A stretch of 64,000 nucleotides of DNA, from the NCBI GenBank assembly GCA_003024175.1, contig MDYQ01000011.1, positions 62,001-126,000 of the forward strand. Direction: 5' to 3'. The notes under the pieces are model-generated. The model was not told the DNA's origin, ran no database searches, and saw only the letters and a list, made by a program, of their open reading frames with translations. The translations under genes and the position numbers were made by a program. This DNA is from Planoprotostelium fungivorum. Taxonomy: Eukaryota; Evosea; Variosea; Cavosteliida; Cavosteliaceae. Below are positions 1 to 64,000 of the stretch, piece after piece. Each line of letters starts with the position of its first letter. Position 1 is the stretch's first letter.

Positions 1-273
1 GGTCTCTCTCGTCTCTTCGGAAAGAGCCCCCAGGAGGGTGCAGAGGCATCATTGTGGGCGGCTACGTCGATCGACATCAAGGCGGACAATTGTTCAGAAT
101 ATCAAGGAAACTATTACTCGGAGGCTCATGGAAAGCCTGGCACCGAGATCGATGCGGCCAAGGATGAGACGATCGGAGACAACTTCTGGATGTTGTGTGG
201 ACAGTTGACCAGGGAGATCTTGGGAAGAGATCTCGATGTGAACAGACAGACGGCTCAGCCCACCACCGCATGA
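1..273 (+). CDS. Short-chain dehydrogenase/reductase, C-terminal part (retinol dehydrogenase/WWOX-like)
   Basis: The frame is open from the first base to a TGA at 271-273, so only the C-terminal exon of a gene starting outside the window is seen. The run S-P-Q-E-G-A-E-A-S-L-W-A-A-T-S, then Y-Q-G-N-Y-Y-S-E, then a final helix W-M-L-C-G-Q-L-T-R-E matches the end of classical SDR enzymes of the retinol dehydrogenase 11-14 and WWOX type, where 'SPEEGA..SLYLATS' and 'GKYF' precede the last helix. These are NAD(P)-dependent oxidoreductases for retinoids, sterols or other alcohols. The nucleotide-binding G-x-x-x-G-x-G and the catalytic Y-x-x-x-K lie upstream and cannot be checked, so the substrate is unknown. 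An AATAAA starts nine bases after the stop. The next gene runs toward it. Confidence 0.75.
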   Translation, partial: GLSRLFGKSPQEGAEASLWAATSIDIKADNCSEYQGNYYSEAHGKPGTEIDAAKDETIGDNFWMLCGQLTREILGRDLDVNRQTAQPTTA

Positions 274-281
274 AAGAATTG

Positions 282-287
282 AATAAA
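282..287 (+). terminator. Polyadenylation signal of the SDR gene
   Basis: AATAAA lies nine bases downstream of the TGA at 271-273. It fits the very short 3' ends seen for other genes in this window. Confidence 0.5.
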
Positions 288-458
288 ATGGGACTCGCGA
301 TGAAGGGCATTATCATCGGAATGATACACTGAATGAGGACAGATGGGAAGATAGACATGATAAAAGATGAAAAGATCTTCTCACTCGATGATTAAAGAGA
401 AGTGATTCTCATCTATTTACTGCTCGATTATTCGGGGTCAATCTTGAGGATCTATTGA

Positions 459-782
459 CTACTCAATGATCTCACGAGGAGGGTTCATTGTCTTTCCAGA
501 TTGTCTGCAAAAGTTAAGCAAATGGTTTAACTTTTGTTCACATGACGAAAAAATCTCACCTAGGTCCAGACTGTCCCTGAGAAGACTTGTTTCCAGTCTC
601 CTTCAAGAAGCTTCTGTAGTATGCAGAGTTGGTGTCGTAGATCATGCTGATGTCTAAATGATCTTTTCTGCAGCCAATCTCAATCACTACAACGAGTGAA
701 TACCCAAATCGAGGTAATCCCAATCAAAGCTTTGACAACAGCCCACTAAGCCGTATGAACCAGAGACGTACGTCTCTTTCAT
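459..782 (-). CDS. Small three-exon protein of unknown function (about 83 aa)
   Basis: No single frame is long here, but three exons splice cleanly on the minus strand. Exon 1 starts M-K-E-T-Y-V-S-G-S-Y-G-L-V. It joins across a GTATTC...GTTGTAG intron to an exon carrying D-H-L-D-I-S-M-I-Y-D-T-N-S-A-Y-Y-R-S-F-L. A second GTGAG...TTTTGCAG intron leads to M-N-P-P-R-E-I-I-E-stop. Frames stay open through both joins and the donors and acceptors are of the local type, so I regard the gene as real. I do not recognise the family and see no TM segment or signal peptide. It is divergent from the gene starting at 884, about 100 bp away, and convergent with the SDR gene. Its first intron ends in the recurrent GTTGTAG motif. 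Confidence 0.55.
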
Positions 783-883
783 CGTGGATATTTACTGGTA
801 CAGTAACGATCGCCCTGTGTTCTGCAATTTTGATCAAACCGAGGTGCACTACAACTCTGTTGTGGGTGGCCAGCATTGCATAG

Positions 884-3527
884 ATGAAGACGTCACTCTT
901 CTTCCTCCTGTCTATCACTGTGGCATTTTGCCTCTTCACAAAAGATGATCTTCGAGCTGCGATTTTGACGGAGAACAGAGAGACAGACCCTTTCCTATCA
1001 CTGAGCTCCAGCGATCTGGCCAAAGACTGGTCACATGAGGGAGAGGAAGACCTCGTCGCCCGAGTAGATCATCTGATACATTCTTTCGAGGAGGGAATCT
1101 ACGTAGAGGTAACACACGTGCTCATTAATAGACTTGGATTATCTCTATCTCGAATAGTAATCCATTAACACTGATCGAATCACGACTCAATCATTGAAAC
1201 GTTACGAAGGTGTGTCTCGTTGGTTTCCCCTCCAGATCCACAGAGAAGAATGCAACCATCATTGACAGAAATCAACTATCAAAATTGTTGGCTGATATCA
1301 CTCTGGACGATACCGTCACTGCATTATACCCCCGTAATCACGATCGACACGAGATCTTCGTCAAGAGGAAATTTCTATTCCAGGTGAGACGTGATGATCA
1401 AATCGTGTACGATGTTCACACGTTACATCGCAGGTGGTCGAGACAGACGACAAATTAGACAGAAAATTAGGAACGATCATCCAAGGCCACCTCTCACAGA
1501 ATCAAAAGGTTCCCATCCAAGCCGTGAGTCTATCATCGAATGACGTCCCTGATGTCCATCAGATCGACGATGTCATTCGTGAAGATTACAATCGCAGTCC
1601 AGATCGCTCGGTTCGAGTCTACCTCATCAACCCACGTCTACCCACAGATAACTACTCTTACACCTACGGACCTACATCCTGCAGCACTCCCCTCTCCCTC
1701 GGCTCTCGCGACGACAGGTACCACCAAGCGATGACGAATGATGACGTCATCACAGATTCCTGTGGATCGATACGAGAGCAGCCGTGAGCCATTGGGGCAT
1801 GAAGGACATCGGTGAGGGTAACATCAACCCAGGATCTCTTCCTTCCACTCGTCAGACTTATCTGAAGTCACACACGGTGGTGAGTGGTGGACTTTTCGTG
1901 AGGAATTGAAGCCAGCAGAACGAATTGATGGTTTCCATGGTGAGGTTCTTGAGAAGAACTTGTGAATACCTGTTGGCGCCCTCGATATCGCATTATCCTC
2001 TACCAGAACAGAGGAACATCTACCTCCATCTCATCATCATGAGTGATCACGCACTCGGTGGCGGGAAATTCGATTGGAATTTCATTCAGAAGCAGGTGAG
2101 AACGAAGTGTCTGACCGATCTACAACTTGCCCAGGTGAAATCTCTGAATATCCCTGGCCATGAGATTCACTTCAAAGAAACCGTTCATTCGTTCAATGAC
2201 TGTGTTGAATGTGACATCGTATACCGACATGCCTTGAAGGTCATCTTCTGATTCTAAAAATAGACCTGACTCGTTGTAGATGCAGAGAATCAAGGAGAGG
2301 ACGTTGTACCAATTGGACTCGAAGGACCTTCAGAAATGGCTGAAACACTTCCGATCTTCTCTGTGGGGCGAGGTCAGAATGCAATCGGTGGGCGTTGTAG
2401 AACGAGTTGTAGATTGAAGACATCAGACGATCACCATTCCCATCTTCCTCTTCGATCTATCGGCTCACGATGTCTTACCCATCGACGGTCTACACCAGGT
2501 AAATTTCATTCGAATTTCACCGAATATCCATCCATCTTCACGTCAAAAAGCTGAAGAGGGACAGAGTGTAGCGTACGAGGGGATGATCGTTGCGTTTCAA
2601 TCTCAGGCTCCCAGTGCAAACACACAGTACAGGTGATGAGTGTGACACGTGTTATTCTTGCTGACGTGTGCAGCTGTGACAGAGATGACGTCAAGATCGA
2701 TACTCGTGATGCAACGAAGAATGTTCTCTCTTCGATATTGGATACTTTATTGGGTATCTCTCCATCGTGAGTCAAATCCCTTCATCGTGATGATCATCAC
2801 ACGATGATCGGGATGCATGATCATCATGATGCTAATGATGAGTAGACACAAGAGATGGAGTACTCTCCACGAGAGAGAAGTGAACGATTACATGTGGTCT
2901 GTCAGTAGTTCCCCTGGATCCATCTTCTCTCAATCCACACAACTCGCATTCACCGTCGCAGATAACAGTGCTCGTCACGTCATCTACACACAACTCGACG
3001 TGACACTCCGCGAATTGAATTACGTACTGAGACATTTCGAGGTGAAGAGTGTCTCGTTGTAGATCGAACTGACACACTGCAGTCACACGGTAGACACCTG
3101 TACGAGACGTTGACTCTATCTGAACAAATCCAATTTTCACACCGTTGGTACGTCCTCCAATTCAAAGTGAGTTCAGCACGATGACCGTAGATTGACTCGT
3201 TGTAGATCGAAGAGGCGGGTAAGCATTTGAGTCACTTTGAATTCGAATCGGCCAACAAGTATGTCACTTCGATGAAGCACGACGTCACTGCTCTCCACGA
3301 CATGGTGCACGTTGCAGGTGATCGTCTACAACTGGTCTTCTCCTGCAGGAAAGAGGTAAGACATGGAATGAAATCAAGAGGGAGCTGATAGAGGACAGAG
3401 TGAAGAGAGTGTCCTCGTGGCATTGGACACGTACACACGGACGGTGATATTGGTATCACCCTTTGTGTTCGCCCTGTGGGTGGCACTGCGGAGGTGTAGA
3501 CCAACAGAGAACAAGACGAAGAGGTGA
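884..3527 (+). CDS. Secretory-pathway type I membrane protein of the At5g58100/At3g28720 family
   Basis: About ten exons. The start ATG at 884 gives a signal peptide (M-K-T-S-L-F-F-L-L-S-I-T-V-A-F-C-L-F). Exon 2 follows at G-I-Y-V-E|V-C-L-V-G-F-P. Later blocks are F-L-W-I-D-T-R-A-A-V-S-H-W-G, I-Y-L-H-L-I-I-M-S-D-H-A-L-G-G-G, T-I-T-I-P-I-F-L-F-D-L-S-A-H-D-V, Y-E-G-M-I-V-A-F-Q-S, and V-N-D-Y-M-W-S-V-S-S-S-P-G-S-I-F. Near the C-terminus a single TM segment (V-I-L-V-S-P-F-V-F-A-L-W-V-A-L) ends in a basic tail. Order and spacing match, from memory, the large plant proteins At5g58100 and At3g28720 ('VNVVLIGF', 'VIPVFVLSL', 'VNDWLWAAG'). These have a luminal domain and one C-terminal anchor, and a role in cell-wall or membrane trafficking is suspected. 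No catalytic residues are known. Several of its introns hold the CGTTGTAGAT motif. Confidence 0.6.
2393..2414 (+). repeat. Tandem pair of motif half-sites in one intron
   Basis: CGTTGTAG and AGTTGTAGAT, four bases apart, in the intron before T-I-T-I-P-I-F-L-F of the At5g58100-like gene. Confidence 0.7.
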
Positions 3528-3633
3528 ACTACATAACAATCTCTGTCTTCTCATTCATCATCAGACATTGAGGCCGAGAGAAAAGATTCGAATAAAAAGG
3601 ACGAAAGAACGTGTGGTCTTTCTATTGAATGGA

Positions 3634-5991
3634 TTAACAAGAAGAGACACCGGTCTGATCTCTGCTGATCCAACCCTTCTCGAAGGCAGCACGGAGAGAC
3701 CAGTTGTCGCCACCCCAAGTCTTCGACCAAGCCCAGAAGGTCCAGCCTCCATCCAAACGGTTGAACTCTGCGATCTGTGCCTGCATGGCGGCCCTTCCGT
3801 CGTTGATACCTCCATTGGACCACTCGTCGATGATTCCCTTCTTTGGGTTCTTGTTCATGTAGTTGTCCACCTGCCGCTTCCTGTCGTTGCGGATGTAGTT
3901 CAACTTCCAGTCGTCACTCTTGCCCTCGAATCCCTGGTACAACAGTTACACTCGATGGTGATGATGTTGGACTCACCCAGATGTGGTACCAGTGCATGGA
4001 CATCCAGACGTTGGTGTACTGCGGTGGGTTCATAAAGTCGGTCCACTCGGGTTGGTCGGTGTTCTGGTTGGTGATGAGAGGGTTGATGATGATGATCGAG
4101 TCCCTGCTGTATCTGACAGAGTGTCATTTTCATTCCTCTATCCTCTCTTCTCACCTGCGGATGATGTTGTAGGCGTTGATGTAGTAGTTCTTGAGGAGGC
4201 CAGTGTCCACCTTGGGCTCGTTCATGAGGCAGATACCAGTGTAAGCCTTCCTTCCTGCGTACCTCTGCAGGTACATCTCCACAGAATCGAGTGTCTGGGC
4301 TTGGTTCTCTCCGTATCTGTCCCAGTAGTGCTGGTGGGAGTTGTCAGGGGGAGCAGAGTGGTCTGTCAAGTCATGTCAGACGTCAAATCTCGCAGAGAAC
4401 TATACCATCTCCGTTCTGAGAACCAGGAGCACCGTGGATGTCTAAGATGATACCGATTCCCCACTTCTCTCCCCAGTCGAAGGCCTTGAGCCTTGTCATC
4501 TACCATACAAAACGGTGCAGTCTCACCTTATCGATGAATTCAACGGCTCCAAAGGCGTAGCCCTTGGTGGGCTCTACGTGCTGCTTCAGGGGAGCATTCG
4601 CAACTCCACCCTGCACGTCGTAGATGTGCCACCATCCCACGGGCAGTCTGACAGGATTGAGATCTCCTGATACCTCTGTCACTCACCTGACGGCATTCAA
4701 GTTGTTGTCCGACATGATCTTGAAGTCATCTTCGGTGATGAAGTTGGACCAATGTTTTCTCATCGCATCGTTGGCTCTTCCACCGAGACATTGCTCCAAC
4801 ATGGTGGTACCGGGAGACTTTGGTAGTCAGACTTACGTGCGTACGTTACGTCTCACGTTGTTGGTGCTGCAACCGTTGTCGTTCCAGACCCACCCGACCA
4901 TCCACCCCTCCAGGATGAACCAAGATCCCAAATTTCCTCCTCTCACGGGAACTCTTCCCGCCTTCACGTCCTGGTACCACGTCAGTTTTCCTCCATCTAC
5001 AACGAGCCACCTCGAGTCTACGTCCCAGGCAGGATTCGGGGGGTGGTTGAGGCTTGTCCTTTGTACCACCGACGTTGCATCTGGCATCCACAGTATCTGA
5101 GGGAGCGGAGGACTTTAGCCAGCAGAGGAAATTGCAGGTGTCATAATCCCAGGCGGCGCACTGCTCGTTACCAGCACACGCCTTCTCACAATCTGGAGCA
5201 CCTTGATAGGGAGTGAAACGGAGGGGCATGCCGAGCATGTCAGCTACATCGGATCAGCATCGAGGTTCATTCGCTGCGATCACCTCCGACTCTGCTCTTT
5301 CCGACGATCCAACTGGGCTTGACGGACAATTTGTTTCGCATGACGGTTCTGCAGTCGTTGGCGTTCGAGTCGCCGTCGGACAGCTTGGCCTTCAGCCAGC
5401 ATTCTCTGCCGCAGGAGTTGGCGACGATACCGACACAGTTGGGAGTGGAGGCACAGATGGCCATGCAATCCAGGGGAGTCGAAGAGTTACCGTCTAACAT
5501 GAGGGGCATGTTTGGAAGATCATCTGAAACACATTAGCGAGGAGATGATGTCGGTGGGGTACCTCCTGGGCGGTCGACTTTGTATTCGAGTCCATAAGAG
5601 TACTTGGGATTGACGTCAGAGGTGAAACAGGCTTCAGCCTGCACGTATGGGCTGGTGAAATGCTTCAACCAGCAGAACTGCTTTCCCAAACAGGTCTCCC
5701 ATGTCCAGGCGGCACACATTGGCTCAGCGTCACATCTTCAAAGAGACGTTTGAGTTCAAGAGACCACCATCTCATTACTCACCTCTGGTGACACATGGCA
5801 GCTGTTCCGTTGATGATTACCAGAGGCATGTTGGGAAGGTCATTCTGGGGCATGTTGATTCCAACCATCCACGGCCCATTGGCGTGGTCGGCGAAAACCT
5901 GAGACGGCGGGTGAGCTCACATGTCTGTGAGAGATTCAAACACCTGAACCGCCAACAATAGACAGCCCAATAAGAGGGTGGTGCTCTTCAT
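3634..5991 (-). CDS. Secreted GH5-type glycoside hydrolase (exo-beta-1,3-glucanase-like) with N-terminal Cys-rich modules
   Basis: The start at 5991 gives a signal peptide (M-K-S-T-T-L-L-L-G-C-L-L-L-A-V). Three PAN/apple-like modules follow, each with C-x-A-W or C-V-G-I near a C-W-L-K: M-C-A-A-W-T-W-E-T-C...F-C-W-L-K, C-V-G-I-V...E-C-W-L-K, and C-A-A-W-D-Y-D-T-C...L-C-W-L-K. The catalytic part opens with V-R-G-G-N-L-G-S-W-F-I-L-E-G-W and continues V-R-L-P-V-G-W-W-H and G-I-C-L-M-N-E-P. The Glu of N-E-P is the expected acid/base of clan A GH5. It ends with G-G-W-T-F-W-A-W-S-K. This is the fungal exo-1,3-beta-glucanase pattern, so the enzyme probably attacks beta-glucan, such as the walls of yeasts or algae eaten by the host. 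The modules may bind carbohydrate or matrix. A 42-nt intron separates the modules from the catalytic domain and holds the recurrent motif at 4995. Confidence 0.8.
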
Positions 5992-6263
5992 CGGGTGATT
6001 TGGTTATGACCGCCGAACGAGAATTTTTCGGTTGTTGTCAGAAAGCGCAGCAAGATCTAACAGAACCGTATTTGGCTCTTCCATTTCAAACAGTTTCTAC
6101 GCATCAGACACTAGAACACGAGGTGGGATACACGCCTCTTCACAGGCATTATAGACCAGCCTCTGTAGAGGCACAGTATATGGAAACATCAGTCAGAAGT
6201 CTGTCAAAAATAAGAAAAATGACTATAAATCAATCGCTAGCGACATTTATTTCGATGTGAAGA

Positions 6264-6427
6264 ATGTCGCAGGAATGGTTAAGATATCTCAAGGAGAGGA
6301 AAGATGATGTGGAGATCACAAACACGATCATCAGGTAAGAACACAGTCCATCCCTCTTCCATCCATCTCTATTGTGATGATCAGAAGGCATTTGTCAGAG
6401 CTTCCGAAACGGGGTTTTCTCGCGTAG
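6264..6427 (+). CDS. Possible micro-gene, two exons, about 37 aa
   Basis: ATG at 6264 opens M-S-Q-E-W-L-R-Y-L-K-E-R-K-D-D-V-E-I. A GTAAGA...GATCAG intron (about 6336-6384) joins in frame to R-R-H-L-S-E-L-P-K-R-G-F-L-A and a TAG at 6425-6427. The splice sites are of the local type and the product is strongly charged and helical. It is convergent with the RhoGEF gene and an AATAAAA lies downstream near 6555. No family is recognised. The small size makes chance possible. Confidence 0.4.
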
Positions 6428-6581
6428 GTCGATGACGAAGAAAAACTGACTACCGAATTAAACTACTGATAACCTACACCTCATCTCAACACGATGATCC
6501 GATCATGTTCTCACATGTGTCTAGGTCACCTCGATGGATCAAGGGGATCAGATAATAAAAAGGAATGATACAAAAGCTTCT

Positions 6582-8520
6582 TCATTTTCGGTTGAATGAT
6601 TTCGTGCGGTTGAGTGCGTTATTAAGAGGAGTGACTAATGCGGGAGGAAGGTGAAAATCGTCCACATCATGTAGCTGCACTGCTTGTGGAGAGGCTACCG
6701 ACTCGAATGACGCCATCGATGATGCTGAATCACTCCTTCGGAGCTCTCTGCGTGGGCTTTGAAATGAGATGGCCTTCGCCTTGAGTGTGTTCGTGCACTG
6801 TCCAATCGTTCACATTGCGATTCAATCATGTGTCGATCACCTTCTGTAGTTCTCTGATCCAGATGAATTTTTCATCTTCGTTCCTCGTCTTCAAGGTCAC
6901 CGGCCTCTCATTCGGGTTCGACACTTGAAAGATGTTCTCAATGCCTGATCATCCTCAATCATTACGATCCCATCACAATGCACACGCACCTGCCATCTTG
7001 TCGTTCTCCATAAATAATATCCGCGTCTCGTTATGCAGGTTGACGCGGGTAACCATTCTATACTTGCCTCCATACTTCTCTTTTGTAATGAGGAGGAGAT
7101 CATTCATCAGAAACAATAGAACCGGTGTCGCTCCCTCTTTCAAGAGAATTCCTGTTCGGATGAGTCGACGATGAGGTGCACAGAGATCCTGAATGAACGT
7201 CAGACATGATGATGAACGGGACGTCACACCGGTTGGATCGGCTCCAGACTGTTATAGAGGGTGACCATGTGTTGAAAATCTTCTGTCTCTCTCCTCTTTT
7301 CGTTCAACATCCTCGCGATGGCTGATGTGATGTGAGATGACGAATGAGAGTGACAAACTTCTCATCTCACATTTGATCTTCTCTAATGCAGTGGACAGAT
7401 TTGAATAGTCCAAATGTAAGTAGGGTGTGTTCTTCAGCAACTCTTTCAGCAGCAACACATACCTAGGTATCCTCTGTATGGGCATGATTAAAAACTGGAT
7501 CTCGTCAATCTACAGCGTTGTAGAATCGCCTCACGTCCTCCAGGACGAGTCCGTTGCATTCTGGTCTCGATTCCGTCTTCTGTTTGAATTTCAAAGGCGA
7601 GATATTGGCGCCAACTCACCCTCAGCCACTCTGCAAAGGCAGGGTTGGTTCCCTTCAGTCGATTCAAAGAAGCTAGAGCAGTCGGGTAGTTGTTGACGTA
7701 GGCCGTGTGGACTTTGAGAAAATCGACCATGTTGATGAAGATGTCCCCCAGATGAGATGTCCACTTCCAATCTTTCATTCTCGTCTGTAACTCTTCCTGC
7801 ATCTCACATCAACGACCATCATGCATGCATCTTGATGGACTCACGTATATACTCTCATGATAGGCGAAGATGACCTCAATCTGACTGAAGACATCTCGAA
7901 TATCCTCTCTCGTCAAGCCGGACACCTGAGGCGCCGTCGCGACGTCCACATCTTCATACTGCACACGTGTCAATCTTCATCTTATGAAGACTTCTCACCG
8001 TGTAAGAAGATGAGGTTGGTCGGCGCAGCCTGCTGCTGGGAGAGATGTCTGCAGATGATGTACTTCGACTCCTTGGTGTCAATCCCAATCGATCATGTTC
8101 GTCAATAAGAACGGCAGACAGGAGGGGTATACCAAAAAACTGTTCGAATCAGTGATTGAGGAAGAAACATGTGTGAGATTAAGACGTACATCCACTAGTG
8201 TTCGCAGGGATTGCACGTAAAACTTTTCTGTGGTGAGGATCTCGGCAGCAATGCGAGGTCTACAGACTGTCGTAGATGAGCGATGTCTCCTAATGGTGTT
8301 TGTCACCTGACATGGCCTTCCATTCCTTGTAAGTCTTACGACCCAAGTATCCTCGAGCGGCGGCGTGCAGATGTTTGATGATGGTCTTCTCCCATACTTT
8401 ATTCCTCTTGTTCTGCTCCTCTTGCTCTATCCTCTGTCTTTCTGCCTCTTGTCGCTTGTGGAGCGCTTCGATCTCTTTAGCACGCAGTCTGGCATTGGCC
8501 TGGCTGGTCGCATTACCCAT
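6582..8520 (-). CDS. Rho guanine-nucleotide exchange factor (DH-PH) with IQ-like N-terminus
   Basis: Start M-G-N-A-T-S-Q-A-N-A-R-L fits an N-myristoylation site (Gly2, Ser6). An Arg/Glu-rich coil and an IQ-like segment (I-I-K-H-L-H-A-A-A-R-G-Y-L-G-R-K) follow. The DH domain begins R-I-A-A-E-I-L-T-T-E-K-F-Y-V-Q-S-L and includes the diagnostic helix P-I-Q-R-I-P-R-Y-V-L-L-L-K-E-L-L-K. The PH domain has L-L-F-L-M-N-D-L-L-L-I-T-K and ends K-F-I-W-I-R-E-L-Q-K. A last intron leads to a Ser-rich tail (S-P-R-R-E-L-R-R-S-D-S-A-S-S-M) and the stop at 6582-6584. DH-PH proteins load GTP onto Rho/Rac GTPases and steer actin. The IQ-like site and lipid anchor suggest membrane placement and possible calmodulin control. 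The target GTPase cannot be told. The start is 83 bp from the GUF1 start on the other strand. Confidence 0.85.
7509..7524. repeat. Full palindrome of the intron motif (TCTACAGCGTTGTAGA)
   Basis: Both half-sites joined, in the RhoGEF intron just before the exon encoding I-D-E-I-Q-F. Read on the gene strand, the intron ends CGCTGTAG. Confidence 0.7.
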
Positions 8521-8603
8521 CGATGTTCCGATGTCTCCACGAACTCTCTCTTTTTAAGATATCTCAAGGTAGGTGATGTGATGTGATCTTGATCACATCC
8601 GAG
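8521..8603. promoter_or_regulatory. Very short divergent promoter (RhoGEF / GUF1)
   Basis: Only 83 bp separate the two start codons, so both 5' ends and any promoter elements must lie here or inside the first exons. No TATA box or other known element is evident. Confidence 0.4.
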
Positions 8604-11396
8604 ATGAGCTTATTGAGGTTGTCAGGGATTCAACGACTCTCACCGTCCGTTCGCCAGACGATACGCTCGACAACACCCCTTCGCAACTTTGCATCACATG
8701 TCAACAAACCGCTTCAGAGTTGCATTGCCTCTCTTCGGGTGATGATTGGTCATCCTTTCGCGTCCAATGTTTCTTCCTCTTCTCGATATCTTCTCACCGA
8801 TGATGATGTGCGATTGACTCTGCGCAGCATTTGAGCTTCTCTTCTTCCAACAGAACATCTCTCACCGTTCCCTCCGTTCTATCACATCCGAAACGATGTT
8901 TCTCGACATCTCCAGAAGCAGATCAGCAAGGTCGTGTTGACACACAGAGATTAGATATGAGCAAGTTTCCCCAATCACACATCCGAAACTTTTCAGTCAT
9001 CGCTCACATTGGTGATTCCATCTCACAACATTCCATCCGTATATTGATCGTATGATGCACAGATCACGGAAAGACAACATTGAGCAATCGATTGTTAGAG
9101 ATGACGGGAACCATCAACACAGAGGAAGAGAAAGGTGCTCCCTTAGATGCCCTGCAGGTGACCACCCTCATCTTCTACGCTCACCATAGATAGGTGGAGA
9201 AAGAGAGAGGAATCACCGTCAAAGCCCACAGTACATCCATGTTCTACAAATACAATGGAGAGACTTATCTCATCAATCTGATCGACACTCCAGTGAGTCA
9301 AAATTCTCAAATTTTCGTTGTCTGATGATCATCCAGGGCCACGTTGATTTTGGTTACGAAGTTTCACGGTCCCTGTACGCCACACAAGGAGGTGATACGA
9401 TTTTTCGAGAAAAGCCCATCTACAACTCTCCCTGACCTTCCCAGCCGTCCTCGTTGTAGATGCATGCCAGGGTGTGCAGGCTCAGACGATGGCCAACTTC
9501 TTCTTGGCTTTCGATGCTGGCTTGGCCATCGTTCCCGTTATCAATAAGATCGACATGCCTTCAGCACAGATCAACCAGGTGCAAGAGGAGTTGATGAAGA
9601 GCTTCGGCATCACAGAAGAAGAGACCCTCTTGGCATCCGGAAAAACAGGAATGGGTGTGGAGAAGATATTACCCGCCATCATCAAGAACGTACCACCGTG
9701 AGAAATTTCGAGTTACGTAGGGAGGTAATGAAGACAGTCCCATGGGAAATCCAGCGGGGCCTCTCAAGGTCTTGTTGTTCGATAGCTCGTTCGATCGATT
9801 CAGGGGTGTCGTGTGTCTGGTCAAAGTCATGGACGGTGTACTGAAGAGAGGTGAGTTTAGGGTTTAACCAGATGAAATTGGCGGGTTGTAGTTGACCGGA
9901 CGTCAGGTCACAAGATCGCATCCGCCTACACGAAACAAGTGTACGAAGTACAAGACGTCGGAATCTTATACCCTACACAATTGAACACCGGTGCACTGTG
10001 GGTCTGTCTACGTCGACATACGATGACGTGTGCAGTTACACGGGCCAAGTGGGGTTCTTGATTGCGGGTATGAAGACAGTGAAAGAAGCACAAGTGGGGG
10101 ACACTCTCTTCGATCCATCTTCACCCGTGGAAGCCTTACCTGGATTCAAACCCTCGAAGCCCATGGTGAGTCGGATGGTGAGTTGTAGATGGAACTGAAA
10201 TCTCGCAGGTTTTCGCGGGGTTGTACCCGGTCGATTCTTCTGACTTGGAGAAATTGAAAGACGCCATGGCCAAGTTGACATTGAACGATTCCAGTGTCAC
10301 ATTACAGAAGGAGACGAGGTGAGATATCTCCTCTGATGGAGACATTGACAGAGAATGTAGTGATGCATTGGGTATGGGCTTTCGATGTGGGTTCCTAGGG
10401 TTATTGCACATGGACGTTTTCACTGAACGGTTGGAACAAGAATATGGACTGACTGTCATCGTCACTGCCCCTACGGTACCATTCAAGAGTGATTCGGTGA
10501 TCTACATCGTTGTAGACTGACGTACGTCAGTGATCGATGCGGAGGGTAACGAGACGATGATCAACAATCCTTCGCAATTTCCGGAGGGTGAAGCGGGCAA
10601 ATACACATACAAGGAGCCCATGGTGAATGCCAGCATTGTAGTCCCCAGCGAGTTTGTCGGACCAGTCCTTGTCTTGTGCGAGGTGATATCTCATCGTCAT
10701 CATCGTGATCGTCATAATGTCATCACCATCATCATCTTTACCGTAGAGCAGGGTCGAAGAGGAGTTCAACAAGACATGAATCACATGGACACCCGCGTCA
10801 TCTTTAAATACAAGTGATCCCATCTCACTCTCCCACCATCACTCATAAGCATCAGACTCCCCCTCAGCGAGATCAACACAAACTTCTTCGATCGTCTGAA
10901 GCAGATCACCTCAGGCTACGCCACGTTAGATTACGAGGAATGTGGTTACGAACCCGTATCTCTGACGAAAGTCAACATCATGATCAACGGTAGCCCGGTG
11001 GATCCACTCGCCCTCTTAGTACCGAGAGAGAGAGCTGAAGACATGGGAAGGGAGATCGTGACGAGATTGAGAGAGCTGATCGACAGGTGAGAGGAGTGAA
11101 GAGAACTTGATAACGATGACAAGGCAACTCTTCGCCGTGGCGATACAAGCTTCCATCGGCAGTCGAATCGTGGCCAGGGAGAGTTTGTCTGCACTGAGAA
11201 AAGATGTGACGGCGAAATGTGAGTGTTCTTCGTTCGGTGGAGCTGAAGGTTGTAGGTTACGGTGGAGACGTGACGAGAAAGAGGAAGCTGCTGGAGAAGC
11301 AGAAGGAAGGAAAGAAGAGGATGAAGATGATCGGTAACGTGGAAGTGAAGCAGGAGGCTTTCTTGGCCGTCCTCAAGCGAGATTAAAACACTTGTA
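8604..11396 (+). CDS. GUF1: Mitochondrial elongation factor 4 (GUF1/LepA GTPase)
   Basis: ATG at 8604 gives a Ser/Arg-rich presequence without acids ([13 protein letters not shown]), a typical mitochondrial import signal. The GTPase core follows: R-N-F-S-V-I-A-H-I split by an intron from [12 protein letters not shown], then [19 protein letters not shown] and N-K-I-D-M-P. LepA-specific parts include [35 protein letters not shown] and, at the end, [21 protein letters not shown]. LepA/GUF1 binds ribosomes and back-translocates or rescues stalled ones. The stop is TAA at 11394-11396. At least ten short introns, several carrying the recurrent motif (9418, 9884, 10181, 10501). The gene is convergent with the DGK gene, whose stop lies 48 bp away. 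Confidence 0.95.
10501..10516. repeat. Full palindrome of the intron motif (TCTACATCGTTGTAGA)
   Basis: Inside a GUF1 intron of about 60 bp (about 10489-10530, depending on the donor). One central base differs from the perfect palindrome. Confidence 0.7.
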
Positions 11397-11443
11397 CAGC
11401 TCTTTCGATCGTGTGAATACAACATATATCCTCTTCCCTTTTA

Positions 11444-13242
11444 TCACTTTCTCTTCTGTTTGAGAAGGAGGTGACCTTGATTCAACAGAGAGAGATCCAC
11501 AGTGCAAGGTCCTTGCATCCAAGGCTCACCATCGATCTGCGAACGTCAGTGTCACGTGTCAGAATGACAGATGTACCTGCGTGGGAACTTCTCCCACGGT
11601 TAGACGGAGCTGTACATGTTTTCCTTGGGCCAACCGCTTCCCACCTGACAGGTGACTCTTGATGGCTCCCTGTGTGGTCGTCAGTGTGATGAATGTAATG
11701 GAGTCATCATGTTCACCAGATGAAACGAACCCGTGACGGAGATGACCTCCATGAGACCATCACTGTAGGTCGGTGGTTGAAATCTCTGACGTAGATGAAT
11801 CTTTGTCTTTCGATGAAGATAGACAAGATGAGGATGGTTGATGATGATGATGATGATCTCCATCGTGTTTTCGATCGGATGTGAGTCATCTGATTTCACC
11901 TTGCTCTTCTTTCTACCCCACATATCCGCACCTCCCATGTAACTGGGTAGATTGATGATACATAGCCCCTCACTCTTCTCAGGAATGATGATCTCCTTCT
12001 CATCGACCACCAGGGTGACACCCTTCAGTACTGCACTGTGAAACATCTTGTTGCCTCCGATCGTGGCGTAACTGATGCCGTTAGATCGTGATGACAGCGA
12101 AATGTCACCTGAATTTGTTGTACAATCGACTGTTGAATTTCTCCGGATTTGCCGTTCTCCTCCGGTGAAATTCCAAGGCGATGGACGCGTCGATGCCTGC
12201 GAGATGTCAGCGAGATTTCTCCATCTACAACGAACCGATGCTGAAGTAATTATTCATGACGTTGACTTGTTTCAGTTCTTCGTAACCTCCTTCGGGCTTA
12301 GAAGGAGCAATCTTGAGGGACCATCTGATCGGGTGAGTCATGATGGACGTCTTCACATCACTCACCGGTCCAATTTTATGGGAACAGATGCTTCTACCCT
12401 CTTTAAGATGGGAACGATCTTCTGTCCCTCGTAACCTTCATCATCGTCAGACAATCACATCATATGAATGGGATGGATAAGAAATTGACCTGGTCCCCAG
12501 CCGATCGATCTAGCGAGATCGTTACCGGTACCGAGAGGAAGGACGGCGACCGGTGCTGCATTATCGATGTTGAGATCATCGATGGCGCTCAGAACCCAAC
12601 CGGCTGTACCGTCGCCTCCTGCGACGAGAATACGGGCCCTCGGAACGTGTTGAAACATCTGCAGGCTGCGATCGATTTAGACATCGTCGGGTGTGAATGT
12701 CGATCTGTCTAATTGCACAGAGGAAGATAAGGGATCCGTGTCTTCACCCATCTTTCGGCCCTCCATCGGCGAGATCGTGAACTTGGCAAGGATGAAACAA
12801 TTTTCGAAAGAGCTCTAAGAGCGTCACTCCCTGTTGGCCACCGCTCTTTCTGTTGATGAATACGCAGAGAGGATGGACTTCGGCGGGAATCTTGCTCGGG
12901 TCGATCTGTGTTTGTTGTGTCATTCAGAGGGCGATTGGAAATGAGTGAGTACCTTCCAACTGCTCACGTCCTTCCCTTCTTTATCTTGTATGATGATGGG
13001 GGTGACGGCACTGTTGGGTACAATCATTCCTTTCAACTGCTCGTGATATTTGTTTGTCGAGTCGCTGAGGATCGCGTTCCTCTCTTCATTGGATTCTGTG
13101 ATCCGATTAGACCTACGATGGCTGACATGATACCGATGGACATACCGGCCAGAGATTCAGGGCTGATCGAGTGAGGCGGTGAGGCATCTCCATGATGATC
13201 CTTGGCATCAATATCCTCTTCTTTGTTCGGGTTGTTGTCCAT
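11444..13242 (-). CDS. Diacylglycerol kinase, no C1 domains seen
   Basis: The start at 13242 gives an acidic N-terminus with a mildly hydrophobic stretch ([13 protein letters not shown]). The DAGK catalytic domain begins [14 protein letters not shown] and holds the ATP site [12 protein letters not shown] and [10 protein letters not shown]. The accessory domain contains [15 protein letters not shown] (split by an intron), [15 protein letters not shown] and the final [12 protein letters not shown]. The reaction is ATP-dependent phosphorylation of diacylglycerol to phosphatidic acid, which ends DAG signals. I find no Cys/His-rich C1 domain or EF hand, which resembles the short plant DGK clusters rather than animal or Dictyostelium DGKs. 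The intron at 12223-12232 starts directly with GTTCGTTGTAGAT. Confidence 0.9.
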
Positions 13243-13453
13243 CGCTGAGATTTTGGTTCAGTTGTGGCCGCAAGATTACTTTGTTGTAGAAGCACAACCA
13301 ACAAAAGGAGTTCCTTTATTCAGCGACACTAGCACACCTACCAGCCTCTGTCGACGGAACGATCGAGTTGTGTCCTCCCCTGATGTCTTCCTTTATCAAC
13401 TCTGTGAGTGCTGTGTGTCGACGTGAATCATCTCTCTTGTACAATACAATGGT

Positions 13454-14393
13454 TTATTTGCTGAGCTTTCCTCTTACGTTCGAGCGAACAGCAAAGGGGT
13501 CTGAGATGACGATCTCATCATGTTCTTCCCCGTCATCCGTCTCATAATGGATGACAAACTTTAACCGGAACTCGTCGCCGGAAGAGTTTTGAAGGATCTG
13601 TACCCATCAGCATCTCATTATGAGGCGATGGTCTCACCTTCAACATGAATTTGGGTGTGGATTGGGTGTCCAAGTCCAGGTCGTGAGTGAAACCCTCAGA
13701 TGGTGCCGTCTCCATCAGACCCTTGACTGTCCTCGAACCATCATCACACACGAGAGAAGCAGTGACGGAACAAGATACGATCTCTTCTCCATCGTGCTTT
13801 GGATTGACAATGACGATCGGATTGGGGCTGATGTATCTAGACTCTGAAGCGTAGCTCTTTCGTTGGAGGGAGTACGGTTGTTGTCGGAGTTGGAAACGTG
13901 CCGGTGGTGCCTCTTCCTTCGCTGGTTCTTCTTCTGCCGTTTCTTCATTCTCTTTGGTGTATGGTGGGAGAGTGGGTATGATGTTGCCGGCCGTTGAAGA
14001 GCTCTGCTCTTCCGCCTCGAACTTGAGAGGGTCTGAGGATATATCTACTGCAGGTGGGCTCTTTTCGTCTTCAGATGATTGGTCTGAGGATGTTTGGAGA
14101 TCGGCTGAAACGGGTGATGGACTGTTCGGGCTGCAGCTGCCGTTGATCCAATTGTATTGATCAAACTCGGTATGCATGGCAAAGATGTCTAATTCCTCAA
14201 GGTCGAAGGGCTTGAACTCGCTGAAGATGGCATCGCTCAGGGAATGCCCTTCTAAAAATTGGGTCGATGGCTCAGGTTTCACCAACTTGATCTCCCTCCA
14301 AACTGGAATCTTTGTGTCCACAGGGGCACTGCGCTTTCGGCTACCTCTAAATGGTGGTGTCGAGTCATAGAGTCGAATGAGGTTCGTCTCCAT
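13454..14393 (-). CDS. Unknown protein with conserved C-terminal beta-sandwich-like domain
   Basis: Starts M-E-T-N-L-I-R-L-Y-D-S-T-P-P-F-R-G and reads about 250 residues in one exon. The middle is acidic and Ser/Pro-rich (D-Q-S-S-E-D-E-K-S-P-P). The C-terminal part has alternating hydrophobic strands: N-P-I-V-I-V-N-P, S-C-S-V-T-A-S-L-V-C. A GTGAGA...TACAG intron then leads to I-L-Q-N-S-S-G-D-E-F-R-L-K-F-V-I-H-Y-E and V-I-S-D-P-F-A-V-R-S-N, with TAA at 13454-13456. Low-complexity regions plus one compact domain suggest a regulatory or transcription-related protein. The ending 'F-R-L-K-F...I-S-D-P-F-x-V-x-S-N' looks conserved, but I cannot name the family with confidence. No TM segment or signal peptide. 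Confidence 0.75.
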
Positions 14394-14839
14394 GATGCCG
14401 GTGGTGGTGTCTTGTCCTCGTCAGTGGACAAACTTACTCGCGAAGGATAAAATGCATTGGAGAATCACCTTCTTAACGAAATCTTCCGTACAGTTTAGGA
14501 GTGTTTCTGCAGGATCTCTCAATTCCTCACCGAGATGTTCCTGTCGCTCGTTTGTCACTCTGAAGGGTGCTTACCCTAAAAATAAGGAACAGTGTCTGTT
14601 CGTCTCGTTTAGAAGGACACAAGTCACGTTAACATACCACAATCAGGTGCGGAAGGATAAATGCGGCACCCATAAGCAATGGTGATGTCACGCCTTGGGA
14701 ATGTTACGAAAATTTTGCGTCTCTAGGGAGCTCCTTTTTCTAAACCCAACACGAGAATGATCCCCCTATGGTCGGATGAGGTCATTGGTCTGGTACTGCT
14801 CAGATCATTTTGAACGGATCGACATATTCATGAGCATCG
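14394..14839. other. Intergenic stretch, nothing recognised
   Basis: About 450 bp upstream of the minus-strand unknown gene. All frames are interrupted, and I see no RNA gene, repeat or motif copy here. It probably holds the promoter of the gene starting at 14393. Confidence 0.4.
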
Positions 14840-15187
14840 GTAGCAACATGGATATGTGAGATTAGACTTGCACAGCGCCAAGTTAGAAGAAAGGTGGTGA
14901 ATGGATTGGAACAAGATCGATCTATTGAGTGAGATTCCCACATGACGATGACATCTGAAGACATGATCAGAAGAAGAAGAGTTGGCCGAGAAGATAGAGA
15001 AACATCCAGAGAATGGACCCAAGATCGTGACGCTATCGGCCGGAGGGAGGGAAGAGGCTGCGACACACTAGTTGAGATGATCGAAAAATTCTTCAGAGAC
15101 AGGGACGAGGGGGAGTTGAAACCACCTCACATACCGAAGAAGCCAGGGGATGATATGTCAGACATCCTAGACAAGAGGAGAAAATAA
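14840..15187 (+). CDS. Probable small charged protein, exon structure uncertain
   Basis: The last exon is supported by a frame ending D-D-M-S-D-I-L-D-K-R-R-K with TAA at 15185-15187, which overlaps an AATAAA signal as in other genes here. Its upstream part is Arg/Glu-rich (M-I-R-R-R-R-V-G-R-E-D). A competing frame through the same bases reads E-L-A-E-K-I-E-K-H-P-E-N-G-P-K-I-V, which looks equally protein-like, so the splice pattern is not settled. An ATG at 14942 would give an 81-aa product. Upstream exons down to about 14840 (H-G-Y-V-R-L-D-L-H-S-A-K) are possible. No family recognised. Confidence 0.35.
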
Positions 15188-15188
15188 A
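15183..15188 (+). terminator. Poly(A) signal overlapping a stop codon
   Basis: AATAAA at 15183-15188 contains the TAA stop (15185-15187) of the small charged protein. Confidence 0.45.
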
Positions 15189-15496
15189 TCGATGCGGAAA
15201 CAGAACCACGAGATGAATAAATCAGTACATCAATGCAAAGGTACATCAGCCACCTTCGATCGATCATCTAATCACGTGACAGATCTATGAAGAATTGATT
15301 GTACCATTCTTCAATCGGGTGAGGGATTGATCGTGATTGCTGTTCAGAATCCAATGATGATCGTGATCTTCGCAGACTCGACTACAGGATCGGAGAAGAA
15401 CTCTAACAAATAAACCGGTCTTCGTCGGTTCGCATTTCGAAATGTACGATGTGTTGCAGGTGCCTTCTGTAAAGTCTGATGTGTGATGTCCACAAG

Positions 15497-15992
15497 CTAA
15501 TTCATCCAAATAATAACCCTCTTGACCGTGGCGGTCTCATAGAGGAGCCATCGCACCTCGTGATCCCGATAGGGCGGAACGAAAACTGACGAGAAGGGAG
15601 GGATTTACGCAGTTTGTGGCACCGGCAAATCATTTTCTGCTCGGCACACAAAGCAGCAACCACAAAGCTATACAGCCGCAACAACGATGGAACATCTTAT
15701 CGAAGATCTCGTTTGAGATACAAATGACGACGGTTGAACACACCACTTGACAAGAACTCCTTCAACACCTCTGATCAAGAGCATATGGGCTTACGACCTC
15801 TTTGGCATCTCATTGGAATCCCTTCGGAAGCCGATCTCTTGACTACCCCCACATCCGTCCTCTGTAGCTCTCGTTCTACCTCATGAAAGGCTCCTCTACG
15901 GATATCCTACTATCTTCAGATATCGACCGACAGAGACAAGATTCTACAATGGACTGATCTAACGGGCTGAACACCTTCAAGAGGACACTCAT
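15497..15992 (-). CDS. Candidate small spliced gene, doubtful
   Basis: On the minus strand an ATG at 15992 opens M-S-V-L-L-K-V-F-S-P-L-D-Q-S-I-V-E-S-C-L, about 38 codons long. Short open pieces with plausible GTAG/GTAA donors follow, and a last piece reads F-V-P-P-Y-R-D-H-E-V-R-W-L-L-Y-E-T-A with TAG at 15497-15499. A C-R-C-H-K-L cluster just before it recalls a small zinc ribbon. The phase of the joins is ambiguous and other frames compete, so this may be chance. No family named. Confidence 0.25.
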
Positions 15993-16229
15993 TTGCACGA
16001 GAGAAGACAAGAACGTGTCCCCAGCCACCAACGACCCTCTCAAATGACAGTGATCACAAAGTAGCTTCTGCTCTCCTTTCGAGGATGATCACAGACTGTC
16101 GTCCCTGAGTTGGCGATGTGAGGTGACGGTGTTGCTATCAGGAGGCAGACCGACAACCGATGGAAGAAGTACGGCCAGTATTGCCTTCGGGCAGAAAACT
16201 GTACGTCTTTGCATCGACCGCACAGATGA

Positions 16230-16388
16230 AGTCACGAAAGTGTTTGATTCTGGCCGGAGTGGAGCAACCCTTTCGAGGGTCTCTACGGTGAAGGCAGGCG
16301 AGTGTCTGACGAGGCTGTGGTGTACGGAGTATGGCCGTACCCAGCCCAGGTAGAACATCGGCGTTCCTTCTTCACTCGTGTGCATTGA
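16230..16388 (+). CDS. Possible 3' end of a plus-strand gene inside the duplicated region
   Basis: An open frame reads E-W-S-N-P-F-E-G-L-Y-G-E-G-R-R-V-S-D, then A-V-V-Y-G-V-W-P-Y-P-A-Q, and ends at a TGA (16386-16388). An AATAAA-like site follows near 16424. The second copy of the repeat keeps this frame with few changes, which mildly favours coding. Upstream exons cannot be placed with confidence. A Cys-containing minus-strand frame over the same bases (G-D-W-S-Q-C-T-R) competes with it. Confidence 0.3.
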
Positions 16389-16867
16389 GACCAATCACCG
16401 GCACACTGTGCACGAAGGCTCAACTTTGAATAAATCGAACTGTATTCAATCCGTTTCTTTTCTCTGTACTCCATCTGAACATGATAAAGAGAAGATCGTT
16501 GGTGCGTATCTTTCTATACTCCTCTCGTTTTCCAAAACCAAACGCTGTACCAGCACTCCACATCGTCCACCCACAAAGACAAGAAGGAAATGGTGACGTT
16601 CGTGTTGATGGTCGCGGGCAAGTTGGTCGAAATGTTGGCGGCTGATACAATCTGAGAGACATTGGAGACGTTGCGGCCAGGTGTAGAACGATGTTGGTAC
16701 CAATCAGCGGCCCAATTTGGATTTAAAATTATTTTTTTCATTTCGAGGAAAGGACGCATGCGATGAGCACAGAGAAGTTCTACAAGTATGGAACCTACGA
16801 ATGGGGCAGATCGTATCCACCCAAACACGAAAAACTGGATTATAAATGTGCAGTCAGGTGGGCAGGA
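16296..16867 (+). repeat. Tandem duplication, copy 1 (about 570 bp)
   Basis: This block resembles 16869-17439 over most of its length (unit offset 573 bp), with substitutions and several indels. It ends in a copy of the first exon of the gene at 17338 (an ATG at about 16763 with the same M-S-T-E-K-F-Y-K-Y-G start), cut at the N. It contains about 70 bp in its middle that copy 2 lacks or replaces. Confidence 0.85.
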
Positions 16868-16868
16868 N
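16868..16868. other. Ambiguous base N at the duplication junction
   Basis: The only non-ACGT base in the window lies exactly between the two repeat copies, which points to an uncertain assembly join. Confidence 0.95.
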
Positions 16869-17439
16869 AGGCGAGTGTCTGACGAGGCTGTGGTGTACGG
16901 GGTATGGCCGTACCCAGCCCAGGTAGAGCATCGGCGTTCCTTCTTCACTCGTGTGCATTGAGACCAATCACCCACACTGTGCACGAAGGCTCAACTTTGA
17001 ATAAATCGAACTGTATTCAATCCGTTTCTTTTCTCTGTACTCCATCTGAACATGATAATGAGAAGATCGTTGACCGATAAATTCGTGAAAGACAAGAAGG
17101 AAATGGTGACGTTCGTGTGATGGTCGCGGGCAAGTTGGTCGAAATGTTGACGACGGCCGATACAATCTCAGATATTGGAGACGTTGCGGCCAGGTAGAAC
17201 GATGTTGGGTAATATCGTGACGTCGACTGAAATGGTGAGAAGAGTTGAGAGGTTGGACGGCCCAATTAGCGGCCCAATTAGCGGCCCAATTTGGATTTAA
17301 AATTATTTTTCATTTCGAGGAAAGGACGCATGCGATGAGCACAGAGAAGTTCTACAAGTATGGAACCTACGAATGGGGCAGATCGTATCCACCCAAACAC
17401 GAAAAACTGGATTATAAATGTGCAGTCAGGTGGGAAGGA
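16869..17439 (+). repeat. Tandem duplication, copy 2
   Basis: Second copy of the block at 16296. It includes a segment of about 60 bp (around 17215-17268) missing from copy 1 and a 12-bp triplet repeat, then runs into the intact first exon of the gene at 17338. Confidence 0.85.
17257..17292 (+). repeat. Three tandem 12-bp units (GCGGCCCAATTA type)
   Basis: Three head-to-tail copies of a 12-mer, the first and last each with one change. Copy 1 of the duplication has only a single unit at the matching place, so the array expanded or contracted between copies. Confidence 0.85.
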
Positions 17440-19518
17440 ATCGTCGTGATGATTATTACATGTCTGATTGAAGACCATGCAGGATCCACCATTTCGTCAG
17501 AAAGATGGAGAAAAAGCAAGGTTGTGACTGGTTGGGAGAGATCTTCGAGAGAAGTGTGGAGGATCTGAGTCAGTCTGACAAGTTTGAGATCATCTACACC
17601 ATGAATCAACTCAAAGAGAAGGTTAGAATGTACCAATACGACGTGAGGATCGAGAGACATTGTACGATCTCACATATCACAGCTACCGAGAAGGACGGGC
17701 GATGCGGTATATTCTAGACGACCTGAATCAGAGGCGAAAGACCGAGAAGATCGCTTCGATGAAGCCGTTCGTCATCACAAACTGGATCCAACATTATCGA
17801 TACTGAAGAATTTGGAGAACAAAATCAAAGCGGGAGATCACTTGAGAGTGGCACAGATCTATCAATCGATCAGAGTTCTTCATAACGTGAGCCGTCTCTT
17901 TCCTCCATCACTCATTGTAACAGAAACCTCTGGAGGGAGAGGATAGAAAGAAGAAGAAGAAAGATAAGAACGAAGAGAAGGAGAAGAGAGACAAGAAAGA
18001 TAAGAATGAGCAGAAGGAGAAGGCGAAGAAGAAAATGTCCTCAGAGTCGAGCGACAGTAGTAGCGCTGAAGATATGGTGATGCATCATCATCATCAACCA
18101 TCCTAATTCAAAAAGCCGAGGAAGAAGAAGAAGATGGAACAAAACCAATCGGACAGTGAAGACGATTTACATTCCTTCATCGAACGCGATCTGGTGATGA
18201 CCATGACCCGATGCCCACCATCTCACGACATCAGGAGAGAGACAAGTCCTCAGAAGAGAAGAAGAGAGAGAGGATGGAGAGTGCAGAAGAAATCCACGCG
18301 AGGCAGGAGAGAAAAGTGAAATACAAATCCAGTCAGAGGAGACAAGAGGAAGAAGAAGAGAGAGAAGAAGAGACCGAGGAGGTGCACGAGGGAAGAGATT
18401 ACAAGAGACACTACGCCACGAAGGCCTCCATGTCTGCACCCAAATTGAGTCAAGCCAACAAGAAGAAGGACAAGGTGGTCATCGAGCTGAGCAGCGACGA
18501 GTCTGCACCGGAGAAGGTGTGGGAAGATATGTCAGATTGACATGTGACATCTGACGTGAAAAGGAGTACGATCTGGGAACAGATGAGATGATGATGAACG
18601 ATCCGGGGGTGAGAGATTACATGGAGGAGGTGAGAACTACGGCGGCACGAATATTTGAGACCCACCGCCGTAGTGGTCCGTACCATCACCACCGTCTACA
18701 ACGCAATCCAACGCGACGAGAGGGCCGGAGGTAGACACAAAGTACAGCTTGGAGATGATGGAGGAATTGCTGGTCGAAGTGTGCTTGGAATACATTCATC
18801 ACAGAGAAGAACAGACACTCGTCATTGAAGCTGCCTTCAGCAATTTCAGACAAGTGACCGAATTGAAATTGGTGAGAAGAGAGCCGAAATAGAACTCAAG
18901 TCCAATAGAGATCGGCCATGAGCCTCATCGGTGATAAGCTGCCAGCCATCCAAGAGAAGAATTACAAGACACCCTTCAAAGGAGCCGTACCCAAAGATGA
19001 CGCAGAGGCTACCGCTCTCAAGCTTCACAAGAAGGTGGGGACGAACGTGAGGCTGTAGGCTGATCGTAAGAAAGAACGAGGCCGCTCTCATCGAGAAGCT
19101 GAATTCTAAATTGGGAAGGCCACTGGCCAATTCATCGCAGAGGGTGCTTCTGATGACTACGTATCTGAGAGATTGTGCGAGGACTTTATTCAGTCAGTGC
19201 ATCGATCAGGTGAGAATCACCCTCCCCCGTGTGTCAACGTCTAACAGCACTTTCTCATGCACCGACGTCTGAAGCACTGGACAATACCGAAAGAGAACGA
19301 AGAGGTCATCAAATACATGGTACTCCCCTCTATCCTCACACTCTCTCACACACTCACAGGCACTCTCGGCTCTATTGGAGGATAAGAAGCTCCTGGAATT
19401 CTTTCAACTCATGCTCAAGCAGAGGAACGAACGAGTGGAGAGAAAGAAGAGAGAAGAGAAGGATGAAGAGAGAGAAGAGAAGGATGAGGAGAGAAGAGAG
19501 AGAAGAGGAATAGAATAA
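17338..19518 (+). CDS. Unknown multi-exon protein with Lys/Glu-rich (KEKE) middle
   Basis: Starts M-S-T-E-K-F-Y-K-Y-G-T-Y-E-W-G-R-S-Y-P-P. Exons continue with Q-G-C-D-W-L-G-E-I-F-E-R-S-V-E-D-L, L-K-N-L-E-N-K-I-K-A-G-D-H-L-R-V-A, and a long K/E/D-rich stretch. Then come E-Y-D-L-G-T-D-E-M-M-M-N, L-E-M-M-E-E-L-L-V-E-V, L-I-E-K-L-N-S-K-L-G-R-P-L-A and F-F-Q-L-M-L-K-Q-R-N-E-R. The final exon is an E/K/R coil ending at TAA 19516-19518. One join (about 18518-18565) needs an unusual GTGTGG donor. If it is not used, the protein ends at 18540 and a second gene starts after it. The charge pattern suggests a nuclear or RNA-processing scaffold, but I do not recognise the family. Its promoter lies in the duplicated block. 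The stop is three bases from the end of the DIS3L2 gene. Confidence 0.65.
18636..18674 (+). other. Intronic perfect inverted repeat (10-bp arms)
   Basis: ACTACGGCGG at 18636-18645 and CCGCCGTAGT at 18665-18674 are exact reverse complements with a 19-nt loop, inside the intron that starts GTGAGAAC at about 18630. The transcript could form a strong GC-rich hairpin. Confidence 0.8.
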
Positions 19519-19519
19519 A
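19514..19519 (+). terminator. Poly(A) signal overlapping a stop codon
   Basis: AATAAA contains the TAA stop (19516-19518) of the upstream gene. The convergent DIS3L2-like gene stops at 19522, so any 3' UTR must run into the neighbour's coding strand. Confidence 0.55.
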
Positions 19520-19521
19520 AT

Positions 19522-22500
19522 CTATTTGAAAGAGTAGGCGGGACGATAAGTGACCTCGAAGTCCATGGGGAACTTGTCCTTCTTGATGGCAACCATCACA
19601 CTCAATACATCCAACGTGCTGATCTGTGTCACATGTCCTTCCTTCCACAGTCCTCCCTTCTCCTCCACTGCTGGTAGAATGGGTACGACCTCTTGTGCTT
19701 CTTCCCTCTTTGTGTCGTTCTCTTTCTCCTTCTTCTCCTTCTTCTTCTTCTCCTTCTTTCCTTCGTTCTTCTGTTCTCTCTGTCAGTCTCACATGTCTCT
19801 GAGATATACGATCGCACAGTGTCATGATGTATATGGAATGACTCACGATGGATTCTTTCGTTGCCCCCGGGGCAGCCCACACAAGAGTGATGGACTTGGC
19901 TTCTGAATCATACTTGTGACTCCTGAGAGGAAGGTCCTCCGTGTAGAGCTTGATCTCGATGTTGAGAGAGGGAACGATGCACGTGATGTAACGATCTCCA
20001 ATGGAGATGGCCACCACCTCTGCAATCCTAGGCTTATACTTGAGCATCACGCACAAGAACAATTTAGACGATGCCTCCTGCGCTTTCCTCGACGCCAGCT
20101 TCCTGTCGTTACAGTGGGTGGCCATCTACAACGAGTCAATCTCCCCCTCCTTTCTCTCTCTCACCTTTGTGACTTGGATCTTCTGAGGTAGAGTGTTCAT
20201 CACTTGTTTCACTTGATCTGATTTTACATCTTCCGCTTGTTCAATGGTGAGTGCCGCCTGCAACAATCGATGCACGATGATATCGGGATACCTCCATCGT
20301 GTGAGTCTTGTCCACCTCTATCCTTTCACCTTCGAATGGGACTGGTAAAGTGTGTGTACTCCTCCACGTTGAGTGCATAGTGATGCCACTGCTCCCTCTC
20401 TAAATCTCCCGTGCAGAAGTATTTGGCCAGCTGCATGGAGCGTGTTCCCAGTGTCTGTATGGCGCTGAACTTGGATCGGTTCATTGTAGATCGCAGTTGA
20501 TCCAATGAATCGGAGAAAGTCTTCGAATCGGTGACGTTCATGGGCAGTTGTAGTTCTTCGCACATTTCTGCGAATCCACTCAGCCTCCTCTCCACCGGGT
20601 TGACGTGGTTACGCAACAGCGCGATGTCCGGAAAACTCGATGAAATCTTGAGAGCTACCCTCATGTTGGCCAGTAGCATGAACTCTTCAATCATGTGGTT
20701 GGCCTCTTTCGTGACGTACTCGTACACTTCGATGGGATTACCGTTGTCGTCCAATTTGAATCCCAATTTAGAGTTGTTCATGGTGATGGATCCGTTCTCG
20801 TATCTTGATTTACGAAGGTGTTGGGCGATGGAATGCATGGCCAGGATGTCACGCGACATCTCTGGTACGGTGTGACCGTCGTAGGGGCCCAGTTGGGAAT
20901 GGGTGGCTGGGAGATCTACAACGATGAGTGGTTGCCGTGGTGACGATATGTCACCTGTCTCGGTGATTTCCGACCAGTTTTCTTTCAGTTTTCCTTCGAT
21001 GACGTACTGAGCGACGTTGTACGACATCTTGGAGCAGGATCGAATGACAGTCCTACCCAGCCACTCCTTCAGTACCTGTTCAAACGTAAGAGACGATGGT
21101 CACGTGATCACCTCACCTCTCCCTGGGGTGACAGAGTCCATACACAACTGAATGCCAATCGATCTACACCTGGATTGAGACTGCACAAGTTCTCGCAGAG
21201 AACGTTGGGTAACATGGTGATGGCCTTCTGGATGAGGTACACCGTTGTAGATCGATGCAGGGCCTCGGCATCGACGGGCGTACCGGGACGTACAAAGTAA
21301 GATACGTCGGCAATGTGCACTCCGACCTGTCGACGTTGAACGTTCTGAGAAATTTCCGAGAAATCACCTCGAAATTTCCATCCTCGAGTGGAATGATGTG
21401 GAGGGCATCATCTAGATCTCTCGCCGTGGGTGGATCTATGGTGAAGATCCTCTGCTTCCTCAGATCTCTCCTCTGTCGAATCTCCTCCTCCGTGATCTCG
21501 TACTGATTCGTCGGAATCGAATCTGGATGACGTCATGACACGTCACAGGTCACGTGACCCACCGAGTATCTCCTTCGACCAGGGTTGGTCGGCCCAGGTG
21601 ATGCGGTTGACGCACAAGAGTGAGTCTGTCTCAGGTTGAATGTCACCCGCCTCACCCATGACTCGAATGAAGCGACCTTCAGGCCTCCACATCGTGGACT
21701 TCCACTCGAGCATCTCGCAGTAGACGAGTTTTCCCTTGTATTTCTCCGGGTGGGAGTAGAAGTCGGGAACACCGTTGATGGGAATCATCATCTTGGGAAT
21801 CTTGACGTCGGTGGGAACGAAAATGGCCCAGCGGTCGCCCGATTTGACTTGGCCGTCACCACTGTTTGTTTCCAGGAAGCCGATCTACAAGGGTGAGCGG
21901 TGGATTTTGTTTCGTGTGGATGTTGACACACACCTGGTGTTGACTGTGCTTCGTCTCTACAACGGAGACGACTTTACCGGCAGGTTGTACGGGTTGACCC
22001 GCCTTGTTGACGAATGGCTTCTCTTGTGTCATGAGTCTACCCTTCTGCATGGGCCCTGGAGATGTCAGAAAGTCTCAGAGTCTCATGGTCTCCACCTTCG
22101 GGGGTGAGGGTGATGGCCAGCTCGTTGTCTTGGAGAGTTGTAGATGCCACTCGGTCGGTCAATTCGTCGACCTTTGATTTGACGGGTGTGTTCTCTGCAC
22201 TGCTGGGTTCACCTTCGTCTTCTGATTCTGATCCTTCGTCTTCGCTCTGTTGATCGAGTCAATCGATGAGTCGATGGGATGATGATGCAAAGACCTGATC
22301 ATCCGTGCGAACGACTGGAATGTCTTCCGTCGCCTCTTCTTTGACGTCCTTGAGGATCTTCCACTTTTCTACGTCCAAGTACAATTCTACAACGACAATG
22401 TCTCCCTCCAATGCTCGATTTCTCGTGCCTTGTCCATCGACAAAGACATCGAGAGCCATACCTGCTTCACGTTCAGTTGAAGTGATGAAAGAGATGCATC

Positions 22501-23642
22501 ACCGTCTGTCGTAACGTAAGCTTCTTTTCGGTTGTGAGCGTTGATGCGTATGCCTCCTTGGAACAAAGTCTTATTCTGTAGAGGGTCAATTCAACCAAGT
22601 GTTACGATGGATGATAATGTACCTCTATTCCCTTCTGCACGAGCTCGTTGGATAAATAAGCCGGATGTCTGTCTCTTTGCTTCTTTCCACCCTTTCTCTG
22701 TCCACCGTTGTTTCCATTTCGATTGGGTGTACCTCTCTGACCCGGTGTGTTCCGTCCGTTGTTGTTGTTCCTGTTTGGCGTTCTATCGTCTCTCGGTTGA
22801 TTGTTTCTCTGAGGTGTGCTGGGGCCTCTTCCGTCGTTGCCCCTGAATCTGTTCGTCATCAGTCTTACATTCTACAGGAGGGATATCCACCTATCGTTTT
22901 GCCACCGTGCAGAGTCTGCACCGGATGATTGACTCCTTCGGTCATCATTCTGGTATCCTCTTCTGTCGTCTCCTCTTCTGTCATCTCCTCTTCTATCGTC
23001 TCTTCTGTCGTCTCTTCTGTTCTCTTGACCTCTTCTATCTTCGTTCTGATTGCCTCTCCTGTCATCATTCTGTCTCGAATAGTTGTCGTTGCCTCTTCCT
23101 CTGCCTCCACGGAAGGGTCTCTCGAAGCGATCATCGTGGCCGGAGGGGAACAATTGCTTAGACACTTCCTTCTCTAGCTCCTCGAAATTTAATCTTCTGT
23201 CACCTCCTGCAGAGATGAGACGGTGGACGGGTCACGTGACGACATCTCACCATTGGCCGAGGTAGGTTCTCTTGGACCTCCTCTTCCTCTGGGTGTCCTA
23301 AAATTGTTCTGTCTAGGCTCGCTTTGAGAGCCTCTAGGTTGTCCTTCGTTTCTGCTATGACCTCCCCTCTGATTGTTTCCTCTACGAGGTGTTCGAGTAT
23401 TCTGTTCAGTCCCTTGTGTCACATCTTGTTCGGACTTTCCATCGTCTGATCTCTCTTCATGATTTTGTCCATCGCGCTGAGCTCAGTCAGTTCTTAGAAC
23501 GCGTGAAGGATGGGCTCACTCTGCCATGGCCTCTGTTTTGTCTTCCGCCTCGTTGTCCCTCTTGACGGCCGCGTGAGCCTTCAGAATGGGAGCCTCTCGA
23601 TGAAGTTTGTTCTGTTGTTTCTGTAGAAGAAGAGCCCTCCAT
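19522..23642 (-). CDS. DIS3L2-type 3'-5' exoribonuclease (RNB family)
   Basis: Start [15 protein letters not shown] long low-complexity region follows, rich in R-G-G, R-G-R-G and D-D-R-R-G-D repeats (about 22,600-23,640), then cold-shock-like domains ([20 protein letters not shown]). The RNB domain carries [12 protein letters not shown] with the metal-binding aspartates, then [11 protein letters not shown] and [18 protein letters not shown]. The tail has an S1-like part and a K/E-rich insert. It degrades RNA processively from the 3' end. No PIN domain is visible, which separates it from exosome DIS3/RRP44 and fits DIS3L2 (oligouridylated RNA) or SSD1. At least ten introns, of which those ending near 20124 and 20914 use the GTTGTAG acceptor. 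Confidence 0.9.
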
Positions 23643-23698
23643 GTGTTGGTCTATTGGTATGTTATAATATATCTTTTGGACTGTGGGGGTCGTGATGC

Positions 23699-23768
23699 CA
23701 CGTGACTTCTGTTGTCACGCCGTGAAGAAAATGATTCCGGCTCGTTGTTTGGAAGCCGGAAATTTTCT
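23699..23768. other. Two adjacent hairpin-forming inverted repeats upstream of the DIS3L2-like gene
   Basis: CGTGAC (23701-23706) pairs with GTCACG (23714-23719) over a 7-nt loop. Next, AGAAAAT plus TTCCGGCT (23726-23732, 23735-23742) pair with AGCCGGAA plus ATTTTCT (23754-23761, 23762-23768), a 15-bp stem with one 2-nt bulge and an 11-nt loop. They lie about 60-125 bp upstream of the minus-strand start at 23642, in the promoter or 5' UTR. Function unknown. Confidence 0.7.
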
Positions 23769-23940
23769 CAGAAGTCCCGTTCACTGTACGGTCCAGCAGC
23801 AGAATGCAATGTTCCAAATGATATCTCATTCACCTTCTTCTCCACTTCGATTGTATTGGGAGTGCATCATTCACACACCCGTAGGGGTCACCTTCCATTG
23901 AATCGAAAACAACCACGGTGAGAAGTGAACAGCTGATCGT

Positions 23941-25841
23941 TTATACATTCTTCTTTGCACGAGGAGTGGATTCAAAGTGGTTGATGTCAAACTCCTTCGT
24001 GTGATTCCAGTAGCTGATGCAGTTTCCACCCCAGAGAGTGTACACGTCTCCGTTGGCATCAGCGTACCAACTGTCACATTTTGTGGCAAAGACAGTGTTC
24101 TTCAGATTCATCTTCAGCTGCTGACTGAACTCTCTCTGAACTGACTCTTTCACTTCGAGCGTGGCTAGATTGTCTTCCATCATCTTCTTGATGGCCTGCA
24201 GTGCGAAATCGACCTGACACTCGATCATGAAGATGACGCTGTTGTGTCCCAATCCGGTATTGGGACCCAAGAGGAGGTACATGTTGGGGTATTTGGTCAT
24301 GCAGATACCCAGGTAAGTCTGGATCTACAACGATGTCGTTAGAATAAGGAATAGATGTGACTGTACTCACGTTGTTGATGATACCATCAAAATTGGCACC
24401 GTTCTCTCCCTCGACCTTGGCGGGGGCCATGTAGGCCGTAACCTGAGATTTCGATGAGTTTTCTCACGTATCCAAGGTAACCCACGTCGAAACCGGTGGC
24501 CAAGATGAGAACGTCGATGTCCTCCTTTCCCTTGGCCGTGATGATTCCATCATCTACAACTCTCTCGATACCGTCTGTGATGAGCCTGACGTTATCTCTC
24601 TGCATGGCAGGGTAGAAGTCATCCGAGACCAAAATTCTGCGAAGAATTAGAACGGTTGCGAGTTGTAGATCGTCACCTCTTGCAGCCCATCTGGTACTTG
24701 GGTGTTAACTTCTCTCTCAGCTCATCGTCTTGGATGGATGTGACTCTGTGTCTCGTGGCCAACTGAGAAGAGGTGAGGATCGATTCACTGGAAGGAGATT
24801 TCGACTCACTCGTAGAGCGACCTTGGACATGGTCTCTGTCAACCAAGTGTTCCTTCCAAAGGTCAAGAAGGTCAACTCGTTCTGCATCTCCATCAGCATC
24901 CGTCATCATGATCGACCATCGTGATCGTCTCACGTATAAGAAGATGGCACTGCGGTAGAGGTACTGAGAGTAAGGTACGTACTCGAAGAACTTCTTCACG
25001 ATGGTGTAGTAGTTGTAGTTTCTCCTGGGCACGATCCATGATGGAGATCTCTGGTAGACCAACAGCTCTTTGACTTTGGGGGCGATGGCAGGGACGACCT
25101 GGATAGCGGAGGCACCACTGCCGATGATGGCGACCTTCTTCCCCTCGAGATTGACGGACTTGTCCCACTTGGCAGTGTGGAAGGAGGGTCCTTTGAAGCT
25201 TCTAAACTTCTCGGGGTAGTTGGGGATACGAAGAGCTCCGGGGCCGGAGATGCTGAGATGGAGTCAGATGATATTGGAATGTGATCATATGATATCACGC
25301 ACACGACCTCGGCCACGTGACGCACCAAGTCGTTGGTGCCGACTTTGGAGACGTCGACTTCGTAGTGCTTCTGTTCGTCGTTCCAGTGGATCTTTCTGAC
25401 CTGAACGGTGTCAGTGGAGTGGAGAACGGGGTGTGTCACCTCTGTCTGGAACTGAATGTGTCTCATCACGTCGTACTTGTTGGCTACCATGCGGAGGTAA
25501 TCCAGAATCTCCTCCTGTCCTGCATACTTCTTGTTCCAAGCTGATGAGTGTCAATCGTGTGATGGTTCTACGAGAGGACGCACAAGTTGAGGGCTCGAAA
25601 GAGAAGGAGTACAAATGGGATGGGACATCACAAGCACAGCCGGGGTATGTGTTGACGAGCCAAGTTCCACCAACGTCCTTCTCTAATTCGAACACGGTGG
25701 CCTCAATGTTGAGTTCTTTCTTCAACTTGGCAGCAGCACATAGGCCGGATAATCTGTGATTGGCTTAGAAAACATAGGGTGGCGCTCGACAGTGTCTACA
25801 TACCCAGCACCAACGATAATTACAGATGGCTTCCAAGTCAT
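23941..25841 (-). CDS. Flavin-containing monooxygenase of Baeyer-Villiger type
   Basis: The likely start at 25841 gives M-T-W-K-P-S-V-I-I-V-G-A-G, joined over a GTATGT...CACAG intron to L-S-G-L-C-A-A-A-K-L-K, the FAD-binding G-x-G-x-x-G fold. Then come G-G-T-W-L-V-N-T-Y-P-G-C-A-C-D-V-P-S-H and the Baeyer-Villiger fingerprint F-K-G-P-S-F-H-T-A-K-W-D (F-x-G-x-x-x-H-x-x-x-W-D). The NADPH-binding I-I-G-S-G-A-S-A-I-Q and the motif L-I-L-A-T-G-F-D follow. It ends L-L-L-G-P-N-T-G-L-G-H-N-S and a tail to TAA at 23941-23943. Such enzymes insert oxygen into ketones or N/S-oxidise small molecules using NADPH and O2. The substrate is unknown. The frame is open upstream to an ATG at 25934, so a slightly longer N-terminus is possible. 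Confidence 0.9.
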
Positions 25842-26169
25842 AGCGTTTGCGTCTTCTCGTTTGTTGTTGTTATCAAATCTGTAGCGGAGAAACATTATTC
25901 CTGCTCGGCGATACCCTGCAAAATTGTTCCGCATTAATCCGCAATGAACCCGTATATGTCACATCCTCACTTCTTTTCTGAACCACACCCGCCACTCACT
26001 ATCCGTCACATGTTAGTCATTCGAACACGGAGATATTATCGAGAGCTCGTCCAACTCTGAAATGGTCACAGATCACTGTCTGTATGTGTGTAGAGTCGAC
26101 ACGACGAGGTAATGAGCGTTGAAGCGATCATGGTGCAGATGAACGAATGAAATAAAACCATTCATCAAT
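25842..26169. other. Intergenic stretch, nothing recognised
   Basis: About 330 bp between the monooxygenase start and the RhoGAP stop, both on the minus strand. It should hold the monooxygenase promoter. No ORF, repeat or structured element stands out. Confidence 0.4.
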
Positions 26170-27710
26170 TTATAAACTTTCGATGTTATCCATACACCAC
26201 TTGACAGCAGCCACCTTCTTCGCTGTCATTCCCGTCTTCTCGAAGCCGTTGTCCTCTAAATTACTGCTCTATTTCCTCTCAGTCTCCTCTATCATGCATT
26301 CACTCACCCTCAATTCATTCACTCTCTTTGTGATTTGATCCAATAGAAGTGAAGAGTGTGCCTGATGAAGTCAGGATGATGATGATGATGTGTCGCCCAC
26401 CTTCGTCTTGATCAACTCTTCCACACTCGTTGGCGTGGGAACCAGCGGCGGTGACTCCCAAAAGTGACCTATCGCACTTCAGATGACTCCCTCTTCTACA
26501 TCATCACGATGCGGATGGTGATGGAATAAGATGATGATGATGTGTCACCTGGTTTCAGATCTGTGGGTAAAGATCTCGTATCTTTTCGAACCGGTGTCGT
26601 GTGAGGTCCCGTCTCATTAAATATTTCCATCTGAGGTGATGTCGGTGCCGCCGGCGTCCTCATCCTTTGCATGTCCCCTGTCGACTTTTACTTCCTCGTC
26701 GACACTCTACCCCTCACCATCTGACCACCTCGTCTCGAATACCGGAGTCGATCTGATGGACACGGCCGGGTGTTTCGTGTTCTTTAATAGGGGCGTGTGG
26801 TTATCATGAGGACGTGGAGAAGTGGTGGGAGTCGTTGCGTTGGATCCTCCATTGGGAGACAGGGTGGGAGATAGCGTGGAGAATGTACGGTGCGTACGGG
26901 GTGTCATGGGTGCCACGTCGAGGCCGTAAATCGTGTCGAAATGATCGATGAGGTGTCTGTGAGCGTGAGCGTTGTAGACGGAGAAAACTCACTGAGTCAA
27001 GAGGGCGGCGCGAGGCTGGTTGATGAGAAATTTGACGGAGAAGGCCATGGTGGGGGGTCTGAAGAGAGTGGTGCCCAGTATCCATGAGAGGTCTTTCGAA
27101 TTGATATTGTTGTGCAGTTTCATCTCGACCGTCCGTGATAAGAACATGATGAGAAGTTGTGAGCATTGATTATTGTGTTCGGGTAGTTTCTTCAAGATCT
27201 CTCTCAATTTCTGTACAATGACCTTCGAAGATTCATCGGCTGTGGATGATTGAGTCATCGCGTTGAAATCGTGTGGATCACACACCTATTGACATGAATT
27301 CATCGTAGAGATTGAATGTGAAGAGAGGTTCTGGGAGTTCGAGCAGCCAGAGTCTCAAAAGAAATGATGCTACGTGTGGATCGCTCGGCTCTGCGAGTTC
27401 TCCTATATATCATATCAACACCCCGATTCTTTGTCTCTGTCAGCGTCACCTCGATTGTATCTGTCCTTCAATGCGAGAGCGGCTTTCATGTCGATCTGTT
27501 TCGATCAGATCGCACACAAAGATGTCAGACATTTACCTCCGTCCGAAACAGCTGGGGTGTCTTCAGACCGTTCTTGTTGATGTATCGTATGAGAAATTTG
27601 ACGATGGAGGGTGCGATCCTCTGATTGGGTCTCTCCATCATCACCTCTAAAGGGATTCCAAAATTGATGTTGTGATATTCATAGTTGTGATCGTATTCTA
27701 CGGGCTCCAT
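26170..27710 (-). CDS. RhoGAP-domain protein
   Basis: The RhoGAP domain begins near the N-terminus: F-G-I-P-L-E-V-M-M-E-R, I-V-K-F-L-I-R-Y-I-N-K-N-G-L-K-T-P-Q-L-F-R. The second half reads L-P-E-H-N-N-Q-C-S-Q-L-L-I, N-N-I-N-S-K-D-L-S-W-I-L-G-T-T-L-F-R-P. A Pro/Ser/Thr-rich tail follows (T-P-R-T-H-R-T-F-S-T-L-S-P), and the last exons end K-V-A-A-V-K-W-C-M-D-N-I-E-S-L at TAA 26170-26172. RhoGAPs speed GTP hydrolysis on Rho/Rac proteins. The Arg finger is expected in the 'G-L-x-x-x-x-L-F-R' loop, where F-R is present. ATG at 27710 (M-E-P-V-E-Y-D-H) is chosen. The frame continues upstream with a TTG but no ATG, so a short 5' exon may be missed. The intron at 26970 holds the recurrent motif in the opposite orientation. 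Confidence 0.8.
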
Positions 27711-28355
27711 GACGGTTCTACCCGTCAGAGGGACCGATCGACTTGATGTGGGAGACAATGTATGTATGACAAAGATCTACTTCGGATGAAACGATCGATG
27801 TTCTTTCGTGACGGAGAGTTTACGGGGAGAAGGAAGGTGAGGAGTGGGCTCGATGTTCTTTGTAATGTGTTGCGTTGCCAGAAAAATGTTCTATGGCTTT
27901 GATTTGATCCCAGAATCTCCTTAGGAGAGAAGGCGACCCTCGGTCCTTTACACTTCTATAGAAGGACACCAGAGCCCCTCCACTGAATACTACCACAGAA
28001 GCACGCGAGCTTGCAGCGTCTCTTATCTGTCTCGCCCGGAAGGGAAGGAGGAGAAAAAGGAACGCTGTTCGTTTACGCGACAGGTGAGAAAAAGATTAAA
28101 AGAATCTATTCAAAGATTTATTGATTACCCATTCGTCTCTCTTTTCTCTTCTTTCGAAATTCGATCAAAATCTAAAATTTATAATAAAATCGATAGGATT
28201 TCGATCGAGATTTCATTGAAATAGAGAATAATTGTAATTTCCATAGAAAATTACAAATGAAGGAAGGCCAAATCCCGCGGACACTTTGTCATTCCATCAA
28301 CGCAACAACAACACAACACGAAACAAGAGATACATAACAACACACACACATCACA
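27711..28355. promoter_or_regulatory. Divergent upstream region of RhoGAP and Hsp104 genes
   Basis: About 645 bp with no supported gene. The part from 28,085 to 28,260 is strikingly A+T-rich against the rest of the window and precedes the chaperone start. Dyads such as TTCTATAGAA and TTCGAA occur, but I found no array with correct heat-shock-element spacing. Confidence 0.45.
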
Positions 28356-31320
28356 ATGAGTGATAAATACACAGACAAGACCAATGAGGTTCTCATGGCC
28401 GCTCGAGATCTGGCACTTGAGAACTCACACCCTCAACTGTCTCCCATACACGTGGCACTCGCTCTCTTGGCCGACGAAGGAGGTCTAGCCAAGTCCATCT
28501 GTAACAAAGCCAGCATCGATCCACAGCTCATCGAGAGAGGTCTGAAGAAGCTGCTGGTCAGACTGCCCGCTCAAGATCCACCACCATCAGAAGTGTCTGG
28601 TTCTGGTGCCTTCAACAAACTTTTGAAAAACGCAACGGTGGGAACATCATTCTGATGACGTCATACACTGACACACCATTAGGAGATCCAAAAGAAACAA
28701 GAGGACGCCCATCTAGCCGTAGACCACCTTCTCCTCGCCCTCGACGAAGACAGAGACGTCTCGTCCGTATTCTCATCCAATGGACTCAACAAGGCAGCTC
28801 TAGAAGCGGCAGTCAAGACCATGCGGGGAGGACGCAAGGTAATCCGATCGACCTCACATCATCCATCTCACCCATCACAGGTAGACAGTAAGTCAGCGGA
28901 GAGCCAGTACGAAGCCCTCTCCAAGTACGGCCTCGACATGGTGGCCGCCGCCGAATCAGGCAAACTCGACCCCGTCATCGGCAGAGACGAAGAGATCAGA
29001 AGAGTCATCCGCATCTTATCCAGGAGAACGAAGAACAACCCAGTCCTCATCGGAGAACCAGGAACAGGAAAGACCGCCATCGTAGAGGGTCTCGCTCAGA
29101 GGATCGTCCGCGGTGACATTCCAGATAACCTCAACTGCCGCGTCATCTCATTGGACATGGGAGCTCTCATCGCCGGAGCCAAATACAGAGGAGAATTCGA
29201 GGAGAGACTCAAGGCCGTTCTGAAGGAAGTCAAAGACGCCCAGGGCAGCATCATCTTGTTCATCGATGAGATCCATCTCGTCTTGGGAGCAGGAAAGACG
29301 GACGGAGCTATGGATGCTGCCAACCTCTTAAAACCCATGTTAGCTCGCGGCGAGCTCCGCTGCATCGGTGCGACCACCCTCGAGGAATACAAAAAGTACG
29401 TAGAGAAGGATGCCGCCTTCGAGAGAAGATTCCAGCAAGTGTACGTATCAGAACCCACCGTCCCCGACACCATCTCCATCTTGAGAGGCCTGAAGGAGAG
29501 ATACGAGACACACCACGGTGTTCGTATCTCAGACGCAGCGCTCGTCATCGCTGCACAGCTGGCCCACCGTTACATCACGAACCGTTTCTTACCCGACAAG
29601 GCGATCGATCTCGTAGACGAAGCTTGTGCCAACACGAGAGTCCAACTCAATTCACAACCGGAGGCGATCGATCATCTAGAGAGGAGACAGCTGCAGCTCG
29701 AGATCGAAGCGACTGCCATGGCGAAAGAAGATGACGTCAATTCGAAGCAGAGATTGGAGAAGATCAACCAGGAATTGGCCAGAATCAAGGATGAACTGCA
29801 GCCACTCAAACTAAGGTGAGATGAGACCATCAGATGACATTGGATGGTGACTCATCATGGTGCAGATACGAAGACGAGAGACAACGTAACGAAGAACTGA
29901 GAAATCTGTCAAAGAAGTTGGAGGATCTCAAGTTGAAGATCGAGCAGGCTGAGAGGAGGGCAGACAAGGCCCTGGTGGCAGACCTTCGATTCTACGCCGT
30001 ACCTGAGGTGGAGAAGCAGATCAAGAAGCTCAGAACGGAGAAGAAATCGGCCATCAACGATTTAGTATCCGACACCGTAGGACAAGAACAAATTGCAGAG
30101 GTAAGCCTCATCCTGATCATCATCATGACCCCCAGCATGATCATCATCTTGAAGGAGCAGATACTGACTGGATGTGTAGGTGGTAGCTAGATGGACTGGT
30201 ATCCCTGTCACCAAATTGTCACAGACAGAGAAGGAAAGACTGTTGAACCTGGCCTCCGAACTCCACGCCAGAGTCGTCGGCCAAGACGAGGCCGTCGATT
30301 CCGTCGCAGACGCAGTTTTGAGATCTCGCGCCGGTCTCGCCCGAGAGAACCAGCCCTCCGGAAGCTTCCTCTTCCTCGGACCCACCGGTGAGTCTACAAC
30401 GTTGTAGATCGATGTCTGACCCTCCACAGGTGTGGGTAAGACGGAATTAGCCAAAGCTTTGGCCTACGAGCTGTTCGATGACGAGAAACACATTGTCCGC
30501 ATCGACATGTCAGAATATTCCGAGCAACATTCCGTGGCGAGATTGATCGGTGCACCACCTGGTTACGTTGGTTACGACGAGGGAGGTCAACTGACGGAAG
30601 CCGTTAGAAGGAGACCCTACTCCGTCATCTTGTTCGATGAGGTATGTCGTCATCATCATCATCTTCCACGATGACTGACACTCGTTAGGTAGAGAAGGCC
30701 CACCCACAGATCTTCAACATTCTCCTCCAAGTCTTAGACGACGGACGCCTCACCGATGGAAAGGGAAGAACGGTCGACTTCACGAACGTCGTCATCATCC
30801 TCACCTCCAACTTGGGATCCGAGCACCTCCTCGCAGACATCAAAGTCGATTCCTCCACCGTACCTGAAGCCACAAAGGACAAGGTCATGAACACTGTCAA
30901 GAGACACTTTCGGCCCGAGTTTCTCAATCGATTGGACGACATCGTCATCTTCTCTCCGCTGGTGAGGGACCAATTGAAGGAGATCGTGAGGATCCAGATG
31001 AAGAGCTTGGTGAAGAGGTTGGAGGATAGGAACATCACGGTGGACTTGCAGGATTCTGCGGCCGCTCTCATCTTGAAGCAGTCGTACGATCCTCTCTACG
31101 GTGCGAGACCCATGAGAAGGTGAGTGAGAGAGGAGAGGGACGTGTGGCTGATGAAGATAGGTACTTGGAGAAGCATCTCGTGACCGAATTGAGTCGATTG
31201 ATCATCGGTGGTAAATTGAAGGAGAGGGACAGAGTGATCATCACCACCAGTGAAGACAAACTCTCCTTCGAAGTCCAAGAGGGAAGTGCCCCTCCTCTTA
31301 AAAAGAAAGTCAGAGTGTAA
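28356..31320 (+). CDS. Cytosolic Hsp104/ClpB disaggregase
   Basis: Starts [17 protein letters not shown], with a two-repeat Clp N-domain. NBD1 has Walker A G-E-P-G-T-G-K-T and Walker B L-F-I-D-E-I-H. The M-domain coiled coil includes [15 protein letters not shown]2 has G-P-T-G-V-G-K-T-E (split by the palindrome-bearing intron at 30393) and I-L-F-D-E-V-E-K-A-H, plus the pore loop G-Y-V-G-Y. About 890 residues, normal for the family. No presequence, so cytosolic. It pulls proteins out of aggregates with Hsp70 in an ATP-driven hexamer. The stop TAA at 31318-31320 runs straight into an AATAAA signal. Heat regulation is expected for the family but not proven by motifs here. Confidence 0.95.
30393..30408. 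repeat. Perfect 16-bp palindrome of the intron motif
   Basis: TCTACAACGTTGTAGA follows directly on the GTGAG donor of the intron that splits the NBD2 Walker A of Hsp104. Confidence 0.85.
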
Positions 31321-31325
31321 ATAAA
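31320..31325 (+). terminator. Poly(A) signal abutting the Hsp104 stop codon
   Basis: AATAAA starts on the last base of the TAA stop (31318-31320). Confidence 0.55.
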
Positions 31326-31433
31326 ATCGAACGGAATTCATTTCGATGCACTTTATACAAACTCGTTCGTCTCTTCGTCGTGTGTTGGTTCTTCTCTGAT
31401 GACATTCGTCTCTTCCACGGTGATAAATCATTT

Positions 31434-34400
31434 CTACCTCAGTGATTGCAGCTTCGTGGTCAACGATGCGAAACCGACCGGCTTGGTCATGTAATCATCC
31501 ATCCCCGAATCCGTGCACGTCTGTCTCTCTGCAACCGACGATGCGTTTGCAGTGAGTGCAGCGATGTGAGTTCGAGGCAGACCCCTCTCCACTTCGATGT
31601 CTCGAATGTCTCTCGCTGCGGTGGGTCCATCTTTCACGGGCATCTGTATAGAGTCAACACCATTCTTCCCCTCTCATCTCACTTGATAATCCATGAAGAT
31701 GCAATCGAACCTCTCTGCAATGTGTTTCAAGAATAAATCGACGGCCTCTTGACCGTTCTCAGCGGTAACGAACCTGACGAAAAGTGAGTGAAAAAGTGAC
31801 GGACGTTGTCATCATCATGACGAACGAGACAACGAGTGGAGGAGAGATTTCTATGGATGCTCACCTGACGTTCCCGATCTTATCTAACATGAGTTGCATG
31901 ACCTTGAGGTTCGTCTTGTTGTCATCCACAACCATGACCCACAGCTCCCTCGGTTTCGATGTCATGAGTTGGGTGAACGACCCGGACGACGTGGGAGCAG
32001 AAGCAGTTAGATCAGTGGAAGAAGCGTTCATCTCCGGGCTCGCTTGCACTTTGCTCAAGATCCTCAGCAATATGGAAATGTTGACCGGTGAATGCAGTGA
32101 CGTCACTTGTACATCCTTACCGTTGTAATCGCGTGATATCTATTCGAGTTCATCTCCATCTCGCGTAAGGCATCTCACCTTTCTCAAGGCCTTCTGTCTC
32201 ATCTTCTCAGCTTCAGAGAAGACAACATGGAGACGGAAAGAGTGGACGGATTTCTTTGCCATGAGTGGTAGTTTGTTCGACAGACCTTTGTACAGAGAAT
32301 GATCCACAATGAGATGGGACGATATCTCTTCTCCTCCTCCATTGAAGATTTCACTCAGTAGTCTCTCGCATTCTTCCGGGGAAGAAGATAATTTGACGTT
32401 CAAGTCGTAATCTTCTCTCAGTGTGCTGTGAATCATGGTCGTGACTATGCTATCTTCTAATAATAGAACGACATAGTGGGGTCTGGGAGGGTGAGACGGT
32501 GAAGAGATGTCTGATGACGTCACCTTCCACGGAAGGATTGTAGATCGGACTCGTAGATCTTGGGAGTGTGTGGGACGATGGTCATGGGAGGGGAAGATGG
32601 GTTTACGTACGTACGCGGTAGGGTAAGACGTACCTGCGTCCCACGGCCCAATTCACTTTCGATCGAAATGGCTCCACCCTGAAACTCGTCAATCTCCTCC
32701 ACTCGGCGAACAAATTCGCGTTCACCATGAGACTCAAGAGTCGACGGCCGATGGCCAAACCGATGCCCGTTCCGGGTTTTCTCAGTCCACCATCGTATCG
32801 ATCTGTCGACGTTTCTCCCCCTGTCGACCATTCTTGTAGGGTGAAGGGTGGTATTCCAACACCGGAATCAGTGATGATGATGTTGAACTTTTCTTCATCG
32901 TCTGGGTCGCCCATGGCAATCATCGTGATGTATCCCTTCGTCGTAAATTTGATCGCATTGCTGGAATCACATCAACGGATGACGAGTTGATGACACATCG
33001 ATGATGTGGATCAAATCGTGGATGTGATGAATCTCACCTCAAGATGATGTTGAGGAGTTGACGGAGTCTGTGTTCGTCACAGTAGATGTGAGAGGGACAC
33101 GATTTATAGATGCGGTAGCCGTAATCGAGATTCTTCTCGATGTACAAGACAGACAGAGACAGCCCCGTACACTCTAAGAACTCGTGTAGATCGATGCTGG
33201 CCGCTGTCAACTGAATCTGCCCCTGATTCAACTTTGCGAAATCTGTAGTGAGATCAGATTGACATGTGGATGAGATCTACCCAGTAGATCTCCGATCAAT
33301 CCCAAGAGGGAGTGTGCGGCGGTCTGCAGCATGCGTAACATACCGTAACACGTCTCGTTAATTTCCGTGTCACGTATCATGAGATCGGAGAGTCCGATGA
33401 TACAATTGAGGGGCGTCCTCAACTACAACGAGCCATCAATCGAGGGAGAAATAAAATCAAATAAATTATTTTTCACCTCGTGAGATACGTTGCTGACGAA
33501 GGCATCTTTCATTCCCGTGAGTCGATCTGCATCTGCTCTCGCTTCTTCTAACAACTTTTCCTTCTCTGATATCTCAGTCACATCCCTTCCCAGGCAAAGA
33601 AGCTGAGCGAAAGAGTGTGACTCCATCATGAATTCACATTCGTCCGCCACATCTGATCCTCTGTTACACGTCATCACACGTCATCATTCACCTTGTGGTC
33701 TGAACGTCTTGATGGTCCACTCGATGACCCTATCTCTCTCGAATTCGTTTCCCTTCGTTCTGACGTTGATGTAGCTGTGGAAAGAAGAAGAGATGGACAG
33801 ATTTCTGAATTGGTTGATGTACTCCTCCTTGTTGCCGTCAAAGTGAAAGAACTGAAAAAAGTTGATGCTCTCCGTAGGAACCATTCCCCTCTTGAGTTTG
33901 AGTGCTTTTCTCGTGAATCGATTGATGTGGACAAATTGTCCGTCGTGATTGAGTAGAACGACAATGGCGGGCATCTGAAGGGGTGAGGAGACATTTCGAG
34001 GAGTTTTCACCTGCTCGACTAACCACGATCGCAGCATGTTCTCGTTCTCTAAATCGGCACTGCGTGAATCGATGACGTCCTATTTCACTTGAGTCTCACG
34101 TGATCGATGATGCATCATGTCATCACCTCTAGATCGCTCATGGGTTGGAAGAGGGACGACAGACCGATGGATATGAATAAGAAAGCATAAGACAGTAGTC
34201 GAAAGAAATTTCCAGTCATGGAAACAGATCCAGCGTAATCGATGACAGAGGCAGCCAAGACTAACTGATGAAACGATGATGAGACGATTTCTACACGAGA
34301 TCTCACCTGAATGAATCGCAGTATCATGGCCATCATGAAATGTACAAATAATTCTACGGTGACACACGATCTCCTCCAGATGAACAAGAGGAACGCGAGG

Positions 34401-35286
34401 ACGGATGATGCAACGAAGATCCAATCTAAGGCATCTTTGAATGCTGTGCGTGGTGGTGAGCTCGTCTGATTGGCACTGATTTGTTTCAGTGATGATGAGG
34501 AGGAGTCGATTACAGGAGGAGATCGGGGAAGAAGTTCCACCAGGTGATGGATAAGATCATGAACAAGTTGAAGGTAAACATGCCGATGGCGTAGAGAGAT
34601 AGAAAGAGCTTTCCTCGAAAACTATTTGGGTTAGTGTGTCGAAGGTGATGGAACATGAAGATCTCTCACGTTCGCTGAGATAACATGATGCCAGCGAAAA
34701 CGGTGATCATCTCCATCACTTTGGCCGAACTGACAAATTGTTGATAGAGATTGATGTCTCTGCTTCCAGACATATAGCCATCATTGGCCGCTCTGGCCAA
34801 AAGAAGGTCGACTCCAACGAGAGCGTATCCCATTCCAATACTCAAGAAGAAACCGTGAGAATGTTGCAGCTATCTCGATTGAGCTCTCTCGTGTTTATGA
34901 TGGATGTGAGGAGTGACTCACTTTACATAGACAAAAGATGACGGAGGATAGGATGCAGAGGACGAAACTGATGACATTGGCCAGGTACAGGAAGAAGCTT
35001 ATTCCAATGGCCAGTGTGGTCAAGACACAACTGCAGAGAAGGACGGCCGTACTACATATCAGCACCGTCTTCTGCGATGTGAGAACCATCAGGCATCTCA
35101 ATAGAAATCTTCTGCTGGGAAGAAAGCATGATTCCTCTTCTGATGGAGTGATATGTGATATCTTTGTGGCCAACTCATTGACTTGAGTGTTGCTGTTCTC
35201 TTCGTTGATGAAGATAACGTCTGGACTGGGTATGCACAATGTGTTCCTCGGTGCTTGAGGAGGTGAACGACTTCCACCTGCCCTCA
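31434..35286 (-). CDS. Hybrid sensor histidine kinase with multi-TM N-terminus, PAS, HisKA, HATPase and two receiver-like domains
   Basis: ATG at 35286 opens M-R-A-G-G-S-R-S-P-P-Q. About seven hydrophobic segments lie between 34,115 and 35,100 (such as T-A-V-L-L-C-S-C-V-L-T-T-L-A-I-G-I and S-Y-A-F-L-F-I-S-I-G-L). A PAS-like domain follows (A-I-V-V-L-L-N-H-D-G-Q-F-V-H-I-N-R), then HisKA with phospho-His in S-N-V-S-H-E|L-R-T-P-L-N-C-I-I-G, and HATPase (D-S-G-V-G-I-P, G-T-G-I-G-L-A-I). A degenerate receiver (Y-V-V-L-L-L-E-D-S...L-I-V-D-H-S-L) precedes a complete one (M-V-V-D-D-N-K-T-N-L-K-V-M, then C-I-F-M-D-Y-Q-M-P-V-K-D-G). It senses an unknown signal at a membrane and starts a His-Asp phosphorelay, as in Dictyostelium development. 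The H-E|L-R-T join uses the CGTTGTAG acceptor at 33423. Confidence 0.9.
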
Positions 35287-35561
35287 TCAATCGATGAGAG
35301 GCCGATGATCTTCAGGTGGTGTCCAGCTGTTCAATGAGTGAGAGGTGGTCAGCCAGAGGACCCTTGGTCGGATAAAAAACGTCAGGAAGATATTATCAAT
35401 GGGTGGAATTCTCACAGAGAACCTGCGTTGCTGTCACTCTAAAGGCGTTGAATTCGACCATCGTGTCTACCCCTCTTACCTAAAGAGGGACACTCCCTTA
35501 TGCGAGTCGACAACAGCCGCTCCCCCTTCGAAGGAGGAATAAAAGAATCTTGACCCCAGCC

Positions 35562-35569
35562 TTTATTTA
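35562..35569 (-). terminator. Stop codon abutting a poly(A) signal at the 3' end of a minus-strand transcript
   Basis: On the minus strand GTG TAA is followed at once by ATAAAGG, so TAA (35567-35569) and AATAAA (35562-35567) share a base, as at Hsp104. It would be the end of the longer form of the LKB1-like gene. Confidence 0.45.
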
Positions 35570-35773
35570 CACTGTCATACTCCCCGTGCTGTTGGACAGC
35601 TGCATCGGCCTTCTGACGTCTCTCATGCTGTAGAGGTCATGTGTGGTGATGTCGTGTGTTCCTCTCTCTTGTGTGACTCACCTTCCCTGCACGTCCACTC
35701 GTCCCTGTGGCATGACAATCACATCATGAAACAGAAGAGTTCCCCTTTCGATGCAAAACGTATCACATGTCTA

Positions 35774-37102
35774 TTAACATATGACACAGCTGCCTCCCTT
35801 CTCCTTTGGAAAGGCAGTCTTGGGCAGGCTGAGTGGTACAAAGTCTTCCTCCTTCTTCATCGGCTTCATCATCCAGGGATGAGTCTGGATCTGATGGATC
35901 GAGTATCTCCTCTTCGGGTCGGCGTCCATGACGCCACGCAGGAGAGAAGAGAGGCTACCCTCTAAATCGTCGGGGAACTCGATGTCTGCCTTCGAGATGT
36001 TCTCCATCAGCTTCTTCATGCCTCCGGTGGTTTGGAAGGCATACTTGCCGACGACCATCTGCGGGCGTGAGAAATAAAATCGAATAAAATGGATTTACCT
36101 CGTAGAGAACCATACCGGCGGCCCAGATGTCCATGGCAGGTCCAGAGAAGGCACACTGTCTAGAGGCAACCTCGGGGGGCTGATAGGCAGGAGAGCCGTG
36201 ACGATGGATGCGACTGGATACAGATCCTTCGCTGGAAGAGCTACCGCTGGAGCGATAGAGGCTGTCCGAGTTGGTGATGGCGAGTTGCTGCCTTCTGGCT
36301 TCCCTCTCTTCGTTCTCGGTTTCGCCATCGTCGATGGAACATGTGACTCCAAAGTCGGATAATTTGACGGAGCCCTCAGTAGTCAACATGATCTGAAGAA
36401 GATGTGAGAAGATGGAACCATGGAGATGGATGGTATCACATTCTCGGGCTTGACATCCCTGTGGACGAGACCTTTGGAATGAAGGTAGTGGAGGGACTTG
36501 ATAAGTTGACGGAAGATGCGGCGTGCCTGTTTGGCGGGAATCTTGCCAGCTCCTCTGTCGAGCAGCTCTCTAACAGAGCCACCACCAACGTATTCGAGTA
36601 CCAGGTAAGCCTTCTCTGCTTCTTCGTCTCTCCAAAACTCAATAAACTTGATGCAATGTCGATTGTCAATGTGTCTCATGATATCGATCTCGGATTGGAT
36701 GCCTGATTGAGGTCAGTTGAGAAGGAAAAAGGTACGGGCGACTCACCTTCTACGCCTCCTGGAATGTTCCTTAATTTTCTATCTGTGATAATCTTCATGG
36801 CATGCCTCTTATTAGTCTTGGTGTCAAGGACTTCCTTGACCACTCCATAGGAGCCTGTGACTTTGTTAGATGGGTTCAGATGGGCAAACATTTTTCATCG
36901 ATGGATCCATTTCCATACCTTCTCCTATCTGCTCCCCGATAATATACTGCCTGATCTTCTTACAGGCATGCAAGTTCTTCACAGAAACTTGATTACAGTT
37001 GATCCTCTTGGTACACCTTTGTTTGGGTATATTATCTCCACTCGGGGGCTCATCTTCACCCGAAGACTCGCTCGACGTGCTCGAGTGAGTTGCAATGGTC
37101 AT
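35774..37102 (-). CDS. LKB1/STK11-like serine/threonine kinase with C-terminal CaaX box
   Basis: The start at 37102 gives a Ser-rich N-terminus, then I-I-G-E-Q-I-G-E-G split by an intron from S-Y-G-V-V-K-E-V-L. The ATP Lys lies in H-A-M-K-I-I-T, the catalytic loop is L-V-H-R-D-V-K-P-E-N-V, and D-F-G is in V-K-L-S-D-F-G-V-T. The activation segment G-S-P-A-Y-Q-P-P-E-V-A and the run K-L-R-N-I-P-G-G match LKB1 (G-S-P-A-F-Q-P-P-E-I-A; K-L-R-R-I-P-N-G) rather than other kinases. An acidic and Ser-rich insert of about 45 residues follows D-F-G. LKB1 activates AMPK-type kinases with STRAD and MO25. The reading frame ends G-G-S-C-V-I-C-stop, a prenylatable CaaX as at the LKB1 tail. An alternative splice would replace this tail by another ending at 35567. 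Confidence 0.85.
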
Positions 37103-37848
37103 TTTGAAGCTTTCTCTGTTGTGATGTAATGATTGCTCGTTTTCTTTCAGACTGCGTCCTCATCAGCAACTGTTCGCCGCCCACACCTCTGATAGAGGTC
37201 CTCTATCTCTCACCTCCGCCCTGCGTGTCTCTATTGTATCTGGCTGTCTTCCCTTCGTCTTGAGAAACACAGTCACACCTCGGCAGAGATTTCTTCGAAC
37301 CGACGGCCGTTTTGTCTCCTTTCCCGAAGTTGGAAGTCCACAGGAAATACGAGCAGCAACCGCGTGTCTTCTCTGTGAGATCTTCGCTTATCTAAGCTTC
37401 CTCTTCTATATCTGTGCCTTTGGTGCCCCCGAAACAGCTTCCTGGTACTGGAATGGATCTAAGATATGGCTCCGGCCCTTCCTTAGCATTATACCTTCAG
37501 GCGTAGTTTCGGGGCGAAGCAAAGTTGGGTGAAGGGTGCTCCCTGCCCAGGAAGGGCACACAAGAGATGAATTATAGATGAATCTCGTGGTCTGCAAGCG
37601 GGAGATGATGTCTGGAACGTGCGTCCTTTCATCGACACTTCACTCGAATTATTGGGACACCTCCTCTGTTCGGTTCTGTCGGTTTCCCGCCCAGGGCGTC
37701 TTGTTGGAAGGCTAATCTACAACGTATGTGTAGGTTCTGCAGCACGTCGCAACCTGGTTTTCAGAGGTAGTTCAGAGAAGACCGACATCATCCAGCACGT
37801 CACGTTAGAACGCCAACCCACGAACGATTAAATCAATAGATCAATAGA
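37103..37848. other. Divergent intergenic region with an unexplained open frame and inverted repeat
   Basis: About 745 bp between the LKB1-like start and the VTT gene start. A plus-strand frame stays open from about 37,128 to 37,532 without any ATG. It includes a hydrophobic stretch (C-E-I-F-A-Y-L-S-F-L-F-Y-I-C-A-F) and W-Y-W-N-G-S. Inside it, CCCCGAAAC (37427-37435) and GTTTCGGGG (37506-37514) form a 9-bp inverted repeat with weaker pairing outside. One motif copy lies at 37715. Nothing is called as a gene. Confidence 0.35.
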
Positions 37849-39047
37849 ATGCCCCACGATGACCCACCCGTTGTTCCATTAGAAGAGGGTGTGCATGTCA
37901 CAGTTGTGGTGGAGAAGTCAAAGGAGCCAGAGGTAATCACCACTACTACTGTCATTGTGGAGGTGATTTCAGCTAACAGCTCATCATTTGGATCTGAAAA
38001 TGCATCAGCCTCCAGTTCCATGGTATAAGAGGACATGGTCATTTGCCAAGACTCACAAACGCATGATGCTGCGCCTGCTCATTTTGATCTTGTTCATCGT
38101 TACCATCGCTGTCACCTTCTTCATTCTCGCCAAGACTGGCGTCTTAGAGAAATTCCTCATTCAATTGAGAAAGGCGGGATATTGGGGTCTCGTCGCTGTG
38201 GCAGTGGGAGAAGTCATCGCAGGCCTTCCCATTCCCAATCTCTTCACCCTCTTTGCCATGTTCGGCGGTTTCGCTTATGGATGGTGGAGAGGTGAGCCAT
38301 CGACCTTCGAATGGAACGATGATAGTCGACAGCCTTCTTGGTGGCTTATCCATTCGCATGCGTGGGTTATTGTGTCGGTTTCCTCTTCAGTCGCAGATTT
38401 CTCAGAGACAGAGTCAAGAAGACCATGGAGGAAGAGGTGATGCATCATGTTGTATGAGACTGACTTCCAAAGTTTCCTCTCTTCAGTGACATCGATGAGC
38501 TGGTAGAACAAGAGGGCTTCAAGTTTGTCACCCTCTTACGCTTCTCTCCCATCCCCTTCGGTATCCTCAACATGTTGCTCGCGGTGAGCTCATTCACATC
38601 ATCAAACTCCAATTGATTCGATTCAGACGACTAAAATCCCTTTTGCTACCTTTGCCTTGGCCGGTATAGTCCCCACAGCCGTGGAGGTCGCCGTCTTCTG
38701 TTACATCGGAACGACTCTCGAGCACATCTCCGAAGCTCTATCGGGTGAGGCATCATTCCACCTCCATCACCTCCATCTCATCTCGATCAGGTGCACACTT
38801 GGGCAAGGTCGAGATCGCCATGATCATCATCAACGTCTTAGCCACCATCTTGTGCATCGTGCTCATCTACTTTATCGGAAAGAAGGCTTACGCGAGATTG
38901 CAAGCGAGAAAAGCCATGGCCTTGGAGAAGAATTCTGATGCAGTTCAAGTCGTCATCGTGACGCAGTCGACAGAGGGAGAGAAAGCAAAGGGAGAAGAAG
39001 ACAAACAACAGACCAACTCCAGCTTTGACACGAAGCCCGCTCTATAG
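37849..39047 (+). CDS. VTT (DedA/TMEM41/VMP1-like) multi-pass membrane protein
   Basis: ATG at 37849 gives an acidic cytosolic start (M-P-H-D-D-P-P-V-V-P-L-E-E). The first TM is L-L-I-L-I-L-F-I-V-T-I-A-V-T-F-F-I-L. The VTT core has G-L-P-I-P-N-L-F-T-L-F-A-M-F-G-G-F-A-Y-G, C-V-G-Y-C-V-G-F-L-F-S-R-R-F and the signature L-L-R-F-S-P-I-P-F-G-I-L-N. The last TM is I-I-I-N-V-L-A-T-I-L-C-I-V-L-I-Y-F-I, before a charged tail ending at 39047. VTT proteins act as lipid scramblases in ER, Golgi or plasma membranes (TMEM41B, VMP1, DedA). Which branch this belongs to cannot be told by eye. About five exons. Convergent with the coiled-coil gene, 79 bp between stops. Confidence 0.85.
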
Positions 39048-39126
39048 ATCTATTTAACACGCACACGATATAAAGACAACGTTACACGCGTTTTGAAGAT
39101 GAAGAGATGATGACGGAGGCTGATGA

Positions 39127-42100
39127 TCAACTGGTTTGCTTTGTTGCAACTTTCTTCTTCGCTCCAGACTTGGGTCCCTTCTTTCTCGGGTCTGCTGCTG
39201 GTGTTGGTTCTGGAGGTGGTGGTGGCTCGTGTTTCTTCGACACTTTCTCTGCCTGAGCGTTCATGGATGAGATCGTTTGGTTGATCTGCTCCGTTATCTC
39301 CTTGTGTTTCGATAGCATATCGTTGACAAACTGAAAGGTTCAAAATGACGACGTCGTGCTACATTCACCTCGCCGCTCTCTTGATGAAACGATTCCATAT
39401 CCGTCTCACTGTACAATGAAGATTCGTTGTGTATTTTCTGCATAGATTCAGTCATCAAGATAGAAAAGTTTGATACCTCCGTGTACTGTTTGGAGAATTC
39501 GGCGATGTTTTTCTCGGCCAATTGTACGTCACGGATCAGAGCTCTCGATCGATTCTGCCACTGACTTAAGAAGGCATTCTTGTTCTGGAACATCATTAGC
39601 CAACGATAGAAACTATTTCCTCACCAGATTGAGATTCCTCTGGATGCTGGATATCTTCTGACTGAGGGGATGCATCACGATGGTTGAAACGGAAGCTCTG
39701 GGTGCGATCACGGTGACCGCTGCGGCAGGTAATCTGACCGAGTTAGGCCACTCGATCTCTGTTATCTACATCTCACATGGTCACAGAATTCGCCGATTCC
39801 GTGGGTAGTTGAAGAGGTGCGACCGTCTGGGGTGTACTCGGCGTCACAGGTGTCCCGACGGAACTTTTCCCGTCAGATCCGTAGAGTGAACGACTCCTCA
39901 CCTGTCCATCTTCTTTAACTTGGACGTCGTACGTTTCATCTTCTGAAGTGCAGCGATGGCTTTGTCCTCCTCCACCCTCTTGTCGTGAGCGATGCGGGCT
40001 TCTTCCTCGCGCTTCAACTTGATGGTGGACATCTCGGTGTCTAAATTCTTCTGTATGTCCTCGATTTGAGTCCTCAGAACCATCTGGTTGTCCACGAAAG
40101 TCTTCACGTGAAATTCTGCCTCTTTGACGAATTTAGCCACCTGCAAGTTGGCCTTCTGCAGTCTCAATGTTAGGTTCTCTCGGAAACTGCCAAAGTTTTT
40201 CTTGTGGCGTTCGAGAGACAGCCTCCTCTCTTCCGCTGCGTCCTCCATGGACTGCCCGAAGGTCTTCTTCATGTCTCTCAGCGTCTGCTCCAGATCGTGA
40301 GAGCCAGACTGCAGCTCGTTTTCGATGGAGAAAGCCCACGAGATCTCATCTTCGATGGTATCTGATCGAGTGAGATGGATGTCACAATGATGGTGATCTC
40401 ACGGTCTGACGTTTCCACCTCGGTGTCGTTGAGATAATTGAGGACGAGGACTCTTCGAAAACGTTCGATGGTGGAATCGTCGATAAATTTGAGTTCTATG
40501 ATCGGTTTACCATCCAAGGTGGGGATTTTGACCAGATTGAGCAGGTTGGTCACGGAGATCTGTTCGGTGTGAATCGCTAACGAACATTCACGTCTCACCT
40601 GCTCGACCGTTTCTTCCACAGCAGGATTCTCTAACGTCTTGCTCTTGGAAGGCACAACTCGTTTCTTGTCGTCTTTTCTAGCACCCCTTGCCGAGGTCTT
40701 TACGGTGGTCGCAGCCGGTTTCATTTCTTCCGTCGGTGGTGGTTTCAGGAAATTCGGGATCGTCTCCGGAGATTTCGATTTGAGTGTGTAACGATTGCCA
40801 GAGTGGCACTCGATCGCATTCGGGTTGTGCATCACTGCGTTGTACAACAATTGAGTGGATATCTTTGTGAGATGAGAGAGAGACGAGAGAGGATGAGTCA
40901 TCTTACGTTCTTCGGACGAACTGGCCCCGATTTTCGAACCTTTGCGTGATCGTTACCGTGAGTCTTTGCAAGGTTAAATCGCTCCACCAGAGCAGATCTC
41001 TCACCTCTTTGGACACGTTCGAGACAGATCGTGATGCGAGGTTATTGTCCGATTCAGAAGGTAGAGGCTGTCATCTTTCAGAAAGGATACGGAAAGATGG
41101 CTTACGCGGTCCTGCACAAGAGGGGTGGCTGGCGACACCGCACTGTGAGACGGTGGATCCAAGGCTCTCTTGCTCCACGCCGGTGTGTGAGATCGAGTGG
41201 GATGGTTAGCCGTAGGGGGAGGGATGATCTCGGCCTCTACGCCAAAGTGTGATAATACTTTCTTCTCGTAAGAGGGCATCTCCTCTCTCACGTGGTGAAT
41301 GTATTTCTCAAAGACTTCTTGGATCATCTTCTCTTTGAAGGCCAGTAATTCTGAGTGTGTGAATTTCCCATATCGTGAAGGATATGAATGGATCATCACC
41401 TTGTTCTGCGCTCGTGACGACTTCGTCTTTTGATGATTCGGATGGGTCACTGTGTTGCTGAACGATATCACCCAGCATGACTGTTCAAGATCGGTCATTT
41501 TACGTCCTATGAATCTCACCTTGCATCTGTAACTTCTTCTGTGCTAATGCCTCCAAGTGTAGATCGGTCTGTCTCTTGTATTCCGTCTCGGCTTCCGTTC
41601 TCAGTGATCGAAGGTGATGCTTGTGTCTCGTGAAGAGTTGGACACCCCCTTCAACCATCTTGATCATCCAGTCGATCTGAACCTTAGACGTTCTATCTGT
41701 ACAGAATCCATTCAGCCACACGAGAGGATGCAATGACTCACATTGTATCAATAGACTTTCCGAGAGCTGTTGGATGAGCTCTCTCGCCTCTGTCGTCCTC
41801 TTGTTGGTATCGGCAGTGAATTCTGAATATAAATGAGAGACGTTCACATTCGTGACTCACCCTCGTAGATCGAATTCAACACTTCGGGAGGTTCAGCTGC
41901 GAGCTGTCTCGTCTTCTCCTGAAACTCTGACAAGCTCACTCGAAGGTTGGCCTCCATTCCATCTTCTAACGCAGTGAGTTCACCCAGAAACTTCTTGTGG
42001 ATCGTTTCCTGCTCGTTCAGCGCCGAATTGAGACCCCTGATCCATTCTTCCATATTCCACGTACCCTCGCATTTTGGAGAATATGTGGGAATGTCTTCAA

Positions 42101-43215
42101 ACTGATCTCCGTGTGAGAGGTCGATGTGATGCACTATGTCACCTTCTCCATCAGATCTTCGTGTACAGTTGAAAGGGCTAAAGATGTATTTTGGATGATA
42201 CCAGATCGATAAGGCGAAGTCTGGTACTCCTTGATGATCTCCTTCATAGAAGCTGATCACATCGATGAGCGGATGATTTCAGGAGTCGCTCACTCAATAA
42301 GAGTTGATGTTGGATCTGCCTGCATCTCTTCTGTTTCACGGTCCAAGTGTTCAGGCACCTCTGAGCAAATCGAATGTGATCTGTGCTCAGTTTGTGGATG
42401 ATGGAGTGATGATTCTGTGAGTTCGCGATGATGGCGATATTCAGCTGAAAAATCTCTTCCTAATTTCGATCATAAACCTAACTGTTAAAGAAACATTGGA
42501 ATTTACCTTCAGAGGAGTGACACAATCTACCGGGTGAGGGTGGCGAATTTGAGAGAGTTGAATATACAGCTCCTTCACGAACGTTACCCATCGATTCGTC
42601 GCACCATCTCACCTTCATCTCTTGCTCGATTCGTTGTCTCCTCTCGTCTTCGATTCCATCCAACTCCATCTCTAACCCTCGGATCATGATCCTCTGCTGA
42701 TCGATGTTGTCATTCACACGATGTTGAATGTCATCCAGACTGGACAGAGGGATGATTGGTAGATTCTCTTCGCTGAGTTCTTCGTTCAACGCGAAAGTTA
42801 AGGCTGATGGATTTAGAGGAGTCCGAGAGGATGATCACCTTTGACGCTGTTTGCAAGAGACTCTTGAAAACGGTCTAAAAGTTCCTTCAGCTTCGATGCA
42901 AGATCTAGATTGATATTTGATCGATTCGTTTCGTAAGCGGACATGACAGATTGTCTCCTGCTTTTGATCAGCTGAAATTGCAACGATGATCGTCCACATG
43001 TCATCCTGAGCTCTCTCGATCTTCTTCAAGAATTGGTCTGAATGATTCGAAGATCCCTTCTTATGCAGCTCTCCATAATCATCATCCAATCTTTGAATGG
43101 CAGCAGTCTCCATCAGCCTCTGTTCTAAAGGTCCGTCACCATCTGCATTTCCTGAGAGACGTTCAATGGCTAACGTGGACGATCCATCACCTGCTGTCCT
43201 TCGTGCAGTTCTCAT
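39127..43215 (-). CDS. Large coiled-coil protein, family uncertain
   Basis: The start at 43215 opens M-R-T-A-R-R-T-A-G-D-G-S. About 15 exons follow, rich in heptad-like L/I/E/K/Q runs: I-R-G-L-E-M-E-L-D-G-I-E-D-E-R-R-Q-R, L-S-L-E-R-H-K-K-N-F-G-S-F-R, I-T-E-Q-I-N-Q-T-I-S-S-M-N. The C-terminus is Pro-rich and then basic (P-P-P-P-P-E-P-T-P, K-K-V-A-T-K-Q-T-S). Roughly 1,000 residues with no enzyme motif, TM segment or signal peptide. The layout recalls ciliary coiled-coil proteins such as CCDC180 (DUF4455/DUF4456), and an IFT gene lies in the same window, but I cannot confirm that. The start is 91 bp from the divergent KCTD-like gene. Confidence 0.7.
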
Positions 43216-43306
43216 CGCTGCGAAAAATGTCCACGAAAGGCGAAAATAGGATATCGCAGATGTGCGAAATCTTCTAGTATTCGCGAATCATTTTTCACCC
43301 AACACG
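43216..43306. promoter_or_regulatory. 91-bp divergent promoter region
   Basis: Both flanking start codons face away from this short A+T-leaning stretch. It must serve the coiled-coil gene and the KCTD-like gene unless promoters overlap coding exons. No known element is evident. Confidence 0.35.
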
Positions 43307-44036
43307 ATGGCTGGTGATACTTCATCGAGGTTCGCAATGATTGTTCTGTTTGATGAGGATGACTGATCATCATTCAGCTGTACGTATGACATGATGACAA
43401 TCAATGTTGGGGGAACTACATACGTTACATCGAGAGACACGCTCTTGAAAGGTGAATAAATAGACGATACATCGTCTAAATCGATCAGGAGAGACCATGC
43501 TGAGTAAAATGTTCAGCGGTCGCTTCAAGATTGGAAAAGATCCCAATGGAGATCCATTCATAGACAGAGATGGAACACATTTTAGACATATACTCAATTA
43601 TTTGAGGTCTGGTCGGTGCTCTCTGCCACAGGTGATCATGCATTGGTATCCTGTGACATCTAACTCCGTCAGGACGTAACTATCCTCGAAGAGCTACAGA
43701 TCGAGGCAGACTATTATCAGATATCTGGTCTTTCTTACCTCATCGAACTCGAATTAAAGAAGGCCATGCGAATGCAATATTGCAAGGTGAAATCTGGTCT
43801 CCGATCATCTCTTCTCGGCTCATCTCAACCAGGTGCTGTGCAGTGGCGATTGGATTGGACAACTCAATTACCTGGTGGACAAAGGATGGGAGATCTACAA
43901 ATTTATCACAGAGACAGAATCGAAGTACAGAGAGCTCGATGATTACGGAAAGCAGCTCAAGAATGGTATTGGGTGGTACGACACACAAACGCAGTGCATA
44001 TTACTGAAGAAGCCTCTACCTCCCATCCCATTGTAG
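43307..44036 (+). CDS. KCTD-like BTB/POZ (T1) domain protein
   Basis: A short first exon (M-A-G-D-T-S-S) joins to M-M-T-I-N-V-G-G-T-T-Y-V-T-S-R-D-T-L-L-K, then M-L-S-K-M-F-S-G-R-F, D-P-F-I-D-R-D-G-T-H-F-R-H-I-L-N-Y-L-R and E-A-D-Y-Y-Q-I-S-G-L-S-Y-L. This is the T1-type BTB fold of KCTD proteins and Kv channels. No TM segments follow, so it is not a channel. Instead a tail of about 70 residues has S-K-Y-R-E-L-D-D-Y-G-K-Q-L and ends P-L-P-P-I-P-L. KCTD proteins form pentamers and often bridge substrates to Cullin3 ubiquitin ligases. The first exon uses an unusual GTTCGC donor. If that is wrong, the protein starts at 43391. Confidence 0.85.
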
Positions 44037-44276
44037 AGGTTCAGCAGCAGAGTTTGTGAATTTGTAGAGATAAACGGATCGGTTTTCTGTTTTCCGTGAT
44101 GATAGAGACCGGGTTCGTGTGATGAATCAGTTGTGAATCTCATCCCTCTCTTCTTCAATGCATCTGTCTCTTCACCTGCAGAAAGGTGAGTTTTGCATTT
44201 TCGGCTTTTATTCGAAATACAAAGCGCACCACGTGAGGCGGGAAATTCAAATTCATCTCCCCTCTCCACCATTGCA

Positions 44277-44827
44277 ATGGCTGACTCGGATGCAATGGAA
44301 ACAGTCGATAAAGTGACAGAGAGCACATCAGAGGAGGGAACGAGAAAGAGGGCGAGTGATAACCCATTGGGTTTACCTCTCTCTCGTGTGAAGCGCATCA
44401 TACTCTCCGATGGAGATGTGAAGCATATATCGGGCGAGGCGGCGTCCATGATTGCAAGAGCCACGGTAAGATATTCTGGATGGATTATGTCCGACTCATC
44501 CAATCAAGGAACTGTTTATAGAATCGATGGTGCAAGAAGCGTACAAAAATACAAAGAAGGAAAAGAGGAAACTGTTGGCTCAAAAAGACATCTGTGAGTA
44601 TCATCACTTATCCTGGATGACACACAACGATTATCGACCGCTGCTGAACGCTCATAGTAAAATGTGTACAGACCGTAGATCAATTTGAATTTCTAACCGG
44701 TGAGTGATGATTCGTATCATCATTAAAAATGTGGGTTGTTGCTCATCTGAGAGCAGATCTCCTCGTTGAACGACCAAAAGCAAACTTGTTCGGTGCAACA
44801 CCATCAAGTAATACCAATTCTTCATAA
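44277..44827 (+). CDS. Histone-fold protein of the Dpb3/POLE4 (CHRAC, NF-YC-like) type
   Basis: Four exons splice to about 128 residues: an acidic start (M-A-D-S-D-A-M-E-T-V-D-K) and the histone fold L-P-L-S-R-V-K-R-I-I-L-S-D-G-D-V-K. Then S-G-E-A-A-S-M-I-A-R-A-T joins to E-L-F-I-E-S-M-V-Q-E-A-Y and K-R-K-L-L-A-Q-K-D-I, then V-D-Q-F-E-F-L-T and a polar tail ending at 44825-44827. The K-R-K-x-L-x-x-x-D-I and V-D-x-F-x-F-L pattern fits POLE4/Dpb3 of DNA polymerase epsilon, or a CHRAC remodelling subunit, rather than NF-YC, which has a different end. It would pair with a Dpb4/POLE3-like partner to bind nucleosomal DNA. Confidence 0.85.
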
Positions 44828-45046
44828 ATATACAAAGCTAAAACCACTGCTATGAGCATTCTCCATTGTTCTCAACCCTTCAGACTGTCTTTACCCTCCA
44901 TGATAAGGATCTGTACCTACTGTTTGATTGGACCTGCTCATGCGTTGTCCGCGGCTCGTGGAAGTCTGGCATAAAAATACTTGATGACGTCAAAACATCC
45001 TTGGCGTGACACTAAAACAAAACACGAGCACACACAAGATAGCAAC

Positions 45047-45418
45047 ATGGTCAAGGCAACATTCAACGGAGTCGTCGTCGCAGACGCCGCTAAGACAGAG
45101 AGAGTGGATGGTGACTCTCGAACCCATCTTCATCGATTGACCTTCTCAGGCAACCATTATTTCCCCCCAGGATCCTTCGACAAACAGTACTATTCTGACT
45201 CAAACACCCACACCACCTGTGGCTGGAAGGTAATGCTTAGCTCTTAATCTCAATCTCATAATCCCATGCAGGGAGTTGCCAGCTACTACAACTTGAACGT
45301 GAACGGAAAGAACGTCAGCGATGCCGCGTGGTACTATCCCACACCCAAAGATGCAGCGAAGAACATTGCAGGTCACATCGCGTTCTACACCAACAAGGGC
45401 ATCAAGATCGAAGAATAA
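45047..45418 (+). CDS. DUF427 domain protein
   Basis: Two exons: M-V-K-A-T-F-N-G-V-V-V-A-D-A, Y-F-P-P-G-S-F-D-K-Q-Y-Y and T-H-T-T-C-G-W-K, joined over GTAATG...ATGCAG to G-V-A-S-Y-Y-N-L-N-V-N-G-K, A-A-W-Y-Y-P-T-P and I-A-G-H-I-A-F-Y. The C-x-W-K-G-x-A-x-Y-Y and A-W-Y-Y-P pattern is DUF427, a single small beta-rich domain common in bacteria and fungi and of unknown biochemical role. About 107 residues, full length for the family. The TAA stop (45416-45418) sits inside AATAAA. The stop is 17 bp from that of the convergent STE24 gene. In eukaryotes the family may stem from transfer, but the intron and normal base use show it is settled here. Confidence 0.85.
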
Positions 45419-45419
45419 A
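45414..45419 (+). terminator. Poly(A) signal overlapping the DUF427 stop codon
   Basis: AATAAA encloses the TAA stop. The convergent STE24 gene's coding end begins at 45436. Confidence 0.55.
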
Positions 45420-45435
45420 GACATCACTTTATCTT

Positions 45436-47235
45436 TCAACCTCTCTTCTTCAAGTCTGCATCGATAGCCTTGATCCTCTCCAATAGAGTGGGATGAGAGT
45501 GGTGGTAGGCAGAATAATAAGGATCCACCACATACATCGACAAGTTCTCCTCTGAGATCTTGATGAGAGAAGTCTTCAACTGGTTACCGTAGCCTTGGTT
45601 GACGGCGAATGTATCTGTGAAGGATGATTTAGAGGACGTTTCTGTGGTTGTTGGACCCACCAGCTTGGTACTCAAAGGCCCTGGAGATGATGTGCATGAC
45701 GAAACTGAAAAAGTGTTCTACGGGGGAGTAGATGTAAGAGAACAATGTCATTCCAATGAAAACTGGAGGGGTCAGTCATGATGGAGGTGTGGGTGACGAT
45801 CATGATGGGCAGTGATGCAGAGGTGAGATGAAAAATGATGATGCATCATCACTTGATGGCTGATCGAAACCGAAACTGGAGAACATGTCGGGTGTGTGCA
45901 GAGTCTTTCCTAAGATGAAGCAGAAGATGAGATAGTAAGTGAAGGCGATGATCAAGTTGATGACCGTGTGTCTCATCTTCCAGTGTCCCAATTCGTGTCC
46001 CAAAATGGCCACCAGCTCTTCCTTATCGACCTGGACGCGTCAATCTACAACGAACCATTTCATGACATCTCACCTGCTTCAACAGCGTGTCGTAGATGAC
46101 AATTCTCTTGTTCTTGAAGAATCCATAGAAGTATCTGCTGACGTGTGAAATTTCATCGAAGATTCATGATTCGTTTCTCACGCGTTCGAATGGGCCGATC
46201 TGGCCGATCCATCTACAACGTACAACTTGGTCAGAGGAAAATCGTTCTGAACTCGTCAGATCTACAACGCAATCTCTTCACCTTTTTCGCCAGTTCATAT
46301 ATGGCCGTTCTGACTTCGCCGTCTTCCAATTCGGTGAACTTGTTGAACCTGACCAAATCATTGAGCCCATCTACAACGAGACATCTCCTCACAGTGGGGC
46401 GATGAGTGTGGGGTAGATGGTCAGCATGACGAACGAAATCGTCACCGTAAATAACCACAAGTCTAAAGAGAGTTAAGGACATTCGAAAGTCAACAGAAAG
46501 ACATACATATCCAGAAGTTTTCTCCTCCCCACTCGATGACTTTGAGGGCTGCCACCAAGAGAGGCACTCCGATGACTGGGCGTTTCAATCGAATGAAGCG
46601 TTGTAGATGCTCACCGATGAGAAGGGCGAAGCTCTTGAGTTGATCGGTCACCCACAGCTTCCACGTCTGCTTGTTGAACCCGAAAGACTCTTCCAAGACG
46701 AACGTGTTGTACAACGTGAAGGGCAGTTGGATGACAAAGTTGTAGACAGTCGAGACGATCATGTAGATGATGGCTCGAAGGATCTGGAACATGTGAATGA
46801 GTGAGGCGTAAGATGCATCAAACCTGATCGTCTCTGGGAAGTCCAAAATGATCTAACCAGATGCCACAGTATGTCCACAGGAGAGGCATGAGACCATACC
46901 GCAGGACAAAGAGGGAGTGGATAGTGCTGACTGTACTGCTGACGAGATCGAACCGTCTGTGAATCATGAGATAACGTGGATGGAAGAAGTTCTCACTCGT
47001 TAGCACGGCCATAGGCTTGAGATTTGGTAAACTTCTCTTGAGTGACGACACCTTCTAATTGAGGTGGCCTCTCTTTTATCTTCAGATTAGAATACTGACG
47101 TAATATGATATATGTCTCTAGGGCGTAGATCGCCAACATAAAGCCTGCACGTGATCATATCAGATGTTGCAACGACATGACGATCGTGCACGATCATGAA
47201 TACGAACCTTGGAAAGCCTCTGAAAAGGGGAACAT
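45436..47235 (-). CDS. STE24: STE24/ZMPSTE24 CAAX prenyl protease 1 (zinc metalloprotease)
   Basis: The start at 47235 (M-F-P-F-S-E-A-F-Q) joins to G-F-M-L-A-I-Y-A-L-E-T-Y-I-I-L-R-Q-Y. Several TM segments follow, including I-V-S-T-V-Y-N-F-V-I-Q-L-P-F-T-L-Y-N-T-F, E-E-S-F-G-F-N-K-Q-T and L-Y-V-V-D-G-S-A-R-S-A-H-S-N-A. The zinc site is I-L-G-H-E-L-G-H-W (H-E-x-x-H) with the third ligand in F-E-Y-Q-A|D-T-F-A-V, split by an intron. It ends L-L-E-R-I-K-A-I-D-A-D-L-K-K-R-G. STE24 sits in the ER and nuclear membrane and cuts the aaX from prenylated proteins. The LKB1-like kinase here ends in a possible CaaX box, a conceivable substrate by inference only. Four introns carry the recurrent motif (46045, 46260, 46369, 46599). 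Confidence 0.95.
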
Positions 47236-47469
47236 GATCGAGAAGCAGATGCACAATCTGGTGACGATACGTTTTGAGATGATTACAACGATGCTGTACA
47301 ATTATATTTTTCTCTTTTTTGTTGGCTGGCTTGTTGTGTCCAACAACTTCGCCGTGATTACCACATAGATTCGATCATCCGTCACCAGTCGCTTGTATCT
47401 GTTGTCTCATCAGTTTGGATCTGCAATCATCTTGTAATCACTTCGCGCTGATCATCACTGCGTCTGAGA

Positions 47470-47892
47470 TCAGAAACGATGTCTGATGTCGCTCTTTCTC
47501 AGTAGCATATGCAGCGGTCGACCAGAAATTCTCAGAATACTTATCATCTCTTCGAATGCGTCAGACACACATTGCACTCCCACTCACCCCTCCAACAAGG
47601 GTGCAAAGAACTTCTTCCCTTCCGCGTTAGACAGAAGGACCGTCGGTGATTCGTCATCGTCTGGCGGAAAGTTCAATACCATCAGGGCTCGATCACTCGT
47701 CATCAGCACCGACAGGGCGAGTTGTGAGCTGAGAGGATCCTGTGCCACAACGTCCATGGGGTTCATCTGTATGGAAGGCTCGAGAAACTTCCTGCGTAGA
47801 GTTTGCAATCTGACATTCTTCTAACCGGGACACTTCGCGCGACAAATTTGAAAAACAATTTGACGGGCTTATGGCACCTGAGAGTCATACAT
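47470..47892 (-). CDS. Small protein, possible beta-propeller fragment, unknown
   Basis: ATG at 47892 gives M-Y-D-S-Q, joined over a GTGCCA...GGTTAG intron to K-N-V-R-L-Q-T-L-R-R-K-F-L-E-P-S, then S-V-L-M-T-S-D-R-A-L-M-V-L-N-F-P-P. A second intron leads to I-S-I-L-R-I-S-G-R-P-L-H-M-L and TGA at 47470-47472. Upstream the frame stays open (L-S-C-S-D-G-S-I-V), which resembles a WD-type blade, so an extra 5' exon is possible. About 110 residues as called. It diverges from the IFT144 gene with 206 bp between starts. No family assigned. Confidence 0.5.
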
Positions 47893-48098
47893 TACAATTG
47901 ATCCATCAGAGCACGAGAGGGTAAGAGCTGGACAGTTCGGCACTCGGCACCCACATATCGGTCTAGACCTCTCGAATTTTGGATCGAATTTGATGATGAT
48001 ATGTACTCGACGAATTACTTCGTTGTAGATGGGAATGATGTCAACATGAAGCTGAGCAGCCGAATCTATTTCGGGTACAACACCATCATCACGATACG
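47893..48098. promoter_or_regulatory. Divergent upstream region of the IFT144 gene
   Basis: 206 bp between two divergent starts. It carries one clear copy of the recurrent motif (CGTTGTAGAT at 48021-48030), one of the few copies outside an intron, unless the minus-strand gene has a further 5' exon here. No X-box or TATA box was identified. Confidence 0.35.
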
Positions 48099-51000
48099 AT
48101 GGCGACTGATGGTGGCTCCTCGAAAAAGAAGAACAAGAACCCTGAGGGAGGAATGGTGATTTATTATTTCGAATCGTTATGCAGGCTGAGAGGCTATACA
48201 GAAGAAGGACCTATTCACCATAGGACCCAAAATCAACGGAGCAGGTATTTGTCTTAAGCGGTATCTTCCGGCGCTGACGTGATGATTAGGCTCCGTCCTC
48301 TTCTCTTGGCAACCGGATGGTAATCTGTTGGCAGCAGTGGGCACTAACAAGGTGGTCCACATTTTTGATCGCAATGGTGAAACAATCGACTCCATTCCTC
48401 TTCAATCGTGAGTGTCGCCTGCAGGAGATCTCCATCTGAACGTCACAGGGCGTGTTGCGGTATCGACTGGGATAGGTGCTCTCTTCCAACCTTCTTCATC
48501 GTGATGTCTAATGTGATTCAGAGATGGAGAGTTGTTGTCGTTACTTCAGACGGGCAGCTCGGCCATCACCTTTTGGGACCGGAACAACCGAAAAACGTCT
48601 CAATTGGACACAGGAATGAAGGAGGGTCTCAGCTTCATGTCTTGGTCGAAAAATGGACCTCATCTTGTGGTCGGCAGTCACAAAGGTTCGATCGTCTTCT
48701 ATAACAAGAGGACACAGAGAAAGATCCCCTTGACCGGCGGTCTCCACGCAAAACGCATTTGCTCTGGAGCTTGGAATTCTAAGAATTTTGTCACTTTGGG
48801 ATCAGAGGACAGACAGGTGCGGACGTGATGGCCTGCAGATGAGCTGATGATGTTGTCAGATCACCGTGTATAATACGGAAGGAGAGTTGATCGACCACAC
48901 TTTGGTGAAGAGTGAACCGTTAGACATGTTGTTCTCTGAGATGAAGGCCGACAAGAAGGCCACGAAACAAGAGAACACGATATCCGTGAATCTGGGCAGG
49001 AAAACCATCTACCTCTATAATCTGGCGGATAAGGAAAATCCCATCGAGTTGGCCTTCCAGCCCAAATACGGAACGATCATATCTTACAAGTGGTTCGGAG
49101 ACGGTGAGAGACCACCAGCGGCGATGAGGATCTGATCAGTGAAAGGTTACATGATGTTGGGTTTCAGCGAAGGATATTTCGTCGTCATTTCTACGCGTGA
49201 GTACTGCCGTGATCGTGATCGGAATCTTTGACCTCCCGATAGACAGCAAAGAGATCGGGCAAGAGCTGTTCTCCTCTCAGTTTTTCACGGGGAGCTTGAC
49301 GGACATCTGTTTCTCTCCCACCCTGCAGAAGACCGCTATCTGTGGTGATTCCATAGTCAAAGTCGTGAATGTTTCCAGCTGGAAGGTGCAGACGATCTGG
49401 AACATTGTTCACTCACATCGATCAGACCATCACGGACACTTTCACTCTCGACATCGAAGTGGGAGCCTGCGAGCAATTGGGATGGACTCAAGATGGGCTC
49501 ATTCTTACCGTGGCTACCACGAATGGACATCTCTTCTCTTTCTTGACCAAGACACCTCTGATTACAGCTCACTATGATTCTAAATTCGCCAGACTCTCTT
49601 CCTTACGCTCCATCACCCTCTCTGATGCAGCCAACCCTGCCGTACAAGACATCACCTTGGATATCGACATCGAACCTCACATCATCGGTCTCGGTCCGAA
49701 TCACGTGAGATGCATTCGACTCTTCTCTGTCATCTGATCGAAAATAGATCGTTGTGGGCAGGAACAATTATCTGTGGTTCTACTCGCTCAACGCAGAGGG
49801 TCAGAAGAATCTGGTGGCCGAGAAGCAGTACATCGGAACTGTCAGCTCCATCATGCTCACAGAAGACTACGTGGCCGTTTTGGTTGAGGGAAAGATACAA
49901 CTTCACTCTCTCAATTTCAGCCAGCCTGAATCAGAATCCCAATCGAAGATCTTCCCCGATCGTGACGATGCCCCCGTCATCACTTGTTTCGCTCTGACGA
50001 AAGAATTCCTCATCTACGGAACGAATAACGGTCACATTTACTATTTTTACATGCAAGAGTGGTCCAACGTCAGCGAGTGAGTTGAATGTATGATGATGTT
50101 CCTGACGCTCACAGATTCCGTCATTCTGGAGGCGTACCCATCAAAAAGTTGTACGCAAACGGTAATGGTACCCGTGTCATCTTCTTGGATTCTGCCGGAG
50201 AGGGCTTCTTGTTCTCTCCCGTGCAAGATCTGGTCATTCGTATCCCAGAATGGTCTCCCAACGTGACTCGCGTCATGTGGGACGCCGCAGATTGGGGATC
50301 CTTTGTAGCAGCGGAGAACAACTGCCAGAGATTATACACTTATGTCTATCTCCCGAGTGTGATGGACAACGTCCCTGTCCTCCAGATTGGCAATCACAAG
50401 CAGGTGAGTGAAGAGAGGCGGCTCGTCCTGATGTCCTTCAGACCACAAAATACACTCCCATCATGGTGTACAATGGTTCTGTTGTGGTGTTAGCGGAGAA
50501 TGGCTCGATCAATAAGATCGTGATGCCCACTCACGATTCCATCGGCCCCATCAGTTCTCTGTCACCGGAGAAGTCGAAAAAGTGTTTCTTCCAAACACTC
50601 GCTCTGAATCGATTGAGAGGTGAAATTGGTCAGAAAGCATTTCAGCTGAAGAGATGCAGATTGTTGGGATATTGCCCTGAAATTGAAAGATCCCGAATGT
50701 TGGGCAGCTCTGAGCCGAGAAGCTCTGAAGCAACTCGATACGGAGCTCGCTTTCAATGTCTGTATCCTCTACATATGTCTCACACATATCATCGTCTTCC
50801 TTAACCCTTTCAGACCGACAGCTGGGTGATCCGGCCATGGTTCTGGCCTTACAGTCTCTCATGAGCATCGAAGAGCGAAATTTATTGGCAGGCCACGTGG
50901 CTCTTCTTCTGAAGGAATATGCTATCGCCGAGCAGATGTTCATCGGTAGCTCCCGTAATATCACTGCACTGGAGATGAGACGTGATCTTCTGCATTGGGA

Positions 51001-53081
51001 ACCCGCTCTCGTGCTGGCTAAGAAACTATCACCCGATGAGATACCATACATATCGAGAGAATATGCTCAGCAACAAGAATTCAAGGGAGAGTATAAGTCA
51101 GCTTTAGAGCTGTATTCGAAGGGGTTTATCGGACAACCGGAAAGCAAGCAGGATAAGTTGTGCGGTGGTGGGGTGGCCAGAACTTCGTTCAGAGTGGGAG
51201 ACACACAGAAGGGAATGAACATGGCCCTACAGATGAACGATAAGGCACTCTACAGAGAGTGTGCTGCTATTTTGGAGGGAATGAAACAGGTGAATGAGTT
51301 TGTGATAGTTTGGAATGACGTCATCAGTTCAATGAAGCTGCCGCGATGTACGATAAGGGACAACAATACGATAAGGCAGCCACGATCTATTTGAAGAGTG
51401 AGCGTCTATCTCTCTCTCCTTGTTGATTCACTCTCAGCCAAAAATTACCTCGCTATCGGACCACTCATGGAGAAGATCACTTCTCCCAATCTCCACAAAC
51501 AATTTGCTCTTGTCATGGAAGGTGAATCGTCCAGCATTTATCCTCCGCTGATTATTCATTTAGAACAACGACGATGGGCAGACGCCGAGAGAGCGTACGA
51601 GCTCGGAAAAGATTCAGACAACGTCGTCCGTCTAAATTTGGAGAAGTTGAACAACCCCGAGAAGGCTTTCGATATCGCCAGAAAGGCCAGAACCCCTGCG
51701 TCCGCTCGTCTCATCGCAAAATTCTGCCTGAAGAATTCTGATCCGAAGGGTGCCATCGAGTTCTTATTGGGTGCCAAATTGGTCGATGAAGGATTCGAAT
51801 TGGCTCAGAAGTACAATGAGATCGTCAAGTTTGCCGAGATGTTGGGAGAGAACGGAACCGTTCAGAATTGTGAGGATGGTGGCTTATATTGGCACTCACT
51901 TTTCATAGATGAGGCCATCGCTCAGTACTACGAGAAGATGGTAGATCTTCTCACTGCCGGTCATTATTACAGCGTCTGCGGACAGGTGATGGTGATTTAG
52001 AATCACATTCACTGACGAGAGAGTAGTTCCAAAAGGCCCTTCGCTTATTCTTGTCTATGGGAGATAAGGCAATCGATCAGGCCATCGAAGTGATCGGAAA
52101 GGCCAAGAGTGATGCCCTCACTCGACAATTGATTGATTTCTTGATGGGTGATACCGATGGCATTCCTAAGGTGAAATGCGTAGTAGCGTGACAGGTGGTG
52201 ACTGTGCCGCAGGATCCTCAGTACATCTATCGATTCCACATGTCTCTCAAGAATTACGAGCAAGCCGCACCTTCAGCGATCATCATCGCCAGACAGGAGC
52301 AAGAGCTTGGAAACTACAAAGTGGCCCATTCTATCTTGTTCACCACCTACAAGGACCTCGAATCATTCAACATCAAACTGCCGTTCGAGCTCAAGAACAA
52401 CCTCATGTTGCTCCACAGCTACATCGTGGCTAAGATTCTCGTAAGATTCAAAGATCACAACTCGGGAGCTCGAATGCTCATGAGGGTATCGAACAACATC
52501 ACTCGCTTCCCTTGCCGTATCCTCTCCTTCCCATCTAAAAATTTAATTCGTACTTTTCTTTAACCAGAGAAAAGACGACGTCAGCATTCTGACTTCGACG
52601 GTGGTGGAGTGCATGAGATCTGGTCTGAAGAGATCTGCCTTCAACTTTGCCGCAATTTTGGTACGACCAGAGTATAAGAACAGCCTTGACCCTGCATACA
52701 AGAAGAAGATCGAAGCCATCGTCAGGTGCGATAGAAGACAACGACGTTGATGTGCTGATGTCGCCCAGAAAATCTGATAAGGCAGAAGAGGAAGAACTGA
52801 CCATGCCCTGTCCAAACTGTAACGTGGAATTGGCCAATTCAGAGTTAGAATGTCTGTCCTGTAAGAGTTACTTGCCTTACTGTATCATCACCGGAAGACA
52901 CATGGTCATCGATGACTGGTCACATTGCCCGTGCTGCAACTTCCCAGCCCTTTACTCCTTCTTCTCTCAATACGTGACCGTAGAGACTACGTGTCCTATG
53001 TGCGAGCAGCAGATCGACCCGAGCCTGGTGGTATTAGACCAAGATGCTCCTCAGCAACTGAAGAGGCTTCTCTCTCTGTAG
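48099..53081 (+). CDS. WDR19: Intraflagellar transport protein IFT144 (WDR19)
   Basis: Start [14 protein letters not shown], then [18 protein letters not shown] and [13 protein letters not shown]. It follows human WDR19 nearly throughout: [46 protein letters not shown]. The TPR half includes [18 protein letters not shown]-type blocks ([12 protein letters not shown]), [10 protein letters not shown] and [11 protein letters not shown]-terminal zinc ribbon has C-P-N-C, C-L-S-C, C-P-C-C, C-P-M-C. About 1,350 residues, matching the family. IFT144 is a core IFT-A subunit for retrograde flagellar transport and membrane-protein entry, so the organism can build a flagellum. About 15 introns. Confidence 0.95.
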
Positions 53082-53184
53082 ATATCCGAATAATCACCTC
53101 TTTGTTTTTCGCAACTCTTTTTCGTCACATCATCTCATCATCACGCGAGCGAGCGATCATCATCATCTATGTTCGTCATTCGAC

Positions 53185-56100
53185 TCATGCTCTCTTTAAT
53201 CCCATTCTCGTTCTCTTCGCTTGGTACTCGTCCATGTTCTTCTTGACAAAATCGATGATCATCTGGTACTGCTGTGCTTCCTTGTTGATTGGTTTGCAGA
53301 TCTCTCTGTGATTGTAATCCAACTTTTGGAAAGTGTGCTGGCTGCCCACGAAGCCAGGGTTAGATGATTCATCGGAGACTACCTGGAATCTTCTCAGAAA
53401 TGTCGAGGAGATTTCCTCACCTGAAAGCAAGTCGGACCCAGACAGGTCTTACCCTCTCCAAAACTCAGCGTCGATATGTGCGGTGCCATCTACAACGTCA
53501 GACAAGTCATCAAATCCCTCCACCTTTTGAAATTGATCGTTCAACTCTTCCAATCTGATACGGTCGTACAATTCTAATGCAGTTGACGTTGCTCGAAATA
53601 GAACATTCACGTTCTGCGCATATTTGATCAGATCTGAACCTACGTAACGTACGTCAGATACTCTTTTATCTCTGTAGTCTCACCCCTGTGTGGCGTGGAG
53701 AAGAAGACAATTCCCAGTGTGTTTTCCAATAGATCTCTGTACTCCTTGTGCGTCGATGCGTACCTCATCATCTCCTTGGTCACTAAACCTCCGAAGCTGT
53801 GTACGACGAATATGACTGGTCTCTCCCCAACTTGTGCCATCTTCAATTTGTCGATGATTTCTTCACTCTACAACGTTGTAGTTAGGGGTACATTTGAGGA
53901 GAGTGAGATCACCTGCTGTTGTAGAGGTAGAGTGTTTCCACTCCATTTCGTGAGCCAGCTGTCATACGATATCGACAAGATCCGACAATTTGGAAAAGTC
54001 TCTGAAATCTCGTCAGACTTTCCTAAACAATCCTCCGAGTTTTCACCTGGCATCCAGTCACGAGGCCAACACACGAAATCCTCCATCTTCTGATCGTCCT
54101 TCACCAGCTCTTTGATCATCTACAACGAGTCAAACATCGATCTACAACTTCCCCTCACCTGCTCGTCCGATCGACTGACCACTTGTGGTTTCTCACTTTC
54201 AGACAGCGCTGCCCTCAGCGACGACAAGTAAGACATCATGGCATCTAAATCGTACGATATTTCGTCTCTCGCGGCCTCGCTCGCCTCCGTCTCTTCCTTC
54301 TCGTTCGGTTTGTTCTGTGGAAGTTGTACCCAAGTAGTCTGATAGTGGCCGGTCACGCCGTGAATGAAGACGATGTCGAAATCGATCGTTTTCGTTGCTT
54401 GAGTGGGCTCCCCGGGTAGTGGGTAGAGGAGGTACACACCGTCACTGTATTTCGGCCCGTCGTAGCCTGAGTGTGTCAATCGAAATTCCGATGAAATTTC
54501 GCGGAGATTCACCGGCGTTCAACAGGGTAGCGCGGGCTCTCATTGCTTCCGATGTCAATAGAAAATCGTCGGCGTGGATCCACCTGTTCGAGTGAGACGA
54601 TGACACACACTCTGTCTCACTCTTTGATCTGCACGGTAAGCAGAGACACTTGCTCGGCTGTGATGTTGGGTTCTTTCGATACCCAATTGGCCATGGCTCG
54701 TGCGGCCTGTCTCTGTGTCTTGATGTCTTCTATCCTGGATAATTCGGTGATGAGATGCCACCAGTAGTCGTTGTAGATGGGCTGTCGTGCGTTGATGCGC
54801 TCCAGTACCTGATGGAGAATTGGTGGGTTGTAGATGGAGGTGACGTACCTTGTCGTGCGTGGTGAAGTTGGCGACCACTTTGGCGATTTTTCTGGCGGAT
54901 TCCTCCCTGTACTTTTCACCGATAGTTCCTTGAATATTCTTCGAATTGCTCCTGAGAATGTCTAGGAAAGTGTTCAGACTTTCCGTTCGGATCCAGATGT
55001 CAGCTGCCAAGTCCTCTGCAATTCATCAATCTACAACGCGAACGCCGACAAATAATGAAGATTCTCACCGTGTAACGTCAAGTTCGATATTGCTCTGAGG
55101 TATTGCAATTGAAGCTGTTTCAAAATTAGATTCATCTTATTTATATGAAATCACCTCATAGAGTTTTTCCTTCTCTGGACTATTCAGTAGCAATTGTCGC
55201 TCGACTGCAGAAAAAGCTCTGAAGAATGAAGACAGAAAAGTTGGATTTCTCGATAAGAAAGAACTGGCTCTCGTCATTCCCTCTCTACAACGTTGTAGAT
55301 CACCTGGATGCATCACCAAACCCCAAATAAGCCACACAGGATACGGCAGAACATTGTAGATCGAGCTCATCCCAGGGTAACCATGGTTTGTCAGGCATGG
55401 GCCGTCTGACACCGTACAGATCATTTTCTCCCGCCATAATCCACTTCAACAAGATTCCGAGAAAATTCCTCTCCACCATCTTCAGTTGGATCGGTTCTAC
55501 CACGATGAGAATGCTACCGGGATTTGGGGGAAATTTCGACAAATTCTCTCACCCAAGCGGCAGGAGGCGATCTCGTTGACTGCCTTGGCCACTTGTCTCT
55601 GCATGTTCATTGTAGATGAACTCATCCTCCCATCCATCGTGGCATATTCTGACAGCCTCGACAAGATGTCCAGAGCACCAGCATCCACAATCTGCACCAT
55701 CATGTCGTCTACAACCAGTCAACGGATTCCGATCGATTTTTTTTCATATTTAAAATGTGGCTCACCGGTAGCGGAGAGGGAGATCTGTGAGATGGTCAAG
55801 GCTAAAAATAGACCGAAATCGACGTCTTTTGAGTGCTGAATGGGTGAATTGTAGACGGCGGATCTGCATTGAGATAAGCTGTTCAATAGTTTCATTCCTG
55901 AGATACGTCAGTGAAATTTCGAATCACGCATCTCACCTCCGTCCCGAATGAAAGCCATGGCAGTATCTGTACATCTCAGAAATTTCTCAGAAATCTCTCT
56001 TGTACTCACTGCTCTTGGCTTGTTGTAGTGTGATTTCGGATATCGCAGTACAGCATTTATACAATTTCTCCGATTGTTCCGGTTTCAGCGCGTTGTAGTA

Positions 56101-57244
56101 CGACGTACCAAAAATCGGCTGGTCCAACAGGAACAATATCCCCTTCACTCCCACCCCCTTGATCATCTACAACGGTCAATTCACCATCTACAACTCGTTT
56201 CTCACTTCTTTTCCTCCTTCGGATTCACCCAGCTCACCCAAAGTGATAGCTACGTAACGTGTGATGCTGAGTTGAGTCGGCAGATCTCTATGGACGTTCC
56301 TTGATTGGTAATCTAAGATATTAGACAGGGCTTTCGATAGGTCGTAGTCGAGCTGTCAGGGGTGAGCAGGGGTACGAACGTTTGAGATGTTTCACCAGAA
56401 TGCGACCTCCGGGTGGCTGTGATAGATTTGCTATGATCTTGGCCACGTTGTGATAAGCGTCTTCTATTCTCATCTTCTGCTTGTCCAAATTGTCCACCTT
56501 CTTGCGAGATCGATGTGAGATGATCACATGATGACACTCATCTGATGTCTCACCTCTCCTGTTGATACTGGGTATTTGGCTTCGATATCGTCTACAACGG
56601 GTTGATTCAAGATCCATCGAATTATCTTCGGATTTTCTAATAAAAGGCCTCGAGTGCTCTCGCTGACTGCAGTGAGATTGGCTAATTGATGTAACAACAA
56701 TCGTCTCATCAGCTGCATGGTTCAGAGGACGCAAGAAATGACGAGATCGAATGTGATCACCATGTGAGAGCCTGCGGTGTTCTCTAGAGAAATCATCAAG
56801 GGGAGAGTGATCTGAGTGAAGGCCCAGTCGTTGTAGAATAGGATGACCAATGTGCCGCCGACAAAGATGGCACCCAGCACCCAAAGCGATGCGAGGACCA
56901 ACCTGAGCTGGTCAATCATCATGGACAAAATCATCGTCTTACTTTCGTTTCGATGTTTCTGTCACGACTATGTCTTGAGGATCAGAAGTCTCTTCTTTTT
57001 TGTTCTCTTCAGAGGAATCATTCTTCGTGTCTTTGCCATCTGCTTGGCCCTTCTGAACAGAATACGATCGAACAGACGGAATCGATCGTTCAGATCTGGA
57101 GTTGAAGCAGATCGTGCGAATAGAATGTGAGATTATCGTGCGTGTTGGTATTGACAAAGCGGTGGATTTCAGTGGGATGGGTAAGGAGGTTGATTTACAC
57201 TTGATACGTGACGTGGATTGAGCTAACGCTCTGATAGACCACAT
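53185..57244 (-). CDS. SERAC1-like protein: mitochondrial presequence, armadillo/HEAT-like repeats, alpha/beta-hydrolase
   Basis: The start at 57244 gives an acid-free presequence (M-W-S-I-R-A-L-A-Q-S-T-S-R-I-K-C-K). A TM segment follows an intron: L-V-L-A-S-L-W-V-L-G-A-I-F-V-G-G-T-L. The middle has alpha-helical repeats (I-V-D-A-G-A-L-D-I-L-S-R-L, Q-R-Q-V-A-K-A-V-N-E-I-A). The C-terminal hydrolase has I-D-F-D-I-V-F-I-H-G-V-T-G-H, the nucleophile in V-V-H-S-F-G-G-L-V and S-T-P-H-R-G. This layout matches SERAC1, which remodels phosphatidylglycerol at ER-mitochondria contacts. Related orphan hydrolases with NB-ARC or TPR parts exist, so the name is by overall architecture. At least eight introns carry the recurrent motif, including two tandem pairs. 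Confidence 0.8.
53868..53881. repeat. Perfect 14-bp palindrome at a splice acceptor
   Basis: CTACAACGTTGTAG ends a SERAC1-like intron on the minus strand. The exon begins S-E-E-I-I-D-K-L-K. Confidence 0.8.
54118..54149 (-). repeat. Tandem pair of motif half-sites in one intron
   Basis: On the gene strand AGTTGTAGAT then, 12 bases on, CGTTGTAGAT, whose TAG is the splice acceptor before M-I-K-E-L-V-K-D. Confidence 0.75.
55284..55299. repeat. Perfect 16-bp palindrome of the intron motif
   Basis: TCTACAACGTTGTAGA lies right after the GTGA donor of a minus-strand SERAC1-like intron. Confidence 0.85.
56165..56195 (-). repeat. Tandem pair of motif half-sites in one intron
   Basis: Same order as at 54118 (AGTTGTAGAT, 11 bases, CGTTGTAGAT), again with the second TAG as acceptor before M-I-K-G-V-G-V-K. 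Confidence 0.75.
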
Positions 57245-57507
57245 GGTGGGCCGTGATGTGATCGGGAACAGACGAAACCCGCTTGTAGATGATTAATCAC
57301 GAAACGGGCACGGAATTTCACGGTTACAAACAAGTCCAATTGATGATTTGGACCCTTAAAATGCCCTCATGTGGAGGGCTGAATCAAACAAGAACGTTGT
57401 ACGACTGTGATTTGTTGGAAGAAAATTGGACAAGTGATCAGCTTGTCTTTGTTGTAGAGCGACACGTGATGATGATACGATCATCATCACCGGAACACAA
57501 GCTGTAA

Positions 57508-60306
57508 ATGGCTTCCGCACAACGGTTGTTGGAAGCCTTCACAAAATTCGATCATCTTAAAGATCTGTCGCATGAAGTTAGCCATCCGTTAGCATGTAAT
57601 CTGACTCTTCCCAGGACCTAACTGAACTGAGTTTCCCCACGAAGCAGCTCATCTATAATGTTCTGTTGTCAAACATTGGTGTCGTCGTCACACAGACCAT
57701 GTCTGAAGACAGAAAGAAACAGCAGGTGATGTGACCCGTCAACTCTGTTTCCTCAGATCCTTCAGCTTTCAGAGCAGAAGATGGGAAAGAGCGCTGCGGA
57801 CTGCAAAGCTTCAGAGGAATCATTCAGGAGGCTATATTACAAAATCGCCCAGAAAGAGATCAAAGTGATGACAAAATCTGTCTTCACATCTGATTTGACA
57901 TCAGGGAATTGAACCCAGCTTATCGATGTCGGCCACACAATTGGAGAACGATCAAACTCTGAATCTGAAAGTGATGGAACTGTTGCTCAACGCTCAGAAA
58001 TATTATCGCATGAAAACACAAACGGTGAAACCAACAAGAACGGTGAGTGATGCGTGAATAATTCGTATTGAACGTGTCAGGCTGCTCCAACAGCGTCGCC
58101 ACCGGTGAAGATGACTATAAAAGCATCCAAAACGGTACCAGAGTATATGGTACATTATTTGCTCTCTGATCACTCTGTAGATCGCACCCAGAACAAAAGA
58201 ACCTTCGAAATTAGATCATAAACCCATGGTGTTCGAGTGAGCCCGTCCAACTCTTCATTTCGTCTCACTTACGATCAGTGTGAGTCACGAAGAGGAAGAA
58301 GACGTCAGATTTCCTGACATCAGAGACGTACAAAGGTCAATCGAATCGGTAGATCTATCTCCCAGACCACCACGAGACACAACACCAAACGCCTCCGTCT
58401 CTTCTTCCGCCTCATCCAAGTATGCAGAAAATAAGAAACAAATGGAGAAGAACAGAGAAGAAGAGCCCGCTTCAGAACCTCCGATGACCATGATGAAGCA
58501 ACCCGAAGTTAGATCATCCAAGAGACCAACTTCAGCTCTGAAACCGTCTCAAGGTATAACATATCTAACCGAAGATGGTGAATCTTCCACTAAGCTGAAG
58601 AGAATGCAGACAGAGGTGAACGATCCTCTATCCATTGTGTTCTAATCGGAACAGTTGAAAGCTTGTCAAGCAGAGAAGGCGGAACTTCAGAGGAAATTGG
58701 AAGAAATGACAGAGCTGTACAACCAGACAATTCAATCGAGAGATGCAGACACAGATCACCGTAGAATGATGCTTCTAAAGTCTCAAAACGTACAGCTCCA
58801 GCGGCAGGTACGTATGAGATGTTCCATGACATCTGCCGTGACATTCGAACAGGTGATCATTTTGACCAACAACGCCCAGGCGAGGAGCGCTACCGTTCAA
58901 GAGCTGATGAATCAAGCCTCATCTCTACACAAAATGGCCTCGAAGCACACCACGGTCGCCTCAGAAGAAGTGACATACGACCAGTGTTCCATTAGACCTT
59001 ACACGCACACTAGATCTTAAAGTGGTCGGAAGACATTCAGAACCGAATGCACGCCGTGCAGACATCGACGACTCAAGTCTTATCGAAGCCGTTTCAATTC
59101 ATGTCAGACGGGTTCGTGAGAGATATGGAGCACCTCACCATCAACGACATCTGTACAGGTGTGGATCGATCTCATCTGCCCCTGATATCTCCAGGGAATA
59201 CTGAGATGTTGAATCTGAAGAGGGTACACGAGGTGGACGATCTGGTGAGCAACGTCTACAACGCGGCAACGAACATCATGGGATCGATACAGTCTATCTT
59301 CTCACCGATGCTGTTGATACCTCTGGAGGTGATCGAGATATTATTTTCGGCTGAAAATACGAATCGATAACATCAGGATCGAATCTGTCAGCAAGTGGGG
59401 AGGTTGGTGGAGTGCGCCAGAAAGGCTGTGGATGATCTATCGGTACTTACCGTGCTACTTCCACGTAGTGATAGAAAGAGTCAGTGGGACATCGTCACCA
59501 TCGTCATCGTCATCACATCTCACCATCACGGCAGAGACGGAAGGATACTCTGAGACGGCCGAACAAGTGATGGACTCTCTACCTCAGTTTGTGAAGAACA
59601 AGTGATGATGGGAGTGTCAAGCCTTGAGCTGACTTCTGATAGGAACAAAGCACAGGAGACGATTCAGACTTTATTGGATAAATATCAGAGTCGAGAGGTG
59701 AGAGGAGACGATGTTGGATGAAATGAATGGTGTAGAGAGCCCAAACGGCCCAAATAGAAGCTTGCAAGGAGGACCTTGTCTACTTTCAAAAATGCAACAG
59801 TATACAGGTGACTTGATAGCGTCATCGATGGTCGATCTGATGATGCATTAGATCTCGTATTCAGCAGAGCTCTTCCGAAGTTTGAAAGAAACTCACGCCA
59901 ATTTCCAAGAGCAGGTCAAAGGTGAGATGGTGAGGCGACCGAGTCTGATGGATTGAAAGAGTACATTCTGAAACCCATCCAAAACATGAGCAGCGCTATG
60001 GGTGACTTCAACGATGAATCTACCGAAGAGAATCTCAGAGTTCTGATACAGACGTGCAAGGTGGCGTCATCGATTATCACTGATCACATTCCTGATTCCA
60101 TCATACAGGCCGAAATCCCTGTACTAAATCGGCTCACGAGGAAGAAGTTGGTACCGAGGTCGGACTACTATGCATCTTTCGATCAGAACTTCATGTCTGA
60201 GATTGAAGAGACAACGAGGGCTATGAGAGACAGGTAGAAAGAAAAGATAAGAGCACCACTGAACACGTGTAGATACTCGGCTGAGATGAGAGACAAGACG
60301 AAGTGA
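57508..60306 (+). CDS. Coiled-coil protein of unknown family
   Basis: Start M-A-S-A-Q-R-L-L-E-A-F-T-K-F-D-H-L-K. Short exons follow: L-T-E-L-S-F-P-T-K-Q-L-I-Y-N-V, M-S-A-T-Q-L-E-N-D-Q-T-L, a Pro/Thr/Lys-rich linker, then I-E-S-V-D-L-S-P-R-P-P-R-D and coiled coil (A-E-L-Q-R-K-L-E-E-M-T-E-L). Later parts include M-E-H-L-T-I-N-D-I-C-T-G and a helical C-terminus ending Y-S-A-E-M-R-D-K-T-K with TGA at 60304-60306. About 15 introns. No enzyme motif, TM segment or signal peptide. A cytoskeletal or flagellar role is conceivable next to IFT144, but nothing in the sequence proves it. Confidence 0.65.
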
Positions 60307-60792
60307 GGACGAGACAATCGAGAAAAAGAATGGATGCATGATTGTCTAACTGTTTTATTTATCGGAGGGAGCTAGATGCCAGGAGCACCTGCAATAGGCA
60401 TCAATAAACGTTTTCGATTGTCTGATTAGACATCGTAATATTGATTCAGTTGACAAGAAATATGTTATCATGGTTGATCAGACGCAAATTACAGACATCA
60501 TTTGATTTGGATAATGGAAACCTATGGGAACTGTCCCTCACCTCTTCGTCTCTCCCTTGCTTGATGAATGACTGATCTGTTTCTGAAATCAAATAAGATA
60601 TCTTCATGACAATCCGTCATTTAGGGGGTGTTGTAGACGTCACATCCATTTTGAAATTCACATCGGTTGCAGTCTTTCATCATCCAAGGTAAGCTATATC
60701 AGCGAATACTGTCCCCTTTTTATTATTATTTAGCATCTTCTTCGTTCGTCATTCACTTGTTTTCCGATCCATCTTAACCGACACATTGTAAG
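60307..60792. other. Intergenic stretch, nothing recognised
   Basis: About 485 bp, A+T-rich near 60,710-60,735. It should hold the 3' UTR of the coiled-coil gene (an AATAAA near 60,401) and the promoter of the PH gene. No ORF, RNA gene or repeat seen. Confidence 0.4.
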
Positions 60793-63700
60793 ATGGCGAG
60801 CATGGAAGAAGTAGAATCCATGCTCAGGAGTGCATTCAGAGACACGGAAACAATGAACCGTAAATTAGATGAATTTGAGACGACAAAGAGCCGAGAGACA
60901 CTGAATGAGGTATGTCCCAGCTCTTCATCTTCCGTCACTCCTTCTTCAGCCTCTCCCTCATCTGATTTTTCTCACCATTTTATAGGTCACCGCCATGCTC
61001 AAAGTCGTCATGCAGCAGCTCAAAGACATCCGAGCCAACACCGACGCCAAGAGAGAATACGGACAGATGCAAACCGAGTTGGGAGTCAAAATGAAAGAGC
61101 TCGTCGCCCGTATCAAGGCCGGTGCCAATCTTGTCTCCTCTGCCCCGGTCGAAAAGGTGATCACGCCTCGAACTCCATCCTCCGTGACATGATTCCAGCA
61201 ACCCGAGGCGACCGACCGATCGAAGCGTGTCTCAGCAACATTACCTTCTAATCCAGCCGCATCTCGAACGTCATTCATGGGAAACAGTAGAAGACCCGCC
61301 GGTGCAGCCAACATGGGTAACCCCAATCGACAGAGTCTCCGCGAGAAAGAGACCTTCGATCATCTCAAGGTCCCCCTCAAAGGTGCACGATGAAACGTGA
61401 CATCATCGTGACGTCATCAGGTTACATGAAGAAGCAGGGAGAAGACATACTCAAACAGTGGAAGAAGAGATTCTTTCAGATCGCCGCGCCGAAAGCGGGA
61501 GAATCTTACCTTCTCTATTATTCGAAAGACGAGAGTTCAGAGAAGGAGAAGGGTTTCATCGATCTGGGAACAGTCACCAAGGTGAGCCAATCGGCCGCAC
61601 GGGAGCCACACGGGAACCAATCGGCCGCAGGTCATCGACGTCGTGGGCCAGAGCATCGATCTAGACACGGGCAGCCGAGTCTATCACCTCCAAGCCAACA
61701 GCAGGGGTGGGTCACGTGACCCCGTAACTCGAAATCTCACACCCCATCAGAAGACCACAAGTACTGGCTGGACGGTCTGAGAGGTTGGGTGAAGGCCATA
61801 GAGAGTGAAGGTGGTGCATTCATCACTGGTTCACGCACGAGTGAGATCTACACGACAGAACCGAGTGTACAAGAGTACACCAGTCGCCCCCGCACGGGCA
61901 GTTCAGCGAACGAAGACAAAGTCAGGGTAGAGAGGGAGGCCAGAATGTCGTACGAGGTGGGTCACGTGACTCGAAATTTCCGTGGGTTTTTGTGACGTGG
62001 AGTAGAAACAAGCAGAGGAAGAGAGGACGAGAAAGAGAGAAGAAGAAGCGAGGAGGGAAGAAGATAGAAAGAGACACGAGGAACATCAAAAAGAGCAAGA
62101 AGAAAGGATGAAGAAACAGAGAGGTGACACACATCATCCATCACGATCATCATCACGATCATCATCATCATTGACAAGTGATGATAACCTTACCTTGTGA
62201 CAGAGAAGGAGCTGGCAGCCGAGCAGGAGAGGGAGAGGCTAGAGAAAGAAGATAAGATGAGAAACGAAGAGGCCATGATGAACCGCGCGAGAAGGGAAGC
62301 CGAAGAGAAGAAGCAAGAAGAACTCCTCCGCATCAAGAGAGAAGAAGAAGAGAGACAGAGGTGAGTCTACACCGTTGTAGATGGACCGTGACCAATTTTT
62401 CTCAGGACAGAAGAAGAAGCGAGACAGAGACAGTTGATGATCGAGGATGACAAGAGGAGAAGAGAAGAGAAGGAGAGGATGGAGGAAGATGAACGTCGTC
62501 GGTACGTAACACCAAATTTCCACCGATTTTCCACGACATTTCCATCCTGATTCACGAGCAGCATCGCAGAGAAGGTCAGACAAGACGAAGAGAAGAAGAA
62601 TGCCGCAGAGAGGGCTAAATTAGAGAGTGCAGCGAAACAGAAGAAGGTGGAATTAGAGGAACAAGAGGAAGAACAGAAGACACCAGCCTCTCCCACAACA
62701 GTGAAACGAGCTCCAGGTTTAGAGAGAGCCTGGAAGGCTGAGGGTGAGAGGAGCTATTTATAGGTGCTCCAGAAGAATGACGGAAGAATAGGATTCAAGC
62801 CCAGAATGTTGTCTGTGGGCTCCCAGAGGGGGCTGAACGTTACGGCTTCGCCTGGAAGCTCACCGGTGGACAGTTTCGTGTCGGGGTGAAGCTGCAACTG
62901 AGTCCAAAAATAGAATTGATGCGTTGTAGATCGCCACCCACCTCCACGAACGACCGCGAAGTGACGGAGTTGCGAGAGCAGGTGATTTTTCGAAGAATAT
63001 TCTCTCTACAACGACTGAATACGAGTAGGTGAAACAGTTGACAGACAAGGTCCACGAATTGGAAGACACCATCGCAAAAGACATCTCAAAAGATGTCTTT
63101 GTAAAACTAGAACTCGAGCTGCGAAGGATGGTGAGAACATTCCACCCTCTACAACGCTCAACTCCCCCAGGAAAAAGAATACGAAGAATTACGCAACCGC
63201 TATCGATTAGACGAAGAACGATTCAGAATGGCAGAAGAGAAGAGAGAGCAAGAACAGAAGACATGCAAAGAATTAGAAGAGGAAAACCGAGGCAAAGACA
63301 ACCACATCAGGAGGCTGCAGAAGAAGCTGAAGGCTGCGAGAAAGGAAGAACCAGAGAGTACATCAGCTAGCGTGGGGTCGTATTCAAATATGACCGCCGC
63401 AGCCAATTCCGGCGCTCACTCAAGCATGAACGGAGGAGGGGCCGAGCAGGGAGACGTACAGAAGGACAGGTGAGAGGGGGTGGGAGGTCGAGAGTGACTC
63501 GTTGTAGATTGATTTCCAAGCTGAGAGAGACGATATGGGCTCACCAACAGCAGAACTCGGCTCTGAGTGTGGAGGTAACATATAGATCTCTCTTTTGGTT
63601 GGCTGAATTTGAAACAGATGAGCCGAGAAGCCTCCGCCTTTCTGATGAAGATGAGAGTGAAGGATGAGGTCATCAGACAACAGGAGAGGGAGATGAAGGC

Positions 63701-64000
63701 ACTGAGAGAGAACCATTCTCTCATCCGAGAGAAGTTTGTCGCCCAACAGGTGATGCATCAACATCACGAGATGACATCACAAGCATTATTCTGATGAGAA
63801 GACAGATCGGTTTAGACAGTCCACATGACGATAACTCGAAAGACGTCGAATTACAGAAGATCCAGCGCGCCTATTTCTTCTCCATCGCTGTGGCATGCAA
63901 GTTGCAGTATGCACCGGAGAGCAACATGAACATAACGGAACTATTAGAGAAAGCCATATCGTTGAATGTGGAGTGGCAAGAGTATCAAGAGTGGATACCC
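60793..64000 (+). CDS. PH-domain coiled-coil protein, C-terminus beyond window
   Basis: Start M-A-S-M-E-E-V-E-S-M-L-R-S-A-F-R-D-T-E, a helical N-terminus (M-L-K-V-V-M-Q-Q-L-K-D-I). The PH domain is G-Y-M-K-K-Q-G-E-D-I-L-K-Q-W-K-K-R-F-F, continuing Y-L-L-Y-Y-S-K-D and ending K-Y-W-L-D-G-L-R-G-W-V. The 'G-x-x-x-K-x-G...W-K-x-R-F-F' and the final Trp are diagnostic. A long E/R/K single-helix or coiled-coil region (E-E-E-A-R-R-E-E-D-R-K-R) covers 62,000-62,700. More coils follow, and a helical domain (F-F-S-I-A-V-A-C-K-L-Q-Y) continues past the edge. The likely role is a membrane-linked cytoskeletal adaptor. Motif-bearing introns lie at 62366, 62922, 63005, 63148 and 63500. Confidence 0.8.
62366..62381. 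repeat. Full palindrome of the intron motif (TCTACACCGTTGTAGA)
   Basis: Directly after a GTGAG donor in the PH-domain gene, the same placement as in Hsp104. Confidence 0.8.

What the first reader, a model, noticed from the sequence alone, without database searches (positions are those of the whole stretch)
687..63509. A recurrent intron motif, CGTTGTAGAT / ATCTACAACG, about 39 intronic copies in 64 kb
By eye I find the motif inside inferred introns at 687, 2272, 2393, 2405, 3055, 3198, 4995, 7509, 9418, 9884, 10181, 10501, 12223, 18694, 20124, 20914, 24323, 24661, 26970, 30393, 33423, 46045, 46260, 46369, 46599, 53868, 54118, 54140, 54826, 55029, 55284, 55707, 56165, 56186, 62366, 62922, 63005, 63148 and 63500. 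A 10-mer should occur by chance far less than once in 64 kb per strand. Copies sit in unrelated genes on both strands, and the gene-strand orientation is mostly CGTTGTAGAT. Only a few copies (13282, 37715, 48021) are intergenic. Introns otherwise share no sequence. It could be a splicing enhancer, a protein-binding site placed in introns, or the conserved end of a former introner-type element that seeded many introns. I know of no named element like it.
Basis: partly seen in the sequence, partly recalled or inferred. Interest (0 to 1): 0.85.

Follow-up and report, generated by a model that had tools for sequence, protein, structure and literature searches.

The report
Ten-letter DNA word in long genes
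A small eukaryotic genome repeats one exact ten-letter DNA word about 8,000 times, in introns and even, through codon choice, in exons, on both strands and (in introns) mostly deep inside long genes, which looks like a DNA-level signal of unknown kind rather than an intron or splicing signal.

Summary
The word is real. CGTTGTAGAT occurs 7,984 times in the 36.9 Mb genome against 62 for the word read backwards, and 27 times in the window. It is not an intron element. Lone intron copies away from the 3' splice site face both ways (26 sense, 22 antisense). Copies that form the acceptor (GTTGTAG|AT) are as frequent as base composition predicts (23 of 49 against 46%). Coding sequence holds 21 exact copies against 2.5 after synonymous shuffling; Val-Val-Asp is spelled GTTGTAGAT 9 of 26 times against 0.28 expected. 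A fixed-spacing palindrome, CTACAACGTTGTAG, occurs 750 times. Intronic copies avoid genes under 1.5 kb (1 of 285 introns against 87 of 1,007) and the first kilobase of long genes; two rarer palindromes share part of this trend. Best reading: a site for a two-fold symmetric DNA-binding protein acting in the bodies of long genes. Factor and role are inferred. Splicing-enhancer and introner readings are not supported.

The parts
2272..2281 (+). exact copy, intron near its 3' end
3055..3064 (+). exact copy, inside a 41-nt intron
3198..3207 (+). exact copy spanning the 3' splice site: intron ends GTTGTAG, exon starts AT
   Evidence: intron from 3167, 39 nt
4995..5004 (-). exact copy, sense, inside an intron of the minus-strand GH5-like gene (name by eye)
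9452..9461 (+). exact copy in an exon of EF4/LepA, codes Val-Val-Asp (GTT GTA GAT)
12223..12232 (-). exact copy, sense, early in a 39-nt intron
20124..20133 (-). exact copy at a 3' splice site of the DIS3L2-like gene
20914..20923 (-). exact copy at a 3' splice site of the DIS3L2-like gene
21243..21252 (+). exact copy in a DIS3L2-like exon, antisense, codes Ser-Thr-Thr
24323..24332 (-). exact copy at a 3' splice site
30400..30409 (+). exact copy, right half of the palindrome CTACAACGTTGTAG, in a 42-nt intron of a ClpB/Hsp104-like gene (name by eye)
37715..37724 (-). exact copy at the predicted 5' end of a gene (model says exon; probably upstream of the true start, by eye)
46043..46052 (-). exact copy in an intron of the CAAX protease gene
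46211..46220 (-). exact copy in an exon of the CAAX protease, codes Val-Val-Asp aligned with Val-Val-Glu of a solved homologue
46260..46269 (-). exact copy in a 35-nt intron of the CAAX protease gene
46369..46378 (-). exact copy in an intron of the CAAX protease gene
48021..48030 (+). exact copy, intergenic
53488..53497 (-). exact copy in an exon, codes Val-Val-Asp
53868..53881 (-). palindromic core CTACAACGTTGTAG forming the 3' end of an intron of a minus-strand gene (outer base not exact)
54118..54127 (-). exact copy in an intron that also holds a second, one-mismatch copy (54140)
54769..54778 (+). exact copy in an exon, antisense, codes Ile-Tyr-Asn
55029..55038 (-). exact copy in an intron
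55291..55300 (+). exact copy, half of a palindrome in a 40-nt intron of a minus-strand gene
56165..56174 (-). exact copy at a 3' splice site; a one-mismatch copy lies in the same intron (56186)
62373..62382 (+). exact copy with a near-palindromic left half, intron
62922..62931 (+). exact copy at a 3' splice site
63500..63509 (+). exact copy at a 3' splice site

Best explanation
The word is a DNA-level recognition site, most likely for a sequence-specific protein that binds as a two-fold symmetric dimer (full site about ATCTACAACGTTGTAGAT; one full half-site, CGTTGTAGAT, is the common form). The site is kept by selection inside gene bodies. Introns carry most copies because they are free to change, exons carry it where synonymous codons allow, and the 3' splice site often carries it because the acceptor already supplies much of TAG|A. 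Intronic copies concentrate in long genes and more than about 1 kb from the start codon, so the bound factor probably acts on the chromatin or transcription of long transcription units, for example by setting nucleosome order or blocking cryptic initiation beyond the reach of the promoter. Shown: word, excess, strand symmetry, palindrome with fixed spacing, codon-choice signature, intron gradient and gene-length effect on ab initio models. Inferred: a protein factor, selection as the cause, and the role.
For: Excess 7,984 against 62. Sharp recognition: single-base changes at positions 4 to 8 of the 10-mer are at most about 3 times over expectation, against 66 times for the exact word. Palindrome CTACA-N4-TGTAG found 24 times at spacing 4 and 0 to 2 times at each of the other 40 spacings tested; 750 palindromes CTACAACGTTGTAG genome-wide, reversed 0. 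Strand balance of lone intron sites, 26 sense and 22 antisense. Coding sequence: 21 exact against 2.54 (maximum 6 in 200 shuffles); VVD 9 of 26 against 0.28, STT 6 of 23 against 0.33, IYN 11 of 17 against 4.92. Motif codons align without a gap across them in EF4, CAAX protease and DIS3L2. Introns with a site: 1 of 285 in genes under 1.5 kb, 87 of 1,007 in longer genes; within genes of at least 2 kb, 9 motif introns in the first kilobase against 19.8 (sd 3.3) after within-gene shuffling, or 5 against 16.9 (sd 3.4) with the other gene models. Genes rich in it are also rich in two other palindromes, GAAATTTC (Spearman 0.50) and TGACGTCA (0.37), across 66 genes.
Against: No binding protein was identified and no binding data exist here. 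The sharpness of the word is more than usual for a transcription-factor site (my judgement) and could fit another machinery. Exonic excess shows no clear near/far gradient once synonymous expectation is taken out (octamer near 13 against 4.35, far 39 against 10.0), so the gradient rests on introns. The gene-length trend is not unique: introns with TGACGTCA-type words are 2 of 264 in short and 30 of 794 in long genes, GAAATTTC 0 and 21, and CATCATCA-type words also rise with distance, so part of the trend may be a general property of such introns. One of the control words, GTTGAAGA, also exceeds its synonymous expectation, 28 against 16.9, maximum 26. Nine chaperonin (CCT/Hsp60) loci carry the word only at the genome average (4 exact in 17.9 kb), so a plain housekeeping link is not seen. 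Intergenic copies are few (9 core hits in 42 kb), unusual for a regulatory factor. All gene models are ab initio, and the TAG in the word bars one sense frame from exons.
Confidence: 0.5

Rival explanations
1. Molecular drive: the word is favoured in itself, as with bacterial DNA-uptake sequences, by some biased uptake, repair or conversion, and accumulates wherever it is tolerated.
For: Exact short word on both strands, in coding and non-coding DNA, sometimes as inverted pairs, which resembles DNA-uptake sequences (title and abstract start of PMC1939737 seen in the listing; details recalled).
Against: Few in intergenic DNA (0.21 per kb against 1.13 in introns away from the acceptor; intergenic labels are the least certain), nearly absent from introns of short genes and depleted near starts; tolerance alone would not give this. 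No such system is known to me in a eukaryote.
Confidence: 0.15
2. Intronic splicing enhancer or a special 3' splice-site signal read in RNA.
For: 31 of 1,718 introns end exactly in GTTGTAG, the commonest 7-mer at intron ends; TGACT(C or G) precedes the octamer in 13 of 30 acceptor-type sites; branch-like sequence in 74% of acceptor-type introns, 46% of introns with an internal copy and 35% of introns without the motif.
Against: Balanced strands elsewhere in introns; acceptor share 23 of 49 against 0.46 expected from composition; splice-site scores of introns that carry it are not weaker; strong excess in exons.
Confidence: 0.1
3. Relics of introner-type transposons whose terminal repeats are CTACAACG...CGTTGTAG.
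For: Inverted pairs in some introns; 72 of 177 introner families that could be judged have terminal inverted repeats (passage of PMC9860276).
Against: With the word masked, similar pairs among 101 motif introns fall from 184 to 1 of 5,050, while pairs among the other introns stay at 168; intron length is the same with and without (median 42 and 42 in one model set, 42 and 43 in the other); exonic copies align without a gap across the motif codons, 3 of 3 examined; pairs have one fixed 4-base spacing, not intron-length spacing.
Confidence: 0.04
4. Ordinary intronic transcription-factor site: introns and exons of this compact genome serve as enhancers and the word is the site of one abundant activator or repressor.
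For: Palindrome, codon-choice signature, and gene-level company with TGACGTCA and GAAATTTC.
Against: Depleted near gene starts and sparse between genes.
Confidence: 0.2

Closest known systems
Intron-mediated enhancement motif TTNGATYTG of Arabidopsis (PMC6760150, abstract and passages read)
   Same: A short word over-represented in introns that, by experiment there, also acts from exons and without splicing.
   Different: That motif is promoter-proximal and such introns have no effect more than about 1 kb downstream; the present word is depleted in the first kilobase and in short genes. No expression effect was tested here.
Exonic transcription-factor sites that direct codon choice ('duons'; Stergachis 2013, title seen only in the reference list of PMC6760150, content recalled)
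   Same: Codon choice in exons is bent to make a DNA site.
   Different: Here one word dominates (9 of 26 VVD tripeptides) in a 36.9 Mb genome, with introns richer than exons and intergenic DNA poor.
Periodic An/Tn clusters (PATCs) of C. elegans introns (abstract start in the listing; details recalled)
   Same: Non-coding DNA property of gene interiors linked to whole genes.
   Different: PATCs are periodic A/T runs; this is an exact 10-mer with a palindrome.
Bacterial DNA-uptake sequences (abstract start in the listing; details recalled)
   Same: Exact short word, two strands, coding and non-coding, inverted pairs.
   Different: Eukaryote; depends on gene length and distance from the start; no uptake evidence.
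Introners (PMC9860276, passages read)
   Same: Sequence shared by many introns of unrelated genes.
   Different: Only the word is shared; the exonic copies examined arose by substitution.

Membership tests
Splicing enhancer | acts in one orientation of the transcript | tested here: not met
   lone intron sites away from the acceptor 26 sense, 22 antisense, p=0.67; other gene models 28 and 21, p=0.39
Splicing enhancer | confined to introns | tested here: not met
   21 exact in CDS against 2.54 in synonymous shuffles
Splicing enhancer | changes splicing when mutated | not testable with these tools
   needs a minigene or RNA-seq
Introner | whole-intron sequence similarity between unrelated genes | tested here: not met
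   1,718 introns all against all: with the word masked, 1 of 5,050 motif-motif pairs is similar at E 0.01, against 184 unmasked
Introner | arises by insertion | tested here: not met
   no gap across the motif codons in EF4, CAAX protease and DIS3L2 alignments, 3 of 3 examined out of 21 exonic copies; the EF4 alignment has an insertion a few residues upstream, put down to a model error
Intron-mediated enhancement motif | enriched in promoter-proximal introns | tested here: not met
   depleted in the first kilobase; 0 of 91 first introns against 94 of 1,818 introns overall, in models that merge some genes
Intron-mediated enhancement motif | raises mRNA level | not testable with these tools
   needs a reporter
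DNA-binding protein site | strand symmetry and two-fold symmetric full site with fixed spacing | tested here: met
DNA-binding protein site | a protein binds it | not testable with these tools
   no binding data
Exonic TF site (duon) | codon choice departs from expectation so as to make the site | tested here: met
   VVD 9 of 26 against 0.28; STT 6 of 23 against 0.33; IYN 11 of 17 against 4.92; LQR 1 of 24 against 0.09; no excess for Cys-Arg as TGT AGA, 9 of 48 against 9.1
DNA-uptake-sequence-like drive | enriched wherever tolerated | tested here: not met
   intergenic 0.21 per kb against 1.13 in introns (intergenic labels uncertain); 1 of 285 introns of short genes
DNA-uptake-sequence-like drive | biased uptake or conversion | not testable with these tools
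   needs experiment or population data

The most novel reading that the evidence does not exclude
A eukaryotic gene-body address word: a single exact DNA word (perhaps with a few companion palindromes), kept by selection on intron sequence and on codon choice alike, that marks or organises the interiors of long genes away from their promoters. Such a signal would be a layer of genome organisation between promoter and terminator for which I know no named counterpart.
Probability: 0.35. Interest if true: 0.9.

Novelty: new variant of a known kind. Interest (0 to 1): 0.72.

Why it matters
If the word is a binding site, one DNA-level constraint shapes both intron sequence and codon choice across thousands of sites in this genome, and in introns it depends on gene length and on distance from the start. 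That would make a question hard to test elsewhere (what organises long transcription units away from promoters) testable with one footprinting experiment and one pull-down with a defined 18-bp bait. It is also a warning for annotation: a strong 'intron motif' may owe its place to tolerance and not to splicing.

Tried and rejected
Splicing role: strand balance, splice-site scores and composition-expected placement were tested and spoke against it. Introner relic: intron BLAST with and without masking, lengths and protein alignments spoke against it. Housekeeping against ciliary genes: the idea came from the window; 9 chaperonin loci (17.9 kb) had 4 exact copies, the genome average, and 4 kb of dynein had no exact copy and two octamer-level matches, so it is left open. 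Gene-body CpG methylation: CpG observed/expected is 0.885 in far introns and 0.865 in near ones, with no drop. Promoter-proximal enhancement: the intron distribution is the opposite. Viral source: 0 matches of the 18-base palindrome in viral contigs. RNA families: no Rfam hit at gathering score in the window; no tRNA found by ARAGORN with the bacterial code. Exonic near/far gradient: not supported after synonymous control. Pfam on the longest exon of 20 genes, most of them without intronic motif hits, gave few and mixed families: 11 of the 20 exons had a family at E up to 0.01. Organism: unnamed; I suspected a protosteloid amoeba from recall and looked at listings and passages, but nothing here tests it, so no claim is made. 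One tally (positions relative to splice sites) counts matches twice where both sub-patterns hit; class sizes are taken. A coding-score cut-off was set too high to keep genes; one search repeats that analysis.
Full report
Setting. The window is bases 62,001-126,000 of contig 39 in an unnamed eukaryotic genome of 36,859,091 bases in 471 contigs. No relatives and no annotation are held. I read 304 kb for gene-level work: the window, the first 200 kb of contig 1 and four 10-kb stretches, plus nine chaperonin loci and two dynein stretches used only for counting. That is under 1% of the genome, so gene-level statements are from a sample; only the pattern counts are whole-genome. The genome has dynein motor sequence (13 exon-level matches) and IFT140/IFT172-type sequence. 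I do not name the organism.

The count. CGTTGTAGAT occurs 3,973 times forward and 4,011 times reversed-complemented in the genome; the word read backwards occurs 27 and 35 times. In the window it is 13 and 14. In 304 kb it occurs 89 times, while 100 letter-shuffled words average 0.6, with a maximum of 9. It ranks first among 10-mers in the 264 kb first examined (76 against 2.35 under a fourth-order Markov model).

Gene models. With no RNA-seq, I wrote a semi-Markov gene finder, trained on the sequence itself, and used two settings. G2 tends to merge genes (1,849 introns, modal length 40, commonest donor GTGAG). G3 splits more (1,302 introns, 123 genes of at least 150 residues). Acceptor scoring used only the last four intron bases and the first exon base, so the motif could influence it only through GTAG|A. 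The models are good where tested: EF4/LepA matches a solved homologue over 592 of 599 residues, RhoGAP, FMO and DIS3L2-type domains appear in a merged model, and CAAX protease and DIS3L2 stretches match solved structures. Merged genes and mistaken small exons remain, and the EF4 model carries one spurious insertion.

20 of 39 listed intronic positions are exact, 16 have one mismatch and 3 have two; 36 of 39 fall in introns in one model set or the other.

Where copies lie. Using nonamers around GTTGTAGA and the G3 models, 153 hits fall as 29 at the 3' splice junction, 37 intron sense, 35 intron antisense, 14 exon sense, 29 exon antisense and 9 intergenic. That is 1.59 per kb in introns (1.13 without the junction class), 0.22 in exons and 0.21 between genes. 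Intergenic assignment is the least certain.

Why the acceptor. 31 of 1,718 introns end in GTTGTAG exactly, the commonest 7-mer at intron ends, and 24 of those 31 have AT as the next exon bases, against 240 of 1,687 for other introns. This looks like a splice signal, but intron ends already supply AG and often A next. From the base composition of motif-free introns, 46% of sense sites are expected at the junction, and 23 of 49 were observed (other models: 43% expected, 23 of 51). Lone sites elsewhere in introns are balanced: 26 sense and 22 antisense, p = 0.67 (other models 28 and 21, p = 0.39). Splice-site scores of introns that carry an internal copy are equal or better. A branch-like sequence is commoner in the acceptor class (74%) and slightly so in introns with an internal copy (46%) than in introns without the motif (35%); in the acceptor class I read it as the branch point in its usual place.

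Exons. Synonymous codon shuffling within each gene gives 2.54 expected exact copies (maximum 6 in 200 shuffles); 21 are observed. The reversed word gives 0 against 0.36. Val-Val-Asp is spelled GTT GTA GAT in 9 of 26 cases, expected 0.28 from codon use; Ser-Thr-Thr as TCT ACA ACG in 6 of 23, expected 0.33; Ile-Tyr-Asn as ATC TAC AAC in 11 of 17, expected 4.92; Cys-Arg as TGT AGA shows no excess, 9 of 48 against 9.1. Both strands contribute: sense 8 against 0.17, antisense 13 against 2.35 (G2). TGACGTCA (13 against 5.07) and GAAATTTC (13 against 4.34) show a weaker excess, CACGTG none, and one control word, GTTGAAGA, a mild one (28 against 16.9, maximum 26), so small excesses should not be trusted; the motif octamer stands at 55 against 15.1. 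In EF4, CAAX protease and DIS3L2 the coded residues align with solved homologues without a gap across the motif codons, for example YVVDGS against YVVEGS, so these copies arose by substitution. These are 3 of 21 exonic copies.

Not an insertion. Among 1,718 introns, 184 of 5,050 pairs of the 101 motif introns are similar at E 0.01; with the word masked, 1 pair is left, while pairs among the other introns stay at 168.

Form of the site. Single changes at positions 4-8 of the 10-mer are at most about 3 times above expectation, against 66 for the exact word; position 1 tolerates A (11 times) and position 10 C (20 times). The palindrome CTACA-N4-TGTAG is found 24 times at spacing 4 and 0-2 times at each of the other 40 spacings from 0 to 40. 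CTACAACGTTGTAG occurs 750 times in the genome, its reverse 0. The acceptor-type string CTGACTCGTTGTAGAT occurs 227 times on the two strands, its reverse 0. Lone intron copies extend to TGGA on the right. To the left, the palindrome half (23 of 76 intron octamers) and, at acceptors, TGACT(C or G) (13 of 30) stand out; the rest is mixed.

Gene length and distance. In G3, 1 of 285 introns in genes under 1.5 kb carry a site, against 87 of 1,007 in longer genes (Fisher p = 5e-9); with only the better-scoring models it is 1 of 149 against 74 of 726 (p = 1.5e-5); in G2 it is 0 of 183 against 90 of 1,522. In genes of at least 2 kb the share of introns with a site rises from 0.033 (first 500 nt) to 0.155 (2.0-2.5 kb). 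Shuffling sites among introns within each gene gives 19.8 (sd 3.3) in the first kilobase, and 9 are observed; with G2 it is 5 against 16.9 (sd 3.4). Over whole genes the control words CACGTG and CTGAC hardly change with gene length, and TGACGTCA goes from 0.13 to 0.21 per kb where the motif goes from 0.05 to 0.69 (G3). In introns alone, though, TGACGTCA-type words (2 of 264 in short, 30 of 794 in long genes) and GAAATTTC (0 and 21) follow the same trend, the E-box does not (7 and 22), and CATCATCA-type words rise with distance. So the motif is the strongest case of a trend shared by some other words. After synonymous control the exonic excess has no clear gradient. Genes differ strongly: 36 of 70 genes with ten or more introns (G2) have no hit where 15.2 are expected, and exon hits concentrate in genes with two or more intron hits (32 of 43, in genes with 40% of coding sequence). 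Genes rich in the word are also rich in GAAATTTC (Spearman 0.50) and TGACGTCA (0.37) across 66 genes, with no tendency to share the same introns.

Reading. Strand balance, a fixed-spacing palindrome, codon choice and origin by substitution point to recognition of double-stranded DNA, not RNA and not insertion. The near absence from introns of short genes and depletion near starts argue against simple tolerance. I therefore favour a dimeric DNA-binding protein acting in gene bodies (confidence 0.5); the factor, and whether it orders nucleosomes, blocks cryptic starts or does something else, is inference. An ordinary intronic enhancer site (0.2) and a drive process (0.15) stay open.

Literature. 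A search for the letters of the word found 494 papers holding at least one of five strings; 20 were listed, and by titles and abstract starts none is about such a motif. Searches for intron motifs in Amoebozoa (25 papers, 10 listed) and for palindromic gene-body motifs (48 papers, 8 listed) listed nothing like it by title and abstract start. I read the abstract and passages of PMC6760150 and passages of PMC9860276; other papers were seen only as listings or passages. No claim of absence from print goes beyond these searches.

Noticed in passing
304 kb examined; window included: Two other palindromes, TGACGTCA (often TGATGACGTCATCA) and GAAATTTC, are over-represented, also in coding sequence beyond synonymous expectation, and keep company with the motif by gene.
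   Followed up: partly
introns far from gene starts, 304 kb: CATCATCA/GATGATGA words are enriched in introns more than 1 kb from the start codon (103 far against 22 elsewhere).
   Followed up: partly
contig 1, 1-200,000 (L009-L028): Only 7 of 49 exact copies lie in the first 110 kb, while 37 lie at 138-194 kb.
   Followed up: no
contig 1, about 143,500-148,400 (L023): Predicted gene that looks like telomerase reverse transcriptase by eye; 6 of its 31 introns carry the motif. No family search was made.
   Followed up: no
contigs 73 and 272; contigs 17 and 38: Chaperonin-family matches with identical scores on different contigs, perhaps retained haplotypes or recent copies.
   Followed up: no
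264 kb examined (contig 1 and window): The 12-mer CGAGAGACCCAC occurs 12 times against 0.07 expected; its core AGAGACCC sits mainly near gene starts and in short genes in one model set. Not explained.
   Followed up: no
window 16370-16980, minus strand: Two predicted introns share 30 identical bases, suggesting a local duplication.
   Followed up: no
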